From NCBI RefSeq assembly GCF_014084045.1, contig NZ_CP043732.1:1798001-1862000 (forward strand): a stretch of DNA of 64,000 bases. Reading direction: 5' to 3'. The stretch's first letter is position 1, and each line of letters starts with the position of its first letter. The position numbers were made by a program, and so were the translations under genes. The stretch is from Microbacterium esteraromaticum (GTDB lineage: Bacteria; Actinomycetota; Actinomycetes; Actinomycetales; Microbacteriaceae). The notes beneath the pieces are model-generated. The model saw only the letters and a list, made by a program, of their open reading frames with translations, had not been told where the DNA came from and did not search any database. Shown in pieces: positions 1 through 64,000 of the stretch.

Positions 1-576
1 GTTCTCGCCGCGAACGAGAACAACGTGCTCGACGAGTTCTTCCGCACGGGCATCTACCGCCCCCGGTCGGCCGCCGACACGCACGCCACGTCGAGCCCGT
101 CGATGGACATCTCGAAGGCGTCGAACCTCGAGCGCTTCATCTTCGACCTCGTCGGGCGCTCGCCGCAGGGCGTCGTCGACGCCTGGGCGGGGCTCGACCG
201 CGACGGATTCTTCGACTTCTCCGCCGACCTCGGCCGGTTCGAGAGCGAGTTCGGCATCGTCAGCGGCACCTCGACCCACGCCGACCGGCTCGCCACGATC
301 CGCTCGGTGTACGAGGAGACCGGAGAGGTCATCGATCCGCACACCGCCGACGGCGTGAAGGTCGCCCGCGAGCACGTCGAGCCGGAGGTGCCGATGCTCG
401 TGCTCGAGACCGCCAAGCCGCAGAAGTTCGCCGAGACGATCACCGAGGCGATCGGCGTCGAGCTGGAGTTCTCGGCCGAGCTTCGCGACATGCTGGCGGC
501 GCCTCAGCGGGTGACGGAGATGGCCGACGACGAGCAGGCGCTGCGCGCCTTCGTCGCGGAGCACGCACTGCGCTGA
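1..576 (+). CDS. thrC: Threonine synthase, C-terminal part (5' end outside window)
   Basis: The frame is open from base 1 and ends at TGA 574-576, so only about the last 191 residues are present. Threonine synthase is a cytosolic PLP enzyme that converts O-phosphohomoserine to threonine. The segment DGVKVAREHVEP followed by VLETAKPQKFAETI is the typical C-terminal region of the bacterial enzyme, where the PLP domain closes; the PLP lysine lies upstream of the window. A start at GTG 25 is only the first in-frame start inside the window and is not the true start. The stop codon is embedded in the first unit of a 14-bp tandem repeat. Identification is from family resemblance of the C-terminus and is fairly secure. 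Confidence 0.85.
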   Translation, partial: VLAANENNVLDEFFRTGIYRPRSAADTHATSSPSMDISKASNLERFIFDLVGRSPQGVVDAWAGLDRDGFFDFSADLGRFESEFGIVSGTSTHADRLATIRSVYEETGEVIDPHTADGVKVAREHVEPEVPMLVLETAKPQKFAETITEAIGVELEFSAELRDMLAAPQRVTEMADDEQALRAFVAEHALR

Positions 577-623
577 CCCGCCTGCGCTGACCCGCCTGCG
601 CTGACCCGCCTGCGCTGACGCGG
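568..623 (+). repeat. Four tandem 14-bp repeats over the thrC stop codon
   Basis: The unit CTGCGCTGACCCGC occurs at 568-581, 582-595 and 596-609, with a fourth variant copy at 610-623 ending CGCGG. The first copy encodes the last codons and stop of thrC. Because 14 is not a multiple of 3, the TGA of successive units falls in all three frames. Copy number is probably variable by slippage. Confidence 0.85.
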
Positions 624-648
624 CCTTACGAGGCGCGCGGCTCTGCAC

Positions 649-680
649 CGACCCCAGGTTCACGAGTGAGCCTGGGGTCG
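649..680 (+). terminator. Hairpin terminator after thrC
   Basis: CGACCCCAGG (649-658) and CCTGGGGTCG (671-680) form a perfect 10-bp stem around a 12-nt loop. No T-tract follows, as is common for actinobacterial terminators. It separates thrC from the hydantoin-type operon. Confidence 0.65.
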
Positions 681-790
681 AGTGCATGTTGCCCATCTGT
701 TCGCGATACTCGTGCAGATCGCACATATCGCGTGTCGAGCGGCGTGATTACTGTTGCCACAACCCGTCACTCCTCTCGAAGGACACCCTC

Positions 791-2131
791 ATGGCACGCA
801 TGGCGCACTCCGATGACTTCGCGCTCTCCCGAGTCACGCCCGAAGCACGCAAGCCCTGGTTCGGGATCGCCGTGCAGCGATTCGGTCAGGTCTCCGCCCT
901 CTCGCAGTTCCTGCTCGGGGCGACACTGGGCTTCAGCATGACCTTCGGCGAGGCAGTCCTCGCCTTCCTGTTCGGCTCGCTCATCCTCGAGGTGATCATG
1001 TGCGTGGTCGGATTCATCGGTCAGCGCGAGGGGCTGAACACCGCGCTCCTGGCCCGATGGACCGGCTTCGGCGAGATCGGCGCCTCGCTCGTCGGCCTCG
1101 CCATCGGCATCAGCCTGATCGGCTGGTTCGGCATCCAGTCCGCGATCTCCGCGCAGTCCCTCGACGCGCTGATGCCCGGAGTCCTGCCGGTGTGGGTGTG
1201 GAGCCTCATCTTCGGTCTTGCTGTCACGGCGATCGTCGCCTTCGGCTTCGTCGGGATGCAGTGGCTCGCGAACGTCACCGTGCCGCTGTTCCTGGTGCTG
1301 GTCGGCTGGTCGGTCATCAGCGAGCTCAGCCGTCACGACATCGGAGAGCTGCTCACCAGCCCGGCCCCCGGTCCGACGATGAGCGTGTGGGCCGGCACCG
1401 GCATCGTCGCCGGCGGCCTCATCGTCGGTGCGATCATCACGGGGGACATGACCCGCTTCAACCGCTCCCGCGCCGATGTCATCAAGCAGACCGTGGTGGG
1501 CGTCTCGCTCGGCGAGTTCGTGATCGGTCTGGCTGGAGTTCTGCTCGCACACGCCGCCGGCACCGGCGACATCGTCGCGATCGTCACCTCGTCGGTCGGA
1601 TTCATCGGCCTGTTCATCGTGCTCACCGGCACGCTGAAGATCAACGACTGGAACCTGTACTCGTCGACCCTCGGCCTGGTGAACTTCATCTCCACGGCGT
1701 TCGGCCGCAACCTGCACCGCGTCACCACGACGATCGTGCTCGGCGTCGTCGGGTCGATCCTCGCCGCCGTCGGGATCCTGGGTCAGTTCACCTCGTTCCT
1801 CGTCGTGCTCAGCGTCGCGTTCCCGCCCATCGCCGGCATCATGGTCGCCGAGTACTACTTCGTGCGACGCTGGCGCGCCGACCTCGACGCCACTCGCGAG
1901 ACGGGCACCCTGCCCGCGACCGCCCCGCGGCTCGTGCCTGCCACCATCGTCGTCTGGCTGGTGTCGTCGCTCGTCGGCTACTTCGTCACCTGGGGCATCC
2001 CGTCGCTGCTCAGCCTCTTCCTCTCGATGGTGCTGTACGTCATCGCAGGCAAGCTCGGGCTGGTGCGCGGCGTCGGTGTCGCCACCACCCGCCAGGCGCC
2101 CGCATCCGACTCCCAGCCCGTCAGCGCCTGA
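791..2131 (+). CDS. NCS1-family nucleobase/hydantoin permease (CodB-like)
   Basis: The 446-residue hydrophobic protein belongs to the NCS1 (cytosine/purine/hydantoin) symporter family, inner-membrane transporters usually driven by Na+ or H+. The N-terminal FGIAVQRFGQVSALSQF segment leads into TM1, and about 12 membrane segments can be counted. The ATG at 791 is preferred because GAAGGA lies 6 nt upstream; a frame open from 686 gives an N-terminus rich in Cys and Arg that is unlike the family. It is the first gene of the hydantoin-type operon, so its substrate is probably a hydantoin, thiohydantoin or related ring compound; this is inferred from neighbours. Cytosine itself is less likely because no cytosine deaminase is present. 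Confidence 0.82.
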   Translation: MARMAHSDDFALSRVTPEARKPWFGIAVQRFGQVSALSQFLLGATLGFSMTFGEAVLAFLFGSLILEVIMCVVGFIGQREGLNTALLARWTGFGEIGASLVGLAIGISLIGWFGIQSAISAQSLDALMPGVLPVWVWSLIFGLAVTAIVAFGFVGMQWLANVTVPLFLVLVGWSVISELSRHDIGELLTSPAPGPTMSVWAGTGIVAGGLIVGAIITGDMTRFNRSRADVIKQTVVGVSLGEFVIGLAGVLLAHAAGTGDIVAIVTSSVGFIGLFIVLTGTLKINDWNLYSSTLGLVNFISTAFGRNLHRVTTTIVLGVVGSILAAVGILGQFTSFLVVLSVAFPPIAGIMVAEYYFVRRWRADLDATRETGTLPATAPRLVPATIVVWLVSSLVGYFVTWGIPSLLSLFLSMVLYVIAGKLGLVRGVGVATTRQAPASDSQPVSA

Positions 2132-2160
2132 CTCCGGCCTCCACACAGAAAGCGAGAACC

Positions 2161-3708
2161 ATGCACATCGGCATCGACGTCGGCGGGACGAACACCGACG
2201 CAGTACTCATGGAGGGCACCCGCACACTGGCGGGGGTCAAGCACTCCACGACCGAGGACGTCACGAGCGGCATCGTGCAGGCGATCGAGGACCTGCGGGC
2301 CAACCACCCCTTCGAGGGCTCTGACATCGATGCCGTGATGATCGGCACCACGCACTTCATCAACGCGCTGGTGCAGGCCAGTCGACTCGCACCGACGGCG
2401 GCCCTCCGTCTCGGCCTCCCCGCGACGCGGGCGCTGCCGCCGCTGGTGGACTGGCCCGAGGTGCTCGTCGAAGCCACCCGCGCGCGCAGCTACCTGGCGC
2501 ACGGCGGCTACGAGTTCGACGGACGCCCGATCTCGCCGCTCGACCCCGACGAGCTGCGCGCTCACGCCGAGGACATGAAGGCGAACGGCATCCGCTCCGT
2601 CGCCATCTCCTCGGTGTTCAGCCCGGTCAACCACGACCTCGAGACGCAGGCCGCCGAGATCATCGCCTCCGTGCTCGGCGACGACGTCGCCATCTCGCTC
2701 TCGCACGAGATCGGCCGCATCGGACTGCTCGAGCGCGAGAACGCCACCATCATCAACGCCGCGCTGCGCGAGCTCGCCTCCGAGATCGTCGACGGACTCA
2801 CCTCAGCGGTGCGCGCCCAGGGCATCGAGGCGCCCATCTTCCTCAGCCAGAACGACGGCACGCTGATGGACGACGAGTACGTGCGCCGGTACCCGGTGGC
2901 CACCTTCGCGTCCGGTCCCACCAACTCGATGCGAGGAGCCGCGACCACGAGCGGACTCGACGACTGCGCCGTGATCGATGTCGGCGGCACCACCGCCGAC
3001 ATCGGCCTGCTGATCAAGGGGTTCCCGCGCGAGACGGCCAATGAGGTCAAGGTCGCGGGCATCCGCACCAACTTCCGCATGCCCGACGTGCTCTCGCTCG
3101 GGATCGGCGGCGGCAGCATCGTCGATGAGCAGACCGGCGAGGTGGGACCGGCATCGGTCGGCTACCGCCTCACGACCGAGGCGCTGGTGTTCGGCGGCAG
3201 CACGCTGACCGCCACCGACATCGCCGTGGCCGCGGGACGCGCCGACGTCGGCGACGCGTCGAAGGTCGCCCACCTCGATCCGGCGCTCGTGGCGCGCGTG
3301 CTCGACCGCATCGCCGAGCGCGTCTCCGAGGCCGTGGACCGGATGCGCACCTCGCCCGAGCCGATCGCGGTCGTGGCGGTCGGCGGCGGATCCATCCTGC
3401 TGCCGGACGAGCTGCCGATGTTCGGAACCGTGCACCGGCCCGAGAACTATGCCGTGGCCAACGCCATCGGGGCCTCCATCGCCCAGGTCGGCGGCGAGAT
3501 CGACAAGGTCTACGCCATCGAACCGGGACGCCGCGAGGAGACGATCGCCGAGGTGCGAGCCGAGGCCGTCGACAAGGCGGTCGCCGCAGGAGCCAAGCCG
3601 TCGACCGTGACGATCATCGACTTCGACGAGGTGCCGATCCCGTACCTCCCCGGCAACGCCACGCGCATCCGCGCGAAGGCCGTCGGCGACCTCGACATGG
3701 GGGCGTGA
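2161..3708 (+). CDS. Hydantoinase/oxoprolinase family protein (HyuA-like)
   Basis: The 515-residue cytosolic protein has the actin/hsp70-like ATPase fold of HyuA/oxoprolinase subunit A. DVGGTNTD near residues 5-12 is the N-terminal phosphate loop, DVGGTTADIG near 273-282 is the second loop, GIGGGS lies near 313 and VAVGGGS near 405. Family members use ATP to open hydantoin or 5-oxoproline rings. No HyuB-like partner gene is present; instead three DUF917 genes follow, and DUF917 is a known genomic partner of this short HyuA type. ATG 2161 begins directly with the ATPase motif and follows the permease stop by 29 nt. The stop is 1 nt before the next start, so the genes are co-transcribed. The exact substrate is unknown. 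Confidence 0.82.
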   Translation: MHIGIDVGGTNTDAVLMEGTRTLAGVKHSTTEDVTSGIVQAIEDLRANHPFEGSDIDAVMIGTTHFINALVQASRLAPTAALRLGLPATRALPPLVDWPEVLVEATRARSYLAHGGYEFDGRPISPLDPDELRAHAEDMKANGIRSVAISSVFSPVNHDLETQAAEIIASVLGDDVAISLSHEIGRIGLLERENATIINAALRELASEIVDGLTSAVRAQGIEAPIFLSQNDGTLMDDEYVRRYPVATFASGPTNSMRGAATTSGLDDCAVIDVGGTTADIGLLIKGFPRETANEVKVAGIRTNFRMPDVLSLGIGGGSIVDEQTGEVGPASVGYRLTTEALVFGGSTLTATDIAVAAGRADVGDASKVAHLDPALVARVLDRIAERVSEAVDRMRTSPEPIAVVAVGGGSILLPDELPMFGTVHRPENYAVANAIGASIAQVGGEIDKVYAIEPGRREETIAEVRAEAVDKAVAAGAKPSTVTIIDFDEVPIPYLPGNATRIRAKAVGDLDMGA

Positions 3709-3709
3709 G

Positions 3710-4807
3710 ATGAGCTGGACCATCACCGCAGAGCACATCGATCCACTCGCCCGCGGCGCGGCCGTGCTCGGCACCGGCGGCGGCGGAGACCCGTACATCG
3801 GCGCGCTGCTGGCACGCCAGGCGCTCGCCGATGCAGACGTCACCGTCGTCGGCCTCGACGAGGTGCCCGGTGACGCCGTCGTGCTCTTCGTCGCCATGAT
3901 GGGCGCTCCGACCGTGATGGTCGAGAAGCTGCCCAGCCTGGACGAGGTCGTCGAGCCCGTCCGGGCGCTCGGAGTGCATCTCGGCCGTCCGATCACCCAC
4001 ATCGCCTGTGCGGAGGTGGGAGGTGTGAACTCCACCATTCCGATCGCCGCCGCCGCGGCGCTCGGTCTGCCGCTGATCGACGCCGACGGCATGGGGCGCG
4101 CGTTCCCCGAGCTGCAGATGGTGCTCCCCACTCTCTACGGCGTGACCGCCTCGCCGCTGGCGTTCAGCGATGAGAAGGGCAACACGGGGGTGCTGCAGAC
4201 CGTCGACAACTCGTGGACCGAGCGCATCGCCCGCGTCGCGTGCGTCGAGATGGGATGCTCGGTGATGATCTCGGGCTTCTCGATGTCTGGTGCACAGGCG
4301 CGCGAATCGCTCGTCGCCGGCTCGCTGTCGCGCTGCATCGAGATCGGCGAGGTCATCGTCGCGGCGCGCGACGACAAGACCGACCCCGTCGCCGCGGCCG
4401 TCGCCCTGCTCGGAGGTCGCGAGCTGTTCGACGGCAAGGTCGTCGACGTGCAGCGCGCGACCACCACCGGGTTCGCGCGCGGCCGGGCGCGGATCGATGG
4501 TGCCGACGACACCTCGATCACGCTGCAGTTCCAGAACGAGCACCTCGTCGCAGAGAAGGACGGGCAGGTGCTGGCCACCACGCCCGACCTGATCATGGTG
4601 CTCGAGGGCGAGTCGGGTGAGCCGATCACGACCGAGGCGCTGCGTTACGGTCAGCGCGTGCGCGTCATCGCCGCGCCGGCCGACGAGCGCTGGCACTCCG
4701 CCGAGGCGCTGGCGATGGTCGGACCGGGCTACTTCGGCTACGACATGCCCGCCCACCGCTTCGACGGCACGGTCTCGGCCGGTCAGCGCGCTGAGGCGAC
4801 AGCGTGA
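3710..4807 (+). CDS. DUF917 / S-Me-THD family protein, copy 1
   Basis: The 365-residue protein belongs to PF06032 (DUF917, also named S-methyl-thiohydantoin desulfurase-like). The N-terminal LGTGGGGDPYIG motif (about residues 19-30), a MMGAPTVMVEKL segment, a VGGVNS loop and DADGMGRAFPEL (about 124-135) are conserved with the next gene. The family works on hydantoin-like rings with HyuA-type partners, but few members are characterised. The ATG lies 1 nt after the upstream stop, and the 3' end overlaps the next gene by 4 nt (GTGA). The three tandem paralogues suggest a hetero-oligomer or divided substrate ranges. Confidence 0.8.
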   Translation: MSWTITAEHIDPLARGAAVLGTGGGGDPYIGALLARQALADADVTVVGLDEVPGDAVVLFVAMMGAPTVMVEKLPSLDEVVEPVRALGVHLGRPITHIACAEVGGVNSTIPIAAAAALGLPLIDADGMGRAFPELQMVLPTLYGVTASPLAFSDEKGNTGVLQTVDNSWTERIARVACVEMGCSVMISGFSMSGAQARESLVAGSLSRCIEIGEVIVAARDDKTDPVAAAVALLGGRELFDGKVVDVQRATTTGFARGRARIDGADDTSITLQFQNEHLVAEKDGQVLATTPDLIMVLEGESGEPITTEALRYGQRVRVIAAPADERWHSAEALAMVGPGYFGYDMPAHRFDGTVSAGQRAEATA

Positions 4808-5904
4808 GCTGGCAGCTGACTGCCGCAGATCTGCCCGATCTCGCGCGGGGAGCCACGCTGCTCGGCACGGGCGGAGGAGGAGATCCGTACATCGGCAAGA
4901 TGCTCGTCGAACGCGTTCTCGGCGACGGGGCGATCACCATCCTCGATCCCGACGAGCTGGCCGATGACCTGTTCGTCATCCCCACGGCCCAGATGGGCGC
5001 GCCGACCGTGATGGTCGAGAAGATCCCGGCAGGGACCGAGCCCACGCTCGCCCTGCGCACCCTCGAGGATCATCTGGGGCGCAGGGCCGACGCGACCATG
5101 CCGATCGAATGCGGCGGCATCAACTCGATGATCCCGCTGATCGTCGCAGCGGAGACCGGCCTTCCCGTGGTCGACGCCGACGGGATGGGCCGTGCGTTCC
5201 CCGAGCTGTCGATGGAGACCTTCGCCGTCTACGGCGTGCACGGCTCGCCCCTCGCCCTCGCCGGCGAGCGGGGCGAGCGGGTCGTGATCGACACGGGCGA
5301 CGACGACCGTCAGATGGAATGGCTCGCCCGCGGGATCACGATCCGCCTCGGCGGCGTCGGCCACATCGCCGAGTACCCGATGACCGGCGCAGACGTGCGC
5401 CGCACCGCCGTGCCGCGCACCATCTCGATGGCGCTCGCGCTCGGGCGCGCGATCCGGCTGGCGCGCGATGAGCACCGATCCCCGTTCGAGGCGATCTCGG
5501 CGACACTCGCATCCACGCTGTATCCGCACATGCGCGAGCTGTTCGTCGGCAAGGTGGTCGACGTCGAGCGGCGCACGACCGAGGGGTTCGCGAAGGGGCG
5601 GGCGGTGATCGCGCCTCTCGACGAGGGCGACGACGCTTTCGAGATCTCGTTCCAGAATGAGAACCTCATCGCCCGTCATGGCGGTCGCCTCGTCGCCATC
5701 GTGCCCGACCTCATCTGCGTCGTCGACCATGAGACCGCCGAGCCGATCACGACCGAGGGACTGCGGTACGGCCAGCGGGTGCGGGTGCTCGGGATCTCCA
5801 CCCCGGAGATGATGCGCACTCCTGCCGCGCTCGCCGCGTTCGGCCCGTCGGCGTTCGGCCTCGGAGAGGACTTCGTCCCGGTCGAGCAGGTGGCGAGGCC
5901 GTAA
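4804..5904 (+). CDS. DUF917 / S-Me-THD family protein, copy 2
   Basis: The 366-residue protein is clearly homologous to the preceding one: the same LLGTGGGGDPYIGKML opening, AQMGAPTVMVEKI, GGINSMIP and DADGMGRAFPELS, plus the C-terminal EPITTEGLRYGQRVRV block that copy 1 also carries as EPITTEALRYGQRVRV. GTG 4804 overlaps the previous stop as GTGA, indicating translational coupling. In many genomes two DUF917 genes are adjacent, and copies 1 and 2 look like such a pair. The likely role is ring opening or desulfuration in hydantoin/thiohydantoin breakdown together with the HyuA-like protein; this is inference from the family and the operon. Confidence 0.8.
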   Translation: MSWQLTAADLPDLARGATLLGTGGGGDPYIGKMLVERVLGDGAITILDPDELADDLFVIPTAQMGAPTVMVEKIPAGTEPTLALRTLEDHLGRRADATMPIECGGINSMIPLIVAAETGLPVVDADGMGRAFPELSMETFAVYGVHGSPLALAGERGERVVIDTGDDDRQMEWLARGITIRLGGVGHIAEYPMTGADVRRTAVPRTISMALALGRAIRLARDEHRSPFEAISATLASTLYPHMRELFVGKVVDVERRTTEGFAKGRAVIAPLDEGDDAFEISFQNENLIARHGGRLVAIVPDLICVVDHETAEPITTEGLRYGQRVRVLGISTPEMMRTPAALAAFGPSAFGLGEDFVPVEQVARP

Positions 5905-5907
5905 CCT
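5902..5907 (+). promoter_or_regulatory. Internal -10 box (TAACCT) for the third DUF917 gene
   Basis: TAACCT overlaps the TAA stop of copy 2 and lies exactly 6 nt before ATG 5914, the geometry of a leaderless actinobacterial start. No Shine-Dalgarno sequence precedes 5914. This suggests a secondary promoter for the last two genes of the operon. Confidence 0.4.
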
Positions 5908-5913
5908 GGAACG

Positions 5914-6948
5914 ATGGTGAGCCTGCTCGGGCGTGAGGATCTGACTGCGCTCGCGCGCGGCTATGCGCTGTTCGGCTCCGGAGGCGGTGGATCGACGACT
6001 ATGCTCGAGCTGATCCTCGCCGGGTCGTCGACCTGGCCGCTCGAGGTCGCCGCGCCCGAGTCACTCGATCCGCAGACGCCGTGCCTCGGCGTCGCGTTCG
6101 TCGGATCCACCATCCTCCTTGGCGAGCGGATGCCAGGCGCCGACCCCTTCCGTCCGCTGCTCGACGCGGTCGAGAGATGGCTGGGCCACGAGGTTCCCGC
6201 GGTCTGCTCGATGGAAGGCGGCGGCATGAACGGGCTGGCTCCGCTGATGCTCGCCGACACCCACACCGTGGTGGACGCCGACTGCACCGGCCGCGCTGTA
6301 CCCGGCCTCGATCAGATGTCGCTGTTCGTCGACCGCGTGCCGGGCATCGTCGTCGCCTGCGACACCGGAGCCGGCGGAGTCGCTCTGGTCGAGGCGGCGC
6401 GCGCGATAGACGTGGAGAGGGTGGTGCGGGCGGCGATCATCCAGGCAGGCGGTGCCGGATGCGCGGTGTTCGCCGGATTCACGGTGGGCGACCTGCGCGA
6501 GCATGCGATCTCAGGTCACCTGGCGCATGCGCTCGAACGGGGTCGTTCGTTCGTGTCCACCTCCTCGCGACCCCTCGCCGAACTCGCTGAGGCGCTCGGC
6601 GCCCGCCTGGTCGCCGAGGGTCGCATCCTCTCGGTCGCCTCCCATGCGGACGACCCTCACGTGAGCGCGGTGGAGATCGCAGGCGTCGACGGCGCGGTGC
6701 ACCGCGTGATCACCCGCTCCGAAGCCCTGGCCGTGCTGAGCGACGGAACGGTCGTCGCGGCTGCACCCACGGTGATCGTCGTCATCGACGCGATCTCCCG
6801 CGACGTGCTCGAGGTGACCGAGCTGGCACTGGCGCGTCATGTCGCCGTGCTGGCGATCCCGGCTCCCGCGTGGTGGAACGCCCACCCCTACCGTCTGCGG
6901 CACGTCACCCCGTCCGCCTACGGCCTGGCTGATCTGGACGTCGCATGA
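5914..6948 (+). CDS. DUF917 / S-Me-THD family protein, divergent copy 3
   Basis: The 344-residue protein is the most divergent of the three DUF917 proteins. It keeps the glycine loop as FGSGGGGS, the EGGGMNGLAPL segment and VVDADCTGRAVPGL, but lacks the DPYIG and MGAPTVMVEK motifs of copies 1 and 2. It may therefore have a different activity or be a structural subunit. Unlike the coupled pair before it, it is separated by 9 nt and has its own putative leaderless -10 box. Its last codons overlap the PucR gene by 4 nt (ATGA). Confidence is high for family membership and low for function. Confidence 0.72.
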   Translation: MVSLLGREDLTALARGYALFGSGGGGSTTMLELILAGSSTWPLEVAAPESLDPQTPCLGVAFVGSTILLGERMPGADPFRPLLDAVERWLGHEVPAVCSMEGGGMNGLAPLMLADTHTVVDADCTGRAVPGLDQMSLFVDRVPGIVVACDTGAGGVALVEAARAIDVERVVRAAIIQAGGAGCAVFAGFTVGDLREHAISGHLAHALERGRSFVSTSSRPLAELAEALGARLVAEGRILSVASHADDPHVSAVEIAGVDGAVHRVITRSEALAVLSDGTVVAAAPTVIVVIDAISRDVLEVTELALARHVAVLAIPAPAWWNAHPYRLRHVTPSAYGLADLDVA

Positions 6949-8459
6949 GCGGTGGGCTGCGTCTGAGCGACCTGCTGTCCCATCCCGACAACGGCGGTCT
7001 CGTGCTGGTGGCGGGTCCATCGGATGCGGCGTGGAAGGCCGTGTCGGTGGAGAACGGCGAGACGGATCTCGCGGCTGCCGCCCACGATCGGCTCGCGGTG
7101 CTCACCTCCGGCATCCCGCGCACCACCTGGCAGCAGGATGCGATGCTCCGCCGAGTCCGCGATCGCGGGTACACGGGCCTCGCGCTGCCCGGCGCCACGG
7201 CGATCGACCAGGGTGCACGTCGGCTCGCCGACCGCCTCAGGCTCACGCTGCTCGACGTCGGGCGCCCGGTGCAGCTGGCGAAGGCGTGCTGGATGCTGCT
7301 GGAGGCCCGCGATGCGCTGACGCTCGGTCAGGTACGCAAGGTCGCGCAGTCCTTCGAGTACTCCGCCCAGGACCTCGGAGACCTGCTGCGGCACATCGCG
7401 GCGAACCTCGGCAGGGGAGTGGCCCTCGTGGATCGTGCCGGGGTCGTCCTCGAAGCAGGTGGACATCTCGGTGCAGAGCTGCATGCGGCGATCGGGTTCG
7501 ACTCGTGGGCCGACCTCGCGCGTGCCGGCGATGCCGCGGCCGCATCCGTCCGGGTCGACAGCCCCGGGCGCACGGGACTGCGGCTCGCGCTGTTCGGGGA
7601 CGGGATGGGCGAACCGCAGCTGCAGGCGCTGTCGGTCGCCGCCGAGATCGCGATGCCCGCCATCGCGGCCCGCATCCTGATCGACGAGGTCGCGGCGATC
7701 AACGACGTGACCGTGTCATCGGCGCTGCTGCGCGACTTCACCGATCTGCGAGGCGCGACCGACGACGACGTCGACCGGCGGATGATCGAGCGCGGGTGGC
7801 GGACTCAGGGGCATCACCTCGGGTTCCACCTGGCCGCGCGAGGGCGGCTCGACGCATTCTCCCTGCTGCGATCGCTGCGGGCAGGACTCGGAGCGATCGA
7901 TGCCGAGGCGCACGCGACGGCGGCGGGCAGCGGGGTGAGCGGATGGCTGACCTTCGCCGAGCCGCCGGGGCCAGACCGGGTCGAGCGCACGGTCGCCGCG
8001 CTGAGGCAGCTGCATGCGGATGCTCTTCGCGACTTCCCCGTCGCCACGGGCGTCGGCTCGCTGCAGCCGGGCCCGGCGGGACTGGTGACGACCCTCGACG
8101 AGGCCGCTGACGCCGCGAGGATCGCCGCCGCTCGCTCGGCGACCGGGTGGTTCGTGCGCGTGGACAGCCTCGGTCTCGAGCAGCTGCTCCTCGCCTGGAC
8201 GGGCAACGACACCTTCGTTCCCGCCGCGGAGTCGCTGCTCGCTCCGCTGCGCGAGGGCACGGGCGAGCTGCTGACCACGCTCGCCGCGTACCTCGACCAT
8301 GAATCAGGCATCGCCGCCACCGCCGCAGCGCTCGGCCTGCACCGCAACACGGTCGCGCTGCGCATCCGCCGCACACAGGAGCTGCTCGGCATCGACATGA
8401 ACGACCCCGAGGCTCGACTCGCCCTGCATCTGGCCTGCAGAGCGGTGCTGATGCGCTGA
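6945..8459 (+). CDS. PucR-family transcriptional regulator
   Basis: The 504-residue regulator has the PucR layout: an N-terminal purine-catabolism-type ligand domain (LRLSDLLSHP at the start), a central GGDEF-like linker region, and a C-terminal helix-turn-helix (DHESGIAATAAALGLHRNTV, about residues 447-466, then LRIRRTQELLG). PucR proteins activate purine, allantoin or hydantoin catabolic genes. The start ATG overlaps the stop of the third DUF917 gene (ATGA), so the regulator belongs to the operon it probably controls. Transcription ends in the inverted-repeat element at 8501-8578, shared with the convergent rtcB. The ligand is unknown; a hydantoin intermediate is the simplest guess. Confidence 0.85.
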   Translation: MSGGLRLSDLLSHPDNGGLVLVAGPSDAAWKAVSVENGETDLAAAAHDRLAVLTSGIPRTTWQQDAMLRRVRDRGYTGLALPGATAIDQGARRLADRLRLTLLDVGRPVQLAKACWMLLEARDALTLGQVRKVAQSFEYSAQDLGDLLRHIAANLGRGVALVDRAGVVLEAGGHLGAELHAAIGFDSWADLARAGDAAAASVRVDSPGRTGLRLALFGDGMGEPQLQALSVAAEIAMPAIAARILIDEVAAINDVTVSSALLRDFTDLRGATDDDVDRRMIERGWRTQGHHLGFHLAARGRLDAFSLLRSLRAGLGAIDAEAHATAAGSGVSGWLTFAEPPGPDRVERTVAALRQLHADALRDFPVATGVGSLQPGPAGLVTTLDEAADAARIAAARSATGWFVRVDSLGLEQLLLAWTGNDTFVPAAESLLAPLREGTGELLTTLAAYLDHESGIAATAAALGLHRNTVALRIRRTQELLGIDMNDPEARLALHLACRAVLMR

Positions 8460-8500
8460 CGCCGCAGGGCCGGTTCTCGAGCGAGTTCGGCTCGAGTGGA

Positions 8501-8578
8501 CGCTGTCCTCGCGAGACTTCACTTCCAGCTTGAGACAGCGTGCACGAGTGCAGGTCCCATGCCGGAAGTGAAGTCTCG
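8501..8578. repeat. Palindromic intergenic element, word type A, copy 1
   Basis: A perfect 15-bp inverted repeat, CGAGACTTCACTTCC at 8512-8526 and its complement at 8564-8578, encloses 37 nt. A nested pair, CGCTGTC (8501-8507) and GACAGCG (8534-8540), allows an alternative fold. It lies between the convergent pucR-type and rtcB genes, 6 nt from the rtcB stop. Similar sequences occur at 12781-12851 and 14151-14223. Confidence 0.75.
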
Positions 8579-8584
8579 GGGTGA

Positions 8585-9754
8585 TCAGTCGCCCTTCACG
8601 TTGACGATCTGCCGCAGCGTGTGCCGGATGGTCACGAGATCGGCGGCATCCGCCATCACCTGATCGATCGGCTTGTACGCCTGCGGGATCTCGTCGATGA
8701 AGGCGTCGGTGTCACGGAACTCGATTCCGACCATCGCCTCACGCAGCTGCTCGCGCGTGAACGTGCGCCGCGCCGCCGACCGCGAGTACTCCCGCCCGGC
8801 GCCGTGCGGCGACGAGTTCAGCGACAGCGGATTGCCGAGTCCCTCCACGACGTACGAGGCGGTTCCCATCGAGCCTGGGATGAGCCCGGCGCGACCGGCG
8901 TCTGCCTGGATCGCCCCCTTCCGCGACACCCAGACCTGCTTGCCGAAGTGCTTCTCGGACTCGGTGAAGTTGTGGTGGCAGTTGATCCGCTCCTGCTCCT
9001 GCACCTCCGCCCCCGCGAACTCCGACACCTGGCGCACCACGCGGTCCATCATCTCCTCCCGGTTCAGCAGGGCGAAGTGCTGTGCCCACCTCAGCTCGCG
9101 GATGTACCGGGTGAACTCTGGCGTGCCCTCGACCAGGTAGGCCAGGTCGGGGTCGGGGAGATCGATCCAGTACTGCTTCACGATTCGCTGCGCGACCGCG
9201 ATGTGGTGCATGGCGATCTTGTTGCCCACGCCGCGCGACCCGGAGTGCAGGAACAGCCAGACCCGATCCAGCTCGTCGAGGGAGACCTCGATGAAGTGGT
9301 TCCCTGAGCCGAGGGTGCCCAGCTGCAGCATCCAGTTGCCGGTGTACGAAGCCGGATCGAACCCGTTCTTCTCGGCGAGGCTCTGCAGGTCGGCGATCCG
9401 CGGCTCGGCGGTGGCGACGACCTTGCGGTTGTACCGCCCCGCTGACAGCGGGATCGCGCGCTCGATCGCCTCGCGCAGCGGCGCGAGATCGCGCTCGGTG
9501 AACTGTGAGGCGGTGAACTGCGTGCGAACGGCGATCATGCCGCAGCCGATGTCGACGCCCACGGCGGCGGGGATGATCGCGCCGAGCGTCGGGATGACCG
9601 AGCCGACCGTCGCCCCCTTGCCGAGGTGCGCATCCGGCATGAGCGCCAGGTGCGGGTGGATGAACGGAAGCGTCGCAGTGGTGCGCGCCTGATCGAGTGT
9701 CTTCTGATCGATCAACGATGCCCACGACAGCAGCCGTGCGGAGAGCCTCTCCAT
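8585..9754 (-). CDS. rtcB: RtcB-family RNA ligase
   Basis: The 389-residue protein is a GTP- and Mn2+-dependent 3'-phosphate RNA ligase, cytosolic, joining 2',3'-cyclic phosphate or 3'-phosphate ends to 5'-OH ends in RNA repair. Visible motifs are PDAHLGKG (residues 40-47, metal ligand region), GVDIGCGM with Cys71, GSGNHF (150-154), LHSGSRG (169-175), INCHHNF (258-263) and NSSPHGAGR, where His317 matches the guanylated histidine. No rtcA or rtcR is nearby. The start is supported by the purine-rich GAAGGAAAGG upstream. The message begins at a consensus promoter around 10000 and passes through a 31-codon ORF and two hairpins before reaching rtcB, suggesting post-initiation control. Confidence 0.92.
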   Translation of the reverse strand: MERLSARLLSWASLIDQKTLDQARTTATLPFIHPHLALMPDAHLGKGATVGSVIPTLGAIIPAAVGVDIGCGMIAVRTQFTASQFTERDLAPLREAIERAIPLSAGRYNRKVVATAEPRIADLQSLAEKNGFDPASYTGNWMLQLGTLGSGNHFIEVSLDELDRVWLFLHSGSRGVGNKIAMHHIAVAQRIVKQYWIDLPDPDLAYLVEGTPEFTRYIRELRWAQHFALLNREEMMDRVVRQVSEFAGAEVQEQERINCHHNFTESEKHFGKQVWVSRKGAIQADAGRAGLIPGSMGTASYVVEGLGNPLSLNSSPHGAGREYSRSAARRTFTREQLREAMVGIEFRDTDAFIDEIPQAYKPIDQVMADAADLVTIRHTLRQIVNVKGD

Positions 9755-9808
9755 GATTCCTTTCCTTCTGTGATGTGCCGGGCACAGGTCACGGAGGATT
9801 CATGAAAG

Positions 9809-9836
9809 ATGCCCCGGACCTGACGGTGCGGGGCAT
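9809..9836 (-). terminator. Hairpin between leader ORF and rtcB (attenuator candidate)
   Basis: ATGCCCCGGACC (9809-9820) pairs with GGTGCGGGGCAT (9825-9836) in a 12-position stem with one G/G mismatch and a 4-nt loop. On the rtcB transcript it is followed by CTTTCATG. It sits between the leader ORF stop and the rtcB ribosome-binding site, where it could terminate or block translation. Confidence 0.5.
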
Positions 9837-9853
9837 GCGAGCAGCGGATGCTG

Positions 9854-9949
9854 TCACACGGCGCGCGCCGGAGGGTACGACTCGTCGCGGTCGTTGCGCT
9901 TCGGTTCGAAGGCAAGGACCGTGGGAAGGTTGCGCTGCTGCGCGGTCAT
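9854..9949 (-). CDS. 31-residue leader ORF upstream of rtcB
   Basis: A short ORF (MTAQQRNLPTVLAFEPKRN, then DRDESYPPARAV) starts at ATG 9949 and stops at TGA 9854. A good Shine-Dalgarno sequence, GAGGAG, lies 7-8 nt upstream. It is the first reading frame on the rtcB transcript, about 40 nt from the predicted start site. The peptide is charged and proline-containing, with no membrane segment or signal peptide and no amino-acid run typical of classical attenuation. I do not recognise it. It may be a leader peptide whose translation controls rtcB, or an independent small protein. Promoter, ribosome-binding site and ORF together make translation plausible. Confidence 0.5.
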   Translation of the reverse strand: MTAQQRNLPTVLAFEPKRNDRDESYPPARAV

Positions 9950-9970
9950 CCGTCGTCTCCTCGGCTGGCT

Positions 9971-9990
9971 GCTGTGCCGCTCGGCACAGC
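9971..9990 (-). promoter_or_regulatory. 5'-terminal hairpin of the rtcB transcript
   Basis: GCTGTGCC and GGCACAGC form a perfect 8-bp stem with a 4-nt loop. The predicted transcription start (about 9990) is at the edge of the stem, so the RNA would begin with this hairpin. Such 5' structures can protect RNA ends or regulate; the role here is unknown. Confidence 0.5.
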
Positions 9991-9996
9991 CGTGTC

Positions 9997-10025
9997 ATTA
10001 TAGGGGGGCTGGGCTCGGCCGTCAA
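9997..10025 (-). promoter_or_regulatory. Consensus sigma-70 promoter for leader ORF-rtcB
   Basis: On the minus strand TTGACG (10020-10025) is followed after 17 nt by TATAAT (9997-10002). A perfect -10 with a near-perfect -35 is unusual in this GC-rich DNA and implies strong initiation, which fits downstream control by the hairpins. Confidence 0.8.
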
Positions 10026-10049
10026 GAGCGGCATTCCCAATCGTCGCCG

Positions 10050-10637
10050 TCAGCGGATGCCGTTGGCGATCAGTTGCGCGTCAAGCGCCGCGAGGGCGTC
10101 AGATGCCGAAAGCCCGGCGCTCAGCACGGTCAGACCGAGACCCTCAGCCGTGGCGAGCAGAGCGGTCGCGCGTGCCGACGCGCTCTGTGCATCGGCATCC
10201 GCCGCGTGTTCGAGCAGTTCGGTGAACCAGTGCCGGAGCTGCGCCTCGCCCTGTGCCAGCGAGCGGGAGTGGTCGTCGCGGATGGCCGCGTAGGCCTGGA
10301 ACTGCAGGCTGATCCTTCCGTCGTGCAGCTCGTCGTCGGTCTGCGGGATGAAATTGAGCAGGACGGCGCGAACAACGGCAGCGGGGGACGGCGCCTCGCC
10401 GAGGGCGGCCACCGATGCGCCGATGCGCTGCTCGTAACGTGTGGCGGCGGTCTGCATCGCGAACGCCATCAGTTCGTCCTTCGACGCGAAGTAGTGCTGC
10501 ACCATGCCCGCGGTCACGTTCGCCTCCGCGGCGACGTTGCGCAGACTGACCCCGCCGACCCCGTCGCGAACGATCACGCGGAACAGGGCGTCGGCGATCA
10601 GCGCGCGCCGCTCGGCGGGATCGACGATCTTCGGCAT
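10050..10637 (-). CDS. TetR-family transcriptional regulator
   Basis: The 195-residue protein starts with a typical TetR DNA-binding domain: RRALIADALFRVIVRDG followed by VSLRNVAAEANVTAGMVQHY, where the recognition helix ends in VQHYFASKDEL (about residues 48-58). The C-terminal two-thirds is a helical ligand/dimer domain. It is divergent from the membrane-protein gene at 10723 and most likely represses it and itself through the CGTAT-N9-ATACG palindrome at 10662-10680. Its own start has AAGCAT 6 nt upstream and TTGTCA a further 17 nt upstream, so it may be leaderless. The ligand is unknown. Confidence 0.88.
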   Translation of the reverse strand: MPKIVDPAERRALIADALFRVIVRDGVGGVSLRNVAAEANVTAGMVQHYFASKDELMAFAMQTAATRYEQRIGASVAALGEAPSPAAVVRAVLLNFIPQTDDELHDGRISLQFQAYAAIRDDHSRSLAQGEAQLRHWFTELLEHAADADAQSASARATALLATAEGLGLTVLSAGLSASDALAALDAQLIANGIR

Positions 10638-10643
10638 GCCGCC

Positions 10644-10695
10644 ATGCTTTCACATTGCGATCGTATTGACAACGCATACGGGTGACGGATACATT
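10644..10695. promoter_or_regulatory. Divergent promoters and TetR operator candidate
   Basis: Rightward: TTGACA (10666-10671), 18-nt spacer, TACATT (10690-10695). Leftward: TTGTCA, 17 nt, AAGCAT (10644-10649) 6 nt before the TetR ATG. CGTAT (10662-10666) and ATACG (10676-10680) form an inverted repeat overlapping both -35 regions, an ideal autorepressor site. Confidence 0.6.
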
Positions 10696-10722
10696 ACGAG
10701 TGCAACGTGAAAGGAGCGGCCG

Positions 10723-11394
10723 ATGACGCAGACCGCAGCCGCCGCGACCGCCGAGCCGCGCCGAATCGCCCCGCAGCTGCACGGCGCCGAGCGCCTGCGC
10801 CACGGCATCCGTCGCGCCACCGCCATGGAGGCCGCCGGCTGGCGCAGCATCGGCCGCGCGCTCCTGGGTCGACCTCGTGTCCCGCACGGAGCGACTGGAT
10901 TCAGCTACGACCGTCCGGTCCGCACGATCCTGATCATCTTCCTCGTGCTCTCGGCGATCGAGATCCCCGTGATCGACCTGCTCGTGCACGGCATCGCGTG
11001 GCTGCGGTGGCCCCTGCTCGCCCTCGGCGTCTGGGGAGTGCTCACCATGCTCGGCATGCTGCTGAGCCACCTCACCCGCCCGCACTCCGTCGGCCCTGAC
11101 GGCATCCGAGTGCGGCACGGAGGAGAGGTCGACATCGACCTGCCCTGGGAGATGATCGCCTCGGTGCAGCGGCGCCGTCACTCCCTCAGCGGCGCTCCAC
11201 AGCTCAGCCTCACCGGCGCCGGCGACGAGCAGGTGCTGAATCAGGTGATCCAGGACCACTCCGAGATCGAGATCGCCCTCGAGCGGCCCACTCTGCTGCC
11301 GCTGCCGCAGGGCGACGTCACCGTCGCCGCGGTGCGGATCTCGGTGGACGACCCGGCGGCCTTCCTCGACGCCGTGCGCACGCACATCCCCTGA
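10723..11394 (+). CDS. Two-TM membrane protein of unknown function
   Basis: The 223-residue protein has an Ala/Arg-rich N-terminal tail of about 65 residues, two hydrophobic segments (TILIIFLVLSAIEIPVIDLL, about 67-86, and a second around 95-115), then a soluble C-terminal domain of about 100 residues with GPDGIRVRHGGEVDIDLPW, which looks like a small PH-like beta domain. AAAGGAG lies 6-7 nt before ATG 10723. It is divergent from and probably controlled by the TetR gene. I do not recognise a named family; membrane-anchored PH-like domains are common in actinobacteria but without defined roles. Confidence 0.75.
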   Translation: MTQTAAAATAEPRRIAPQLHGAERLRHGIRRATAMEAAGWRSIGRALLGRPRVPHGATGFSYDRPVRTILIIFLVLSAIEIPVIDLLVHGIAWLRWPLLALGVWGVLTMLGMLLSHLTRPHSVGPDGIRVRHGGEVDIDLPWEMIASVQRRRHSLSGAPQLSLTGAGDEQVLNQVIQDHSEIEIALERPTLLPLPQGDVTVAAVRISVDDPAAFLDAVRTHIP

Positions 11395-11411
11395 GCGCCG
11401 GGCGCGCGTGA

Positions 11412-11816
11412 TCAGTCGGTGCGCGGTGGGTTGTGCATGATCTCGAGCCGGATGCCGTTGGCATCCTCGACGAACGACGCGTAGTACCGGTCGCTGAACC
11501 GCGGGTAGTCCTTGGGCTCGCGCACCTCGCTCCATCCTGCGGCCACGGCGATGTCGTGGATCCGGTCGACCTCGTCCCTGGAGTCGACCGCGAAGGCGAG
11601 GTGCTGCCAGCCGACGCGACCGTGCACGTGCGGTCCTGTGCCCTTCTCCCGAGCGGTGTACAGCAGGATCTCAGGCTCGTCGGTGCGCCGCCAGTACGCG
11701 TGATCCTCCCCGTCGTGCGCCCTCGTGTAGCCGAGCGCCTCGAAGACGGGATTGAACTGGGTCGATGCCGAGGGCACGTCATCGACGGTGATGCCGAGGT
11801 GATCGAAAGTCGCCAT
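11412..11816 (-). CDS. VOC/glyoxalase-like protein, copy 1
   Basis: The 134-residue protein has a vicinal-oxygen-chelate fold: DHLGITVDDV at the start, HVHGRVGWQHLAF in the middle and ASFVEDANGIRLEIMHNPP at the end. The His and Glu positions fit the metal-site pattern of the superfamily, so it may be an isomerase, dioxygenase or resistance protein. ATG 11816 is chosen because the alignment with the paralogue at 13672-14079 starts here; a longer open frame adds an unrelated Arg-rich stretch. CAGACT lies 6 nt upstream of the ATG. It diverges from a RidA gene. Substrate unknown. Confidence 0.8.
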   Translation of the reverse strand: MATFDHLGITVDDVPSASTQFNPVFEALGYTRAHDGEDHAYWRRTDEPEILLYTAREKGTGPHVHGRVGWQHLAFAVDSRDEVDRIHDIAVAAGWSEVREPKDYPRFSDRYYASFVEDANGIRLEIMHNPPRTD

Positions 11817-11822
11817 CCTCAC

Positions 11823-11862
11823 AGTCTGGCCGATCCTCGCAGTCGCGTCGTCACGGCAGACT
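11823..11862. promoter_or_regulatory. Divergent leaderless-type promoters (CAGACT boxes)
   Basis: CAGACT on the minus strand (11823-11828) is 6 nt from ATG 11816, and CAGACT on the plus strand (11857-11862) is 6 nt from ATG 11869. The two boxes form an inverted pair. The match to TANNNT is partial. Confidence 0.35.
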
Positions 11863-11868
11863 GGGACG

Positions 11869-12273
11869 ATGACCGCCGTCTCCCTCATCCGCGCGCCCGA
11901 GCTGTCCGACGCCGCCCAGTACGCATACGCCGCCACCGCGCCCGCAGGCGCCCGGCTCATCTTCCTCGCGGGGGCGTGTCCGCTGAACCCCGACGGCACG
12001 ACGGCTGCGGTGGGCGACTACGCGGGCCAGGCGGCCGCGTGCATCGACACCCTGCGCGGCGCGCTCGCCGCGGCGGGCGCAGGGCTCACCGACGTGATCA
12101 GCACCCGAGTGCTCGTCGCCTCGTCGTCGCAGGCAGACCTCGTCTCGGCCTGGAATGTCGTCCGCGACGCGTTCGGAGCACATGACGTGCCGAGCACGCT
12201 GATGGGAGTCACCGTGCTCGGATACGACGATCAGCTGGTCGAGATCGAGGCCGTCGCCGCGGTCGTCGACTGA
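11869..12273 (+). CDS. RidA-family protein (enamine/imine deaminase-like)
   Basis: The 134-residue protein has the YjgF/YER057c/UK114 fold. Recognisable segments are RLIFLAGACPLNPDGT, a central DTLRGALAAAGAGLTDVIST and the C-terminal TVLGYDDQLVEIEAVA. Canonical RidA proteins hydrolyse reactive enamine/imine intermediates from PLP enzymes; the key C-terminal Arg of the RidA subfamily (in the usual CxAR-like motif) is not evident here, so it belongs to another RidA subfamily of uncertain substrate. It is transcribed alone, with no clear Shine-Dalgarno sequence, and diverges from a VOC gene. Confidence 0.78.
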   Translation: MTAVSLIRAPELSDAAQYAYAATAPAGARLIFLAGACPLNPDGTTAAVGDYAGQAAACIDTLRGALAAAGAGLTDVISTRVLVASSSQADLVSAWNVVRDAFGAHDVPSTLMGVTVLGYDDQLVEIEAVAAVVD

Positions 12274-12280
12274 GACCCGA

Positions 12281-12688
12281 TCAGGTGTCGATCGACACCA
12301 TCCAGGCGACGCCGAACCGGTCGACGAGCATTCCGAAGTCACCGCCCCAGGGCGCGGGCGCGAGGGGAATCGTCGCCGTGCCGCCGTCGAGCAGGCCGTC
12401 CCAGACCGCACGCAGGCGGTCGGCCTCGGCGCCGCCGATCGAGATCGAGACGCCCTGGGGTGCCTGATACTCCATGCTCGACGGGGTGTCCGACGCCATC
12501 AGCACCATGCCGTCGTCGGTGGTGAGCGAGCCGTGCATGACGAGCTCGCTCTCGCTCGGGTCGTAGCCCATCTCGGGCATCGAGCCGAAGGTCATGATCT
12601 GCAGGTCGCCGCCGAGCACCTCGTGGTAGCGCTCGAGGGCCTCGCGTGCGTTGTCGCGGAACGAGATGTACGGGTTCAGGATGGGCAT
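12281..12688 (-). CDS. PhnB-like VOC protein
   Basis: The 135-residue protein matches the PhnB/3-demethylubiquinone-methyltransferase-like branch of the VOC superfamily: NPYISFRDNAREALERYHEV at the N-terminus, GGDLQIMTFGSMPEMG, the MASDTP loop, and the C-terminal WGGDFGMLVDRFGVAWMVS. Proteins of this group are small homodimeric enzymes or binding proteins with poorly known substrates. AAAGGTG precedes ATG 12688. It converges with the RidA gene (7 nt between stops) and is followed upstream by a type A palindromic element at 12781. Confidence 0.82.
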   Translation of the reverse strand: MPILNPYISFRDNAREALERYHEVLGGDLQIMTFGSMPEMGYDPSESELVMHGSLTTDDGMVLMASDTPSSMEYQAPQGVSISIGGAEADRLRAVWDGLLDGGTATIPLAPAPWGGDFGMLVDRFGVAWMVSIDT

Positions 12689-12780
12689 GGTTCACCTTTC
12701 GAAGGCGGATGCCGGACGCCCCGGCGACGACAAGTATTCGCCGCGCCACCGACATCCGCAACGGCATCCGCTCCCCGCCC

Positions 12781-12851
12781 CGCGAGACGTCACTTCCAGC
12801 ACGACACGGCACCCATTGGGCGCTGTCTCGCGCTGGAACAGAAGTCTCGCG
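12781..12851. repeat. Palindromic intergenic element, word type A, copy 2
   Basis: Left arm CGCGAGACGTCACTTCCAG (from 12781) and a second word CACGACACGGC face the inverted counterparts GCTGTCTCGCG and CTGGAACAGAAGTCTCGCG (to 12851). The arms pair imperfectly. It lies 14 nt from the stop of the minus-strand hydrolase gene. Confidence 0.7.
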
Positions 12852-12865
12852 AGTAGGAGCGGCGC

Positions 12866-13669
12866 TCAGCCGTGAGCGCCGAGAACGCGCAGGATCTCGG
12901 GCCAGGCGCGCTCGCCGAGCTCGGCGTCGGCGGCGGCCGTGCCGCCACGCTCCATGTGCACGCCGCCGCTCGCCGGCTCCTCGCCAGGCAGCAGCAGCCG
13001 GTGCCCGGCATCCGGATGCCCGATCACCGTCGTCATCAGCCCGGCCGGCCTCCGCGCCGCGACGATCTCCCGCGCGAACAGATCCGACGGCCACACCTGA
13101 TCGTCCCCGCCGACGATCAGCAGCACCTCGCCCCCGATCCGCTCGACGGCGATCCGGGCGGCCGATGCCCGCTCCGCGAAGTGCTGGAGGCTCGAGGCGT
13201 ACAGCTCGCGGAACGCCGGCGGATCGGCATCCGGGATCCAGCCGTCCATGAACGGAACGAAGGGCACCGGCTCGCCTGCGAGCGTCCAGTGCGACGACCA
13301 GGCGCCGTCGTGCGCGCCGGCCCAGACGACCGATGTCGGAGCGACCGCGATGACCGCATCGACAGGGCTGACCGTCGCGGTCAGCAGCGCGGCCTCCGCG
13401 CCGAACGACGTGCCGAACACGACGACCCTGTCGCACTCCCGCCGCAGCCGATCGAGCTGCTCGGCGAACAGCTCGATCGGCACCTCATGGGGCGCGGGCC
13501 GCTGACCCTCGCCGCCGAACCAGCGCATCGCGCGCACCCGCGCGCCGTGCGCTGCGAGCAGCTCGGCGCGCGCGGTCTCGAGGCGTCCGCTCGAACCCGC
13601 GAGCAGCAGCACTCCCGTGCCGCTCGGCTCGGCGGGATGCACGTCGAAGCGGTCTCGTTCGGCCAGCAT
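12866..13669 (-). CDS. Alpha/beta hydrolase (BAAT/acyl-CoA thioesterase-like)
   Basis: The 267-residue protein has an alpha/beta-hydrolase fold. GVLLLAGSSG is the first beta strand and oxyanion region; VVFGTSFGAEAALL contains a GxSxG nucleophile elbow (Ser near residue 92); GGDDQVWPSDLF carries the acid; and GHPDAGHRLLLPGEEP carries the catalytic His. The spacing and the GGDDQVWPS motif resemble the bile-acid-CoA:amino-acid N-acyltransferase / acyl-CoA thioesterase C-terminal family (BAAT_C). ATG 13669 lies 2 nt after the stop of the VOC gene upstream, so they form a two-gene operon. Substrate unknown. Confidence 0.8.
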   Translation of the reverse strand: MLAERDRFDVHPAEPSGTGVLLLAGSSGRLETARAELLAAHGARVRAMRWFGGEGQRPAPHEVPIELFAEQLDRLRRECDRVVVFGTSFGAEAALLTATVSPVDAVIAVAPTSVVWAGAHDGAWSSHWTLAGEPVPFVPFMDGWIPDADPPAFRELYASSLQHFAERASAARIAVERIGGEVLLIVGGDDQVWPSDLFAREIVAARRPAGLMTTVIGHPDAGHRLLLPGEEPASGGVHMERGGTAAADAELGERAWPEILRVLGAHG

Positions 13670-13671
13670 GC

Positions 13672-14079
13672 TCACTGCTCGCGCGGCGGATTGTGCACGA
13701 ACTCGAGTCGGACGCCGCTCTCGTCCTCCACGAACGACGCGTAGTAGTTCGCGTTGAACCGCGGGTACAGCTTCGGCTCGCGCACCGCGGTCCACCCGGC
13801 ATCCATCGCGACCGCATGCAGTCGGTCGACCTCGCTGCGCGAGCCGAGCGAGAACGCGAGGTGCTGCCAGCCCGCCTCGCCGTGACGGTGCGGCACCGCG
13901 TCGGCGTCGTCGCGGATCGGGAAGACGATGATCTCGGTCTCGTCGCCGTTGTCCCACGAGATGCCGTGCTCGGCCTCGACGCCGACCGAGTAGCCGAGCG
14001 CGGTCAGCACCGGATGGAACTGCGCCCGCGCCCTCTCGATGTCGAGGACGGAGATGCCGAGGTGATCGAGGAGCGCCAT
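13672..14079 (-). CDS. VOC/glyoxalase-like protein, copy 2
   Basis: The 135-residue protein is a close paralogue of the one at 11412-11816. Shared blocks include DHLGI, HG-GWQHLAF, EVDRLH, VREPK-YPRF and YYASFVED with a C-terminal HNPPR. The differences are mainly in residues 30-65, as expected for changed substrate specificity. ATG 14079 aligns with the paralogue start; CAGACT lies 7 nt upstream, resembling copy 1's promoter region. It is co-transcribed with the following hydrolase. The two copies, 2 kb apart in the same orientation, probably arose by a local duplication. Confidence 0.8.
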   Translation of the reverse strand: MALLDHLGISVLDIERARAQFHPVLTALGYSVGVEAEHGISWDNGDETEIIVFPIRDDADAVPHRHGEAGWQHLAFSLGSRSEVDRLHAVAMDAGWTAVREPKLYPRFNANYYASFVEDESGVRLEFVHNPPREQ

Positions 14080-14150
14080 GTCCCTCAGTCTGCCGCACCC
14101 TCGCCCGGATGCCCGTGCCGGCCGCTGCCCGTCGCCGCAGGCCACCCCAG

Positions 14151-14223
14151 CCGCGAGACTTGCGTTCCAGCACGAGACTTGCCGTCTGAGCGTCGGTTTC
14201 ATGATGGAACGTACGTCTCGCGG
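14151..14223. repeat. Palindromic intergenic element, word type A, copy 3
   Basis: Left words CCGCGAGACTTGCGTTCCAG and CACGAGACTT (from 14151) are matched by inverted words ending in GGAACGTACGTCTCGCGG (to 14223). It is adjacent to the 3' end of the siderophore-interacting-protein gene, 11 nt from its stop. Confidence 0.7.
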
Positions 14224-14234
14224 GGGCGTGTTGG

Positions 14235-15002
14235 TCAGTGCGGGGCGTGGTACTCGGCCTCGCCGCGCTTCCAGTAGCCCTTCACCACGGCGTTCGCCGC
14301 ATCGACGCCCCAGCGGGCGAGCAGTGCGCGGCCGGGCTTGACGATCGACTGCTCTGCAGCGATGAACACGAAGGGGTCGGAGCCGACGGCATCCGCCTCG
14401 CTCAGAGCCTCGACGAACGCGATCAGGGCCGAGCCCGCCGGGCTGGCGCCCCGGTGCAGCCACTCGACCTCGACCGGCGCGCCGATCTCGACCCGGTCGG
14501 CCTCGGTCGCCACCTCGACCACGATGCGGGCCGGCGCGCCTGCAGGGATCATCGCCGCGAAGCGGCGGATGGCCGGGATCGCGGTCTCGTCACCCACGAG
14601 CAGCCACGATCCCGGCTCGCCGGTCAGCACCGCCGAACCGCGCGGCCCGCCGACCCCGACGAACGAGCCGAGCGGAGCGGATGCGGCCCACGGCGCACCC
14701 ACGCCCTCATCGCCGTGCACGGCGAACTCGACGTCGAGCCAGTTGTCCCCCCAAGCCAGCGGCGTGTACTCGCGGCTGGGTGACGCCCGCAGCTCGTCGA
14801 CCGAGTCGGTCGGGCCTGCTGCGAAGAACAGGCGCATGTGGTCATCCGCACCGAGAGAGCTGAACCCCGCGAGGTCGGCACCCGCCAGGCGCACGCGCAC
14901 GTAGTTCGGGGCCAGCCACACCCGCTCCGCGAGAGTCGCGGAGCGGAAGCGCAGATCGAGGCCCTGTCGTTCGATCGAGAAACCGGATTTCACATCGCTC
15001 AT
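14235..15002 (-). CDS. Siderophore-interacting protein (FAD ferric-siderophore reductase)
   Basis: The 255-residue protein belongs to the ViuB/SIP family of cytosolic flavoproteins that reduce Fe(III)-siderophores to release iron. PSREYTPLAW (about residues 74-83) corresponds to the RxYT flavin-binding motif; LLVGDETAIPAIRRF (about 131-145) is the nucleotide-site motif; FIAAEQSIVKPGRALL and a C-terminal KGYWKRGEAEYH are family signatures. ATG 15002 overlaps the iron box, and TAGCCT lies 6 nt upstream, so the message may be leaderless. It is divergent from the siderophore ABC operon and shares its iron-dependent control. Confidence 0.9.
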   Translation of the reverse strand: MSDVKSGFSIERQGLDLRFRSATLAERVWLAPNYVRVRLAGADLAGFSSLGADDHMRLFFAAGPTDSVDELRASPSREYTPLAWGDNWLDVEFAVHGDEGVGAPWAASAPLGSFVGVGGPRGSAVLTGEPGSWLLVGDETAIPAIRRFAAMIPAGAPARIVVEVATEADRVEIGAPVEVEWLHRGASPAGSALIAFVEALSEADAVGSDPFVFIAAEQSIVKPGRALLARWGVDAANAVVKGYWKRGEAEYHAPH

Positions 15003-15020
15003 AAAGTAAGGCTAACCTAA
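15002..15020. promoter_or_regulatory. IdeR/DtxR-type iron box between divergent iron genes
   Basis: TAAAGTAAGGCTAACCTAA matches the 19-bp consensus TTAGGTTAGGCTAACCTAA, with a perfect right half. It overlaps TAGCCT (leftward -10, 15009-15014) and TAACCT (rightward -10, with TTCACA 18 nt upstream). Iron-loaded repressor would silence both genes. Confidence 0.85.
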
Positions 15021-15088
15021 GTCGCAGCGAGGACGGACTCGCTTCCCGCGCAGCTCGCGCATCACCATCGCAGAACAGGAGACTCTCC

Positions 15089-16081
15089 ATGTCCATGCCC
15101 CGAATCCTCGGCGGAACCGCACTCGGTCTCGTCAGCGTCCTCGCCCTCGCCGGCTGCGCAGCAGGTCCCGCCGCCGAAGCCGAAGAGGCCGCTCCCAAGG
15201 CCACGACCGTCACCGTCGAGGACAACAACGGCACGCACAAGATCTCCACCCCGCCGAAGTCGGTCGTCGCGACCGACAACCGCACCTTCCAGACCCTGAG
15301 CGACTGGGGCATCGAACTGTCGGCCGGTGCCGTCGCCCTCATGCCGGAGACCGTCGGCTACGTCGACGACGAGGACATCATCGACCTCGGCACCCACAAC
15401 GAGCCCGACCTCGAGTCGGTCGTCGCCGTCGAGCCCGATCTGATCATCAACGGTCAGCGCTTCACGCAGCACCACGACAAGCTCGCAGGCCTCGTGCCCG
15501 ATGCGACGATCCTCGAGCTCGACCCGCGCGAGGGGGAGCCCTTCGACGACGAGCTCAAGCGCCAGGTCACCGTGCTCGGCGAGGTGTTCGGCAAGCAGAA
15601 GGAGGCGAAGAAGCTCGTCGACGACTTCGACGCCGCCATCGCCCGGGCGAAAGAGGCCTACGACGACGCAGAGAAGGTGATGGCGGTCACCACCTCCGGC
15701 GGCGAGATCGGTTACATCGCGCCGAAGGTCGGCCGCACGCTCGGCCCGATCTTCGACCTCCTCGAGCTGACCCCCGCGCTCGAGGTCGACGGCGCCACCG
15801 ACGACCACCAGGGCGATGACATCTCGGTCGAGGCCATCGCCGAGTCGAACCCCGACTGGATCCTCGTGATGGACCGCGACGCCGTGTTCGCCGATGAGGA
15901 GCCGAACTACGTGCAGGCCGCCGAGATCCTCGAGAGCTCCGAGGCACTGGCATCCGTCACCGCCGTCAAGGACGCGCAGATCGTCTACATGCCCACGGAC
16001 ACGTACCTCAACGAGAGCATCCAGACGTACACGACCTTCCTCAACGACTTCGCCGACGCGCTCGAGAAGTCCTCGAAGTGA
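15089..16081 (+). CDS. Siderophore ABC transporter substrate-binding lipoprotein
   Basis: The 330-residue exported lipoprotein has a hydrophobic signal and lipobox LAGC (Cys about residue 23), followed by an acidic linker and a type-III periplasmic binding fold (FecB/FatB type): VVATDNRTFQTLSDWGI, DLIINGQRF, and a C-terminal NPDWILVMDRD. FatB/YclQ-like members bind catecholate siderophores such as petrobactin; the specificity is inferred from overall resemblance only. CAGGAG precedes ATG 15089. It heads the operon SBP-permease-permease-ATPase, but a strong hairpin after it (16087-16124) probably lets it be made in excess of the other subunits. Iron regulation is through the 15002-15020 box. 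Confidence 0.88.
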   Translation: MSMPRILGGTALGLVSVLALAGCAAGPAAEAEEAAPKATTVTVEDNNGTHKISTPPKSVVATDNRTFQTLSDWGIELSAGAVALMPETVGYVDDEDIIDLGTHNEPDLESVVAVEPDLIINGQRFTQHHDKLAGLVPDATILELDPREGEPFDDELKRQVTVLGEVFGKQKEAKKLVDDFDAAIARAKEAYDDAEKVMAVTTSGGEIGYIAPKVGRTLGPIFDLLELTPALEVDGATDDHQGDDISVEAIAESNPDWILVMDRDAVFADEEPNYVQAAEILESSEALASVTAVKDAQIVYMPTDTYLNESIQTYTTFLNDFADALEKSSK

Positions 16082-16086
16082 CACCG

Positions 16087-16124
16087 GCGCGGTGGCATCC
16101 GGCAGGTTCCGGATGCCACCGCGC
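16087..16124 (+). terminator. Perfect 16-bp intra-operon hairpin
   Basis: GCGCGGTGGCATCCGG (16087-16102) and its exact complement (16109-16124) enclose a 6-nt loop. It lies between the binding-protein stop and the permease start, 8 nt before ATG 16133. It probably acts as a partial terminator or 3' RNA stabiliser for the binding-protein message. Confidence 0.75.
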
Positions 16125-16132
16125 GCCGCACC

Positions 16133-17149
16133 ATGACACGCATCGCCTCCACCACTGAGCCGCACCCCACCCCTCCGGGGCGGGCGAGCGCGGCGACCCG
16201 CGGGCGCCTGTTCGACGCGAAGCTGCTGATCGGCATTCTCGTCGTCGCGGCCCTGCTCGTCGCCTCGCTGTTCACCGGCGTATACGACATCGCGGGCGCC
16301 GCCGACGGCGCCGAGATGTTCCAGATCACCCGCGTCCCTCGTACCATCGCGCTCGTGCTCGCGGGCGCCTCCATGGCCATGGCCGGTCTGGTCATGCAGC
16401 TGCTGACGCAGAACCGCTTCGTCGAGCCGACCACCACCGGTACGACCGAATGGGCGGGGCTCGGCCTGCTCACGGTCATGGTGCTGGTTCCGCACCCGTC
16501 GCTCCCGCTGCGCATGGCAGGCGCCGTCGTCGCCGCGTTCATCGGCACCATGATCTTCTTCCTGTTCCTGAAGAGGGTGTCGCTGCGCTCCTCGCTGATC
16601 GTCCCCATCGTCGGCATCATGCTCGGCGCGGTCGTCGGGGCCGTGTCGACCTACCTGGCCCTCGCCACCAACACGCTGCAGAGCCTCGGCGTCTGGTTCG
16701 CCGGCAGCTTCACCTCGGTGCTGCGCGGTCAGTACGAGATGCTCTGGATCGTGGCCGTGGTGGGTGTGATCGTCTTCGTCGTCGCCGACCGGCTCACCGT
16801 CGCCGGCCTCGGCGAGGAGATCGCCACCAATGTCGGACTCGACTACGACCGCATCATGCTGCTCGGCACCGCGCTCATCGCCGTCGTCACCGGCGTGGTC
16901 ACCGTCGTCGTCGGCAACCTGCCCTTCCTCGGGCTGATCGTGCCCAACATCGTCTCGATGCTGCGCGGAGACGACCTGCGCAGCAACCTGCCGTGGGTGT
17001 GCCTGCTGGGCATCGGCATCGTCACGCTCTGCGACCTGATCGGCCGCATCATCGTGATGCCTTTCGAGGTGCCGGTGTCGCTCATCCTCGGTATCGTCGG
17101 CGCCGTCGTGTTCGTGCTCCTCCTGCTCAGGCAGCGTCGCCGTGCTTAG
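16133..17149 (+). CDS. Siderophore ABC transporter permease (FecCD family), 1
   Basis: The 338-residue integral membrane protein belongs to the BtuC/FecCD permease family. The N-terminal tail is about 35 residues and Pro/Thr-rich, followed by multiple membrane segments. IARVPRT-like family motif appears as ITRVPRTIALVLAGA, and LPFLGLIVPNIVSMLRGDDLRSNLP is the conserved cytoplasmic loop that contacts the ATPase. It forms the translocation channel with the next gene product. The start ATG 16133 lies just after the intra-operon hairpin and lacks a good Shine-Dalgarno sequence. The 3' end overlaps the next gene by 8 nt. Confidence 0.88.
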   Translation: MTRIASTTEPHPTPPGRASAATRGRLFDAKLLIGILVVAALLVASLFTGVYDIAGAADGAEMFQITRVPRTIALVLAGASMAMAGLVMQLLTQNRFVEPTTTGTTEWAGLGLLTVMVLVPHPSLPLRMAGAVVAAFIGTMIFFLFLKRVSLRSSLIVPIVGIMLGAVVGAVSTYLALATNTLQSLGVWFAGSFTSVLRGQYEMLWIVAVVGVIVFVVADRLTVAGLGEEIATNVGLDYDRIMLLGTALIAVVTGVVTVVVGNLPFLGLIVPNIVSMLRGDDLRSNLPWVCLLGIGIVTLCDLIGRIIVMPFEVPVSLILGIVGAVVFVLLLLRQRRRA

Positions 17150-18182
17150 GCCGGTCGAGAGCGCGCAGCCCGCGCCCGCACGCGCAACGGCGGGCTGGTT
17201 CGCGGATGCCCGTGCGCGACGTCGCTATCTGATCGCGCTGACGATCCTCATCGTCCTGTCGGCGGGCTTCGGCGTCGGCCTGCTCGCCTGGGAGAACCCG
17301 ATGCCCTTCGGCACCGCCGGATTCTGGCGCATCGCCGAGCTGCGTTTCACCAACGTGCTCGTCATGATCATCGTCGCGGTGTGCCAGGCCGTGGCGACCG
17401 TCAGCTTCCAGACCGTGGCGACGAACCGCATCGTCACGCCGTCGATCCTCGGCTTCGAGTCGCTGTACCGCGCGGTGCAGACCTCGTCCGTGTACCTCTT
17501 CGGCATCGCCGGGCTCGTCGCGATGCAGGGGCTGCTGCAGTTCGGCATCCAGATCGCCGTGATGGTGGGTCTCGCCATGCTGCTCTACGGCTGGCTGCTC
17601 ACCGGACGCTACGCGAACCTGCAGATCATGCTGCTGATCGGCATCGTGATCGGCGGAGGGCTCGGCGCGATCGCCACCTTCATGCAGCGGCTGCTCACGC
17701 CGAGCGAGTTCGACGTACTGGCCGCGCGCCTGTTCGGCAACATCTCGAACGCCGATCCGTCATATCTTCCGGTGGCCGTGCCGCTGTGCGTCACGGCATC
17801 CGCTCTGCTCTGGATGCGCGCCAGGCGCCTCAACGTGATGGCTCTCGGCGCCGACACCGCGAACGCGCTCGGCGTGAACCACCGGCGCGAGCTGATGACC
17901 ACGCTCTTCCTCGTCGCCGTGCTGATGGCGACCTCGACGGCCCTGGTCGGGCCGATGACGTTCCTCGGCTTCCTCGTCGCGACGCTGGCGTATCAGTTCG
18001 CGGGCTCCGACGATCATCGGCTGGTGTTCCCGATCGCGGTGCTGACCGCCTTCACGATCCTGTCTGGTGCGTACTTCGTGATGCGCAACATCTTCTACGC
18101 GCAGGGCGTCGTCTCGATCATCATCGAACTGGTCGGCGGCGTCGTGTTCCTCATCGTCATCCTCAAGAAGGGCCGCCTGTGA
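17142..18182 (+). CDS. Siderophore ABC transporter permease (FecCD family), 2
   Basis: The 346-residue membrane protein is the second FecCD-type permease. It starts at GTG 17142 inside the end of the previous gene. Typical segments are FTNVLVMIIVAVCQAVATVSFQ (an early membrane helix, shortened here), NRIVTPSILGFESLY (the TPSILG family motif), and VGPMTFLGFLVATLAYQFAG before the last helices. It pairs with the first permease to make a heterodimeric channel, as in YclN/YclO or FatC/FatD. The stop overlaps the ATPase start by 4 nt (GTGA). Confidence 0.88.
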   Translation: MLRPVESAQPAPARATAGWFADARARRRYLIALTILIVLSAGFGVGLLAWENPMPFGTAGFWRIAELRFTNVLVMIIVAVCQAVATVSFQTVATNRIVTPSILGFESLYRAVQTSSVYLFGIAGLVAMQGLLQFGIQIAVMVGLAMLLYGWLLTGRYANLQIMLLIGIVIGGGLGAIATFMQRLLTPSEFDVLAARLFGNISNADPSYLPVAVPLCVTASALLWMRARRLNVMALGADTANALGVNHRRELMTTLFLVAVLMATSTALVGPMTFLGFLVATLAYQFAGSDDHRLVFPIAVLTAFTILSGAYFVMRNIFYAQGVVSIIIELVGGVVFLIVILKKGRL

Positions 18183-18934
18183 TCACCATCGAGAAGGTTC
18201 GCCGGGAGTACGCGAGCGATGTCGCGATCGGGCCGGTCGACCTCGTCATCCCGGCGGGAGGGATCACCGCGCTGATCGGGCCGAACGGCGCGGGCAAGTC
18301 GACGCTGCTCACGATGGTGGGCCGGCTGATGGGGATGGACGCCGGAGCGATCGAGATCGCCGGATTCGACGTGGCCTCGACGAAGTCGGCCGACCTCGCC
18401 AAGGTCGTGTCGATCCTGCGGCAGGAGAACCACTTCGTCACCCGGTTGACGGTGCGCCAGCTCGTCGGCTTCGGGCGCTTCCCGCACTCGAAGGGCCGCC
18501 TGACCAGGGCCGATGAGGACGTCATCAGCCGGTCGATCGACTTCCTCGATCTCGGGATGCTCGAGCACCGCTACCTCGACGAGCTCTCGGGCGGTCAGCG
18601 TCAGCGCGCGTACGTCGCCATGGTGCTCGCACAGGACACGGATGTGGTGCTGCTCGACGAGCCGCTGAACAACCTCGACATGAAGCACGCCGTGACGATG
18701 ATGGCGCAGCTGCGTCGCGCCGCCGACGAGCTGGGTCGCACGATCGTCATCGTGCTGCACGACATCAACTTCGCGGGCCATTACGCCGACCGGATCTGCG
18801 CCATGAAGGACGGGCAGGTCGTGGAGTTCGGCACCCCGGCCGAGATCATGACCGACGAGGTGCTCACGCGCGTGTTCGAGACGCCCGTGCAGGTGATCGA
18901 CGGCCCGCACGGACCACTGGCCGTGTACTACTGA
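18179..18934 (+). CDS. Siderophore ABC transporter ATP-binding protein
   Basis: The 251-residue ATPase has all ABC motifs: Walker A GPNGAGKST (about residues 35-43), Q-loop QENHFVT, signature LSGGQRQR (about 138-145), Walker B VVLLDEP with the D-loop NNLDM, and the switch His in VLHDINFAGHYADR. The family is FepC/FecE/YclP, which powers ferric-siderophore uptake. GTG 18179 overlaps the permease stop (GTGA), supporting this start over longer in-frame extensions. It is the last gene of the iron-uptake operon; a type B palindromic element follows at 18977. Confidence 0.92.
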   Translation: MITIEKVRREYASDVAIGPVDLVIPAGGITALIGPNGAGKSTLLTMVGRLMGMDAGAIEIAGFDVASTKSADLAKVVSILRQENHFVTRLTVRQLVGFGRFPHSKGRLTRADEDVISRSIDFLDLGMLEHRYLDELSGGQRQRAYVAMVLAQDTDVVLLDEPLNNLDMKHAVTMMAQLRRAADELGRTIVIVLHDINFAGHYADRICAMKDGQVVEFGTPAEIMTDEVLTRVFETPVQVIDGPHGPLAVYY

Positions 18935-18976
18935 GCCGTCCGGGTCGATGCGCCCGGGGCATCCCGCGCTCTCCGT

Positions 18977-19055
18977 ACGGATGTCGGCGGGAAACACGGA
19001 TGTCGGCGGGAATCGCGTGTTCCTGCCGACATCTGTGATCTGCGCCGACATCCGT
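18977..19055. repeat. Palindromic intergenic element, word type B, copy 1
   Basis: Word ACGGATGTCGGCGGGAA occurs at 18977-18993 and again at 18996-19012. Inverted words follow: TTCCTGCCGACATCTGT at 19020-19036 and TGCGCCGACATCCGT at 19041-19055. The two-direct plus two-inverted plan can fold into one long or two shorter hairpins. It lies between convergent genes. Confidence 0.8.
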
Positions 19056-19092
19056 GGGAGACGGGGGACAGCGGCGCCGCGGGCGCGGGGGC

Positions 19093-20037
19093 TCAGCGGT
19101 CGCGGTGGTCTTCGGGGGCGAGGCGGGCGCCGCGGCGCGGCTCGCGCGACCCGGATGCCCAGATCAGGCGGATGATGCGCTGGCGGTGCCCGCTCCATGG
19201 GGCGAGCAGCTCGAGCATCCCGTCGTCATCGGTGCGATGCCCCGTCAGCGCGAAGCCGACCTCGTGCGCGAGGTGGTAGTCCCCGACGCTCACGGCGTCG
19301 GGGTCGCCGAGCGCACGGATGCGCGTCTCGGCCGAGGTCCACACCCCCACACCCGGCAGACTGGTCAGCACACGGTCGCGGGCCGCGCCGTCTTCCGCAG
19401 CCAGCGCGGCGCGCTCGACGCTCGCGCCGCGCCGCGCGGCGGCCACGATCGTGCGCGACTGCGGCGGCTCCACGGCCGCACGGTGCCACTCCCACGACGG
19501 GATGCCCCGCCACACCTCATGCGACGGCGAGGCGAACATCGGTCGTGGCGTCGGCCCCGGCGCGCGCTGCCCGAAGCGGGAGACGAGCTGCCGCCACGCT
19601 CCGAACGCCTGCATGCCGGTGACCTTCTGCTCGATGATCGCGCATGCGAGGGCGTCGAAGACGCGGCCGGTGCGCGCCATCCGGATGCCCGGATGCCGCC
19701 GCGCGACCTCCCCGAGCTTCGGATGCATCGACACATCGAAGCCCGTGTCGTCGTCGTCCGCGCCGCACAGCCGCGGCACGGCGTCGAGCGCCTCCTCGGC
19801 GCCCGGCCCCCATGCGGCGGCGTGGATGCCCTCGGAGCCCCGCCGGAGACAGAGCGTCGCGACAGCGGCATCCGTCCGGAAAGCCATCCAGATCCGCTGG
19901 CCGTCGACGACCATCGTCGGGTCGCCCGCGCCGCGGCGCAGCATGCCGACGGTGCGCATCAGGTCGAGCGCGGCCCGGGGCCTGTAGACGGACTCCCGCA
20001 CCGGCGCGTGCGCGACGGCATCCGTCATCAAGGTCAT
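19093..20037 (-). CDS. HhH-GPD DNA-3-methyladenine glycosylase (AlkA-like)
   Basis: The 314-residue protein resembles the AlkA/HhH-GPD base-excision glycosylase family. CAIIEQKVTGMQAFGAWRQL matches the conserved helix before the HhH domain, LPGVGVWTSAE is the helix-hairpin-helix, and Asp253 in SVGDYHL is the expected catalytic residue. Such enzymes remove alkylated bases (3-methyladenine and similar). The N-terminal 130 residues form the AlkA N-domain-like region. ATG 20037 follows TAGGGT by exactly 6 nt, pointing to a leaderless start. It is monocistronic, bounded by type B elements on both sides. Confidence 0.82.
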   Translation of the reverse strand: MTLMTDAVAHAPVRESVYRPRAALDLMRTVGMLRRGAGDPTMVVDGQRIWMAFRTDAAVATLCLRRGSEGIHAAAWGPGAEEALDAVPRLCGADDDDTGFDVSMHPKLGEVARRHPGIRMARTGRVFDALACAIIEQKVTGMQAFGAWRQLVSRFGQRAPGPTPRPMFASPSHEVWRGIPSWEWHRAAVEPPQSRTIVAAARRGASVERAALAAEDGAARDRVLTSLPGVGVWTSAETRIRALGDPDAVSVGDYHLAHEVGFALTGHRTDDDGMLELLAPWSGHRQRIIRLIWASGSREPRRGARLAPEDHRDR

Positions 20038-20043
20038 GCATGC

Positions 20044-20049
20044 ACCCTA
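20044..20049 (-). promoter_or_regulatory. Leaderless-type -10 box (TAGGGT) of the AlkA-like gene
   Basis: On the minus strand TAGGGT is followed by GCATGC and then ATG 20037. The start codon lies inside TGCATGCA, a palindrome. Confidence 0.5.
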
Positions 20050-20088
20050 CGCGCCGCCGCTGACAGCGCCTCCCGACCGGGGCTGATC

Positions 20089-20172
20089 CGCCGACACCCC
20101 CACCTTGCGCCGACACCCCTATCTGCTTCCGTCCACACCTGGGGGTGTCGACGGGAAGTGGGGGTCTCGGCG
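20089..20172. repeat. Palindromic intergenic element, word type B, copy 2
   Basis: CGCCGACACCCCCA (20089-20102) and CGCCGACACCCCT (20108-20120) are followed by the inverted words TGGGGGTGTCGACGGG (20140-20155) and TGGGGGTCTCGGCG (20159-20172). The plan equals that of 18977-19055, with a related core CCGACA(T/C)CC. It is 7 nt from the stop of the winged-helix regulator. Confidence 0.8.
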
Positions 20173-20179
20173 AGGAAGG

Positions 20180-20869
20180 TCAGAAGCGGTCGGGCGAGGG
20201 GGTGCCGTGGCCGTAGCGGATCGACACGTCTGCGTGGCGGTCGAAGCGGTAGCCGACGCCGCGCACGGTGCGCACGATGTCCTCGTGGCGACCGAGCTTG
20301 GCCCGGAGGCGCCGCACGTGCACGTCGATGGTGCGCTCGCCGGGGGCATCCTCATCCGACGACGCCTGCCACAGCGCCGAGACCAGCTCGCTGCGCTCGA
20401 TCGTGCGGCCCTCGCGCAGCACCAGGTACTGCAGCAGCTCGAACTCCTTGTAGGTGAACGAGGCGGACTCGCCGTCGAGCAGCACGCGCTTGCGGGAGAT
20501 GTCGACGACGACGCCGGACTCCTCGTCCTTCTCCTCCTCGACCGCCGCGTTGGCGCGGGCGATGGCACCGGGCTCGTGAAGCGCGAGGCGCACGACATCG
20601 AGGTCGCGGCCGCCCGCGGACTGCGGGGCGAGGGCGACGGTCGCGTGCGTCTCGGCGGTCGGGGCGAGCTCCGCGAGCGTGCGGCGCAGCGCGTCGACGA
20701 GCACGGGGAGGCTCACGCCCGCTGACGCCGCCTTGATCTCGTCGATGCCGACGTAGAGGGCGAAGCCGCGCGGCGAGCGGACGGAGGGGAGGTCTGCGGC
20801 GGCGTCGGCCTGCGAGATGACGCGAACGGGGGCGGTGACGGGACGCTCGACGAGTGCGGTGTTCGACAT
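20180..20869 (-). CDS. Orphan winged-helix regulator (OmpR/PhoB-type DNA-binding domain)
   Basis: The 229-residue protein has a C-terminal OmpR/PhoB-type winged helix (about residues 118-215): FTYKEFELLQYLVLREGRTI, then RTIDVHVRRLRAKLG and VRTVRGVGYRF. The N-terminal ~115 residues lack the receiver-domain pattern and its phospho-accepting Asp; they contain FALYVGIDEIKAASAGVSLP and look like a small alpha/beta domain of unknown function. No sensor kinase is nearby. It therefore probably senses something other than phosphorylation. ATG 20869 has AAGGATC upstream. A consensus-like promoter at 21137-21166 predicts a leader of about 260 nt, long enough for regulation. Confidence 0.82.
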   Translation of the reverse strand: MSNTALVERPVTAPVRVISQADAAADLPSVRSPRGFALYVGIDEIKAASAGVSLPVLVDALRRTLAELAPTAETHATVALAPQSAGGRDLDVVRLALHEPGAIARANAAVEEEKDEESGVVVDISRKRVLLDGESASFTYKEFELLQYLVLREGRTIERSELVSALWQASSDEDAPGERTIDVHVRRLRAKLGRHEDIVRTVRGVGYRFDRHADVSIRYGHGTPSPDRF

Positions 20870-21136
20870 GATGATGGATCCTTCACGGATGCGTGAGCCG
20901 AGGGCTCTGGATGCGTTGCACGAATGACCGGGCGGAGCCGGTGGGGAGATGAGCGCGAAGGGTGGGCGCTCAGAGACTCGTCCTCAGATCGAGGAGAATT
21001 CAGCGAGTCAGGCTGGGTGGTTGCGCCTTAGCAACACATTCGGCAACACGTGCCAACGCGACCGGGCATCATCATCCCGGCAGTCCCGTTCGCCTCCTGG
21101 GCGGACAAAGGGCTTGCGTTGGTGGTCATGGGGGTG

Positions 21137-21166
21137 ATTATTTCCCACGATGACCCACCATGTCAA
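21137..21166 (-). promoter_or_regulatory. Sigma-70 promoter for the winged-helix regulator
   Basis: On the minus strand TTGACA (21161-21166) is followed after 18 nt by AATAAT (21137-21142). The perfect -35 and AT-rich -10 stand out in this DNA. The gene starts about 260 nt downstream. Confidence 0.7.
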
Positions 21167-21197
21167 AACGTGACAATCCCGGGCATGAAACACGACG

Positions 21198-21203
21198 TAA
21201 CGT
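21198..21203 (+). promoter_or_regulatory. Leaderless-type -10 box (TAACGT) for GNAT gene
   Basis: TAACGT is 6 nt before GTG 21210; no Shine-Dalgarno sequence is present. Confidence 0.45.
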
Positions 21204-21209
21204 TGTGGG

Positions 21210-21518
21210 GTGAGTTCAACCGCCCGTGCCTTCGATTTCGTGTTCCTCGACGAGAAGGATGCGTCTCGCTACACCCTCACGCGTGGCGGCGAGCTGCTCA
21301 GCGTGCTCGACTACCGCGACGACGGCAGCACGGTGGCGATGACACGGGCGTACACGATCCCGATCCATCGCGGGCGCGGGTATGCGGCCAAAGTGGTGGC
21401 CGGCGCCGTCGCCGACCTCGAGGCGCGGGGCGACCGCAGCGTCGACCCCGTGTGCTGGTACGTCGCCGACTGGTTCGACGCGCATCCGGACAAGCGTCAT
21501 ATGCTCCGGCCCCGCTGA
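21210..21518 (+). CDS. Small GNAT-type N-acetyltransferase (YidJ/Gtn-like)
   Basis: The 102-residue protein looks like the short acetyltransferase-like group (UPF-type Gcn5-related, as in human NAT8-less YJDJ relatives). LSVLDYRDDGSTVAMTRAYT is the beta-hairpin core, IPIHRGRGYAAKVVAGAVAD carries the acetyl-CoA-binding HRGRGYA motif (Q/RxxGxG/A) and VCWYVADWFDAHPD the C-terminal strand and helix. The target substrate is unknown; family members are often protein or metabolite acetyltransferases. GTG 21210 is chosen because the domain starts immediately and TAACGT is 6 nt upstream. It is followed by sbcD in the same direction but with a separate promoter. Confidence 0.72.
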   Translation: MSSTARAFDFVFLDEKDASRYTLTRGGELLSVLDYRDDGSTVAMTRAYTIPIHRGRGYAAKVVAGAVADLEARGDRSVDPVCWYVADWFDAHPDKRHMLRPR

Positions 21519-21562
21519 CCGTGAGAGCCGCGGCGAAGGCGCAGTGCGCCGGGTCGCGGCAC

Positions 21563-21607
21563 GCCTCGGACATGATGTCGGAGGCCCTGCATACCGTGTG
21601 GGTATGC
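21563..21607 (+). promoter_or_regulatory. Leaderless-type promoter and two palindromes before sbcD
   Basis: GCCTCGGACAT and ATGTCGGAGGC (21563-21573, 21575-21585) form an inverted repeat with one mismatch around a single base. Then GCATACC (21589-21595) and GGTATGC (21601-21607) form a perfect 7-bp inverted repeat that includes the -10 box TACCGT (21592-21597) and ATG 21604, which are 6 nt apart. Confidence 0.5.
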
Positions 21608-22764
21608 GAATCCTGCACACCTCCGACTGGCACGTCGGCCGCACGTTCCACGGGCACTCCACGCTCGCGGCGCTGGCCGAGGTGCTCGACGCGCTGGTCG
21701 CGCAGGTGCGTGAGCACGCGGTCGACGTGGTGGTCGTCGCGGGTGACGTGTTCGATTCGGCCACCCCGGCGGCGTCCGCGTACACGCTGCTCGACGATGC
21801 CCTCCTCGCCCTGCACGAGACCGGCGCCACCGTCGTCATGACGAGCGGCAACCATGACTCCGCAGCGCGTCTGGGGTTCCACTCCCGCCTGCTGCGAGAC
21901 GGCATCCACGTGCTCACCGACCCGCTCGCGATCGCAGAGCCCGTCACGGTGCACGACGAGCACGGCCCCGTTCATTTCTTCGGCATCCCCTATCTCGAGC
22001 CGGCCATCGTGCGTCAGCACTGGATCGACGGCGAGCCTGCGCTGCGCACCCAGGCGCAGGTGATCGACCACGCGATGCGTCTCGTGCACGAGGGCATGGC
22101 GGCGCATGAGGGCCGCTCGGTCGCCATCGCGCACTGCTTCGCTGCCGGCGTTGACGTCACCGCCGGGCTCGAGCGCGAGGTGCGCCAGGGCGGTCTCGAC
22201 CTGGTGCCGCTCGCCGCATTCGACGGGCCCGACTACGTCGCCCTCGGCCACATCCACGGCCGCCAGCAGCTGAGCGACCGTGTTCGCTACTCAGGAGCCC
22301 CGCTGCACTACAGCTTCGGCGAGCAGCACAGGCAGCGCGGCTCGTGGCTCGTCGAGCTCGACGCCGCCGGCCTCGCGTCGGTCGAATGGCTCGACCTCCC
22401 CGTTCCGCGGGCGCTGGCGACCCTCACCGGAACGCTCGATGGGATCCTCGCCGACGAGGACCTGGCTCGGCACGCCGAAGACTGGGTGTGCGTCGTCTAC
22501 ACCGATGCGGTGCCGCAGCACGAGCCGATGAGGCGCCTGCGCGAGCGCTTCCCGTTCTGCGCACTCGTGCAGCATCAGCCCGCTGAGGCGGATGCCGGCG
22601 ACCAGCGCTCCTACACGCAGCGGCTGCGCGCCGCGGTCAGCGACGCAGACCGCATCGAGGCGTTCCTCGAGCACGTGCGGGCGGGCCAGGGCGCGTCCGA
22701 GCGCGAGGCGGAGCTGATCCGCGAGGTCCTCGACGACCGCGTGCGCGCCGAGGCACTCGTCTGA
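21604..22764 (+). CDS. sbcD: Exonuclease SbcCD subunit D
   Basis: The 386-residue protein is the Mre11-like nuclease subunit. Metallophosphoesterase motifs are visible in order: HTSDWHVG (Asp8, His10), VVVVAGDVFD (about 42-51), MTSGNHD (about 79-85), and the C-terminal HIHG (about 218-221). SbcD uses Mn2+ for exo- and hairpin-endonuclease activity in DNA repair. ATG 21604 is the start because the first motif begins here. The stop overlaps the sbcC start by 1 nt (TGATG), so translation is coupled. Its promoter region is palindromic across the start codon. Confidence 0.95.
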   Translation: MRILHTSDWHVGRTFHGHSTLAALAEVLDALVAQVREHAVDVVVVAGDVFDSATPAASAYTLLDDALLALHETGATVVMTSGNHDSAARLGFHSRLLRDGIHVLTDPLAIAEPVTVHDEHGPVHFFGIPYLEPAIVRQHWIDGEPALRTQAQVIDHAMRLVHEGMAAHEGRSVAIAHCFAAGVDVTAGLEREVRQGGLDLVPLAAFDGPDYVALGHIHGRQQLSDRVRYSGAPLHYSFGEQHRQRGSWLVELDAAGLASVEWLDLPVPRALATLTGTLDGILADEDLARHAEDWVCVVYTDAVPQHEPMRRLRERFPFCALVQHQPAEADAGDQRSYTQRLRAAVSDADRIEAFLEHVRAGQGASEREAELIREVLDDRVRAEALV

Positions 22765-25700
22765 TGCAGCTGCATCGCCTCGAGATCGAGGGGTTCGGAC
22801 CGTTCCGCGAGCGGCAGAGCATCGATTTCGACGCGTTCGCCGACGACGGCATCTTCCTCATCGCCGGCCGCACCGGGGCCGGCAAGTCGAGCATCCTCGA
22901 CGCGGTCTGCTTCGGTCTCTACGGCGGTGTGCCGCGCTACGAGAAGGGCGGTGAGAAGAGGCTGCGCAGCGACCACTCCGATCCCGACGAGATCACCGAG
23001 GTGGTCGTCGAGTTCAGCACCGTCGCCGGCCGTTTCCGGGTGACCCGCTCACCCGAGTACCAGCGCCCGGCCAAGCGAGGGGGCGGGCTCACCAAGCAGG
23101 CGGCTGCGGTCTCGCTGGAAGAGCTCACCGATGCGGGCTGGGTGGGCCGGGCCGCACGTGCCGTCGACGTCGGAAACGAGCTGAACGAGATCCTGCAGCT
23201 CACGCAGGAGCAGTTCCTGCAGGTCATCCTGCTGGCGCAGAACCGCTTCGCCGACTTCCTGCTCGCCGACAGCCGCGAGCGGCAGTCGCTGCTGCGCCGG
23301 CTGTTCGGCACCGAGCGGTTCGCCGACTATCAGGCGCGATTCGACGAACGCCGTCGAGCGGCCGAGCAGGCGCTCGGAGGCAGCCGGGCGACGGTGGAGG
23401 CTCGACTCGAGGAGGCCGAGCGGATCGTCACCGAGGTCGAGCTGTGGGGAGACGACGCGGATTCCGCGCCAGAGACGACGGAAGCCAGGATCGACGTGCT
23501 GCGCCGGGCGATCGCCCGCGCCGACTATCGCGTCGAGCGGTTCGGCACCGAGCGAGCGGCCGCCGAGAAGGCCCACGCCGCTGCGGATGCCGCGCTGACC
23601 TCGCTCGCAGAGCAGCGTCAGGCGCAGTCGGATCGCGACTGCGCTCGCAGAGCGCTGGCGGCGCTGGATGCGCAGGCCGAAGAGATCGCGGATGCCACGG
23701 AGCGGCGGGATCGAGCACGCGCGGCCGATCCGCTGCGCACCCTCATCACCGCCGCATCACGCGCATCGGCCGCTCGCGCCGAGGCCGCGCAGCTCGAGAA
23801 GGCGGCTCTCGCCGCCGCCGCTCCCGTGCGTGACGGGCGCACCCGCTCAGGAGCTGCGCTGCGGGATGACGCCCCGGCTGCCGCGTACCGTGACTTCGCC
23901 TCCGAGCGCACGCGCGAGAGCGGAGCGTGGGAGCAGGCGGCGGAGCTCGAGGCCGCGGCGCCGCAGCGTGCATCAGAGCTCGCTTCCGCGCAGACCGCGG
24001 CGGCCGCGGCATCCCAATCCCTCGCCGTACTCGACTCCGAGCGCGAGTCGCTGCCCGCCCGCATCGCCGAGCTGACGGAGGTGCGCGACACCGCCCGCCG
24101 TGCCGGAGACCGCCTCGACTCAGCCGCGCAGGCCGTCGCCCTCGCCGAGAAGCAGCATGCCGGGGCGCGCGACGTCGAGCGACTCTCGACGGATGTGGCC
24201 GCCGCAGCGGCCGCGGAGTCCGATGCCTCGGATGCGCATGCCAGAGCCCAGGCCGAGCTCTCGCGGCTGCGGCGTCGCCGTCTCGACGGCTACGCCGGTG
24301 AGCTCGCCACCGCGCTCGTCGACGGCGAGCCGTGCGCGGTGTGCGGATCGACGGCGCACCCTGCTCCCGCTGAGCACGCCGATCCGGTCTCTGCGGACGA
24401 CATCGAGGCTGCCGAGGCCGTCCGCGATGCGGCCGCCCTGGCCGAGCGGAACGCCTCAAAGCTGCTCGCCGAGCGCACCGCCGAGCTCGCCGCCGCCGTG
24501 GAACGCTCCGGGGGTCTCGACGTCGTCGAGGCGCACGACCGGCTGGCCGAGGCGGCTGCTGCCCGAGACGAGGCCGGCACCGCCGCTGCGCGCGCCCGCG
24601 AACTCGGCGACCAGGTCGAGCAGCTCCAGCGCGATCTCGCCGATGTCGAGCAGCGCCGCGCGTCGGCATCCGAGGCCCTCAGCGCCTCACGGACGGCGCT
24701 GTCGCTGATCGAGCAGCGAATCGCAGACGCCGACGAGACCATCGCTCAGGCCCGCGGCGAGCACGACAGCGTCGCGCACCGCCTCACCGAGGCGCGGCGG
24801 CAGATCGCTCTCGCCACCGCCGCAGCCGACGCGATCGACGCGCATGCAGCCGCGGTCGAGCGCGACCGCGTGGCGAGCGACGAGCTCACCGAGGCCGTCG
24901 AGGACTCGGTGTTCGACGACGTCACAGAGGCACAGCAGGCGCTGCTGGGCGCGGCTGACATCGCCGCGCTCGACGACCGCATCACTGCTCACGCGGTAGA
25001 GGTGAAGAAGGAGCGCGCACTGCTTCTCGACCTCGAGATGCGCATGCTCCCTGAGGAGCCGATCGACCTCGCGCCGGCCGAGCAGACTGCACGGCAGGCG
25101 CGCGACGCCTGGCAGGACTCGGTCGACGCCGACAGTCGGGCGCGGAGTGTGCAACGCAGTCTCACGGCGACGGTCGATTCCGCGGCGCACGCCCATGAGG
25201 CGTCGGCCGAGCAGGCGGCCGAGTTCGAGGTGCTTCGCGGCCTCGCCGATGCGCTCGCGGGTCGCTCGGGCAACACCCGCAAGATGAACCTCGAGACGTT
25301 CGTGCTCGCGGCCGAACTCGAAGAGATCGTCGCCGCGGCCAATCTGCGACTGCATGACATGTCCGACGGCCGCTACCAGCTGCGCCATTCCGATGCTCTC
25401 GCCGCTCGCGGCGCGGCATCCGGTCTCGGCATCGTCGTGTTCGACGCGTTCACCGGCCAGACCAGGCCCGCCAAGTCGCTCTCCGGCGGCGAGACGTTCC
25501 TGTCGTCGCTCGCGCTCGCGCTGGGCCTCGCCGAGGTCGTCACGGCGCGAGCGGGGGGCATCCGGCTCGACACGCTGTTCATCGACGAGGGATTCGGCTC
25601 ACTCGACGCCGACACGCTCGAGACGGCGATGCGCACCCTCGACGAGCTGCGCCAGGGCGGGCGCACGGTCGGCGTGATCAGTCACGTCGAGGCGATGCAG

Positions 25701-25781
25701 GAGCAGATCCCCGCGCAGCTGACCGTGCGAGCGGTTCCCGACGGGCACAGCGTCATCGACGCGCCGCGGCACGCGAGCTGA
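22764..25781 (+). CDS. sbcC: Exonuclease SbcCD subunit C
   Basis: The 1005-residue SMC-like ATPase is the Rad50 counterpart. Walker A GRTGAGKSSILDAV lies near residues 34-47; long Ala/Glu/Arg-rich coiled coils run from about 180 to 500 and from 550 to 830; the zinc-hook CAVC is at about 524-527 and mediates dimerisation; the ABC signature SLSGGETFLSSLALALGLAE and Walker B TLFIDEGFGSLD are C-terminal. With SbcD it cleaves DNA hairpins and protein-blocked ends. The size is normal for actinobacteria. Its stop and that of the convergent nucleosidase meet in the palindrome TGATCA (25779-25784), so no terminator separates them. Confidence 0.95.
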   Translation: MQLHRLEIEGFGPFRERQSIDFDAFADDGIFLIAGRTGAGKSSILDAVCFGLYGGVPRYEKGGEKRLRSDHSDPDEITEVVVEFSTVAGRFRVTRSPEYQRPAKRGGGLTKQAAAVSLEELTDAGWVGRAARAVDVGNELNEILQLTQEQFLQVILLAQNRFADFLLADSRERQSLLRRLFGTERFADYQARFDERRRAAEQALGGSRATVEARLEEAERIVTEVELWGDDADSAPETTEARIDVLRRAIARADYRVERFGTERAAAEKAHAAADAALTSLAEQRQAQSDRDCARRALAALDAQAEEIADATERRDRARAADPLRTLITAASRASAARAEAAQLEKAALAAAAPVRDGRTRSGAALRDDAPAAAYRDFASERTRESGAWEQAAELEAAAPQRASELASAQTAAAAASQSLAVLDSERESLPARIAELTEVRDTARRAGDRLDSAAQAVALAEKQHAGARDVERLSTDVAAAAAAESDASDAHARAQAELSRLRRRRLDGYAGELATALVDGEPCAVCGSTAHPAPAEHADPVSADDIEAAEAVRDAAALAERNASKLLAERTAELAAAVERSGGLDVVEAHDRLAEAAAARDEAGTAAARARELGDQVEQLQRDLADVEQRRASASEALSASRTALSLIEQRIADADETIAQARGEHDSVAHRLTEARRQIALATAAADAIDAHAAAVERDRVASDELTEAVEDSVFDDVTEAQQALLGAADIAALDDRITAHAVEVKKERALLLDLEMRMLPEEPIDLAPAEQTARQARDAWQDSVDADSRARSVQRSLTATVDSAAHAHEASAEQAAEFEVLRGLADALAGRSGNTRKMNLETFVLAAELEEIVAAANLRLHDMSDGRYQLRHSDALAARGAASGLGIVVFDAFTGQTRPAKSLSGGETFLSSLALALGLAEVVTARAGGIRLDTLFIDEGFGSLDADTLETAMRTLDELRQGGRTVGVISHVEAMQEQIPAQLTVRAVPDGHSVIDAPRHAS

Positions 25782-26348
25782 TCAGAGGGCGTACTCGGCG
25801 CGCATGTGCTCCCACAGCTGAGCGCTGCATGCGGCGACGACGTCGTCCCACACCTGCGTCGCGCCGTCCTGAGCGCGGTCCGAGACCACGCGCATCACCC
25901 TGATCGGCACGTCGAACTTCTGCGCCACCCAGATGAACGAGAACGTCTCCATGTCGACCAGCACCCCGCCGAGTCCCCGGATCCTCGCGACCGCGTCGGC
26001 GTCGTCGACAAAGATGTCGCCGGTCGCGATGGTCACGCCGTCGCGACCCGTCTCGACGCGCGAGGGGAGCGAGACGTGCTGGCCGATCACGCCGTCCAGG
26101 TCCTGCACGTCGTGCTGGATCGCCGCGCTCACGTCGTAGATGCCCGATTCGACCGAGTCGTCCACCGCCCCCGCGGTGCCCACGACGACGATCTCGTCGT
26201 AGCGCCTCGCGTCGAGTGCGCGCGTCAGGCCGTATGCGGCCATGAGCTTGCCGGGGCCGGTCACCAGCCGGTCGAAGCCGGGAAGCTCGGCGGGAAAGGC
26301 CTGAAGTTCGGATGCCAGGGCGGCGACGAGAAGTCTCACGTGCTCCAT
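25782..26348 (-). CDS. Nucleoside phosphorylase/hydrolase-fold protein (MTAN-like)
   Basis: The 188-residue protein has the purine nucleoside phosphorylase / 5'-methylthioadenosine-S-adenosylhomocysteine nucleosidase fold. [13 protein letters not shown] corresponds to the phosphate/ribose region, [21 protein letters not shown] is the VDMExxA-type motif that binds ribose, and [10 protein letters not shown] carries the catalytic-loop Asp. It is shorter than full MTAN enzymes (about 230), lacking part of the N-terminus. ATG 26348 is the best start; no clear Shine-Dalgarno is present. It is divergent from nadE. Exact substrate (a purine nucleoside or futalosine-like compound) is unknown. Confidence 0.8.
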
Positions 26349-26390
26349 CCTCTCAGGTGGGGGAGACTGATATCCGACGAAGGAGGCGCC

Positions 26391-27209
26391 ATGAGCATGC
26401 AGCAGCAGATCATCGAAGACCTGGGTGTGAAGCCCGAGATCGACCCCGCGGCCGAGAACGAGAAGAGGATCGGGTTCCTCGTGGACTACCTGCGCGCGAG
26501 CGGCGCCGCGGGATTCGTGCTCGGCATCTCGGGCGGACAGGACTCCACCCTCGCCGGCCGTCTTGCGCAGCTGGCCGTCGAGCGGGTGCGCGCCGGGGGC
26601 GGTGAGGCGATGTTCCTGGCCGTGCGTCTTCCGTTCCGGGTGCAGGCGGATGCTGCCGACGCGGAGTCCGCGATCGACTTCGTCGCCGCCGACCGCTCGG
26701 TGACGATCAACATCCAGAACGGAGTGGAGGGCATCGAGCGCGATCTCGAAGAGGGCCTCGGCGAGAGCATCACCGACTTCAACCGCGGCAACATCAAGGC
26801 GAGGCTGCGCATGGTCGTGCAGTACGCGCTCGGAGGCCACGATGGACTTCTGGTCATCGGAACCGACCACGCAGCCGAGGCCGTGACCGGCTTCTACACG
26901 AAGTTCGGCGACGGAGCCGCCGACCTTCTGCCGCTGTCAGGGCTCAACAAGCGACAGGGGCGCGCGATGCTCAAGCAGCTCGGCGCGCCCGAGCACCTCT
27001 ACATGAAGGTGCCGACGGCCGATCTGCTCGACGGCATGCCCGGCCGGCCCGATGAGGACGAGCTGGGCCTCACCTACGAGCAGATCGACGACTACCTCGA
27101 GGGTCGAGAGGTGAACCGGGGGGCTGCCGCGATCATCGAGCAGAAGTACCGGGCATCGCGCCACAAGCGGCACCTTCCCGTCACGCCCGCCGACGGCTGG
27201 TGGCGCTGA
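26391..27209 (+). CDS. nadE: Ammonia-dependent NAD+ synthetase
   Basis: The 272-residue enzyme amidates deamido-NAD+ with ATP and ammonia, the last step of NAD synthesis. [12 protein letters not shown] (SGGQDS at 47-52) is the pyrophosphatase P-loop; [17 protein letters not shown] and [19 protein letters not shown] are active-site signatures; [21 protein letters not shown] is the flexible loop. There is no glutamine amidotransferase domain, so it is the ammonia type, as in E. coli. The ribosome-binding site AAGGAGG is 5-6 nt before ATG 26391. The gene stands alone. Confidence 0.95.
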
Positions 27210-27279
27210 CGGAATCGCCGGCCCCGGCCATGTCCGAGCCTGCGGATAGTGTCGAAGGCAGGCAAGGGAGAGGGGCATC

Positions 27280-30200
27280 GTGCGGGTCATCGCAGCGGAG
27301 AACCGGGTCGTCTGGAGTGCCAGCGACCTGAAGCTGGCGGCGGAGTGCGAGTTCGCCTGGTCGCGCGCCCTCGACGCGAAGCTCGGTCGCGTCCCCGCGG
27401 TCGAGGAGCCCGAAGACGCGACGCTCGAGCGCGCCGCTCGCCTCGGCGACCTCCATGAAGAGAAGGTTCTCGAGAGGTACGTCCGCGATCTGGGGGAGTC
27501 GGTCGACGGCGGTCCGGGTGTCGTCGTGCTCCCGAAGGTGTCTTCGGCGGATGCCGATGAGCTGGCGGCCACGGTCGAGGCCACCGCACGTGCGCTGCAC
27601 TCCGGGGCGTCGCTCGTTTTCCAGGCGGCGTTCTCCACCCCTGAGTTCGTCGGGTTCGCCGACTTCATCGCCAGGGATGAGCCGCTTCCCGGCGAGAGCG
27701 GCGGTCGCTGGCGGGTGCAGGACTCGAAGCTCGCCCGCACGGCCAGAGCGACTGCGCTCATGCAGCTCGGGGCATACGTGGACCAGCTCGACCGCCTCGG
27801 CATCCCCAGGTCGGATGAGGTCGACCTGATCCTGGGCGACGGAACGATCAGCACGCACCGGGTCGATGACCTCCTTCCCCTGTTCCACGTGCGCCGCGCG
27901 CGGCTGCGCGCTCTGATCGCCGACCGGCGACCGGCCGATGGGGCATCAGGCGCGCCCCTCGCCTGGGGCGACGACCGCGGTGACCTGCAGGTCGCGGCCT
28001 GCGGCCGCTGCGCGACCTGCGAAGAGCAGGTGATCGCGCATCGCGACCTGCTGATGGTCGCTCGCATGCGACCGGTGCAGCGTCAGCGGCTGCGGGCCGC
28101 GGGCGTGCACACCATCGACGATCTCGCCGCCGCCGATCATGCTCCCGAAGGCATGAACGCCGACACCTTCACGGCTCTGCGCGCTCAGGCGCGGCTGCAG
28201 GCAGGGGTGTCCGCAGATCCTGCGGCCGTCCCGCCGTTCGAGCTCGTGGCGGCGCATGCGATCGGCCTGATGCCCCGCCCCAGCCGCGGCGATCTGTTCT
28301 TCGACTTCGAGGGGGATCCGCTCTACACAGAGGCCGTGGCGCCGGGGGAGAGTCCCCGATGGGGCATCGACTACCTGTTCGGGTGGACCGACAACGCCGA
28401 GCAGTACTCCGCGCTGTGGGCGCACACCTTCGCCGACGAGAAGCAGGCGCTGCTGGACTTCCTCGAGTTCGTGAAGCTGCGTCGGCAGACGCATCCAGAC
28501 ATGCACATCTACCACTACGCGCCGTACGAGACCTCGCACCTGTCGGCCATGGCCGCACGGCACGGCGTGGGTGAGGCCGACGTCGACCGGCTGCTGCGCG
28601 AGGGCGTCTTCGTCGACCTCTATCCGATCGTGCTGCGCTCGGTGCGCATCGGATCGCGCTCGTATTCGATCAAGAAGCTCGAGCCGCTGTACATGGGCGA
28701 TGAGGTGCGCACCAGCGATGTGCAGAAGGGCGATGACTCGATCGTCCAGTACGTGCAGGCGCGTGAGCTGCAGGCATCCGGCCAGGAGGCCGAGGCGCAG
28801 AGCATCCTCGACGACCTCGCCGACTACAACCGGTACGACTGCGTGTCGACCAGGCGGCTGCGCGACTGGCTGATCGGTCTCGCGCGGGAGACCGGTGTCG
28901 TCCCCGCGCCACCGGACGACCCCGAGACCCGGGCGTACGAGCCCTCGCCGCTCTCGCTCGCGCTGCAGGCCGAGGCGCAGCACGCAGAGGAGTCGAGCGC
29001 CGCGTCGTACCGAGTGGCCGCCGCAGCGATCGACTATCACCCTCGCGAGGCGAAGAGCTTCTGGCAGGGGCATTTCCAGCGGCTGCGCGAGCCGGTGTCG
29101 ATCTGGGAGTCGACCCGTGACGTGCTGCGCGTCGACGCCGCAGCCAGTGGCGTCGACGCCGACTGGGCGATCGATGAGGGCCGGAGGGCGCAGACGCGCC
29201 TGGTCCGGCTGCGCGGCGAGGTCGCCCCTGGCAGCACACTCGGCGTCGGCGGGCGTCCGTTCGCGCTGTACGCCGCACCGACCCCCTTCGACATCCAGGC
29301 CCCGTCACGCGTGATCCACGTGCCGCACGAGGTCGAGATCGTCGAGATGCTCGATGACGGCTATGTGGTGCGTGAGCGCACCGTGCAGGGCCAGGTGTGG
29401 GATGAGCTGCCGGTCGCGCTCGCTCCGGCCGCGCCGCCGAACGTCGCCTCGCAGCAGGGCGCCATCGAGGAGTGGGCGGCATCGCTGCATCACGCGGCGC
29501 CCGTGTTCCCGCGCGACGCCGCCACCGACATCCTCCGTCGCATCCCGCCGCGCACCGTCTCGGGAGCGGCGCTGCCGCTCGCGGGCGACGACACCATCGA
29601 CGCGATCGTCCGCGGCGTGCTCGACCTCGACGACAGCTACCTCGCCGTCCAGGGTCCTCCGGGCACGGGCAAGACCTACACGGGTTCGCAGGTGATCGCG
29701 CGGCTCGTGCGCGATCACGGCTACCGCATCGGGGTGGTCGCGCAGTCGCACGCCATCGTCGAGAACCTGCTCGACCGCGTGGTGGCCGACGGTGTGCCCG
29801 CCGCGCAGGTCGCGAAGGCGCCGAAGGACCCGGATGCGCCAGACCCGGCGTTCACCGTCATGCGCAAAGACGGCATGGCCGCCTTCCTCGCCGAGCACGC
29901 GCATCACGGCGCGGTCGTCGGGGGGACGGCCTGGGACTTCAGCAACACGCGACGGGTGGACCGCAAGGGCCTCGATCTGCTCGTGATCGACGAGGCGGGT
30001 CAGTTCTCGCTCGCGTCCACGATCGCGGTGGCCGCGGGCGCGAAGCGGCTGCTGCTGCTCGGCGACCCGCAGCAGCTGCCGCAGGTCAGCCAGGGCACTC
30101 ATCCCGAACCGGTGAACACCTCGGCACTGGGCTGGGTGATGGACGGATCGTCGGTGATCGACCCACGATACGGCTACTTCCTCGCGCAGTCCTGGCGCAT

Positions 30201-30792
30201 GCATCCGGCAGTGGCCGCACCCGTCTCCCGGCTGTCGTACGCGAGCCGCCTTGCATCCGCTCCCGGCGCCGAGGGGCGCCTCGTCGACGGGGTGGAGCCG
30301 GGGCTGCACATCGTGCCGGTGAGACACCGCGGCAACGCCACTCAGTCGTCGGAGGAGGCGGCCGAGGTCGTGCGCATCGTGGGCGATCTGCTCGGCCGTT
30401 CGTATGTCGACGGGATGTGCGATGATCCGCCGCGACCCCTCGAGCAGCGAGACATCATCATCGTCGCGCCGTACAACGCACAGAAGCAGCTCATCCACGA
30501 CGAGCTGTCGGCGGCCGGGCACGGCGACGTCGCGGTCGGGACGGTGGACAACTTCCAGGGCAAGGAGGCGGTCGTCTCGATCACCTCGCTCGCGGCATCC
30601 AGCGGACGCGACGCACCGCGCGGACCGGAGTTCCTGCTGCTGCAGAACCGTCTCAACGTCGCCATCTCGCGGGCGAAGAGCGTGGCGTATCTCGTGCACT
30701 CGCCCGCACTGCTCGACGACCTCCCGTGGACGCCCGAGGGTGTCGCCCGGTTGAGCGCCTTCGCGCACCTCGTGGGCGCCGACCGCGAGTGA
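27280..30792 (+). CDS. TM0106-type RecB-like nuclease fused to SF1 helicase
   Basis: The 1170-residue protein combines three modules. Residues 1-260 form a RecB/Cas4-like nuclease with VQDSKLAR as part of the PD-(D/E)xK site; Cys23 plus Cys241, Cys244 and Cys247 resemble the Cas4/AddB Fe-S arrangement. Residues about 335-510 form an RNase-H-like domain starting DLFFDFEGDP. The rest is a Dna2/Upf1-type superfamily 1 helicase with Walker A GPPGTGKT (792-799), Walker B DEAG (904-907), GDPQQLPQ, and the last motif near NRLNVAISRAKS. Such proteins are widespread in actinobacteria; a role in DNA end processing or defence is inferred. GTG 27280 follows GGGAGAGGGG. Confidence 0.85.
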   Translation: MRVIAAENRVVWSASDLKLAAECEFAWSRALDAKLGRVPAVEEPEDATLERAARLGDLHEEKVLERYVRDLGESVDGGPGVVVLPKVSSADADELAATVEATARALHSGASLVFQAAFSTPEFVGFADFIARDEPLPGESGGRWRVQDSKLARTARATALMQLGAYVDQLDRLGIPRSDEVDLILGDGTISTHRVDDLLPLFHVRRARLRALIADRRPADGASGAPLAWGDDRGDLQVAACGRCATCEEQVIAHRDLLMVARMRPVQRQRLRAAGVHTIDDLAAADHAPEGMNADTFTALRAQARLQAGVSADPAAVPPFELVAAHAIGLMPRPSRGDLFFDFEGDPLYTEAVAPGESPRWGIDYLFGWTDNAEQYSALWAHTFADEKQALLDFLEFVKLRRQTHPDMHIYHYAPYETSHLSAMAARHGVGEADVDRLLREGVFVDLYPIVLRSVRIGSRSYSIKKLEPLYMGDEVRTSDVQKGDDSIVQYVQARELQASGQEAEAQSILDDLADYNRYDCVSTRRLRDWLIGLARETGVVPAPPDDPETRAYEPSPLSLALQAEAQHAEESSAASYRVAAAAIDYHPREAKSFWQGHFQRLREPVSIWESTRDVLRVDAAASGVDADWAIDEGRRAQTRLVRLRGEVAPGSTLGVGGRPFALYAAPTPFDIQAPSRVIHVPHEVEIVEMLDDGYVVRERTVQGQVWDELPVALAPAAPPNVASQQGAIEEWAASLHHAAPVFPRDAATDILRRIPPRTVSGAALPLAGDDTIDAIVRGVLDLDDSYLAVQGPPGTGKTYTGSQVIARLVRDHGYRIGVVAQSHAIVENLLDRVVADGVPAAQVAKAPKDPDAPDPAFTVMRKDGMAAFLAEHAHHGAVVGGTAWDFSNTRRVDRKGLDLLVIDEAGQFSLASTIAVAAGAKRLLLLGDPQQLPQVSQGTHPEPVNTSALGWVMDGSSVIDPRYGYFLAQSWRMHPAVAAPVSRLSYASRLASAPGAEGRLVDGVEPGLHIVPVRHRGNATQSSEEAAEVVRIVGDLLGRSYVDGMCDDPPRPLEQRDIIIVAPYNAQKQLIHDELSAAGHGDVAVGTVDNFQGKEAVVSITSLAASSGRDAPRGPEFLLLQNRLNVAISRAKSVAYLVHSPALLDDLPWTPEGVARLSAFAHLVGADRE

Positions 30793-30802
30793 GCGCAGCC
30801 CC

Positions 30803-30832
30803 GTGTGCATGCTAGATTGCTAGCATGCACAC
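30803..30832 (+). promoter_or_regulatory. 13-bp palindrome spanning -10 box and start codon
   Basis: GTGTGCATGCTAG (30803-30815) and CTAGCATGCACAC (30820-30832) are perfect inverted repeats around ATTG. The -10 box TAGATT (30813-30818) is 6 nt before ATG 30825, so DNA binding would block initiation, and the RNA would lose half of the palindrome if leaderless. Confidence 0.7.
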
Positions 30833-31595
30833 GCTCGACGACATCCTGCGCGCGTCAGCGGCGTGGGTGTGGTTCCCTCGCGGCAGTGAGCACGAGAAGA
30901 GCCACCTGCAGCTCGTGCGCCACCCGGCCCGCTTCGGCGGAGGGGTCAAGGCCTCCCAGGTGGATTCGGACGAAGACGCCCGCAGCGTGCTCGGCCGTGC
31001 GATCGAGCGCACCCGCGCCTGGGGAGAGCGCGAGCTGACCTTCTGGACCAACGCGTCCGACCGCCCCGACCTCGAAGACGAGCTGCGCCGTCGCGGCGCC
31101 AGGCACGTCGACACCGTCGCGGTGCTGGCAAGGCCCATCGCGGGCATCCCGATAGAGGTGCCGCACGACGTGACATCCGAGATCGTGCGCACCGCGGACC
31201 AGGTCCGCGAGCTCGACCGCATCAATGTCGCCGTGTGGGAGCACCAGAATCCGCTGAGCGAGCGGGGAGTGCGCGAAGAGGTGGACGAGAACGCCGCGTC
31301 GCTGGCATCCGGAACAGGCGGACGCGTCCTCGCACGTCTGGACGGCCTCGCCGTCAGCACGGGCGGATGCACGGTCGCCGATGGATTCGTGCGGCTGTGG
31401 GGAGCAGCGACCCTCCCCGAGGCGCGGGGCAGGGGCGCCTACCGCGCGGTGCTCGATGGGCGGCTGCGGCTGGGAGTCGAGATGGGGGCGACGACAGCGC
31501 TCGTGAAGGGCCGCATCTCGACCTCTGCCCCCATCCTCGCCCGCGCCGGGTTCGAGCATCTCGGCGACGAGCGCGGGTACGTGCTCACGGTCTGA
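30825..31595 (+). CDS. GNAT-family N-acetyltransferase
   Basis: The 256-residue protein has a C-terminal GNAT domain. VRLWGAATLPEARGRGAYRA (about residues 190-209) contains strand beta4 and the acetyl-CoA-binding motif A, here EARGRGAYRAVL; TSAPILARAGFEHLGDE is the usual motif B. The N-terminal half is a degenerate GNAT-like repeat, as in tandem-GNAT proteins. The substrate is unknown. The ATG lies within a strong palindrome with no Shine-Dalgarno sequence, so it is probably leaderless and tightly repressed by an unidentified regulator. It converges with upp. Confidence 0.8.
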   Translation: MHTLDDILRASAAWVWFPRGSEHEKSHLQLVRHPARFGGGVKASQVDSDEDARSVLGRAIERTRAWGERELTFWTNASDRPDLEDELRRRGARHVDTVAVLARPIAGIPIEVPHDVTSEIVRTADQVRELDRINVAVWEHQNPLSERGVREEVDENAASLASGTGGRVLARLDGLAVSTGGCTVADGFVRLWGAATLPEARGRGAYRAVLDGRLRLGVEMGATTALVKGRISTSAPILARAGFEHLGDERGYVLTV

Positions 31596-31620
31596 GCTCG
31601 GGAGACCACGTATGGCGTGA

Positions 31621-31655
31621 GAACCCGGCGCACACCGTGTCTCTCAGGCGGGTTC
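31621..31655. terminator. Weak hairpin between convergent GNAT and upp genes
   Basis: GAACCCG (31621-31627) and CGGGTTC (31649-31655) form a 7-bp stem around 21 nt. It may be a bidirectional terminator, but the loop is long. Confidence 0.3.
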
Positions 31656-31691
31656 CTCCGCGAGGTGCGCGCCGCCGCGAGGCGCGGGGGA

Positions 31692-32324
31692 TCAGACCGT
31701 GCCGTACAGGCGATCGCCTGCGTCGCCGAGACCGGGCACGATGTAGCCCTTCTCGTTCAGGCGCTCGTCGAGTGCTCCGAGCACGAGGGTGACGTCGGCA
31801 TCGCCCACCAGCTTCTCGATCGCGGCGACGCCCTCCGGGGTGCCGAGGAGGCAGATCGCGGTGACGTCTTTCGCACCGCGATCGAAGAGGAACTGGATGG
31901 CTGCGGCCAGCGAGCCGCCCGTGGCGAGCATCGGATCGATGGCGAAGCACTGCCGGTCGCTGAGGTCGTCGGGCAGACGCTCGGCGTAGGTGGTGGGCTC
32001 GAAGGTCTCCTCGTCGCGCACCATGCCGAGGAAGCCGACCTCGGCGGTGGGGATGAGCTTCACCAGGCCCTCGAGCATCCCGAGGCCGGCACGCAGGATG
32101 GGCACGACGATCGGCCGCGGCTCGGCGATCTTCACGCCGGTGGTGGTCGTCACGGGCGTCTTGACCTCGATCGGGGCCACCTTGACGTTGCGCGTCGCCT
32201 CGTATGCGAGCAGGGTCACGAGCTCTTCGGTCAGCTGACGGAAGACCGGCGACGGAGTCCTCTCATCCCGCAGCACCGTGAGCTTGTGAGTGATGAGCGG
32301 GTGGTCGGCCACATGAACGCGCAT
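31692..32324 (-). CDS. upp: Uracil phosphoribosyltransferase
   Basis: The 210-residue enzyme makes UMP from uracil and PRPP (pyrimidine salvage). [16 protein letters not shown] is the conserved N-terminus; the PRPP loop appears as [20 protein letters not shown] (about residues 125-144); the C-terminal [12 protein letters not shown] is the uracil-binding motif. Length is that of E. coli Upp. TAATCT lies 6 nt before ATG 32324, suggesting a leaderless message. It is monocistronic. Confidence 0.96.
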
Positions 32325-32330
32325 GGGAAC

Positions 32331-32336
32331 AGATTA
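32331..32336 (-). promoter_or_regulatory. Leaderless-type -10 box (TAATCT) of upp
   Basis: TAATCT-GTTCCC-ATG on the minus strand; no Shine-Dalgarno sequence. Confidence 0.5.
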
Positions 32337-32347
32337 CCGGGCGCGAC

Positions 32348-33121
32348 TCACGAGATGGGTCCGTGGTAGCCGAGGCCCGAGCTGATGCGATCGGCGGTCT
32401 CGAGCACGAGTCTTCCGAGCTCCTGCTCGCGTGTGCCGAGGTCGATCGTGGTGAGCGGGCCTGAGATCGAGATGGCCGCTGCGATCTTGCCGAACTGGTC
32501 GAGGATGGGTGCCGCGACCGAGGCGCGTCCGAGCACGAACTCCTCGAGCTCGGTCGCGTAGCCACGGCGCGTGATCGCAGCCACTTCGCGGTCGAGGTCG
32601 TCGTGCGAGGTGATCGTCGATTCGGTGAACTGCGGAAGCTCGGGGAGGAGCCCGAGACGCGACGATCTGGTCGAGCCGACCAGAGTCGCCTTGCCGATGC
32701 TCGTCGCATGCAGCGGCACACGCTGCCCCATCAGGGTGTGCGACTTGGGTGAGCGCAGCCCCTCGAAGTTGCACAGGTAGACCACTTCGGCTCCGCGCCG
32801 CAGAGCGATGTTGACGCCGAGCCCCAGCTGTGCGGCGAGATTCTGGGCGATCTGGCGTCCGACCCGGTGGACGGCGTTCTGGTTGATCGCGATGCCGGCC
32901 AGCGTCATCAGCTCGGAACCGAGGAAGTACAGCGACGTGAGCGGATCGCGCTCGACCAGACCGCCGGATTCGAGTGTGGCCAGCAGGCGGGATGCCGTGG
33001 ACTGGCCGAGCCCCGCCGCTCGCGCGACATCTCCCACGCGCATCGGCTCGCCGCTCGAGAACGTCTCGAGCACCGAGATCGCCTTCTCGACGCTCTGATT
33101 CGTGCCCTTCTCGACGGTCAT
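32348..33121 (-). CDS. IclR-family transcriptional regulator
   Basis: The 257-residue protein has the IclR layout: an N-terminal winged helix (SVEKAISVLETFSSGEPMRV then AAGLGQSTASRLLATLESGG) and a C-terminal effector-binding domain with VPLHATSIGKATL (a family signature) and the C-terminal FGKIAAAISISGP. IclR proteins sense small carboxylates or aromatic/sugar-acid intermediates. It diverges from the sugar-ABC/FAD-oxidoreductase/lyase genes and probably controls them through the 33156-33176 palindrome. GAGGAGGTGACGGG before ATG 33121 is a strong ribosome-binding site. Confidence 0.92.
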   Translation of the reverse strand: MTVEKGTNQSVEKAISVLETFSSGEPMRVGDVARAAGLGQSTASRLLATLESGGLVERDPLTSLYFLGSELMTLAGIAINQNAVHRVGRQIAQNLAAQLGLGVNIALRRGAEVVYLCNFEGLRSPKSHTLMGQRVPLHATSIGKATLVGSTRSSRLGLLPELPQFTESTITSHDDLDREVAAITRRGYATELEEFVLGRASVAAPILDQFGKIAAAISISGPLTTIDLGTREQELGRLVLETADRISSGLGYHGPIS

Positions 33122-33155
33122 CCCGTCACCTCCTCATCAGCCTGCATTACAGCAG

Positions 33156-33176
33156 TCTATGCACATAGTGCATAGA
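33156..33176. promoter_or_regulatory. IclR operator candidate
   Basis: TCTATGCAC and GTGCATAGA form a perfect 9-bp inverted repeat separated by ATA. It is centrally placed in the 137-bp gap between the IclR gene and the ABC permease. Leftward TTGCAA and TAGACT (19 nt apart) overlap it. Confidence 0.75.
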
Positions 33177-33258
33177 AGTTGCAAGGCGTGGTTACTTCGT
33201 GCACTGTGTTCATGGCGCCGCAAGGCGCAAGAGACGCTCGAACACCCGAAGGACGATG

Positions 33259-34194
33259 ATGACCTCAACGCGCGAGGACGCACCCGCGTCTGGCGCTCGC
33301 CTGCGGCGCGGTGCTGCGCTGACAGAGCGTACGTTTCTGACATTCCTGTTGCTGCCCGGCCTCGTGCTGCTCTGCGCGATCGTGCTGTATCCGCTCATCC
33401 GATCGCTGATCTCGGCGTTCTTCGACGAGAGCCTGCTCTACCCCGGCATGACGTTCGTGGGCTTCGAGAACATCGCGCAGGTGCTCGACGCGGACTTCGG
33501 CCGGCTCGTCGTGCAGACCCTGATCTTCACGGTCGGCGCGACCGTCGTGCCGTTCCTCATCGGGCTGGCGCTGGCGCTGGTGCTCAACCAGACCTTCCCC
33601 GGGCACCGGGTGCTGCGAGGGGCCTTCCTGATCCCGTGGCTGATCCCCGGGGTCGTGGTGTCGTTCCTGTGGATGTGGATCTTCGACGCCAACTACGGAG
33701 TGCTCAACGGCATCCTCATGAACCTCGGCGCCATCGACAGTCCGGTCGCGTGGCTGTTCTCCACCGACACGGCACGCACGGCGCTCATTGCGGCGAAGAC
33801 CTGGAACACGTTCCCGTGGATCATGGTGATGCTCCTGGCCGCACTGCAGACCGTGCCCGCCGAGCTGCACGAGGCGGCGGCGATGGACGGAGCGGGCACC
33901 GTGCGACGCTTCTTCGCCGTCACCTGGCCGCACATCAGCGGCGTCGCCGGACTGGTCGTGCTGCTCGAGTTCATCTGGAACTTCCAGCACTTCGACACGA
34001 TCTTCGTGCTCACCGGCGGTGGACCCGCCGGCACGACGAGCACCTTCGCCACCGAGGTGTACGACACGGCGTTCAAGGCATACGACCTCGGCCACGCGGG
34101 TGCACTCGGCATCGTCTGGATGGCTCTGCTCACGGTGCTCGTCGTCGTCTACGTCTGGTTGTCCGAGCGCACCGAGAAGGAGGCCCGCCGATGA
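33259..34194 (+). CDS. Carbohydrate ABC transporter permease (MalF-like)
   Basis: The 311-residue membrane protein is a CUT1-type sugar permease. Six membrane segments are visible, starting with FLLLPGLVLLCAIVLYPLI, and the EAAxxDGA loop is seen as ELHEAAAMDGAGTVRRFFAV (about residues 205-224), which contacts the ATPase. Two adjacent ATGs exist; 33259 is chosen because GAAGGA lies 5 nt upstream. No ATPase gene is in the cluster, so a shared MsmK/UgpC-like ATPase elsewhere is expected. The gene is first in the IclR-controlled operon. Confidence 0.88.
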   Translation: MTSTREDAPASGARLRRGAALTERTFLTFLLLPGLVLLCAIVLYPLIRSLISAFFDESLLYPGMTFVGFENIAQVLDADFGRLVVQTLIFTVGATVVPFLIGLALALVLNQTFPGHRVLRGAFLIPWLIPGVVVSFLWMWIFDANYGVLNGILMNLGAIDSPVAWLFSTDTARTALIAAKTWNTFPWIMVMLLAALQTVPAELHEAAAMDGAGTVRRFFAVTWPHISGVAGLVVLLEFIWNFQHFDTIFVLTGGGPAGTTSTFATEVYDTAFKAYDLGHAGALGIVWMALLTVLVVVYVWLSERTEKEARR

Positions 34195-35096
34195 GCGAGG
34201 TGCTGACCCCGCCCGTGTCGGACGCCGACGAGCGGCAGCGGCCGAGACACTCCGCGAAGCCGCGGCGAGGCGGCATCCGCCGTATCCGCTGGGGCATGTG
34301 GATCACGCTCGCCGTGCTCGCACTGTTCGGCTTCGCCCCGGTGTACTGGCTGCTGGTCACGTCGCTCACGCCCGACCACCTGGTGTTCCAGTTTCCGCCC
34401 AGGCTCATCCCTTCTGAGCTCACCCTCGACCACTACGCCGCAGTGTTCGGCAACGAGGCGATCTTCGGGTACCTGCGCAACAGCGTCATCGTGTCGGTGA
34501 TCACGGCGGTGCTCTCGGTCGTGGTCTCGATGTACATGGGGTACGCCTTCTCGAAGTACCGCTTCCGCGGGCGCAAGTCGCTGATGTACTTCGTGCTGTC
34601 GAGCCAGATGTTCCCGCAGGCGCTGCTGCTCGTCACGCTCTACCTGGTCTTCGCGCAGTTCGGGCTGCTGAACACGTACCTCGCACTGATCCTCTCGTTC
34701 GCGACGTTCACGCTGCCGCTGTGCGTGTGGATGCTGAAGGGCTTCTTCGACGCCCTGCCGGACGACCTCATCGAGGCCGCGCGCATCGACGGCGCCGGCC
34801 CCTGGCGCATCTTCCACTCGATCATCTTCCCGCTTGCCGCGCCGGGCCTCGTCGCGGCAGGTCTGTTCGCGTTCGTGCGCGGGTGGAACGACTTCATCTT
34901 CGCGCTGACCCTCGCAGGCCCCGACAAGCAGACCCTGCCCCCGGGTCTGGTGAACACCTTCATCTCCGAGGCGAGCACCTCGTGGCCCGCGCTCATGGCA
35001 GCCTCGCTCATCGTGTCGGTGCCCGTGTGCGTCGCCTTCATCCTGCTCCAGCGCTTCCTCGTCGGCGGAATCACCGCCGGCGCCGTCAAGGGCTGA
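34191..35096 (+). CDS. Carbohydrate ABC transporter permease (MalG-like)
   Basis: The 301-residue membrane protein is the second CUT1 permease. The start ATG overlaps the previous stop (ATGA). A cytoplasmic basic N-terminus of about 33 residues precedes the first helix (MWITLAVLALFGFAPVYWLL). The EAAxxDGA motif is present as LIEAARIDGAGPWRIFHSII, and NDFIFALTLAG is the typical late loop. It forms the translocation pore with the MalF-like partner. The C-terminal FLVGGITAGAVKG is the common MalG ending. Confidence 0.9.
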   Translation: MSEVLTPPVSDADERQRPRHSAKPRRGGIRRIRWGMWITLAVLALFGFAPVYWLLVTSLTPDHLVFQFPPRLIPSELTLDHYAAVFGNEAIFGYLRNSVIVSVITAVLSVVVSMYMGYAFSKYRFRGRKSLMYFVLSSQMFPQALLLVTLYLVFAQFGLLNTYLALILSFATFTLPLCVWMLKGFFDALPDDLIEAARIDGAGPWRIFHSIIFPLAAPGLVAAGLFAFVRGWNDFIFALTLAGPDKQTLPPGLVNTFISEASTSWPALMAASLIVSVPVCVAFILLQRFLVGGITAGAVKG

Positions 35097-35133
35097 TCCC
35101 CCCTTCCGCACCACTCGATTCAAAGGAGAACCC

Positions 35134-36420
35134 ATGGCCATCGACCTCTCGCGCCGCGACCTGCTGCGCTATTCTGCCCTCGGACTCGGCACCGTCGCCG
35201 CAGCCGGACTCGTCGCCTGCGCTCCCGGCGGAGGCACGGCACCGGTCGCGACTCCCGGCGCCGGAAAGGCGACCGACTTCACGTTCGGATCCTGGAGCCT
35301 CTCGGAGGAGGCCGCGAAGCCCGCCGTCCAGGCCGCGCTCGACGCATTCGCCGCCGACAAGGGGATCAAGATCCCGACCAGTGTCTATCCGTACAACGAC
35401 TATCTGAACCAGCTGACCCTGCAGGTGCGCGGCGGTCAGTTCACCGGTGCCGCGCAGCTCGACGTCGCCTGGCTCTCGGCCATCGCCGCGCTCGGCAAGC
35501 TGACCGATCTCTCGGCCTTCGCCAAGGGACGCGGCTACACCGATGCCGCGCTCGGCGCCGGCCAGTTCGGCGGCAAGCAGCTCGGCCTGCCCTGGACGAT
35601 CGGTGCCGTGGGCCTCATCGGCAACGCAGAGCTGTTCGACAAGGCCGGAGCCTCGCTGACTCCGGCGACGATCGAGGAGTTCGAGGAGGGCCTGCGGGCG
35701 CTCAAGGGCATCGGGGTGACTCCGTATGCGGCATCGACCAAGGCGGCGCAGCTGAAGGACATCGTCGTCTGGATGCAGACGTTCGGGTCACCCATCGTCG
35801 AAGACGGCAAGGCCGCGATCGGCGATGAGGCATCGGTCAAGGCCGTGGAGTGGTACAAGAAGCTCTACGACGAGGGACTCATCGCCCCCGACGTGGATCG
35901 TGCGGCGGCCCGCACCCTCTTCGCCCAAGGGGCGGCCGCACTGTACGACGACGCCCCCGTCGGCAAGTCCGCCGTCGTGTCGCAGTCGCCCGACTCGGCC
36001 CTCGGCGACAAGATGACGCCGATCGCCCGACCTGTGCTCGCCGCCGGCGACACCCCGCAGCACGTGCTGTGGGGACACCTCGTCGTCGTCGTCGACGGAG
36101 ACGGCGCGGGAACCGCCGCCGACTTCGCGCAGTGGCTCACGAGCGAGCCCGAGCAGACCGTCTCCTACTTCGAGGCGCTCGGTCTGCCGCCGACCACGGA
36201 CGAGGCGCTGGGATCGGATGCTGTCGCCGCGAACACCTTCGTTCAGAGCTTCACCGAGAAGATCACCTCGACCGCGACCGCCAGCCCCCTCTGGGCGAAT
36301 CCCGCGTACGGGCAGATGGAGTCTGCGATCGCCGAGCAGGTGCAGGCCGTCCTGATCGGTCAGAGCTCGGCCACGGACGCCATGTCGAAGGCGGGATCCG
36401 CTATCGACGCGCTCCTCTGA
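35134..36420 (+). CDS. Sugar ABC substrate-binding lipoprotein (family 1, Tat-type signal)
   Basis: The 428-residue exported protein binds the sugar for the two permeases. The N-terminus has a twin-arginine motif (LSRRDLLRYSAL) and a lipobox LVAC (Cys about residue 29), so it is probably a Tat-exported lipoprotein that is folded before export. DFTFGSWSLSEE starts the mature domain; the family-1 fold is seen in TNMA-like segments around DIVVWMQTFGSPI. AAGGAG precedes ATG 35134. Two hairpins follow the gene and probably let it exceed the downstream genes. Substrate is inferred to be an oligosaccharide from the lyase reaction. Confidence 0.88.
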   Translation: MAIDLSRRDLLRYSALGLGTVAAAGLVACAPGGGTAPVATPGAGKATDFTFGSWSLSEEAAKPAVQAALDAFAADKGIKIPTSVYPYNDYLNQLTLQVRGGQFTGAAQLDVAWLSAIAALGKLTDLSAFAKGRGYTDAALGAGQFGGKQLGLPWTIGAVGLIGNAELFDKAGASLTPATIEEFEEGLRALKGIGVTPYAASTKAAQLKDIVVWMQTFGSPIVEDGKAAIGDEASVKAVEWYKKLYDEGLIAPDVDRAAARTLFAQGAAALYDDAPVGKSAVVSQSPDSALGDKMTPIARPVLAAGDTPQHVLWGHLVVVVDGDGAGTAADFAQWLTSEPEQTVSYFEALGLPPTTDEALGSDAVAANTFVQSFTEKITSTATASPLWANPAYGQMESAIAEQVQAVLIGQSSATDAMSKAGSAIDALL

Positions 36421-36431
36421 TCGATTCACCC

Positions 36432-36489
36432 GACCGGGGCGGCGGGCACGCCGCTCCGGTCATACGCCTCTGCGCGCCCGACGGGCGCG
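36432..36489 (+). terminator. Two hairpins between binding protein and FAD oxidoreductase
   Basis: GACCGGGGCGGC (36432-36443) pairs with GCCGCTCCGGTC (36450-36461) with one G-U pair and a 6-nt loop. A second palindrome, CGCGCCCG-A-CGGGCGCG, follows at 36473-36489. They may partly terminate or stabilise the upstream message. Confidence 0.6.
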
Positions 36490-36510
36490 AGATCCAGACC
36501 TGAAGGAACC

Positions 36511-38763
36511 ATGCGCACTCAGAACGTGAACTCCGACATCACCGTCATCGGCGGTGGACTCGCAGGCGTCTGCGCGGCGATCAGCGCCGCGCGACTGGGA
36601 AAGAAGGTGGCGCTCATCGGCAACCGGCCCGTGCTGGGCGGCAACTCGTCGTCGGAGGTGCGGGTCTGGGTGGTCGGGGCGACCTCGCACGGGGTGCAGC
36701 GCTATGCGCGCGAAAGCGGCGTGATCGGGGAGCTGTACGTCGAGAACCAGTATCGGAACCCGGAGGGCAACCCGATCATCTGGGATGAGGTCGTGCTCGA
36801 CGCCGTCCGCGCCGAGCCGAACATCACGCTGTTCCTCAACACCGACGTGCGCGAGGTGGACACCGAGGAGCGCGACGGCGAGCGCGTGGTGGCCAGGGCG
36901 ATCGGCTGGACCATGGGATCCGAGCTTCTCACCACCTTCACCAGCCCGTACTTCATCGACTGCACCGGCGATGGGTTCATCGGCTTCCTCGCAGGGGCCG
37001 ACCATCGGATCGGACGCGAGGCCGCCGCTGAGTTCGATGAGGCGTGGGCGCCGGAGACCGCCGACGACGAGCTGCTCGGCTCCACGATCCTCTTCTACAC
37101 CAAGGACCTCGGGCGGCCGGTCGACTTCGTGGCCCCGGACTCCGCGAAGGACATCACCCAGACACCGATCCCGACCTCGCGGATCCTGCGCTCCGGTGAC
37201 TCCGGCGCCCACTACTGGTGGATCGAATGGGGCGGGCATCTCGACACCGTCCACGACAACGAGGCGATCCGCGACGAGCTGCGTTCGGTGATCTTCGGCA
37301 TCTGGGACTACATCAAGAACTCAGGCAGATTCGACGCCGAGACGCTGGATCTCGAATGGGTCGGCACCATACCGGGCAAGCGGGAGTACCGACGCTTCCT
37401 CGGCGACCACGTGCTCACTCAGAACGATATCCTCGACCAGGTCGATCATCATGACGACGTCGCATTCGGCGGCTGGTCTATCGACCTGCACCCCGTCGAA
37501 GGCATGTACGCCACCGCGGCTGGTGCGCACCAGCGCTACTCGGACGGCATCTACGGCATCCCGTTCCGCAGCTATTACTCGCGCAACATCGACAACCTGC
37601 TCATCGCAGGACGCGACATCTCGGCGACGCATGTCGCCTTCGGCTCGACGCGGGTCATGGCGACCTGCGGCGCGGGCGGCGAGGCGGCCGGAACGGGCGC
37701 CTCGCTCGCCCTTGAGCTCGGGGTGCGCCCGCGGGTCGTCGCCGATGCGCACTCCGCCGACCTGAGGCAGCTGCTGCTGCGTCAGGATGCCTCGGTGTTC
37801 GGGGTGCGCAATGCCGACCCGGCCGACATTGCGCGTACGGCGAGCGTCACCGCCAGCAGCGTCATGCGCAGCATCGATCCGCTTGATCAGGTGCCGGGCG
37901 CCGAGCAGACGGAGCTGCCTCTCGAGACCGACACGGGCGTGCTGCTGCCCGTCGATCCGCGGCTCGACGCGATCGACGTGCTCGTCGCGTGCCGCCGTGA
38001 CACGGTGCTGAAGGCACAGCTGTGGACGACCCGCCACCGCCAGAACGCCGTGCCCGTCGATCATCGGCTCTCGGTCGAGACCCCTGTCGTGGCATCCGAC
38101 GAACCGCAGTGGGTGCGGGTGCCCCTGGAGTGGGCGCCGGGCGATCCCGAGAACGTCGTGATCGTCTTCGAGGCCGATGACGCGCTGTCGTTGATCCTGG
38201 CAGACGCGCAGGTGCCGGGGGTGCTCGCCCTGCCGCGACGCGCTCAGGCGGATGGCGACCTGAACGTCGCCGTCGACATATCCGAGCGCGTCGTCGCCTG
38301 GCCGGCGATCCCGCTGCGCGGGCGCACGCCGCGACTGCGGCTGCTGCCCGAGACCGAGGCGTACGTCCCCGAGAAGTCGGTCGGCGGATACCAGCGGTTC
38401 TACGGCGGTCCGAACGAGTGGGTCTCGCAGCCGTTCTCGGGCGAGGAATCGCTCACGCTCGAGTGGGACGAGCAGCAGGCGATCCACAGCATCCGGCTGG
38501 TCTTCGACGACGACCCCGACGTCGAGCTGAACACTCTGCACCACCACCGCACGCCCGATCGGATCTTCCCCGAGCTGGTCCGCGACTACGTGATCGAGGC
38601 GCGGTCCGCGGCCGGCTGGACCGACCTCGTGACGGTCACCGCCAATCGGCGCCGGCAGCGGGTGCACGAGATCGACCCGATTCAGACCGATGCGCTGAGG
38701 CTGCGCATCACGGCGACGAACGGCGCCGCACAGGCGCGGGTGGTCTCGGTGCGGGTGTATTGA
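36511..38763 (+). CDS. FAD-dependent oxidoreductase with C-terminal beta-sandwich-like region
   Basis: The 750-residue protein begins with a Rossmann FAD motif VIGGGLAGVCAAISAARLGK (about residues 11-30), then VLGGNSSSEVRV, a family signature of the PF12831 FAD oxidoreductase group, which often sits in polysaccharide-degradation clusters. The C-terminal FAD region ends in STRVMATCGAGGEAAGTGAS (about 386-405). Residues about 520-750 form a beta-rich, Trp-containing region that may be a carbohydrate-binding sandwich. There is no signal peptide, so it is cytosolic and probably oxidises a sugar released by the lyase. GAAGGAACC precedes ATG 36511. Its reaction is unknown. Confidence 0.82.
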   Translation: MRTQNVNSDITVIGGGLAGVCAAISAARLGKKVALIGNRPVLGGNSSSEVRVWVVGATSHGVQRYARESGVIGELYVENQYRNPEGNPIIWDEVVLDAVRAEPNITLFLNTDVREVDTEERDGERVVARAIGWTMGSELLTTFTSPYFIDCTGDGFIGFLAGADHRIGREAAAEFDEAWAPETADDELLGSTILFYTKDLGRPVDFVAPDSAKDITQTPIPTSRILRSGDSGAHYWWIEWGGHLDTVHDNEAIRDELRSVIFGIWDYIKNSGRFDAETLDLEWVGTIPGKREYRRFLGDHVLTQNDILDQVDHHDDVAFGGWSIDLHPVEGMYATAAGAHQRYSDGIYGIPFRSYYSRNIDNLLIAGRDISATHVAFGSTRVMATCGAGGEAAGTGASLALELGVRPRVVADAHSADLRQLLLRQDASVFGVRNADPADIARTASVTASSVMRSIDPLDQVPGAEQTELPLETDTGVLLPVDPRLDAIDVLVACRRDTVLKAQLWTTRHRQNAVPVDHRLSVETPVVASDEPQWVRVPLEWAPGDPENVVIVFEADDALSLILADAQVPGVLALPRRAQADGDLNVAVDISERVVAWPAIPLRGRTPRLRLLPETEAYVPEKSVGGYQRFYGGPNEWVSQPFSGEESLTLEWDEQQAIHSIRLVFDDDPDVELNTLHHHRTPDRIFPELVRDYVIEARSAAGWTDLVTVTANRRRQRVHEIDPIQTDALRLRITATNGAAQARVVSVRVY

Positions 38764-38766
38764 CCT

Positions 38767-38783
38767 CTGACCGCCCCGGTCAG
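38767..38783 (+). terminator. Short hairpin before the lyase gene
   Basis: CTGACC and GGTCAG form a perfect 6-bp stem with a 5-nt loop, 20 nt before ATG 38804. Probably a minor RNA structure inside the operon. Confidence 0.4.
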
Positions 38784-38803
38784 GTAATGAGAAAGGAACA
38801 CCG

Positions 38804-40852
38804 ATGACGAAAAGTCGATGGAGATCATCGCTCTCGGCGATCTTGGCGCTCACACTGGCCGCGGCGGCTCTCCCCGCCGTCGCGGCGAGTTCCGCCGCAG
38901 CGGCCGACGGCACGCTGCGCGACGGGTTCGACGAGCTCGGCGCACACTGGACCCAGTCCGCGGGCGTGTGGGAGGCGACCGACGGCGCCGCGCGGGTGGT
39001 CACCGCAGGCTCGCCTCGCGGCTCGATCCTCGCACTCACCGACCATCGCCTCGCATCCGTGAGCACGGCGACCGCGACCTTCTCGACGGAGGGCGGCGGC
39101 GCCACGGCATGGGCGGGATTCACCGTCGACCGCAATCTGGTGAGCGACGATTACACCCAGTCCGGCTACACCGTGCTGGTGCGCAACAACGGCGAGGTCG
39201 CTGTCATCGCCGCAGCGGGCGCTTCGGCCGTGCGCTACCTCGGCACCGCGCAGACCGCGGCGGCGCCGGGCACCGCACCCGTCACCCTCACCGTCGCGCT
39301 CGACGGCGACGATCTCGACGTGTCGCTCGGCGGCGAGCACGTGCTCTCGGTATCGGATGCCGCGTTCACCGGCGGCGGTTTCAGCCTGGCGGCGCACCGC
39401 GATCTGAAGATGATCGCCGACGAGGTCTCTCTCACCGGTGTCGTGGAGCGCGACGAGCCGACGGTGACCTACCCCGACTGCAAGGCGTGGTCGGGCGCCG
39501 CCGAGCCCGGCGCCGAGCGCGGGGTCGTGCTCAACAGCGACGAGCGCATCGCCGCCGTGACGCGGCGGATCCAGACGGATGTCGAGCCGCAGGCCTCGGC
39601 ATTCGATCGCCTGCTCGATGAGACCGCCGACGATCTCGCGCGCACCCCGAACGCGCCCGAGACCTTCTTCGTGCCGTTCTTCTACAACAACCCCGATGCT
39701 CACCGCGCCGCGCGCGACGGGCTGCAGAACGATGCCAATGCGGCGTACCGGCTCGCGCTGGCGTACCGCATCACCGGCGACGCCGCCTACGGCTCGCACG
39801 CGGCGTCGTTCATCGACGCGTGGACGTCGACGCTCGAGTGCGTGCGCACCTCGGAGGATTCGGCATTGGCCTTCAGCTACCACTTCCCGGCCTTCGTGTA
39901 CGCCGCCGAGCTGCTGCGCGGCACGTCGGCGTGGACGACCGAGGCCGAGGCGCGGTTCGCCGGGTTCGTGCGTGAGACCGCCATCCCCGTCGCCGAGTCG
40001 ATCATGCATCGCGAGAACAACTGGGGCAGCTGGGCGCTCGAGACGAAGACCGCGGGTGCCGCGTATCTGGCCGACGAGTCGCTCATCCAGGCAGCCGGCG
40101 AACGGGCGTTTCAGCTGCTGGAACACCAGATCGATGCGAACGGGCACCTTCCCGAGGAGGTCGGGCGCAACAACGGGGTCGGCGACTATGGCATCTGGTA
40201 CACCCACTTCTCGCTGCTCCCGCTCATGCTCGTCGCCGAGACGCTCGAACCGCACGGGTACGACCTGCACTCGTACGTCAACGCGAACGGGGCAGGCCTT
40301 GCGGACGCCGTGGCTGAGGTGAGCGGCTGGGTCGCCGACCCGTCGACGTTCGAGTACTACTCCGGCGACGTCGCGGGTCTCGCGAACGTGCGCACGATCG
40401 ACTACCTTCGTGCGGCGGGGATCCGGGCGCACTCCATGAGCTACTTCGAACTCGGTGCGAACCACTATCCGTCCGCTCAGCTCGACGCTCTGCTCGCGGA
40501 GGAGGGGCCGATGACGACGATCCACTCGGCGCCGTTCCTGAGCCTCACCCACGGTTCCATGGCGACTCCGGATCTCGAGCCGCTGGTGCGCACTGCGGTG
40601 GACGTGCAGTGCGTCGGTCCGCGTGTGAAGGTGAGGGTGGATGCGACGAGCATCGCGGATGAGCCGATCGACGTGACCTTCGATGCCGACTCCGCCATCA
40701 GGAGCGAGGAGGGCGTGCTGCCGGGCGAGCGGGCGCGCAAGGTGTTCGTGATGACTCCGGAACAGGCGGACGGCACGATCGAGGTGACGGCCCGCACGGC
40801 CGACGGACACGCGGTGACGGCGACGGTCGAGTACGACGTCGTCTGCCGGTGA
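38804..40852 (+). CDS. Secreted alginate-lyase-family protein with N-terminal LamG-like domain
   Basis: The 682-residue protein has a signal peptide (hydrophobic LSAILALTLAAAALPAVAA, cleavage likely near residue 34). Residues about 35-210 form a concanavalin/LamG-like domain. Residues about 220-590 match the alginate_lyase superfamily (alpha/alpha toroid): FFVPFFYNNPDAHRAARDGL, SYHFPAFVYAAELLRG, and ENNWGSWALE near residues 402-411. The usual NNH catalytic signature of PL5-type lyases appears as NNW, so the mechanism may differ. The C-terminal ~90 residues are beta-rich. It should act outside the cell on a uronate-rich polymer and feed the ABC transporter. AAAGGAAC precedes ATG 38804. Confidence 0.8.
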   Translation: MTKSRWRSSLSAILALTLAAAALPAVAASSAAAADGTLRDGFDELGAHWTQSAGVWEATDGAARVVTAGSPRGSILALTDHRLASVSTATATFSTEGGGATAWAGFTVDRNLVSDDYTQSGYTVLVRNNGEVAVIAAAGASAVRYLGTAQTAAAPGTAPVTLTVALDGDDLDVSLGGEHVLSVSDAAFTGGGFSLAAHRDLKMIADEVSLTGVVERDEPTVTYPDCKAWSGAAEPGAERGVVLNSDERIAAVTRRIQTDVEPQASAFDRLLDETADDLARTPNAPETFFVPFFYNNPDAHRAARDGLQNDANAAYRLALAYRITGDAAYGSHAASFIDAWTSTLECVRTSEDSALAFSYHFPAFVYAAELLRGTSAWTTEAEARFAGFVRETAIPVAESIMHRENNWGSWALETKTAGAAYLADESLIQAAGERAFQLLEHQIDANGHLPEEVGRNNGVGDYGIWYTHFSLLPLMLVAETLEPHGYDLHSYVNANGAGLADAVAEVSGWVADPSTFEYYSGDVAGLANVRTIDYLRAAGIRAHSMSYFELGANHYPSAQLDALLAEEGPMTTIHSAPFLSLTHGSMATPDLEPLVRTAVDVQCVGPRVKVRVDATSIADEPIDVTFDADSAIRSEEGVLPGERARKVFVMTPEQADGTIEVTARTADGHAVTATVEYDVVCR

Positions 40853-40870
40853 GCGACTAGGCGCCGCTGA

Positions 40871-40902
40871 GGCCGGTCCGCGTCCTTGGGCGCGGGCCGG
40901 TC
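40871..40902 (+). terminator. Terminator of the lyase operon
   Basis: GGCCGGTCCGCG (40871-40882) pairs with CGCGGGCCGGTC (40891-40902), including G-U pairs, around an 8-nt loop. It follows the lyase stop by 18 nt. Confidence 0.7.
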
Positions 40903-40930
40903 TCGGGCGTCGGAGTACACTTCCTGAGCG

Positions 40931-41395
40931 ATGATGACCACGACCGATCCCGGGCGCCGGGCGATGACGCGCGCTCTCGCGCTCGCCGCTGCGGCGGGAG
41001 CGGCGGGCGACGTGCCCGTCGGGGCGGTGGTTCTGGATGCCGGTGGCCGCATCGTCGGCGAGGGCCGCAACCTGCGCGAGCAGACCCATGACCCGACGGC
41101 ACATGCGGAGATCGTCGCGCTGCGTGCCGCGGCAGAGGCCAACGGCGGCTGGAATCTTGAGGAGCACACGCTCGTCGTCACGCTCGAGCCGTGCGTGATG
41201 TGCGCGGGCGCGATCCTGCAGGCGCGGATCGGCCGTGTGGTCTTCGGCGCCTGGGACGACAAGGCGGGGGCCGCAGGTTCGATGTACGACGTCCTGCGCG
41301 ACAGGAGACTGCCGTATCGGGCCGAGGTCGTCGGCGGGATCCGGGCCGACGAGGCCACGATGCAGCTGCGCGCCTTCTTCGAGACCCGGCGCTGA
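40931..41395 (+). CDS. tadA: tRNA-adenosine deaminase-like nucleoside deaminase
   Basis: The 154-residue zinc deaminase has the HAE motif (His58-Ala-Glu60, TAHAEIVAL) and the PCVMCAGA motif (Cys88, Cys91) that bind Zn2+. The family is TadA, which converts A34 to inosine in tRNA-Arg; the DVPVGAVVLD and ARIGRVVFGAWDDKAGA segments match. A second initiator ATG at 40934 is equally possible. TACACT lies about 9 nt upstream. A guanine-deaminase role is the main alternative but the MCAGA-AR-VVFGA pattern favours TadA. It converges with the DUF1023 gene with only 5 nt between stops. Confidence 0.88.
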   Translation: MMTTTDPGRRAMTRALALAAAAGAAGDVPVGAVVLDAGGRIVGEGRNLREQTHDPTAHAEIVALRAAAEANGGWNLEEHTLVVTLEPCVMCAGAILQARIGRVVFGAWDDKAGAAGSMYDVLRDRRLPYRAEVVGGIRADEATMQLRAFFETRR

Positions 41396-41400
41396 GCCCG

Positions 41401-42291
41401 TCAGCTGCCGGCCGTGGCCGCGTCGGCCAGGCGCGCGACGAGCGTCAGGTACCCCTGCGCGCGCGGGTCGAAGTAGCCGGCGTGCGTCACGCCGTGCTCG
41501 TCGACCGAGCTCTGCGAGGCGTGTCCCTCGACCGAGATGCCGACGACGGTGGCACCGTCGGGCCCTGGCGCCTCGCCGCCGTCGCAGTCGTAGGTGATGA
41601 CCCCCCTGATGCTGCGGGGGTCGACAGGGTGCTGGCCGAGCCGGCCGAGCGGCGCGATGCTGTCGTTCGCCCCCTCGGTCGCGTGCACGACCACGTCGCC
41701 GGCGGCGATCGCGTCGGCCACGGCGCCGGCCGCCGGATGCGTCATGCCCGCCGAGGCGATGGAGAATGCGGTGCGCACGTCGTCGGCGATGCCCATCGCG
41801 AACATCTCGCCCAGCAGCGTCGACGAGTACGAGTAGGTGACCACGGCGATGTGCGCATCGCGGTTGCGCTGCACCAGGTGCTCGATGTCCACGGCGAGGC
41901 GGGCGGCGCCGATCGTGGCATGCCGGGTGGCGAGGGCTGAGACGTGGGTGCCCGAGTCCCACGCGAACCACGCGATCGTCGCGACGGAACGGGGCGCTCC
42001 CCGCGCGACGCAGGCGCGGATCACATCCGCGCACACCCGCTGCGCAGCATCCGCCCACCCGGGGAACTGTCCGAGGTCGGTGTCGATGCCGTGCAGCAGA
42101 TACACCACGAGCTCTGCGCTGTCGACGTCGCCGAACGTCATGACGGCGTGCGGCTCTCCTGCCGCCATCGAGAACGCCGACAGGCGGGCCTGCGGGTCGG
42201 CGACGAGCACCTTCTTCAGGTGCGCGAGCTTGTCGGCGACGCCCTCGAGCAGATCAGGGCGCGCCAGAGCGGCGTCGAGCTCTTCTCTCAC
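41401..42291 (-). CDS. DUF1023 alpha/beta hydrolase-family protein
   Basis: The 296-residue protein belongs to the actinobacterial Abhydrolase_8 (DUF1023) group. VVYLLHGIDTDL is the first strand and oxyanion loop, AVVTYSYSSTLLGEM carries the nucleophile-elbow Ser in a non-standard YSYSS form, DVVVHATEGANDSIAPLG and the C-terminal VEGHASQSSVDEHGVTHAGYF supply the acid and His. Substrates are unknown; members are often membrane- or cell-wall-associated. The start is GTG 42291. It is probably co-transcribed with the CDF gene (20 nt upstream). Confidence 0.75.
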   Translation of the reverse strand: MREELDAALARPDLLEGVADKLAHLKKVLVADPQARLSAFSMAAGEPHAVMTFGDVDSAELVVYLLHGIDTDLGQFPGWADAAQRVCADVIRACVARGAPRSVATIAWFAWDSGTHVSALATRHATIGAARLAVDIEHLVQRNRDAHIAVVTYSYSSTLLGEMFAMGIADDVRTAFSIASAGMTHPAAGAVADAIAAGDVVVHATEGANDSIAPLGRLGQHPVDPRSIRGVITYDCDGGEAPGPDGATVVGISVEGHASQSSVDEHGVTHAGYFDPRAQGYLTLVARLADAATAGS

Positions 42292-42311
42292 GGCTGCGGT
42301 CCGACCGTCGA

Positions 42312-43283
42312 TCAGTCCGACGAGGGGAAGACGAATGCGTCGGTCGAGGGCTCCGGGTCGAGCGATGGCCGGTACACGTCCGGCTCGAGATAGATCACGC
42401 GCGCAGCGGGCACGGCATCCCGGATCCTGCGCTCGATCTCATCGATGTCGGCTGCCGCCTCGCGCACGGTCTTGTCGGCGGTGAGGGCGACCTTCGCCGC
42501 CACCATCAGCTCGTCGGGTCCGAGATAGAGCGTCTTGATGTGGATGAGCTTCTCGACATCGGGACCGTCGACGATGGCGTCGACGATGCGGTCGTGATCC
42601 GCCCGGCTCGCGCCCTCGCCGATCAGCAGGCTCTTCGTCTCGATGGCCAGCACGATCGCGATCAGGATCAGCAGCAGACCGATCATGAGCGTGCCGAGAG
42701 CGTCGAACAGCGGGTCGCCCGTGATCAGCGTCAGGCCCACCCCGAACAGGGCGAAGGTCAGGCCGACGAGGGCGCCGGTGTCCTCCAGCAGCACCACGGG
42801 CAGCTCCGGGGCCTTCGCGTGGCGGATGAACGACGTCCACGACTGGCCCTTTCCGCGCACCAGATTGCTCTCGCGGACCGCGGTGCGAAGCGAGAACGAC
42901 TCCAGCACGATCGCGATCACCAGGACGGCGATGGGCAGCCACCACCAGGTGTGGTCGATCTCGTGCGGGTCCACGATCTTCTGCACGCCCTCGTACACGG
43001 CGAACAGGCCGCCGAGCGAGAACAGGATGATCGAGACGACGAACGCCGACACATAGCGCTCGCGACCGTATCCGAACGGGTGCGCGCGGTCCGCCTCGCG
43101 GGTGGCGCGGCGGTTCCCGAGCATCAGCAGCAGCTGGTTGCCGGAATCGGCGACGGAGTGGATCGCCTCGGCGAGCATGGATGCCGAACCCGAGAGCGCC
43201 CACGCGACGAACTTGGCCAGGGCGATGCCCATGTTCGCCAGGAATGCCGCGATGATCGCCTTGCTGCCACCGGATGCGCTCAT
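42312..43283 (-). CDS. Cation diffusion facilitator (CDF) transporter
   Basis: The 323-residue protein has six membrane segments followed by a cytosolic C-terminal domain. The first part includes the metal-site helix SASMLAEAIHSVADSGNQ (His and Asp of the HxxxD type site), and PFGYGRERY follows in the loop; the C-terminal domain starts near IGEGASRADHDRIV. CDF proteins exchange Zn2+, Fe2+, Mn2+ or Cd2+ for H+. ATG 43283 is chosen because TAGACT lies 7 nt upstream and the first helix starts immediately. A longer open frame from 43673 is not family-like. Confidence 0.86.
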   Translation of the reverse strand: MSASGGSKAIIAAFLANMGIALAKFVAWALSGSASMLAEAIHSVADSGNQLLLMLGNRRATREADRAHPFGYGRERYVSAFVVSIILFSLGGLFAVYEGVQKIVDPHEIDHTWWWLPIAVLVIAIVLESFSLRTAVRESNLVRGKGQSWTSFIRHAKAPELPVVLLEDTGALVGLTFALFGVGLTLITGDPLFDALGTLMIGLLLILIAIVLAIETKSLLIGEGASRADHDRIVDAIVDGPDVEKLIHIKTLYLGPDELMVAAKVALTADKTVREAAADIDEIERRIRDAVPAARVIYLEPDVYRPSLDPEPSTDAFVFPSSD

Positions 43284-43290
43284 GGTGCCG

Positions 43291-43296
43291 AGTCTA
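43291..43296 (-). promoter_or_regulatory. Leaderless-type -10 box (TAGACT) of CDF gene
   Basis: TAGACT-CGGCACC-ATG on the minus strand, 7 nt spacing, no Shine-Dalgarno sequence. Confidence 0.4.
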
Positions 43297-43369
43297 CGAC
43301 CCCGCCGTGCCCACTTCATGGGGCGCGGCGGGGTCGCAGAGGGCGCGTCGGTCGTCCGGCGTCGCGAAC

Positions 43370-44520
43370 CTAGCGGACGAGTCGGCTCTGCTCGGCGTCG
43401 TCGGCGAATCTTCCGAGCTCGGCGGTCTGCAGGTAGAAGCGATCGGGTCGCATGCCCGCCAGCTCTGCGACGTCCTCTCCATCGAGCACCTCGCGAGCGA
43501 CGACGTCCGCCCAGATCGGGCCCCACCCGATCCCTCCGTGCGAGAGCACGTGGTACAGGCCCGACACCCAGGGCAGCCCCCGACGACGGGCCCGCCCGGC
43601 GGGATGGGCCGGATTCCGACACGCGTCGCCGAGACGCCGACACCGTCGAGCGAGGGAATGGTCTTCGCCACATCTGCGATGATGCGCTCGGCCGACCAGC
43701 CGTTCGCCCCGTGCCTGCTCGTCATCGACTCCCCGCGCCAGTGGATCGCGAGCCCGCCGCCCGGATGCGGACGGGAGAGCCAGGTCGGCGAGTTGAGTAC
43801 GGCAGAAGGCGCCAGAGCCGGATCGACCGGGTCCGTGTAGATCATCAGCCCAGGCACGATGTCCAGAGGGAGGGCCACACCGGCGAGGGCGGCGATGTGG
43901 CTGCCCCAGCTGCCCGCGGCGTTGATCACCAGATCGGCTTCGATCCGCTCACCGGATGCCGTCACGACACCGGTGATCCGATCGCCGGCGCGCAGGAGAT
44001 CGGCGACGGCGGTCTGCTCGCGCACCGTTCCGCCCAGAGCCTCGAGCCGGCCGATCAGCCGGTCGATCAGCGCAGGGGCGTCGACCCAGCCGCTCTCGGG
44101 CTCGAAGACGAACTCGGTGTCGTCGGCGATGCGCAGCCCGTGCATCCGCTCGCGTGCGGCGGCGGCATCCCACACCTCGAGCTCGACGCCCCGTCGGATG
44201 CAGGTCGCGGCGAGCTCGCGGAAGGAGGCTCGCTCATCGGGAGCCCCCCAGGCGAGCGTCCCGCACCAGTGGATCCAGTCGCCGCCGAGCTCGTCGGCGA
44301 GCTCCGCGAACCGGGGATGAACGGTGGGACGGAGCGCCGCCCGCCCTGCATCCTCCGTCCACGCCCGCTGCGGAAACGAGGAGAGCCAGGCGAACGAGGA
44401 GCGACTCGTGCCGTGCGCCCGTGCGCCCGCCTCGAGCAGCACGACCGACGCTCCCCGCTCCTGCAGCCGGTACGCGATGTGCGCTCCGACGGAGCCGGCT
44501 CCGATGACGACGATCTTCAT
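43370..44520 (-). pseudogene. D-amino-acid-oxidase-like FAD enzyme, frameshifted near 3' end
   Basis: The gene starts at ATG 44520 with the FAD motif VVIGAGSVGAHIAY and continues as a normal DAO-superfamily protein through GSWGSHIAALAGV and RVGIRPIPPGGPVVGG. At a run of five C bases on the plus strand (43577-43581) the frame is lost, and the conserved C-terminus SGLYHVLSHGGIGWGPIWAD appears in another frame, ending at 43370. One missing base in the G-run would restore a 383-residue protein. As written, the reading frame instead runs to 43294 with a Cys/Ser/Arg-rich tail. The cause may be mutation, slippage-based phase variation or a sequencing error. It is the last gene of the peptide-ABC operon. 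Confidence 0.8.
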
Positions 44521-44522
44521 GC

Positions 44523-45116
44523 TCAGGCCCTCTGCTCGGCCGTGAAGGCCGCGACGACCTCCGCGACGCTGCGCACGCGGCCGATGTAGGGGAGCACGTT
44601 CTTCAGCGACCCCTCGTGCCCGGCAAGGCTCGCGGCGCCCATGGCGTCCTCGACCGCGATGACGTCGTAGCCCATGTTGTAGGCGCTCCGGGCCGTTCCC
44701 TCGACACCGAAATGCGTCGAGATGCCGGCGATGACGATCGTGTCGATGCCGTGTCGCCGCAGCTCCAGGTCCAGCTCGGATCCGTAGAAGGCGTCGAAGC
44801 TCCGCTTGACGACGACCGGCTCCGTCGGGAGCGGCTGCAGCTGCGGAACGATCTGATCCCATCCCTCGGGGCGCGTCGGCCGAGCGGGTCGCGCGACGTC
44901 CATCTTCGGGTGAAGAGCGTCGGATTCGTCGGGCAGGAAGCTGGTGCGGACGTAGACGACCAGTCCGCCGCCGGCGCGCGCTGCGTCGACGATGGTCGAG
45001 ACGCGCGAGATCACCTCTTCGGCGGAGTTCGGCACGGAGTCGTGACTGGCGACGCCGTTCTGCATGTCGATCGAGATGAACGCGGTGCGGCGGGGGTCGA
45101 AGAGCGGCTCGGTCAT
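44523..45116 (-). CDS. Isochorismatase-family hydrolase lacking the catalytic Cys (YecD-like)
   Basis: The 197-residue protein has the cysteine-hydrolase/isochorismatase fold: FISIDMQNG with catalytic Asp17, VVKRSFDAFYGSELD with Lys104, and GISTHFGVEGTARSAYNMGY. The position normally occupied by the nucleophilic Cys is Gly137. This matches Cys-less members such as YecD or EntB-type isochorismatases, so hydrolysis would not go through a thioester. AAGGAAC precedes ATG 45116. The start lies downstream of a large hairpin. It is followed 2 nt later by the frameshifted oxidase, suggesting a shared catabolic role. Substrate unknown. Confidence 0.82.
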   Translation of the reverse strand: MTEPLFDPRRTAFISIDMQNGVASHDSVPNSAEEVISRVSTIVDAARAGGGLVVYVRTSFLPDESDALHPKMDVARPARPTRPEGWDQIVPQLQPLPTEPVVVKRSFDAFYGSELDLELRRHGIDTIVIAGISTHFGVEGTARSAYNMGYDVIAVEDAMGAASLAGHEGSLKNVLPYIGRVRSVAEVVAAFTAEQRA

Positions 45117-45157
45117 GTGTGTTCCTTAGGTCGTGAGTTGAGCGGTGCAGTCATGGC

Positions 45158-45206
45158 AGGAGGGGTGTGCGCGGGTGCCCGGCCGGCACCTGCGCACACC
45201 CCTCCT
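45158..45206 (-). terminator. 22-bp intra-operon hairpin after the binding-protein gene
   Basis: AGGAGGGGTGTGCGCGGGTG at the left and its complement at the right form a 22-bp stem (45158-45179 with 45185-45206) with one G-U pair and a 5-nt loop. It lies between the substrate-binding protein and the hydrolase and should reduce readthrough or stabilise the upstream message. Confidence 0.75.
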
Positions 45207-45212
45207 CGGGGG

Positions 45213-46790
45213 TTAGTTCAGAGTGATGTCGTCGAAGTAGGTGCGGTCATCGAGACGGGGCTCGAACTCCACCCGGGTCGACACTCCGTATGCGGCAGGC
45301 AGCTGGTACAGGAACACGTGCGCGCGGTCGTCTGCGATGATCTGCAGAGCCTCCTGATAGTTCTTCTCGCGCAGGTCCTGATCCATGCTCATGTTGGCCT
45401 CGTGCAGCAGGTCGTTCACCTTCGGGTTGTCGTAGTCGGCACGGCCGACGTTCGCCGGGTCCCCGGCCAGATAGTGACCGACGGAGTACTTGGCGTCGAG
45501 CAGGGCATCGGCGAGACCGATGATCATGCCCTCCCCGAACGTGTTGTTGCCGAACGCGTCGCTCATCGCGGCGCCTTCGAGCACCTCGAGCTTGACGGTG
45601 AACCCGGCCTCCTCGAGCATCTGAGCGATCATCTGCGTCGCATCCGAGTCGAGCGGATACCTGTTGTTCGGCGCGGTGATGTTCAGCACGATGGGCTCGC
45701 CGGTCTCGGCCTCGACCTCGGCCACCAGCTCCTTGGCGCGCTCGAGGTCGTACACGAAGGTGTCCTGGAGGTCGGGGTTCGCGCCGAAGATGCCGACCGG
45801 CACGCGGGAGCGGATCGGCTTCGCCGCGCCCTTGTACAGGCCTTCCGTGATCTCCTCGTTGTCGATGGCGAGATCGATCGCCTCGCGCACCCGCTTGTCG
45901 GCGGTGATCCACCCCTGCTTGTTGCGCAGGAGCATGAGCATCGTGCGGGTCGTGTCGCCGAACACGACGTCAGCGCTCTCCTCGGTCTCGAGGCGGTCCC
46001 AGTCGACCGGCGGGATGTCGGTGATGATGTCGACGCCGCCGGTCAGCAGCTCGCCGATGCGGGTGGACGCCTCCGGGATCACTCGGAACTCGACCTCGTC
46101 CCACTTCGGCTCGCCGCCGAAGTAGTCGTCGTAGCCGTCGAGGATGATGCGATCGTCGGGCGTCCACGATCGGATCTGGTACGGCCCCGATCCGATGGGA
46201 GCCTTGAAGAACTCGTCGAGGCCGATCTCCTCGATGAGCTTCGACGGCATGATGTCACCGCCGCTCTTGGCCAGGAGACGGATGAGGGTGGGCATCGGCT
46301 CCTTGGTCTTGATCTGGACCGTGTGCTCGTCGACGGCGGTGACATCCTCGATGCCGTTCCAGTAGAGGTACTCGAGCAGTCCGTCGTCGTCCGAGGGGCG
46401 GTTCAGCGAGAACGCCACGTCGTCTGCGGTGAGCGGGTCGCCGTTCTGGAACGTCACGTCGTCGCGGATGTGGAAGACCCAGGTGAGGTCGTCGGTCTGC
46501 TCGTACTGGGTGACCAGATCAGGCTGGGGATTCATGTCGTCGTCGATGGTGAACAGACGGCTGTACACGTTGCGCATGATCCGCTCGCCGGGGGTCTCGA
46601 CGAGGTTCTGGGGGTCGAGCGACTTGAAATCAGAGCTCTGCGCGAGAACGAGTCGCTTGACCTCGCTGTCGTCGCCTCCCTTGTTCGCCTCCTCGAGGTC
46701 GCTTCCCAGCGCGCACGAGGTGAGCGCGAGCGCGGCGACAGCCAGTGAGGACACTGCTGCGATGCGCCTCTTCTTGGATGATTGCGTCAT
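45213..46790 (-). CDS. Peptide/amine ABC transporter substrate-binding lipoprotein (family 5)
   Basis: The 525-residue lipoprotein belongs to family 5 (DppA/OppA type) binding proteins. The signal ends in the lipobox LTSC (Cys about residue 26). Typical segments are KSLDPQN, the YSRLFTIDDDMNPQPDLVTQ motif, TWVFHIRDDVTFQNGDPLTA (family signature) and APIGSGPYQI. It captures a peptide or similar solute for the Dpp-type permeases encoded by the preceding genes. The AGGAGGAG site is perfectly placed before ATG 46790. The neighbouring amine oxidases suggest an amino-acid-derived or peptide substrate rather than nickel. Confidence 0.9.
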   Translation of the reverse strand: MTQSSKKRRIAAVSSLAVAALALTSCALGSDLEEANKGGDDSEVKRLVLAQSSDFKSLDPQNLVETPGERIMRNVYSRLFTIDDDMNPQPDLVTQYEQTDDLTWVFHIRDDVTFQNGDPLTADDVAFSLNRPSDDDGLLEYLYWNGIEDVTAVDEHTVQIKTKEPMPTLIRLLAKSGGDIMPSKLIEEIGLDEFFKAPIGSGPYQIRSWTPDDRIILDGYDDYFGGEPKWDEVEFRVIPEASTRIGELLTGGVDIITDIPPVDWDRLETEESADVVFGDTTRTMLMLLRNKQGWITADKRVREAIDLAIDNEEITEGLYKGAAKPIRSRVPVGIFGANPDLQDTFVYDLERAKELVAEVEAETGEPIVLNITAPNNRYPLDSDATQMIAQMLEEAGFTVKLEVLEGAAMSDAFGNNTFGEGMIIGLADALLDAKYSVGHYLAGDPANVGRADYDNPKVNDLLHEANMSMDQDLREKNYQEALQIIADDRAHVFLYQLPAAYGVSTRVEFEPRLDDRTYFDDITLN

Positions 46791-46832
46791 TTCTCCTCCT
46801 GTGGAGAGTCGGTGGTGCGGGTAGGGGGGTGT

Positions 46833-47669
46833 TCAGGCTTCGGTGTCGTGCGGCATGAGTCTGAAGGGAACGATGTCGCGGCTGACGGCTACCAGGCGCT
46901 GCGTGTAGGGATCCGCGGGCGTCTGCAGCACCTGCGCGCTCGGCCCCTCTTCCACCACCCGGCCGCCGTTCATCACCATCACGTCGTCGCATATCCGCTC
47001 GACGGCGCTCAGACCGTGGGCGATGAAGACGATCGAGAGTCCGAGGCGCTCGCGCAGGTCGGCGAGAAGCTCGAGCACCTGCGCCTGGATCGAGACGTCC
47101 AGGGCCGAGACCGCCTCGTCGCACACGAGCACCTTCGGCTTGAGTGCGATCGCCCGCGCGATGGCGATACGCTGCCGCTGGCCTCCCGAGAACTGGTGGG
47201 GGTGGCGATCGAGGGCATCGGCATCGAGTCCGACGAGCTCGAGCAGCTCGGCGCAGTGCTCCCAGAGCGCGTTCTTCGAGTCGAAGGGCACGTGGCGCAG
47301 CGGCTCCCGCAGGAGCTGGAAGACATTCATGCGGGGATTCAGCGAGGAGTACGGATCCTGGAAGACGACCTGGATGTCGCGTGCGATCGATGCGCGGACA
47401 CGCCGCGAATGCATGTCGATCTCGGCTCCGTCGAACATCATCTGTCCCGCGTCGGGTGTGTCGAGGCCCATGATGATGTTCGCGAGGGTCGACTTGCCGG
47501 AGCCCGACTCGCCGATGACTCCGAGCACCTTCGAGCGGCGAAGGGTCAGATCGACTCCGTCGAGAGCCTGGATCTCGAGGGCCTTGAGCCCTTTCCGTAC
47601 CCGGAACGCCTTGCGGATCCCTCTCAGGGTGAGGATCGCGTCCGTTGCGTCGATGGTGTCGGCTCCCAT
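46833..47669 (-). CDS. Peptide-type ABC transporter ATPase (OppF/DppF-like)
   Basis: The 278-residue ATPase has Walker A GESGSGKST, the signature FSGGQRQRIAIARA, Walker B VLVCDEAVSALDVS and the switch His in FIAHGLSAVE, where the usual HDL is HGL. The C-terminal PYTQRLVAVSRD matches the oligopeptide-ATPase C-terminal extension. ATG 47669 is chosen (TGATG overlap with the previous gene, GGAGGAG upstream) rather than GTG 47672. It powers uptake together with the OppD-like protein. Confidence 0.9.
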   Translation of the reverse strand: MGADTIDATDAILTLRGIRKAFRVRKGLKALEIQALDGVDLTLRRSKVLGVIGESGSGKSTLANIIMGLDTPDAGQMMFDGAEIDMHSRRVRASIARDIQVVFQDPYSSLNPRMNVFQLLREPLRHVPFDSKNALWEHCAELLELVGLDADALDRHPHQFSGGQRQRIAIARAIALKPKVLVCDEAVSALDVSIQAQVLELLADLRERLGLSIVFIAHGLSAVERICDDVMVMNGGRVVEEGPSAQVLQTPADPYTQRLVAVSRDIVPFRLMPHDTEA

Positions 47670-48475
47670 CACTTCTCCTCCTCGAGGACGAGCTTGCGTG
47701 CAGTCGCGAGCGAGGACGCGGCCAGCAGCCTCTTCGTGTAGGGGTGGGCAGGCGCCCCCAGCACCTCCGCTGTCTCGCCCTCCTCGACGACCTCGCCGAG
47801 GTACATCACGATGACGCGATCGGCGAGCCTCGCGACGACCCCGAGGTCGTGCGTTACGAAGAGGAGCGCGGTGTTCATCCGCTCGGTCAGCTCGTACATG
47901 AGCTTGAGCACCTGGTACTCGATGGTCACGTCGAGGGCGGTCGTCGGCTCGTCCGCGATGAGCAGTCGCGGCTGGCGCACCATCGCCATGGCGATCATCG
48001 CGCGCTGACGCATGCCGCCCGACAGCTCGTGCGGCATGGCCCGCGCGACGCGCTGCGGGTCTCGCATGCCCACCTCGTCCAGGATGCGGAGGACGTCCTC
48101 GTCCCGGACACCCGGAACACCCTCCTTGATCTGCCGGCCGAGGCTCATCAGCGGATTGAGCGCGGTCAGCGGCTCCTGGTACACCATCGAGAGCTGTGTG
48201 CGCAGCAGCCTGCGGTGCTCCGACGGGGTCATGGAGAGCGTGCTGCGTCCCTCCCAGCTGATCTCACCGCTGCTCACCTGGAGGGCCGGGTCGAGCAGGC
48301 CCATGACTGAGAAGCAGGTCAGGCTCTTTCCCGATCCGGATTCGCCGACGATCGCCACGCGCTCGCCGGGGTGTATGTCGAACGAGACATCGTTGACCAG
48401 CGTGAGCGAGGGGTCGTTCTTCGGTGTGACGACGAGGTTCTCGACGCGGAGAAGGGGTGTCTGCTGCATGGTCAT
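47669..48475 (-). CDS. Peptide-type ABC transporter ATPase (OppD/DppD-like)
   Basis: The 268-residue ATPase has Walker A GESGSGKSLT, signature LSGGMRQRAMIAMAM, Walker B LLIADEPTTALDVTI and switch His in VTHDLGVVA. The TPHSL-type C-terminal tail (AHPYTKRLLAAS) is the oligopeptide ABC extension. It starts at ATG 48475, 3 nt after the permease stop, and overlaps the following ATPase by 1 nt. It forms a heterodimer with the OppF-like subunit. Confidence 0.9.
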   Translation of the reverse strand: MTMQQTPLLRVENLVVTPKNDPSLTLVNDVSFDIHPGERVAIVGESGSGKSLTCFSVMGLLDPALQVSSGEISWEGRSTLSMTPSEHRRLLRTQLSMVYQEPLTALNPLMSLGRQIKEGVPGVRDEDVLRILDEVGMRDPQRVARAMPHELSGGMRQRAMIAMAMVRQPRLLIADEPTTALDVTIEYQVLKLMYELTERMNTALLFVTHDLGVVARLADRVIVMYLGEVVEEGETAEVLGAPAHPYTKRLLAASSLATARKLVLEEEK

Positions 48476-48478
48476 TCC

Positions 48479-49375
48479 TCACACCGTGGTCTTGAGCCGA
48501 GGGTCGAGCTGGGCGCGAAGCCAGTCGCCGATGAACAGGATGCAGAGCACCGTGAGGGTGATCGCCAGGCCAGGGAACGTGCTCACCCACCACGCGGTGG
48601 CGAGGTAGTCGCGTCCGCCCGTCAGCATCAGGCCCCACGACACATCCGGCGGCTGGATGCCCAGCCCGAGGAAGCTCAGGGATGACTCAGTGACGATCAG
48701 CGCCGCAACGCTGAGGGTGGAGAGCACGACGAACGTGGGGACGACGTTCACGAGGATGTGCCGCGTGGTGATGAACAGGTTCCCCGAGCCGAAGGTTCGT
48801 GCGGCCTTCACGAACAGGCGCTCGCGGATCTCGAGCACCTCGTTGCGCACCTGGCGGGCGTAGACCACCCAGGTCGTCAGACCGAGCACGATGATCAGGG
48901 TGGTCACGCCCGGGTTGAGGATCGCGAGCACGGCGAGGATCAGCAGGATCGTCGGGATCGAGAGGAAGGCGTCGACGATCCGCATCAGCACGGCGTCGAC
49001 CCAGCCGCCGAAGTAGCCGGCCACGATGCCGACCGTCACGCCGATGACGCCCGCCACGGTGACGCCGAGCACCCCGACGAGGATCGAGATCCGCGAGCCG
49101 ACGATCAGCCGCGAGAGGATGTCGCGCCCGAGGTTGTCCGTGCCGAGCACGTGGACGGCCGGATCGGTGGTGAAGGGAGGCAGCAGCGCCTTCGTGACGT
49201 CGATCTGAGCAGGGTCATGAGGCGTCACCCACGGCCCGATCACCGCCAGGAGGCAGATGGCGGCCAGGATCGCCATCGACACGCGCGCGGGCCAGGTGGC
49301 CGAGCGCAGCAGGGAGGCGCGCTTCTTCGGTTGACGGATCGCATGGGTCGACTGCGGTGCATCGGTGCCGGTCAC
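48479..49375 (-). CDS. Peptide-type ABC transporter permease (OppC/DppC-like)
   Basis: The 298-residue membrane protein is the DppC-type permease. HVLGTDNLGRDILSRLIVGS is the characteristic cytoplasmic segment, and the permease motif EAA-like part is seen in ERLFVKAARTFGSGNLFITT. GTG 49375 is preferred because it overlaps the upstream stop (GTGA); the open frame extending to 49420 adds a Pro/Arg-rich tail not typical of the family. It forms the channel with the DppB-type subunit. Confidence 0.87.
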   Translation of the reverse strand: MTGTDAPQSTHAIRQPKKRASLLRSATWPARVSMAILAAICLLAVIGPWVTPHDPAQIDVTKALLPPFTTDPAVHVLGTDNLGRDILSRLIVGSRISILVGVLGVTVAGVIGVTVGIVAGYFGGWVDAVLMRIVDAFLSIPTILLILAVLAILNPGVTTLIIVLGLTTWVVYARQVRNEVLEIRERLFVKAARTFGSGNLFITTRHILVNVVPTFVVLSTLSVAALIVTESSLSFLGLGIQPPDVSWGLMLTGGRDYLATAWWVSTFPGLAITLTVLCILFIGDWLRAQLDPRLKTTV

Positions 49376-50286
49376 AGCTGGATCCTCCGGTCTGAGAGGC
49401 GGAAGATGACATCGCCGCACAGGTTCACGACGATGATCATCAGGGCTACGACGAATACGCCGGCCTGGACGACCGGCAGGTCCTTGTTGGTGACGGCCTG
49501 GATGAGCAGCATCCCCAGCCCCGGCCAGGCGAAGACGGTCTCCACGATGATCGCGCCGCCGATGAGGCCCGCGAACTGCAGGAGCACGATGCTGGTGACC
49601 GGAACGAACGCGTTGCGCAGCGCGTGCACGCGAAGCACACGCGACTCGGTGATGCCCTTGCCGCGCGCGGTGCGCACGTAGTCGTTCCCGAGCTCCTCGA
49701 TCACGCTGGATCTCACCAGCATCATGATCTCGGCGGCGACGCCTGTGGCCAGGGCGACCGCCGGAAGGACCAGGTGGGCGATCGAGCCGGAGCCCGAGAC
49801 GGGAAGCAGGCGCAGTCCGACGGAGAAGACCAGGATCAGCATGATGCCGAGCCAGAAGTTGGGCATCGCCTTCGCCAGCACCGAGATGCCGAGCAGCGAG
49901 TTGTCCAGTGCGCTTCCTCGGCGCACCGCGGCGATGACGCCTGCGGGGATCGCGAAGGCCACGGCCAGCGCGATTCCGCTGATCGCGAGCGTGAGGGTGA
50001 CGGGCAGGCGCTGCAGCACGAGCACCAGCGCCGGCTGACCGTAGCGGTAGGAATCGCCGAAATCACCCTGGACGACATGCCAGAGGTAGTCGACGTACTG
50101 AACGACTATGGGCCGGTCGAGGCCGAGCGCGTGGCGCGTGGCGGCCACCTGCTGGGGCGTGGCCTCCTCGCCGAGCATGCTCGCAACCGGATCACCCGCG
50201 ACGTTCACCAGCACGAAGACGAACGTGAGGATGATCAGCAGCACAGGGATCGCTTCGAGCACCCGTCGCAGCAGATAGTTCAGCAC
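49372..50286 (-). CDS. Peptide-type ABC transporter permease (OppB/DppB-like)
   Basis: The 304-residue permease is the first gene of the operon. It starts at GTG 50286, with GGAGG 4 nt upstream. MLNYLLRRVLEAIPVLLIIL is the first helix and GDFGDSYRYGQPALVLVLQR the family loop; GNDYVRTARGKGITESRVL is the EAA motif (about residues 199-217). The promoter TTGACG-N17-TATGTT (50358-50386) drives it. It diverges from the XRE-cupin regulator that probably controls it. Confidence 0.9.
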   Translation of the reverse strand: MLNYLLRRVLEAIPVLLIILTFVFVLVNVAGDPVASMLGEEATPQQVAATRHALGLDRPIVVQYVDYLWHVVQGDFGDSYRYGQPALVLVLQRLPVTLTLAISGIALAVAFAIPAGVIAAVRRGSALDNSLLGISVLAKAMPNFWLGIMLILVFSVGLRLLPVSGSGSIAHLVLPAVALATGVAAEIMMLVRSSVIEELGNDYVRTARGKGITESRVLRVHALRNAFVPVTSIVLLQFAGLIGGAIIVETVFAWPGLGMLLIQAVTNKDLPVVQAGVFVVALMIIVVNLCGDVIFRLSDRRIQL

Positions 50287-50357
50287 TCGGCCTCCTGGCG
50301 TTGGGATGGGGTGTGGCGAGCGGCGACGTTCGCGCCGCCTTCGCGAGATTGGTCACG

Positions 50358-50386
50358 AACATAGCGACGATGTCCGTGTGCGTCAA
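50358..50386 (-). promoter_or_regulatory. Sigma-70 promoter of the peptide-ABC operon
   Basis: On the minus strand TTGACG (50381-50386), 17-nt spacer, TATGTT (50358-50363). Start site about 65 nt before the permease GTG. To the right, ATATGC at 50461-50466 and 50485-50490, each followed by a GTAC, may be regulator sites. Confidence 0.7.
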
Positions 50387-50531
50387 TACTGCACAAGTAA
50401 TGTGGAGTGTGCAGGCGACTTCTCCGGGTTTTTCGGTACTCTGTCGCAGTTGTGTGCAGAATATGCGTACGCTCCGTGAGCGGCATATGCTGTGCGCGTA
50501 CATCGTTGGGAACGAACCCTTCGGAGGGGAT

Positions 50532-51137
50532 ATGGAGAACGGCGCCGATGCGACGCTGGTGGCTGTCGGCAGCCGGCTGCGCGACATCCGCAAGGAGGCG
50601 GGGCTCAGCCTGCGCGATCTGGCGACACGGTCTGGGATGTCGGCCAGCTTCCTCTCGCTCGTGGAGCGAGGGGAGTGCTCACTGTCGCTGACTTCGCTGT
50701 TCGGCATCGCCCGAGCGCTGGAGATCGATCCCGCAGACGTCGTCGGGGCGGCATCGAATGCGGCTCCGGCTCAGGCCGAGTTCGGGATCTGGCGCGCCGG
50801 CGATCGTCCGAAGCCCAAGAGCGTCGTGGGCGAGCGGGAGTACTTCGCCTTCTCGGCCGCCGTCGCGCAGTCCGGCCTGCGGCCGATCTTCCTCCGGATC
50901 CACCCCACGAAGGTCGCCCTGCCGAGGCTGAGCCACGAGGGCGAAGAGGTCGCCGTCGTCCTATCCGGCACATTGACGTTCGAGCTGCGCGACGAGATCG
51001 TCGAGCTCGGCGCGGGCGACGCCATACATCTCAGCTCGCAGACACCCCATACCATCCTCAACCGCACAGACGGCATCGTCGAGGCGATCTGGCTGTCGGC
51101 AGACGGCGACGCCTCGGCGCATCACCCGTCGTACTGA
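50532..51137 (+). CDS. XRE-family regulator with C-terminal cupin domain
   Basis: The 201-residue regulator has an N-terminal helix-turn-helix (VGSRLRDIRKEAGLSLRDLA then RSGMSASFLSLVERGECSLS, about residues 12-50) and a C-terminal cupin sensor (HEGEEVAVVLSGTLTFELRD and GDAIHLSSQTPHTILNR). Such proteins (SutR/PuuR-like) sense small amines or amino acids and repress transport or catabolic genes. GGAGGGG precedes ATG 50532. It diverges from the peptide-ABC operon and precedes an FAD oxidase, indicating control of both. Confidence 0.9.
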   Translation: MENGADATLVAVGSRLRDIRKEAGLSLRDLATRSGMSASFLSLVERGECSLSLTSLFGIARALEIDPADVVGAASNAAPAQAEFGIWRAGDRPKPKSVVGEREYFAFSAAVAQSGLRPIFLRIHPTKVALPRLSHEGEEVAVVLSGTLTFELRDEIVELGAGDAIHLSSQTPHTILNRTDGIVEAIWLSADGDASAHHPSY

Positions 51138-51174
51138 TCGCTGCACAGCCACCTCACCAGCAAGGAGAACTGCC

Positions 51175-52290
51175 ATGGCCTCGAGCCCCACTGCCATCGT
51201 GATCGGAACCGGCGTCGCCGGCGCTTCGACGGGTTTCGCTCTCGCGAGGCGCGGCGTCGACGTCACCATGATCGAATCGGGGTTCGAGGCGCCGGCGACG
51301 GCCGCCGGCGCCGGGATCATCCAGCCCTGGAGCTCGGCGGTCGAGGGGGGGTACTACCGCTATTACGCGGCGGGAGCCGACTTCTACGACGAGCTGATCC
51401 CGCGCCTGGCCGAAGTGGGCATCGACGACATCGGCTATCGCCAGTCGGGGGCTCTCGTCGTCAACCGCGAGGCGAGCCTTCTCGACGAGGTCGAGGAGCG
51501 CGTGCACAGCCGGATCGGCGCCGCACGTCTCGCGGGCGAGGTGTCGCGGGTGTCCGAGGCGCGTGCGAAGGAGCTCTTCCCTCCGCTCGGAGACGGCTTC
51601 GAGGGCATCCACATCTCGGGCGGCGCGCGCGTCGACGGGCGGGTGCTGCGCCGTGGGCTGCTGGACGCGATCGAGCGGCTCGGCGGAAGGGTCGTCGAGG
51701 GAACGGCGACGCTCGAGCCCACCGCCGACGGACTCTGGGCGGCGGTGGTCGACGGTCGCCAGATCGTCGCTGACAGCATCGTCCTCGCCGCCGGCGCTTG
51801 GACCAACCGCCTGCTGGAGCCTCTGGGCAAGCGGGTCGCGATCGAGCCGCAGCGCGGTCAGATCACCCACCTCCACGTTGGTTCGGTCGATACCCGCTTC
51901 TGGCCGTCGGTGCACCCGATGTCGGGTCACTACATGCTCGCGTTCGACGACTCGCGAGTGGTGGTCGGCGCGACCAGGGAGCCGGGCACCGGCTTCGACC
52001 CGCGGGTGACGGCGGCCGGGCAGCGAGAGGTGCTCGAGAACGCGCTCGCCGTCGCACCCGGCCTCGCCGATGCGACGCTGATCGAGACCCGCGTCGGCCT
52101 TCGCCCGATGCCCGAGGGCACGCTGCCCGTCGTGGGGGCGATCGACACGATGCCGGGTGTCTACCTCAACGCCGGCTTCGGCGCGGGCGGACTGACGATG
52201 GGCCCGATCGTCGGAGATCAGCTCGCCGCGATCATGCTCGGGCAGGCGGATGCTCCTTCCGAGGGGATCCTCGCGCCCGTGCGACTCTGA
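51175..52290 (+). CDS. DAO-superfamily FAD oxidase (DadA-like)
   Basis: The 371-residue protein has the Rossmann motif IVIGTGVAGASTGFALARRG, a central RRGLLDAIERLGGRV, VLAAGAWTNRLLEPLG and a C-terminal TRVGLRPMPEGTLPVVGAID, the conserved FAD-binding end of D-amino-acid dehydrogenase / glycine-oxidase-type enzymes. It oxidises an amino acid or N-alkyl amine, passing electrons to O2 or a quinone. AAGGAGAACT lies before ATG 51175. It is co-transcribed with the XRE-cupin gene (37-nt gap) and complements the frameshifted oxidase at 43370. Confidence 0.86.
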   Translation: MASSPTAIVIGTGVAGASTGFALARRGVDVTMIESGFEAPATAAGAGIIQPWSSAVEGGYYRYYAAGADFYDELIPRLAEVGIDDIGYRQSGALVVNREASLLDEVEERVHSRIGAARLAGEVSRVSEARAKELFPPLGDGFEGIHISGGARVDGRVLRRGLLDAIERLGGRVVEGTATLEPTADGLWAAVVDGRQIVADSIVLAAGAWTNRLLEPLGKRVAIEPQRGQITHLHVGSVDTRFWPSVHPMSGHYMLAFDDSRVVVGATREPGTGFDPRVTAAGQREVLENALAVAPGLADATLIETRVGLRPMPEGTLPVVGAIDTMPGVYLNAGFGAGGLTMGPIVGDQLAAIMLGQADAPSEGILAPVRL

Positions 52291-52336
52291 TCGCAAGAGC
52301 TCGTCGCTGCCGGCCGACTCGGCTGAGTGGGCCTCG

Positions 52337-52342
52337 TAGGAT
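52337..52342 (+). promoter_or_regulatory. Leaderless-type -10 box (TAGGAT) of proC
   Basis: TAGGAT-GGGCGGC-ATG; 7 nt spacing, no separate ribosome-binding site. Confidence 0.4.
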
Positions 52343-52349
52343 GGGCGGC

Positions 52350-53189
52350 ATGGTCGATTCCCTCCCCTCACTCGCATTCCTCGGAGCAGGTTCCATGGGA
52401 GGCGCGATCCTGCAGGGGGTCGTCGCCTCGGGCGTCGCGGTCGACGGCGGCATCATCGCCACCAACAGGACCCGCGAGAAGGCGGATGCCCTCGCGTCCC
52501 TCCCCGGAGTCGCCAGCATCGCCCTGGAGGAGAATCCCGACGGCAACGCCGAGGCGACCGCCGCGGCACGGATCATCCTCGTCGGCGTGAAGCCCGCCAT
52601 GGTGCCCGACCTGCTGCGCGAGATCGCCCCGTCGCTGCGCGACGACGCGATCGTCGTGAGCCTCGCGGCAGGCGTCACGCTGGCGACCTTCACCGACGCG
52701 CTCGGCGATCGCGCGCACACGGTGCGCTCGATGCCGAACACCCCGGCCACGGTCGGGCGTGCCGTGACCGGCATCGCGGCAGGTCCCGCGGCCACCGAAG
52801 ACGACATCGCACTCGTGCGCGCCCTGTTCGAGCAGGTCGGCGCGGTCATCGAAGTGCCCGAGTCGCAGATTGACGCGCTGTCGACGGTCTCCGGTTCCGG
52901 TCCCGCGTACGTCTTCCTGCTGATCGAGAAGCTGACGGAGGCTGCGCGGGGGATGGGATTCTCGGATGCCGATGCCCGACTCATGTCGGAGCAGACGTTC
53001 ATCGGCGCGGCCGCCCTGCTGGCGGCATCCGGAGAGGATCCGGCCGAGCTGCGCCGCCGCGTGACCAGCCCCAAGGGCACGACGGAGCGGGCAGTCGCGG
53101 TGCTGCAGGCCGCCGGGCTCGACGGCGTCTTCGCCGACGCGACCGCCGCAGCCCTCGCCCGTGCGAAGGAGCTCGCTGCCGGCGCCTGA
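52350..53189 (+). CDS. proC: Pyrroline-5-carboxylate reductase
   Basis: The 279-residue cytosolic enzyme makes proline from pyrroline-5-carboxylate using NADPH. LAFLGAGSMGGAI is the NADP Rossmann motif (about residues 8-20); VRSMPNTPATVGRAVTG is the central signature; SGSGPAYVFLLIEKLTEAAR and ASGEDPAELRRRVTSPKGTT are the C-terminal P5CR signature. Length is normal. ATG 52350 is used; an ATG 9 nt upstream would be too close to AGG. The preceding cluster is unrelated. A type C palindromic element follows. Confidence 0.95.
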   Translation: MVDSLPSLAFLGAGSMGGAILQGVVASGVAVDGGIIATNRTREKADALASLPGVASIALEENPDGNAEATAAARIILVGVKPAMVPDLLREIAPSLRDDAIVVSLAAGVTLATFTDALGDRAHTVRSMPNTPATVGRAVTGIAAGPAATEDDIALVRALFEQVGAVIEVPESQIDALSTVSGSGPAYVFLLIEKLTEAARGMGFSDADARLMSEQTFIGAAALLAASGEDPAELRRRVTSPKGTTERAVAVLQAAGLDGVFADATAAALARAKELAAGA

Positions 53190-53222
53190 GTGCGGCTGTC
53201 TGGGGACCCGGGCGCCCGCGAT

Positions 53223-53300
53223 CGAGAACAGGACGGTTGCCCGGGGCAGGACGAATTCCGGGCATCCGGCCTGTTCTGGCGAACGAGCCTGTTCTCAGCG
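53223..53300. repeat. Palindromic intergenic element, word type C
   Basis: Words AGAACAGG (53225-53232) and GGGGCAGG (53243-53250) are followed by inverted CCTGTTCT (53270-53277) and CCTGTTCT (53288-53295). The same two-plus-two plan as the type A and B elements. It lies between convergent proC and the Trk gene. Confidence 0.7.
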
Positions 53301-53327
53301 CCGGAATCGCGAGCCGCGCGGAACCGA

Positions 53328-53990
53328 TTACCGGTCGAGGCCGGCGAAGCGCTCGATGTCGACGTTCGTGCCCGAGACGATGATGAGATCGTGGTTGGTG
53401 ACCACGGTGTTCGCCTCCGCATAGCGGAAGGGCTTGCCGGGGCTCTTCACGCCGACCACCGTGACGCTGTACTTCGACCGCACGCCCGACTCGTTCAGGC
53501 GCACGCCGCGGATGAACTTCGGCGGGTACATCTTCGCGAGCACGAAGTCATCGTCGAAGCGGATGAAGTCGAGCATCCGGCCGCTGACCAGGTGAGCGAC
53601 CCGCTCGCCGGCCTCGCGCTCGGGATAGATGACGTGGTTCGCGCCGACGCGCGCGAGGATCTTGCCGTGCGACTGCGAGACGGCCTTCGCCCAGATCTGC
53701 GGCACCTTCAGGTCGACGAGGTTGGCGGTGATCAGCACGGATGCCTCGATCAGCGACCCCACGGCGACGACAGCGACCTGGAAGTCCTGCGCGCCGATCT
53801 GGCGCAGCGCGTCGATGTTGCGGGCATCCGCCTGAACCGTGTGGGTGACTCGCTCCGACCACTTCTGCACGAGGCCGAGGTCTTCGTCGATCGCGAGCAC
53901 CTCGCGATCGAGGCGGTCGAGCTCGCCGGCGCATGCGGCGCCGAAACGGCCGAGTCCGATCACGAGCACCGGGGCGTCGCCCCGCACCAT
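53328..53990 (-). CDS. TrkA/KtrA-type K+ channel regulatory subunit
   Basis: The 220-residue protein has an N-terminal RCK domain (VLVIGLGRFGAACAGELDRL, NAD(P)/ATP-binding Rossmann motif) and a C-terminal TrkA_C domain (RFDDDFVLAKMYPPKFIRGV, then VVTNHDLIIVSGT). It gates the channel subunit encoded just upstream. ATG 53990 is chosen because it follows the channel stop by 1 nt; a TTG further up is less likely. Confidence 0.88.
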   Translation of the reverse strand: MVRGDAPVLVIGLGRFGAACAGELDRLDREVLAIDEDLGLVQKWSERVTHTVQADARNIDALRQIGAQDFQVAVVAVGSLIEASVLITANLVDLKVPQIWAKAVSQSHGKILARVGANHVIYPEREAGERVAHLVSGRMLDFIRFDDDFVLAKMYPPKFIRGVRLNESGVRSKYSVTVVGVKSPGKPFRYAEANTVVTNHDLIIVSGTNVDIERFAGLDR

Positions 53991-53991
53991 C

Positions 53992-55422
53992 TCAACCAAC
54001 GATCGGCCTTTCGACGGGCAGCGAGTAGAGCTGCGATCGGGAAGTCGCGGCGACCGCCGCGGCGAGTGTCACTGTACCAACGCGCCCCATGAAGATCGTC
54101 ACGGCGAGCACGTAGCTGGCCGAGTCCGGCAGCTCGGCGGTGAGGCCGGAGCTGAGGCCGACCGTCGCGAACGCCGAGATGACATCGAAGAGCACGTCGA
54201 TGATGTCGGCCTTGGTGATCTGGGCGATGATCACCGTCGAGACGGCGACGATCGTGGCGCCCCAGGCGACGACGCTGAGGGCCACGCGCTGCACGTCGGA
54301 GGGGATGCGGCGCCCGAACGCCTCGACAGACGGGCGTCCCTTCGCCTCCGACCAGACGGCGATGGCGAGCACTGCCAGCGTGGTGACCTTGATGCCGCCC
54401 GCGGTGGATGCCGAGCCGCCGCCGACGAACATGAGCATGCAGCCGACGAGCATCGACGATCCGTGCAGGTCGGCGATGTCGATCACGTTGAATCCGCCCG
54501 ACCGGGTCATGGCCGACAGGAAGAGCGCGTTCATCGTGGTCTCGCCGGCATCCATCGAGCCGAACGTGCGGGGGTTGTCGAACTCGAGTACGAGGAAGAC
54601 CGCGGCTCCGACGATGAACAGCAGCACGGTGGTGATGATCGTGAGCTTGGAGTGCAGCGACCACCGCTTCACATGCCAGACGTGCTTGATCAGGGTGTAG
54701 ATGACGGGGAACCCGATGCTGCCGAGGAACACGCCGGTCATCAGCAGCGTGAGCACGAGGTAGTCGTCCGCGAAGACCGTCACGCCCCCCGCGTTGGGCG
54801 TGAAGCCGGTGTTCGTGAACGCCATGGCGGCGTAGTACGGGGCTTCCCAGAGCGCGGCGATGGGCGGGATGCCGGCCCACAGCAAGGCTGGGTAGAGAAG
54901 CACCGCCAGGGTGCCCTCGATCACCAGGGTCGACAGCGCGACCGTGGTCAGCAGCTGGCCGACCTCGCCGAGGCGCACGGTCTGGCTCTCGTTGACCGGG
55001 CCGCCGTGCGCGCGCATCGGGTTGGTGTCGCCGGCGGCGAGCAGCTTGGCGCGCAGCCCCAGCCGCTTGGAGATGACCAGACCCATGACCGAGGCGAGCG
55101 TGAGCACGCCCATGCCGCCGATGTTGACGCCGACGAAGATGACCGCATTGCCGAATGGCGACCAGTGCGCAGCCATGTCGACCGTCGCGAGGCCGGTGAC
55201 GCAGATTGTCGACACCGCGGTGAACAGCGCGTCGCTGAGCGGGGTGACCGTGCGGTCGGCCGACGCGATCGGCAGCGAGAGCAGGCCGGTGAAGAGCAGG
55301 ATCAGCGAGGCGAAGATGATGATCGCGAATCGCGACGGCGATGAGGTGACGAGGTGCTTGACCTGCCTGCCGACGCCGCGCAGGGTTCGCCGCGGGGAGG
55401 ATGCCGACACGATGCCCGACAT
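53992..55422 (-). CDS. TrkH/KtrB-family potassium channel/transporter
   Basis: The 476-residue membrane protein belongs to the TrkH/KtrB K+ uptake family. The four pore-loop repeats are visible, for example TAVSTICVTGLATVDMAA, FTNTGFTPNAGG, SAMTRSGGFNVIDI and AFATVGLSSGLTAELPDS, carrying the glycine selectivity residues. It forms a dimer regulated by the cytosolic RCK protein. ATG 55422 has GGAAAGGGG upstream. The cytoplasmic subunit follows, only 1 nt after the stop. Confidence 0.92.
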   Translation of the reverse strand: MSGIVSASSPRRTLRGVGRQVKHLVTSSPSRFAIIIFASLILLFTGLLSLPIASADRTVTPLSDALFTAVSTICVTGLATVDMAAHWSPFGNAVIFVGVNIGGMGVLTLASVMGLVISKRLGLRAKLLAAGDTNPMRAHGGPVNESQTVRLGEVGQLLTTVALSTLVIEGTLAVLLYPALLWAGIPPIAALWEAPYYAAMAFTNTGFTPNAGGVTVFADDYLVLTLLMTGVFLGSIGFPVIYTLIKHVWHVKRWSLHSKLTIITTVLLFIVGAAVFLVLEFDNPRTFGSMDAGETTMNALFLSAMTRSGGFNVIDIADLHGSSMLVGCMLMFVGGGSASTAGGIKVTTLAVLAIAVWSEAKGRPSVEAFGRRIPSDVQRVALSVVAWGATIVAVSTVIIAQITKADIIDVLFDVISAFATVGLSSGLTAELPDSASYVLAVTIFMGRVGTVTLAAAVAATSRSQLYSLPVERPIVG

Positions 55423-55493
55423 CGTTCCCCTTTCCTCCGGTGGCCGGCGTCGTTCGCCGAGCCTTCGTCATGGTACTCCGGTGCGGTGCCGAC

Positions 55494-55499
55494 TACCCT
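55494..55499 (+). promoter_or_regulatory. Leaderless-type -10 box (TACCCT) of ArsR gene
   Basis: TACCCT-GAGGGG-ATG, 6 nt spacing. Confidence 0.5.
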
Positions 55500-55505
55500 G
55501 AGGGG

Positions 55506-55916
55506 ATGACCGACATCTTCGACGTGATCGCAGACGGCACGAGGCGAGACATCCTCCGGCTGCTGTTGAGCGAGTCGTCCGAAGGGGGCACGAGCGTCAC
55601 CCAGATCGTCAGCCGCCTGGGTATCAGTCAGCCCACCGTGTCGAAGCATCTGAAGGTGCTGCGCGAGGCGCAGCTCGTGACGGTTCGCGAAGACGGTCAG
55701 CGTCGCTTCTACAGTCTCTCGGCCGGGCCGCTCGAAGAGGTCGACGACTGGCTCGTGCCCTTCCTCGTCGACGCGTACGGCGATCAGGCGCCCGAGATCG
55801 ACATCCCGTTCGCACCGCTGCCGGCAGCGACCGCGCATGCGGCCGAGGTCGTCGGCCGAGCGGCGGCGTCGGCCAAGCACGTGGTGACCACGGCCCTGAA
55901 GAAGCTCGGCACCTGA
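55506..55916 (+). CDS. ArsR-family winged-helix regulator
   Basis: The 136-residue protein has an ArsR-type DNA-binding domain (FDVIADGTRRDILRLLL, TQIVSRLGISQPTVSKHLKV, FYSLSAGPL) and a 40-residue C-terminal extension with DAYGDQAPEIDIPFAPLPAA. No metal-binding Cys pattern is present. Many ArsR-fold proteins without metal sites respond to other signals. The ATG 55506 start is preferred because TACCCT lies 6 nt upstream. It stands between the K+ genes and the ABC exporter, and a target cannot be named. Confidence 0.85.
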   Translation: MTDIFDVIADGTRRDILRLLLSESSEGGTSVTQIVSRLGISQPTVSKHLKVLREAQLVTVREDGQRRFYSLSAGPLEEVDDWLVPFLVDAYGDQAPEIDIPFAPLPAATAHAAEVVGRAAASAKHVVTTALKKLGT

Positions 55917-55952
55917 GCCGGACCCGCCGAACGAGGCGGGCCCGGCCCGGCG

Positions 55953-56756
55953 TCAGCGACGAACGCCGCGGCGTCGATACAGGGCGTTGCCCCACGCGAC
56001 GGCGCCGACGATGATCGCGACGCACCAGACCACGGCCCAGAGCGGCTCGCTCGTGAGCGTGTTCCCCAGCAGCAGACCGCGGATCGTGTCGATGATCGGG
56101 GTGAGCGGCTGCAGCTCCGCGACGGGCTGCAGCCATTCGGGCATGCTCTCCACCGGCACGAACCCGCTCGAGACGTACGGCAGGAACAGCAGCGCGAACC
56201 CGTAGCCGTTCGCCGCCTCGGCGCTGCCCGCCGCCAGGCCGATGGCCGCGAACAGGTAGGTGATGGCGAGGATGTACAGCGCGATGAGGGCGGATGCCGC
56301 GATCCACTCTCCCGGGGATGCCGAGGGGCGGAACCCCATGAGCAGGGCCACGCCGACGACGATCGCGGTTGCGAGCAGGTTGCGTATCAGGCTCGCCACC
56401 ACGTGCCCGGTGAGCACCGCGCTCGCCCGCAGCGGAAGGGTGCGGAACCGGTCGATGATGCCTGATGACATGTCGGTCGCGACGTACACGGCGGTGGACG
56501 AGGCGCCGAAACCCGCGCAGGTCAGGATGATGCCTGGCACGACGTAGTCGACGTAGCCGCCGCCCGGATCGATCGCTCCTCCGAAGATCCAGGTGAAGAC
56601 GAGCATGAGCATCACGGGCAGCAGGATCGCCATGAGCAGCGATTCGCCGTCGCGCAGCGACCGGCGAAGGCTCCGGTCGATGAAGACCGCTTCGGCGGTC
56701 AGGCCGCGAAGCCGCGGACGGATGCCGGGTGCGGAGGCGTCGAGGAGGGCGGTCAT
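55953..56756 (-). CDS. ABC-2-type transporter permease
   Basis: The 267-residue protein has six membrane segments of the ABC-2 type (LLMAILLPVMLMLVFTWIF and four others) and the loop FRTLPLRASAVLTGHVVASL typical of drug/daunorubicin-type exporters. It starts at ATG 56756, overlapping the ATPase stop (ATGA). It works with the ATPase encoded just upstream in transcription. Confidence 0.88.
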   Translation of the reverse strand: MTALLDASAPGIRPRLRGLTAEAVFIDRSLRRSLRDGESLLMAILLPVMLMLVFTWIFGGAIDPGGGYVDYVVPGIILTCAGFGASSTAVYVATDMSSGIIDRFRTLPLRASAVLTGHVVASLIRNLLATAIVVGVALLMGFRPSASPGEWIAASALIALYILAITYLFAAIGLAAGSAEAANGYGFALLFLPYVSSGFVPVESMPEWLQPVAELQPLTPIIDTIRGLLLGNTLTSEPLWAVVWCVAIIVGAVAWGNALYRRRGVRR

Positions 56757-57658
56757 GCTGATTCCTTTCGTGATGAGGTGAGCGGGGTGGTCCGAGCCGA
56801 GGACGGATCTCCGGTGAGCGCGAGGAAGACGTCGTCGAGTGAGGGGGTGCGCAGGTGCAGCGCGCCCTCGACGAGGCCGATCGAGTCGAGCGCGGCGCGG
56901 ATCCCTGCGATCGTGCCGTCGGTGGGCAGGCTCAGCAGCAGGGCCCCGTCGGCGTTCTCCACCTCGACCGAGGTGCCGCCGATGCGGGCCTTGAGCTGCG
57001 CAGGTGTGCCCAGCCCGACGATACGTCCGCTGTCGAGCACGGCGATCCTGTCGGCCAGCTCATCGGCCTCCTCCAGGTACTGGGTGGTGAGGAAGACCGT
57101 CGTGCCCGCGTCGGCCAGGGAGCGGATCAGATGCCACAGAGTGCGTCGGCTGCGGGTGTCGAGACCGGTGGTGGGCTCATCGAGGAAGAGCACCTCGGGT
57201 GCGACGATCAGGCTCAGCGCGAGATCGAGGCGTCGGCGCATTCCGCCGGAGAACGTGCCGACCCTGCGGTTCGCCGCCTCCTCCAGATCGAGGGATTCGA
57301 GCAGCTCGGCGGCGCGAGCGCGAGCCGAGCGGATGCCGAGGCCGCCGAGCCTGGCGAACATCGTGAGGTTCTCGGATGCGGTGAGCATGTCGTCGACCGC
57401 AGCGGACTGCCCCGTGAGGCTGATGCGACGGCGCACCTCCTCGGGCGAGACGACCACGTCGTGGCCGGCGACGGCGGCCGTGCCGCCGTCGGGTCGGACG
57501 AGCGTGGTCAGGATGCTGATGGTCGTGGTCTTGCCCGCGCCGTTGGCGCCGAGGAGCGCGAAGATCTCACCCCTCTCCACCTCGAGGTCGATTCCGTCGA
57601 GCACGGTGCGCCCCCGGTACTGCTTGCTCAGCGCTGTCGCGTGGATGGCGAGCGGCAT
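56753..57658 (-). CDS. ABC exporter ATPase (DrrA-like)
   Basis: The 301-residue ATPase has Walker A GANGAGKTTT, signature FSGGMRRRLDLALSL, Walker B EVLFLDEPTTGLDTRSR and the switch region TTQYLEEADELAD typical of DrrA-type drug exporters. The C-terminal DVFLALTG segment is part of the DUF4162-like tail. ATG 57658 is preferred to an upstream in-frame start at 57682 because AAGGGG is 6 nt before it. It is divergent from the TetR gene at 57739, which likely represses it. Confidence 0.9.
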   Translation of the reverse strand: MPLAIHATALSKQYRGRTVLDGIDLEVERGEIFALLGANGAGKTTTISILTTLVRPDGGTAAVAGHDVVVSPEEVRRRISLTGQSAAVDDMLTASENLTMFARLGGLGIRSARARAAELLESLDLEEAANRRVGTFSGGMRRRLDLALSLIVAPEVLFLDEPTTGLDTRSRRTLWHLIRSLADAGTTVFLTTQYLEEADELADRIAVLDSGRIVGLGTPAQLKARIGGTSVEVENADGALLLSLPTDGTIAGIRAALDSIGLVEGALHLRTPSLDDVFLALTGDPSSARTTPLTSSRKESA

Positions 57659-57671
57659 GGCATCCCCTTCT

Positions 57672-57732
57672 GTGTATGGCAAATACTGTTTATGACGCTA
57701 ACACGCTGTTTATGACATACACAACCTATGCT
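57672..57732. promoter_or_regulatory. Tandem TetR operator and leaderless-type promoter
   Basis: CTGTTTATGAC occurs at 57686-57696 and 57706-57716, exactly 20 bp apart. GTGTATG (57672-57678) and CATACAC (57716-57722) flank it as an inverted pair. TATGCT (57727-57732) is 6 nt before ATG 57739, and ATGC..GCAT around TTGAC includes that start. Confidence 0.65.
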
Positions 57733-57738
57733 TGACGC

Positions 57739-58665
57739 ATGGCCGACGACGAGACCGACCTTCCCCGCGGCATCGCACTGGCATGGGGCATCGCGGCGGA
57801 TCCGCAGCGCGGGCCGAAGCGCGAGATGAGCGTCGAGCGCATCGTCGACACTGCGGTGGCGCTGGCCGACGCCGAGGGGATCGGTGCGGTCTCGATGGCG
57901 GCCGTGGCCGCCAGACTCGGGTTCACGCCGATGTCGCTGTATCGCTATGTCAGCGCGAAGGACGACCTGCTGCTGCTCATGCAGGAGCACGCGACGGGCC
58001 TGCCGCCCGAGGCGCATCGCGAGCAGGTGGGGTGGCGGGCGAAGCTCGAGTCGCTCTATGACGCGGCCGTCGCCGTCTATCTCGAGCACCCCTGGATACT
58101 GACCCTTCCCATCACAGGCTCGCCCGTCACGCCCAACAGCTCGGCCTGGCTCGACGCATCGCTCGATGCCCTCGGTGAGACCGGGCTCAGCCCGACCGAG
58201 CGCATCGGTGTCGCGCTGGCTGTGATGGGGCAGGCGCGGTGGTGTGGCATCGTCTTCGCCGGCTACACCGAGCAGGCCCGCGCGACGGGTCTGAACGCCG
58301 AGCAGATCTCTCAGCAGGAGTCGGCGCTCTTCGACCGTGTCATCACCGCCGACGAGTTCCCCGCGCTGCGCGCCGCCGTCGACGACGGTGTCTTCCTCGA
58401 CGACTCCGACACGTTCCGGTTCGGTCTGCATCGCCTGCTCGAGGGCGTGGCGGCTTACGTCGACGAACGCGCAGCCGGTGCCGGACCTGTCCCTCCCGTG
58501 CAGTGGCAGAGTGAAGACCCGCCGCAGGTCCTCGCCGACAAGAAGGTGCGCGAGAAGCGGAAGGCGCTGCGCGAGGCCGAGAAGGCGCTGCATGCGGCTC
58601 GCAAGGAGGAGCGGCTGGCCCTGCGCGAGGCTCGCGCCCGTGCCGCGCGCGAAGGTGGAGCCTGA
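57739..58665 (+). CDS. TetR-family regulator with charged C-terminal helix
   Basis: The 308-residue protein has a TetR DNA-binding domain (SVERIVDTAVALADAEGIGA, then MAAVAARLGFTPMSLYRYVS) and a C-terminal ligand domain of the TetR_C type (GLSPTERIGVALAVMGQARW). The last 45 residues (REKRKALREAEKALHAARKE and following) form an Arg/Lys/Glu/Ala-rich helix or coiled coil not usual in the family. It is divergent from the ABC exporter. It likely senses the exported compound. ATG 57739 lies in the promoter palindrome. Confidence 0.88.
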   Translation: MADDETDLPRGIALAWGIAADPQRGPKREMSVERIVDTAVALADAEGIGAVSMAAVAARLGFTPMSLYRYVSAKDDLLLLMQEHATGLPPEAHREQVGWRAKLESLYDAAVAVYLEHPWILTLPITGSPVTPNSSAWLDASLDALGETGLSPTERIGVALAVMGQARWCGIVFAGYTEQARATGLNAEQISQQESALFDRVITADEFPALRAAVDDGVFLDDSDTFRFGLHRLLEGVAAYVDERAAGAGPVPPVQWQSEDPPQVLADKKVREKRKALREAEKALHAARKEERLALREARARAAREGGA

Positions 58666-58693
58666 GCGCCCGGAGTCGCAGCAGCCACACGTG

Positions 58694-58723
58694 TTTACAG
58701 CTGTCGCACCCACCCCATATGCT
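58694..58723 (+). promoter_or_regulatory. Promoter of the BldC-like gene
   Basis: TTTACA (58694-58699), 18-nt spacer, TATGCT (58718-58723). The start site would be about 58730, 20 nt before ATG 58751. Confidence 0.55.
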
Positions 58724-58750
58724 GTGCTTCAGCAGAAAGGGGTATTGGGG

Positions 58751-58942
58751 ATGCCCGACGTTCAAGACGTTCGATTCCTGACGGTGGCCGAGGTCGCCGA
58801 GATCATGCGCGTGTCCAAGATGACCGTGTATCGACTCGTGCACGCGGGTGAGCTGCCGGCGATCCGCTTCGGCCGCAGCTACCGGGTGCCCGAGTCGGCC
58901 GTGGCCGATGCGATGCGCACCCCGATCGCCGACGTGGGCTGA
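58751..58942 (+). CDS. Small MerR-like/excisionase-type DNA-binding protein (BldC-like)
   Basis: The 63-residue protein is a single MerR-type winged helix: FLTVAEVAEIMRVSKMTVYR then LVHAGELPAIRFGRSYRVPE. It matches the actinobacterial family that includes BldC, which binds DNA as head-to-tail oligomers in development. The location immediately before the bS22 gene is characteristic of actinobacteria. AAAGGGG lies upstream of ATG 58751. It is not an excisionase of a phage, because no integrase or attachment site is near. Confidence 0.85.
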   Translation: MPDVQDVRFLTVAEVAEIMRVSKMTVYRLVHAGELPAIRFGRSYRVPESAVADAMRTPIADVG

Positions 58943-58950
58943 TCCGCCGG

Positions 58951-58980
58951 TTCGGGAGGCGTGCGACGGTTTGCTAGAAT
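58951..58980 (+). promoter_or_regulatory. Promoter of the bS22 gene
   Basis: TTCGGG (58951-58956), 18-nt spacer, TAGAAT (58975-58980), with TG extending the -10 (TGCTAGAAT). A strong extended -10 promoter fits a ribosomal-protein gene. Confidence 0.6.
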
Positions 58981-58984
58981 CGTC

Positions 58985-59007
58985 CGAGGCATTTTTTTCG
59001 TGCCTCG
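58985..59007 (+). terminator. T-rich-loop hairpin before bS22
   Basis: CGAGGCA (58985-58991) pairs with TGCCTCG (59001-59007) around a loop of seven T and CG. It lies inside the bS22 leader and may regulate it. Confidence 0.5.
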
Positions 59008-59057
59008 TACCCGGGTGCCGTTCCATGGCATCCAACCCCTGACTTAGTGAGGTTTCC

Positions 59058-59156
59058 GTGGGTTCAGTCATCAAGAAGCGCCGCAAGCGCATGGCGAAGA
59101 AGAAGCACCGCAAGCTGCTTCGCAAGACTCGCCACCAGCGCCGCAACAAGAAGTAA
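59058..59156 (+). CDS. Small ribosomal subunit protein bS22
   Basis: The 32-residue very basic peptide starts at GTG 59058: MGSVIKKRRKRMAKKKHRKL. It matches the actinobacterial 30S protein bS22 (AURKAIP1/COX24-like family) found in mycobacterial ribosomes. It is too short for ordinary gene-length cutoffs and would be missed by a default annotation. The gene follows its own promoter and hairpin leader and stands before the rhodanese operon. I am sure of the family from sequence; ribosome association is known from mycobacteria. Confidence 0.9.
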   Translation: MGSVIKKRRKRMAKKKHRKLLRKTRHQRRNKK

Positions 59157-59221
59157 GCGGCACGACACAAGCGCCTGTCTCCGGACGGGCGCTTCGTGTC
59201 TGCGGCCACAGAGGAGAACCC

Positions 59222-59515
59222 ATGAAGTCGATCACCGTCGAGCAGCTCGCCGAGCGCGAGGGCGTGCCCCTCATCGATGTGCGCGAGCGCCACGAGTTCG
59301 AGGCGGGGCACGTCCCCGGCGCGATTAACCTGCCGATGTCCGAGCTGGGCGGCCGCCTCGATGAGCTGCCCGGTGAGGCGTTCGACGTCATCTGCGAGCT
59401 GGGCGGTCGCTCGGGCCGGGTCGTCGAGGTGCTGGCGGAGCGCGGTCACGATGCCACGAACGTCGACGGCGGCACCGCCGCCTGGGTCGCCCAGGGGCGC
59501 CCGGTAGAGCAGTGA
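59222..59515 (+). CDS. Rhodanese-like domain protein
   Basis: The 97-residue protein is a single rhodanese domain. LIDVRERHEFEAGHVPGAIN is the N-terminal signature, and DVICELGGRSGRV contains the active-site loop CELGGRS with Cys about 59. Single-domain rhodaneses carry persulfide sulfur in sulfur transfer or redox. GAGGAGAACCC precedes ATG 59222. The stop overlaps the glutaredoxin start by 4 nt, so the two enzymes are likely partners. Confidence 0.9.
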   Translation: MKSITVEQLAEREGVPLIDVRERHEFEAGHVPGAINLPMSELGGRLDELPGEAFDVICELGGRSGRVVEVLAERGHDATNVDGGTAAWVAQGRPVEQ

Positions 59516-59775
59516 CAACGCTCACGATCATCGGCAAGCCCGACTGCCACCTCTGCGAGGTCGCGGGCGAGGTGGTCGACGCCGTCGTCGCCGAGCTGCC
59601 GGATGCCGCCGCCGAGCGTCTCGAGATCGTCGAGAAGTCCATCGCCGATGATCCCGCGCTCTACGAGCGCTGGTGGGAGAAGATCCCGGTCGTGCTCATC
59701 GACGGCGAGCTGCACGCGCACTGGCGCGTGTCGCCCGACCGTCTGCGTCAGGCACTCGAGGAGGCCATGAAGTGA
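59512..59775 (+). CDS. Glutaredoxin-like protein
   Basis: The 87-residue protein has a glutaredoxin fold with active-site CHLC (KPDCHLCEVAG, about residues 9-19), and the KIPVVLIDGEL strand. In actinobacteria such proteins work with mycothiol (mycoredoxin-like) rather than glutathione. GTG 59512 overlaps the rhodanese stop (GTGA). The next gene overlaps by 4 nt. Confidence 0.88.
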   Translation: MTTLTIIGKPDCHLCEVAGEVVDAVVAELPDAAAERLEIVEKSIADDPALYERWWEKIPVVLIDGELHAHWRVSPDRLRQALEEAMK

Positions 59776-60071
59776 TCCGTCATGTCGTCAGCTGGAAGCT
59801 CGCGGCCGAAGACGCCGCGGTGCGCGCGGAGCAGGCGGCCGAGGTCGCCCGTCGACTGAACGCGCTGATGGGCGTCGTGCCCGAGCTGCGCGCGGTGTCG
59901 GCAGGGGCGAATGTCGCGCATCCCGATGTCAACTGGGATGTCACCCTCGTCGCCGATGTCGACTCGCTGGAGGCCCTCGCGGCCTACCAGGTGCACCCGG
60001 CGCACAAAGAAGCCGGCGCCTACATCGCGTCGGTCGTCGCCTCTCGCGTCGCCGTCGACTTCGAGGTCTGA
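59772..60071 (+). CDS. Dabb-family stress-responsive alpha/beta-barrel protein
   Basis: The 99-residue protein starts at GTG 59772 (GTGA overlap). IRHVVSWKLAAEDA and VAHPDVNWDVTLVADVDS with the C-terminal AYQVHPAHKEAGAYI are the usual Dabb features. The family is homodimeric and often of unknown function. It belongs to the rhodanese-glutaredoxin operon. Confidence 0.85.
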   Translation: MIRHVVSWKLAAEDAAVRAEQAAEVARRLNALMGVVPELRAVSAGANVAHPDVNWDVTLVADVDSLEALAAYQVHPAHKEAGAYIASVVASRVAVDFEV

Positions 60072-60100
60072 CGAGCGCCGACGTTGCAACGCAAATGTGA

Positions 60101-60116
60101 TCGGGCGACCGCCCGA
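60101..60116 (+). terminator. Short hairpin after the Dabb gene
   Basis: TCGGGCG and CGCCCGA form a 7-bp inverted repeat with a minimal 2-nt centre. It may terminate the rhodanese operon; weak. Confidence 0.35.
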
Positions 60117-60199
60117 CCCTCGTCACGATGCGGTGAACCGCGTGACAAGATGAGTTCTACCCGCCCGAGGGCGCAAGCCCCTGTCACGAAGGAGTGGCC

Positions 60200-61015
60200 A
60201 TGAAGCGCCGTCCCCTGATCCTCGGCACGGCTGTCGCCGCCGCCGCCATCCTCGCTCTCTCCGGCTGCGCCAGCAGCCCCGGCGCCGACGGCGGTGGCGA
60301 GCCCGCAGCGGGCGCCGAGTACGACCTGGTCACGCCCGGCACCCTCTCTGTCTGCTCCGACATCCCCTACGCCCCGTTCGAGTTCGAGGGCGGCGACAAC
60401 GGCACCGGCTACACCGGCTTCGACATCGAGCTGCTCGCCGCGGTCGCGAAGAAGCTCGACCTGAAGCTGAACGTGCAGGACGTCGGCTTCGACGCGCTGC
60501 AGTCGGGAACCACGCTCGCCGCCGGCACGTGCGACGTCGGCGCATCGGCGATGACGATCACCGACGAGCGCAAGGCCAACATCGACTTCTCGGAGCCGTA
60601 CTACGAGTCGCTGCAGTCGCTGCTCGTGCGCACCGATTCGGGCATCGAGGGCATCGACGACCTCGACGGCAAGACGGTCGGCGTGCAGCAGGGCACAACG
60701 GGCGAGTCGTACGCGACCGAGCACGCCAAGGGCGCCGAGCTGCTGCAGATGGGCTCGGACGGCGACCTGTGGCCGGCCATGCAGGCGGGTCAGCTCGACG
60801 CCATCCTGCAGGACCAGCCGGTCAACCTCGAGCACGAGAAGGCCGACAAGGCGTACAAGATCGTCGAGGAGTACAAGACCGACGAGCAGTACGGCTTCGC
60901 CTTCGAGAAGGGCAAGAAGGATGCCCTGCGCGAGGCGGTCGATGAGGCGCTCCAGGAGCTGAAGGACGACGGCGAGTACCAGAAGATCTACGACCAGTTC
61001 TTCACGGCGAAGTGA
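60200..61015 (+). CDS. Polar amino-acid ABC transporter substrate-binding lipoprotein
   Basis: The 271-residue lipoprotein belongs to family 3 (GlnH/FliY type). The lipobox LSGC has Cys about residue 23; CSDIPYAPFEFEGG, TGFDIELLAAVAKKLDL, AMTITDERKANIDFSEPYYES and VGVQQGTTGE are the family motifs for amino-acid binding. ATG 60200 is chosen because GAAGGAG is 5 nt upstream. It probably binds glutamate, glutamine or a related polar amino acid. It is first in the ABC operon. Confidence 0.92.
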   Translation: MKRRPLILGTAVAAAAILALSGCASSPGADGGGEPAAGAEYDLVTPGTLSVCSDIPYAPFEFEGGDNGTGYTGFDIELLAAVAKKLDLKLNVQDVGFDALQSGTTLAAGTCDVGASAMTITDERKANIDFSEPYYESLQSLLVRTDSGIEGIDDLDGKTVGVQQGTTGESYATEHAKGAELLQMGSDGDLWPAMQAGQLDAILQDQPVNLEHEKADKAYKIVEEYKTDEQYGFAFEKGKKDALREAVDEALQELKDDGEYQKIYDQFFTAK

Positions 61016-61049
61016 CCCGCGCCGGAACCGGAGCGGAAGGACACCGACA

Positions 61050-61843
61050 ATGGCGCTGAGGCGCACACAGAAGCAGAGGCTCTACCGCTACTGCGTCTAC
61101 GCCGTGCTGATCGCGATCGCACTCTGGGTCGTGCTCACGGCGAACTGGGGCCGGCTCGTGCCGCTGTTCCTCAACCCCGAGGTCGCGGTGAAGATGCTCC
61201 CGAGCATCATCACGGTCGGCCTGGTGAACACGCTGTGGTTCACCGCGGTGGCATTCATCGCGGGCCTGGTCATCGGCGTCATCCTCGCGCTGATGAAGAT
61301 GTCGGTGATCGGGCCGTTCCGGTGGATCGCGACGGTGTACGTCGAGCTGTTCCGCGGTCTGCCGGCGATCCTCACGATCTTCGCGATCGCGTTCATCCTG
61401 CCGATCGCGGCCGGCGTGCCGGGCAAAGACCTCGGAGGGCCGGTCGTGCTCGGGCTCATCGGTCTGATCCTGGTGGCATCCGCGTACATGGCAGAGACGA
61501 TCCGCGCGGGTCTGCAGGCGGTGCCGAAGGGGCAGACCGAGGCCGCAAGGTCGCTCGGCATGTCGCCGATGGCGACGACCTTCTGGGTCGTGATCCCGCA
61601 GGGCTTCCGCATCATCATCCCGCCGCTCACCAACGAGTTCGTGCTGCTGCTGAAGGACACCTCGCTGCTGTTCGTGGCAGGAACGTTCATCTGGTCGAAG
61701 GAACTCACGACCTTCGCACGAGATGCGTCGACGCAGAACGCGAACGGCACTCCGCTGATCATGGCGGCGCTGCTGTACCTGATCGTGACGATTCCGCTCA
61801 CCCGCTTCACGGCGTGGCTCGAGCGGAGGATGGCGAGGGAGAG

Positions 61844-61847
<4 letters not shown>
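61050..61847 (+). CDS. Polar amino-acid ABC transporter permease
   Basis: The 265-residue membrane protein has about five segments and the family ATPase-contact motif [20 protein letters not shown] (about residues 165-184). [19 protein letters not shown] is a HisM/GlnP signature. It probably forms a homodimer since it is the only permease in the operon. The ATPase start overlaps its stop by 4 nt (ATGA). Confidence 0.92.
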
Positions 61848-62599
<752 letters not shown>

Positions 62600-62609
62600 G
62601 CAGATCGCC

Positions 62610-62645
62610 ACGGCCCCGGGCAGCGCAGGTCGCGCCCGGGGCCGT
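62610..62645. terminator. Bidirectional terminator between convergent genes
   Basis: ACGGCCCCGGGC (62610-62621) and its exact complement (62634-62645) form a 12-bp stem around 12 nt. It separates the amino-acid ABC operon from the sigma/anti-sigma gene. Confidence 0.75.
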
Positions 62646-62664
62646 AGCGTCTCGAGAGCGCGGA

Positions 62665-64000
62665 TCAGCCTTCGCCCGAAGCGGGGTCCTGGGCGTCTGT
62701 CTCTTCGAGCACGAACTCGGGCACGTCGCCCCACGGGTCGAAGATGCCCGTCGACACCCACTGCGTGCGACCGACCGCCGGGCCGTAGAAGCCGTCGGCG
62801 CTGCAGGTCTCGAAGGTGAGGACGTAGAGGCCCGTCGTCAGGAAGCGCATGCGCCTGGTGACGGTCCCGTCGTCATCGAGGGGAACGGTCGCGGCCTGAC
62901 CGGTGTCGGCGGTCACGCAGAGAAGCCCGCCCGCGGGACCCGTGAAGCTGAGCACCAGACCCGTGGTGCTGGCGTCTTCGAGATCGAGCAGCACGTCTTG
63001 CTGGAATCCGTCGACGGCCAGCTCATCGATGGTGAATCCGACGAGCGTCGCCGGCGACGAGACACCGTCGGTCACCGTCCAGACCTCGGCCTGGTGCTCG
63101 CCTGCCGGAAGTGACAGCGACCGAGCATCGAACTCCCAGCTCCCGTCCTCACCCGGTGCGACGGTGTAGAGGGCGTCGCCGAAGCGCAGAGCGACGGATT
63201 CGGATTCCGGCGCCGCGCCCGACAGCACCGGTGCCATGTACGTGGAGGCGGGCGACGCCGTCGTGACCGCCGGGGCCGCGTTCGGCTGCTCCGTGCCCGG
63301 CTCGGGGGGCGTTCCACCGGTCTCTGCGGGGGCGGGCACGTCGTCAGGGTTCGCCTCCGTCGGCGGAGCCGGCCGGGCAGGCATCGGCGGTACCTCGCCG
63401 TCGGTGCGCCAGAAATCGATCTCCTCGATCGGCGGCTCCGTCGACGAGGGGGGAGGGGGAGACGGCGGCAGAGCCGCAGCCGTGTCGTCGGGTGCGGGGA
63501 GCAGCGGCGGAAGATCGGCCGGCGACTCCTTCTCGGGCGCGTACGACGGCGCCGCGGCAGCGGGCGCCGGACCTCCTGCCGGGAAGAGAGGGGGGATCAC
63601 TCCTATGCCGACACCGAGTGACACGATTCCGGCGACTGCGGCGGCTGAGGCCAGAGTGAAGCCGATGCCCGCTGCGATGCTGATGCTGGTGGGCGCGGCC
63701 CAGATGGTGGTCGCACCGGGGAGGATCACGCCGAGTGCAGCCAGACCGCTGACCGATGCCGTGATGCTGCGGCCATCGGCGTACGCCGTGAGCAGGTCGC
63801 GCTCTACACTGCGGCACAGGGCGCAGTCCTTGAGGTGCGCCTTGAGCTCGGGTGCGTCGTCGTTGCGCATGCCGAGCAGGCTCGCCGGGAGCCGCCGCGC
63901 GACGTGAGTCGAATCACTGCGCAGATCGGCGGGAACCTGCTGCAGCAGCCACTGCTCGCGCAGTCCCGTCCGTGCGCGTCGTTGCAGAGCTGATACGGCG
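62665..64000 (-). CDS. Sigma-factor/anti-sigma fusion, C-terminal part (5' end outside window)
   Basis: The minus-strand frame is open to the window edge. The first visible residues, ALQRRARTGLREQWL, are the last helix of a sigma-70/ECF region 4. A zinc-finger anti-sigma motif HLKDCALC (HxxxCxxC) follows after about 50 residues. Then come hydrophobic segments (ASVSGLAALGVILPGATTIW and SIAAGIGFTLASAAAVAGIV), a Pro/Ala/Glu-rich stretch and a beta-rich C-terminal region with DGSWEFDARSLSLPAGEHQA. The layout is an ECF sigma factor fused to its own anti-sigma factor, a transmembrane anchor and an extracellular Ig-like domain. About 445 residues are present; the stop is at 62665. Signal and regulon are unknown. 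Confidence 0.8.
   Translation of the reverse strand, partial: AVSALQRRARTGLREQWLLQQVPADLRSDSTHVARRLPASLLGMRNDDAPELKAHLKDCALCRSVERDLLTAYADGRSITASVSGLAALGVILPGATTIWAAPTSISIAAGIGFTLASAAAVAGIVSLGVGIGVIPPLFPAGGPAPAAAAPSYAPEKESPADLPPLLPAPDDTAAALPPSPPPPSSTEPPIEEIDFWRTDGEVPPMPARPAPPTEANPDDVPAPAETGGTPPEPGTEQPNAAPAVTTASPASTYMAPVLSGAAPESESVALRFGDALYTVAPGEDGSWEFDARSLSLPAGEHQAEVWTVTDGVSSPATLVGFTIDELAVDGFQQDVLLDLEDASTTGLVLSFTGPAGGLLCVTADTGQAATVPLDDDGTVTRRMRFLTTGLYVLTFETCSADGFYGPAVGRTQWVSTGIFDPWGDVPEFVLEETDAQDPASGEG

Follow-up and report, generated by a model that had tools for sequence, protein, structure and literature searches.

Gene-end hairpin repeats in Microbacterium esteraromaticum and their probable tie to AbiEi-Vsr-like nuclease genes

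Six intergenic hairpins in the window, the whole 64,000-nt stretch of Microbacterium esteraromaticum DNA that was analysed, are probably solo copies of four hairpin-repeat families, each tied to one paralogous gene for an AbiEi-Vsr-like protein. The families appear to spread in a REP/RAYT-like manner with a nuclease; the binding, cutting and copying that this would involve we infer. The six hairpins, in window coordinates, are the following.

8511..8579 (69 nt, no strand assigned): type A solo hairpin, words GAGACTTCACTTCC..GAGAC followed by inverted words; 5 nt to the stop of the minus-strand gene 8585-9754; given as 8501-8578 in the preliminary description
12782..12850 (69 nt, no strand assigned): type A solo hairpin; 15 nt to the stop of the minus-strand gene 12866-13612
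14153..14221 (69 nt, no strand assigned): type A solo hairpin; 13 nt to the stop of the minus-strand gene 14235-14921
18977..19055 (79 nt, no strand assigned): type D four-word hairpin, words CGGATGTCGGC, period 19; convergent genes on either side, 37 nt to the minus-strand stop
20089..20172 (84 nt, no strand assigned): type B four-word hairpin, words CGCCGACACCCC, period 19; 7 nt to the stop of the minus-strand gene 20180-20869
53223..53297 (75 nt, no strand assigned): type C four-word hairpin, words CGAGAACAGGAC, period 18; convergent genes on either side, 30 nt to the minus-strand stop

The preliminary description had placed six such elements here; all are present, and they also recur genome-wide. 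It had sorted them into three word types. The words do differ, but they make up four families, A (8511, 12782, 14153), D (18977), B (20089) and C (53223), since the hairpins at 18977 and 20089 have separate cognate genes. The plan of two direct words followed by two inverted ones holds overall, except that family A has its second direct word shortened to GAGAC. Each of the six does adjoin the 3' end of a minus-strand gene, as had been noted, with the stop of the right-hand gene 5-37 nt away, whereas in a wider sample the neighbour is any stop codon, on either strand. In that sample a stop codon is no more than 60 nt away from 28 of 33 copies (null 15%); one of 33 lies between divergent genes (null 17%).

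A strict scan, in which one word had to occur in four exact copies, found a single cluster at k=7, that at 18977 (mean 0.2 and maximum 1 in 20 shuffles), and at k=6 seven clusters, among which 18977 is again the only one of the six (shuffle mean 3.5, maximum 6). For the other five, taken singly, the plan by itself is thus a weak argument, and it is their recurrence elsewhere that proves them. GAGACN5TTCCAG with at most one mismatch occurs seven times in the window versus 1.04 expected, a number reached in 0 of 100 shuffles; the exact pattern has 14 occurrences genome-wide and its reversed control none. Each family has a single length (A 69, D 79, B 84 and C 75 nt), with a direct-word period of 18-19 nt. 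Where both arms were found in an 864 kb sample, the offset between them is constant: 43 nt in 7/7 elements of type A, 53 nt in 5/5 of B, 45 nt in 7/7 of C (two of these with an extra tandem word) and 45 nt in 2/2 of D. Copies cluster locally in the genome. In type A stems, double changes are commoner than in shuffles.

Each of the four families has one gene in its own genome (G000) with own-family hairpins on both flanks, and in all four the product joins a DNA-binding half of AbiEi type to a Vsr-like nuclease half. This points to a REP-like system built around a nuclease and not the usual REP transposase. The genes are these.

G000:C1:468008-468916: type A cognate nuclease gene, between two type A hairpins
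G000:C1:2731112-2732089: type B cognate nuclease gene, type B hairpins on both sides
near G000:C1:2063979: type C cognate nuclease gene, type C hairpins on both sides
near G000:C1:2028361: type D cognate nuclease gene, type D hairpins on both sides

The arrangement extends well beyond these four. Among homologues with full flanks, 47 of 56 have matched left and right repeats (score of at least 34), compared with 6 of 444 control genes from the genome of the window and 6 of 212 from other genomes; the top scorer in the latter set proved to be a homologue too, with CGGGAGGA hairpins on both sides in G106. The remaining 9 of 56 failed this flank test, some of them (such as L215 and L186) with a single hairpin. 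In four units examined the space between the hairpins is about 1.1 kb, room for one gene. Type A solo hairpins also bracket other genes, e.g., one between 1459334 and 1460495 (LacI-like by eye), so that a flanking pair alone is not peculiar to the nuclease gene. In several species the gene keeps its place, and the hairpins alone therefore look mobile. The pairing of this nuclease type with hairpin repeats is not named in the literature searched.

At E up to 0.1 a PADLOC AbiEi model matches 24 of 25 members (best 7.8e-18, first member 1.6e-11), and Pfam AbiEi_4 matches only 8 of the 25; the fold is that of the AbiEi DNA-binding antitoxins, which 6y8q also supports. The nuclease half is of the Vsr/REase type and belongs by fold and sequence to the Vsr-like / DUF559 / MTES_1575 family. 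A conserved acidic active site is present: all 25 aligned members of the main group have the candidate residues E216, D248 and E259. An exception is found in the type C gene and its relative in G106, which have Q at the candidate active-site E of the other aligned members. D261 and K265 are nearly invariant in A2.

Hairpin number and hairpin words both follow the nuclease. Across 59 genomes of the genus, type B word-pair matches number 39 (in G000 itself), 27, 17, 11 and 10 in the five genomes with the B-locus nuclease, versus 1-4 in four and 0 in 50 of those lacking it; the genomes with at least 10 matches are exactly the five that hold the gene. The variant of the word shifts as well. In G212, GAGACCCC accounts for 43 of 54 words and GACACCCC for 3, versus 15 and 59 of 78 in G000, and in each genome the nuclease flanks agree. 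More generally, words vary by species, yet the two hairpins beside one gene match each other. In the largest syntenic group the within-locus left-right median is 63.5 versus 16 for the same side between species (12/17 loci, p=1.7e-8). Over 42 loci the Mantel rho is 0.32, reached in 0 of 2000 permutations. The pairing of family and gene recurs in the genus and, in a weaker form, in the phylum.

Solo hairpins are variable in both presence and words between relatives 87-90% identical. At the gene end corresponding to 14153..14221 the SN12 hairpin has other words; at the 18977 locus SN12 has a hairpin with TGAGAAACCA words, and G233 keeps the type D words with diverged spacers. The SN12 hairpin at the 20089 locus is also of type B. 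The hairpin at 53223 is missing in G233, where there is a 53-nt gap, and several congeners have none at corresponding gene ends. A prediction was set in advance that eight solo words from G106, G129 and SN12 would flank homologues in the same genomes. The search placed four of the eight: GAGAAACCA (SN12) and TCTCGCGGC (G129) flank a homologue on both sides, GAGAAACCAC (G106) on one side, and for CGCCAGTTC (G129) both homologue flanks carry the near match CGCCACTTC. A fifth, CGGGAGGA, the word of the G106 homologue met among the control genes, came by way of that set. No homologue was matched to the other three, GTGAGACTTGG (G106), CGGGAGGC (G129) and the GCAGGA word of SN12. SN12 also has type A solo copies, and no gene with type A words was detected there.

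Hairpins that adjoin stop codons, with stable stems and an excess of double changes, are what would be expected of ordinary transcript ends, i.e., terminators or RNA stabilisers that share words by chance and whose link to the nuclease is a by-product. The preliminary description had offered the terminator reading as one of its examples. A run of at least 5 T in the 8 nt beyond either end was found in 0 of 35 elements (at most 4 T), and together with the congeners that have no hairpin at the corresponding gene end this leaves a plain intrinsic (Rho-independent) terminator unsupported by the sequence; termination may be a side effect of the hairpins. Ordinary hairpins would also leave unexplained the type B count that tracks the B-locus nuclease over the genus, the word variant that follows the nuclease, and the flanking of most nuclease genes, and we regard them as a highly improbable account. 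A regulon is a likelier alternative, although still an improbable one. The AbiEi-like protein would then be a DNA- or hairpin-binding regulator and the 3'-end words its operators, or regulated terminators or insulators, matched by selection on regulation, while the nuclease half would act on bound DNA or RNA or be vestigial. AbiEi antitoxins bind inverted repeats, the copies keep close to stop codons and away from divergent gene pairs, and co-variation of word and protein is equally expected of a regulator. However, the sites vary in presence and words between relatives that are 87-90% identical, the single length per family and the local clustering are more like copied units, and the candidate active site is invariant in the main group.

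The matches to the PADLOC AbiEi models and the Vsr/REase type of the nuclease half could also suggest defence or addiction, in which the nuclease would be a toxin-like or phage-defence protein, held inactive by the scattered hairpins as decoys, sensors or protected self-sites. In the four units, however, the hairpins leave space for one gene only, and protective copies should not change words at single loci or be missing in relatives; such a role seems most doubtful. A classical IS-derived MITE is not supported either: of 35 elements examined for target-site duplications, 2 have flanking direct repeats of at least 5 nt (null 3.2%).

To our knowledge, REP systems depend on RAYT transposases. 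The preliminary description had suggested a diversified REP-like family under selection on structure, with a TnpA_REP partner. The first part is broadly borne out by dispersed, palindromic, intergenic elements with lineage-specific words, a constant plan and the double changes in type A stems; the partner is not, as the Y1 tyrosine transposase profile (PF01797) has 0 matches in G000 and is positive in 5 of 14 control genomes. Like REP/REPIN-RAYT systems, the present families are short dispersed intergenic palindromes in many copies, with several families per genome. According to PMC2817692 and PMC8049555, RAYT genes are flanked by two repeat copies, mostly fixed in place and vertically inherited; here too the gene lies between two copies, mostly stays put and is passed on vertically. 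Unlike RAYT, a Y1 tyrosine transposase, the enzyme is an AbiEi and Vsr-like nuclease fusion. The elements also differ: they are 69-84 nt long and combine two direct words with two inverted ones, and GTAG or CGTC stands at or near an end in 3 of 35, a figure given without a null. CGTC-tagged REPs are likewise palindromic repeats without a RAYT partner, and PMC3733652 describes them as having no dedicated transposase; their sequences and hosts are other than these, and here a partner gene was found. In contrast to Vsr-like homing endonucleases, e.g., I-Bth0305I, the protein has an AbiEi-type DNA-reading half, its gene sits between hairpins at a fixed locus, and the putative spreading unit is the gene-end hairpin. 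It differs from the AbiEi antitoxin of AbiE type IV toxin-antitoxin systems in bearing a nuclease domain, and in having hairpin repeats at its flanks and solo copies elsewhere. AbiE systems have an adjacent AbiEii nucleotidyltransferase toxin gene, and the interval from hairpin to hairpin in the four units examined fits a single gene.

For the preferred reading, nuclease-associated repeats, the following course can be proposed. The AbiEi winged-helix half would read the word, and the nuclease would cut at or beside hairpins formed by the word, or at other gene-end hairpins. Repair of the break would copy a matching hairpin into the cut site; in this way the family would spread to gene ends, sites that would tolerate insertions, and its words would be homogenised. 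Should the specificity of the protein drift, all copies would follow. Overall this would be REP/RAYT-like with an unrelated enzyme, or homing-like with the hairpin as the copied unit. Whether it amounts to a new class of self-spreading repeat we put at even chances. In such a class an AbiEi-Vsr nuclease would read a word of 8-12 nt with its winged-helix half and copy four-word hairpins into gene ends by cut and repair, and word and protein would turn over together at a locus inherited vertically, the whole repeat population being rewritten, gene-side hairpins included.

If this is true, a second, unrelated enzyme class has its own repeats, and the combination of an enzyme with dispersed hairpins evolved more than once. 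Many natural protein-word pairs would be predicted across actinobacteria. A possible role would also be suggested for a large set of proteins that currently go under the names hypothetical or 'AbiEi family antitoxin domain-containing', 1064 of the 8000 candidates scored being at E up to 0.001. The coupled change of word and protein at a single locus makes the families a natural data set on how a winged-helix domain reads DNA, and the in-step rewriting of a genomic sequence population becomes testable with them.

The six elements of the preliminary description are present in the window, and all are long hairpins. Each is built of short sequences (words) on a four-word plan, two direct and two inverted, and their words place them in four families:

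8511, 12782 and 14153: type A hairpins
18977: type D hairpin
20089: type B hairpin
53223: type C hairpin

In 864 kb of the 3.37 Mb, single-contig M. esteraromaticum genome (the window, at bases 1,798,001-1,862,000, and 40 even stretches), the spacing between arms is constant within each family (A, 43 nt in 7/7; B, 53 in 5/5; C, 45 in 7/7; D, 45 in 2/2). Direct words have a period of 19 nt in A, B and D and 18 nt in C, so that element length is fixed and the spacers are variable. The type A stem, with 88.7% of cells paired, is maintained via compensatory changes; double changes number 21, compared with 11.3 for shuffles and no more than 8 for slid controls. Two type C elements (L023:17469-17579 and L028:11627-11719) have the 18-nt word in a third tandem copy, which suggests growth of word number by slippage.

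All 35 palindromes scoring at least 18 in this sample are intergenic (intergenic DNA is 16%), many of them being ordinary short hairpins outside families A-D. Elements of families A-D also number 35, and 33 have called genes on either side. A stop codon lies within 60 nt of 28/33 (random placement, 15%), and gaps between divergent genes hold 1/33 (random placement, 17%). Genes were called by our own codon-position scorer, so individual borders may be off, and the nuclease genes were missed by it. The 1.2 kb at window 43284-44522 without a gene call, overlapped by a 522-aa minus-strand frame, is probably another miss. Type A copies also occur as pairs 0.6-1.9 kb apart (G000:C1):

467847/468981
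724099/725963
747590/748212
1459334/1460495
1810782/1812153

Four of the five pairs surround non-nuclease genes, one of which is LacI-like by eye. Local copying and carriage of the enclosed gene are both possible.

The words themselves have a narrow distribution. With at most one mismatch, the type A pattern matches 24 sites in its own genome and no site in two congeners; of 196 other genomes of the host's family, 5 have 1-4 matches. The sole match in the named collection is Actinomycetales bacterium SN12, which is closely related (87% over 5.9 kb). The four-word plan occurs with different words in six 20-kb stretches each of G106, a congener (GTGAGACTTGG, CGAGAAACCAC, CGGGAGGA), and G129, from another genus (CGGGAGGC, CGCCAGTTC, TCTCGCGGCAC).

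No gene had been called in a gap flanked by type A hairpins in M. esteraromaticum or in one flanked by type B hairpins in SN12. The two gaps encode proteins (344 and 326 aa, respectively) that are homologous and in which an AbiEi-type DNA-binding half is fused to a Vsr-like nuclease half. When the M. esteraromaticum genome was searched with the protein from SN12, four homologues were obtained; two hairpins of one family enclose each of them, and the four families differ: B, TCGCCCCCGTT, A and alternating CACCGGCGTTTCCC. A wider profile added one gene enclosed by a pair of type D hairpins and another by a pair of type C hairpins, so each of the window's four families has its gene in this genome. 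Two additional weak homologues are less clear-cut: L215 has a hairpin on the upstream side only and L217 a short inverted match at both flanks. The CACCGGCGTTTCCCATCCG family forms alternating, BIME-like arrays with spacings of 31/32/63 nt:

L021:8361-8750, array
L039:16191-16303, array
L042:11998-13226, array
G000:C1:650783-651586, nuclease gene of this family

SN12 retains scattered (solo) type A hairpins (L083, L084). No nuclease gene carrying type A words was found there; the homologue in the type A gene's synteny group has GAGAAACCA words.

Left and right 450-bp flanks were compared at 61 homologue loci in 33 genomes, 56 of them with full flanks. A score of at least 34 was reached by 47/56 homologues versus 6/444 control genes of the M. 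esteraromaticum genome (Fisher p 5e-50) and 6/212 from other genomes (p 2e-36); the highest of the 212 is itself a homologue, between CGGGAGGA hairpins. Hairpins of at least 55 nt stand on both sides at 37/61 loci, and element similarity tracks protein similarity (Mantel rho 0.32, 42 loci, 0/2000 permutations). It was predicted beforehand that eight solo words of G106, G129 and SN12 should flank homologues of the same genome. Four do (one a near match, one on a single side), a fifth was found via the control set, and three were matched to no homologue. In a phylum sample, homologues occur in 69/198 genomes, own genome counted. Repeats that match each other flank 17/27 usable loci versus 0/19 neighbour genes; often they are plain hairpins that lack the four-word plan.

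Single linkage by common neighbouring genes gave groups of 17, 7, 6 and 4 loci. In all four, left and right match better within a locus than the same side does between species: medians are 63.5 versus 16 (p 1.7e-8; 12/17 loci with both-side hairpins), 65 versus 16 (p 6e-4; 5/7), 77 versus 48.5 (p 0.008; 6/6) and 90.5 versus 40.5 (p 0.002; 4/4). At syntenic loci the gene has thus stayed where it was, but the words to its left and right have been rewritten. Some close species pairs have words in common, the top between-species score being 114 in the first group and 118 in the third.

Scattered copies follow the word of their nuclease. Among 59 genomes of the genus, the B word-pair pattern has 39 matches in M. 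esteraromaticum (G000), 27 in G212, 17 in G231, 11 in G233 and 10 in G227, which are exactly the sampled genomes with a nuclease at the B locus. Four others (G203, G219, G228, G239) have 1-4 matches, and the remaining 50 have none. G237 and G200, the only two further genomes with equally strong homologues, have them at a different locus and with different words, and have 0 matches. Among solo and flanking words, GAGACCCC dominates in G212 (43/54, versus 3 GACACCCC) and G227 (12/20, versus 2), and GACACCCC in G000 (59/78), G231 (24/34) and G233 (15/22); counts within nuclease flanks alone go in the same direction.

The main rival is that the hairpin sites form a regulon, which accounts for such word matching. 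It accounts less well for sites being present, absent or changed from one close relative to another. For example, at the 20089 locus type B is retained in SN12 with altered spacers, related words occur in G239 and G212 and AGCAGGCATC words in G202, and 8/20 loci read (L101, L103-L105, L108, L109, L112, L113) have no palindrome scoring at least 11. The equivalent gene end in G215 (L111) carries a 77-nt hairpin-bearing unit in four tandem copies. At 18977, the hairpin of SN12 is 67 nt long and its four words are of the TGAGAAACCA type. SN12 and G233 are mutually closest (89.5% identity; M. esteraromaticum is 87.4% identical to SN12 and 87.1% to G233), yet G233 keeps type D, so that the simplest history is a word swap in the SN12 line. 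G239 has a hairpin with yet different words at the 8585 gene end. The 53223 hairpin is absent from the corresponding locus in G233, and that at 14153 from those in G212, G219 and G239.

The comparisons show that families are paired with genes, that words change in concert, and that one locus can hold different words. We read the system as REP-like: the nuclease would recognise its word and cut DNA, and may thereby drive its own hairpin to be copied into gene ends. The closest known arrangement, as given in parts of two papers (PMC2817692, PMC8049555), is a RAYT (TnpA_REP) gene flanked by two REPs, with scattered REPs elsewhere. The REP-associated transposase that the preliminary description proposed to look for is absent: Y1_Tnp has no match in the M. 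esteraromaticum genome. In contrast to RAYT, the enzyme here is unrelated and not a Y1_Tnp; the likeness lies in the way of working, and by membership the system is not RAYT.

Other hairpin repeats were seen in the comparison genomes. G129 (L058, L062, L066) has a further one, GGTCGAGTAG..GTATCGAGACC and its inverse, with two-word arms of its own. Among 30 hairpins listed in 400 kb of G250 (L270-L289), seven close CCGCGAGACGGGATC..CGCCGAGAC copies and four related ones are perhaps a recently expanded family.
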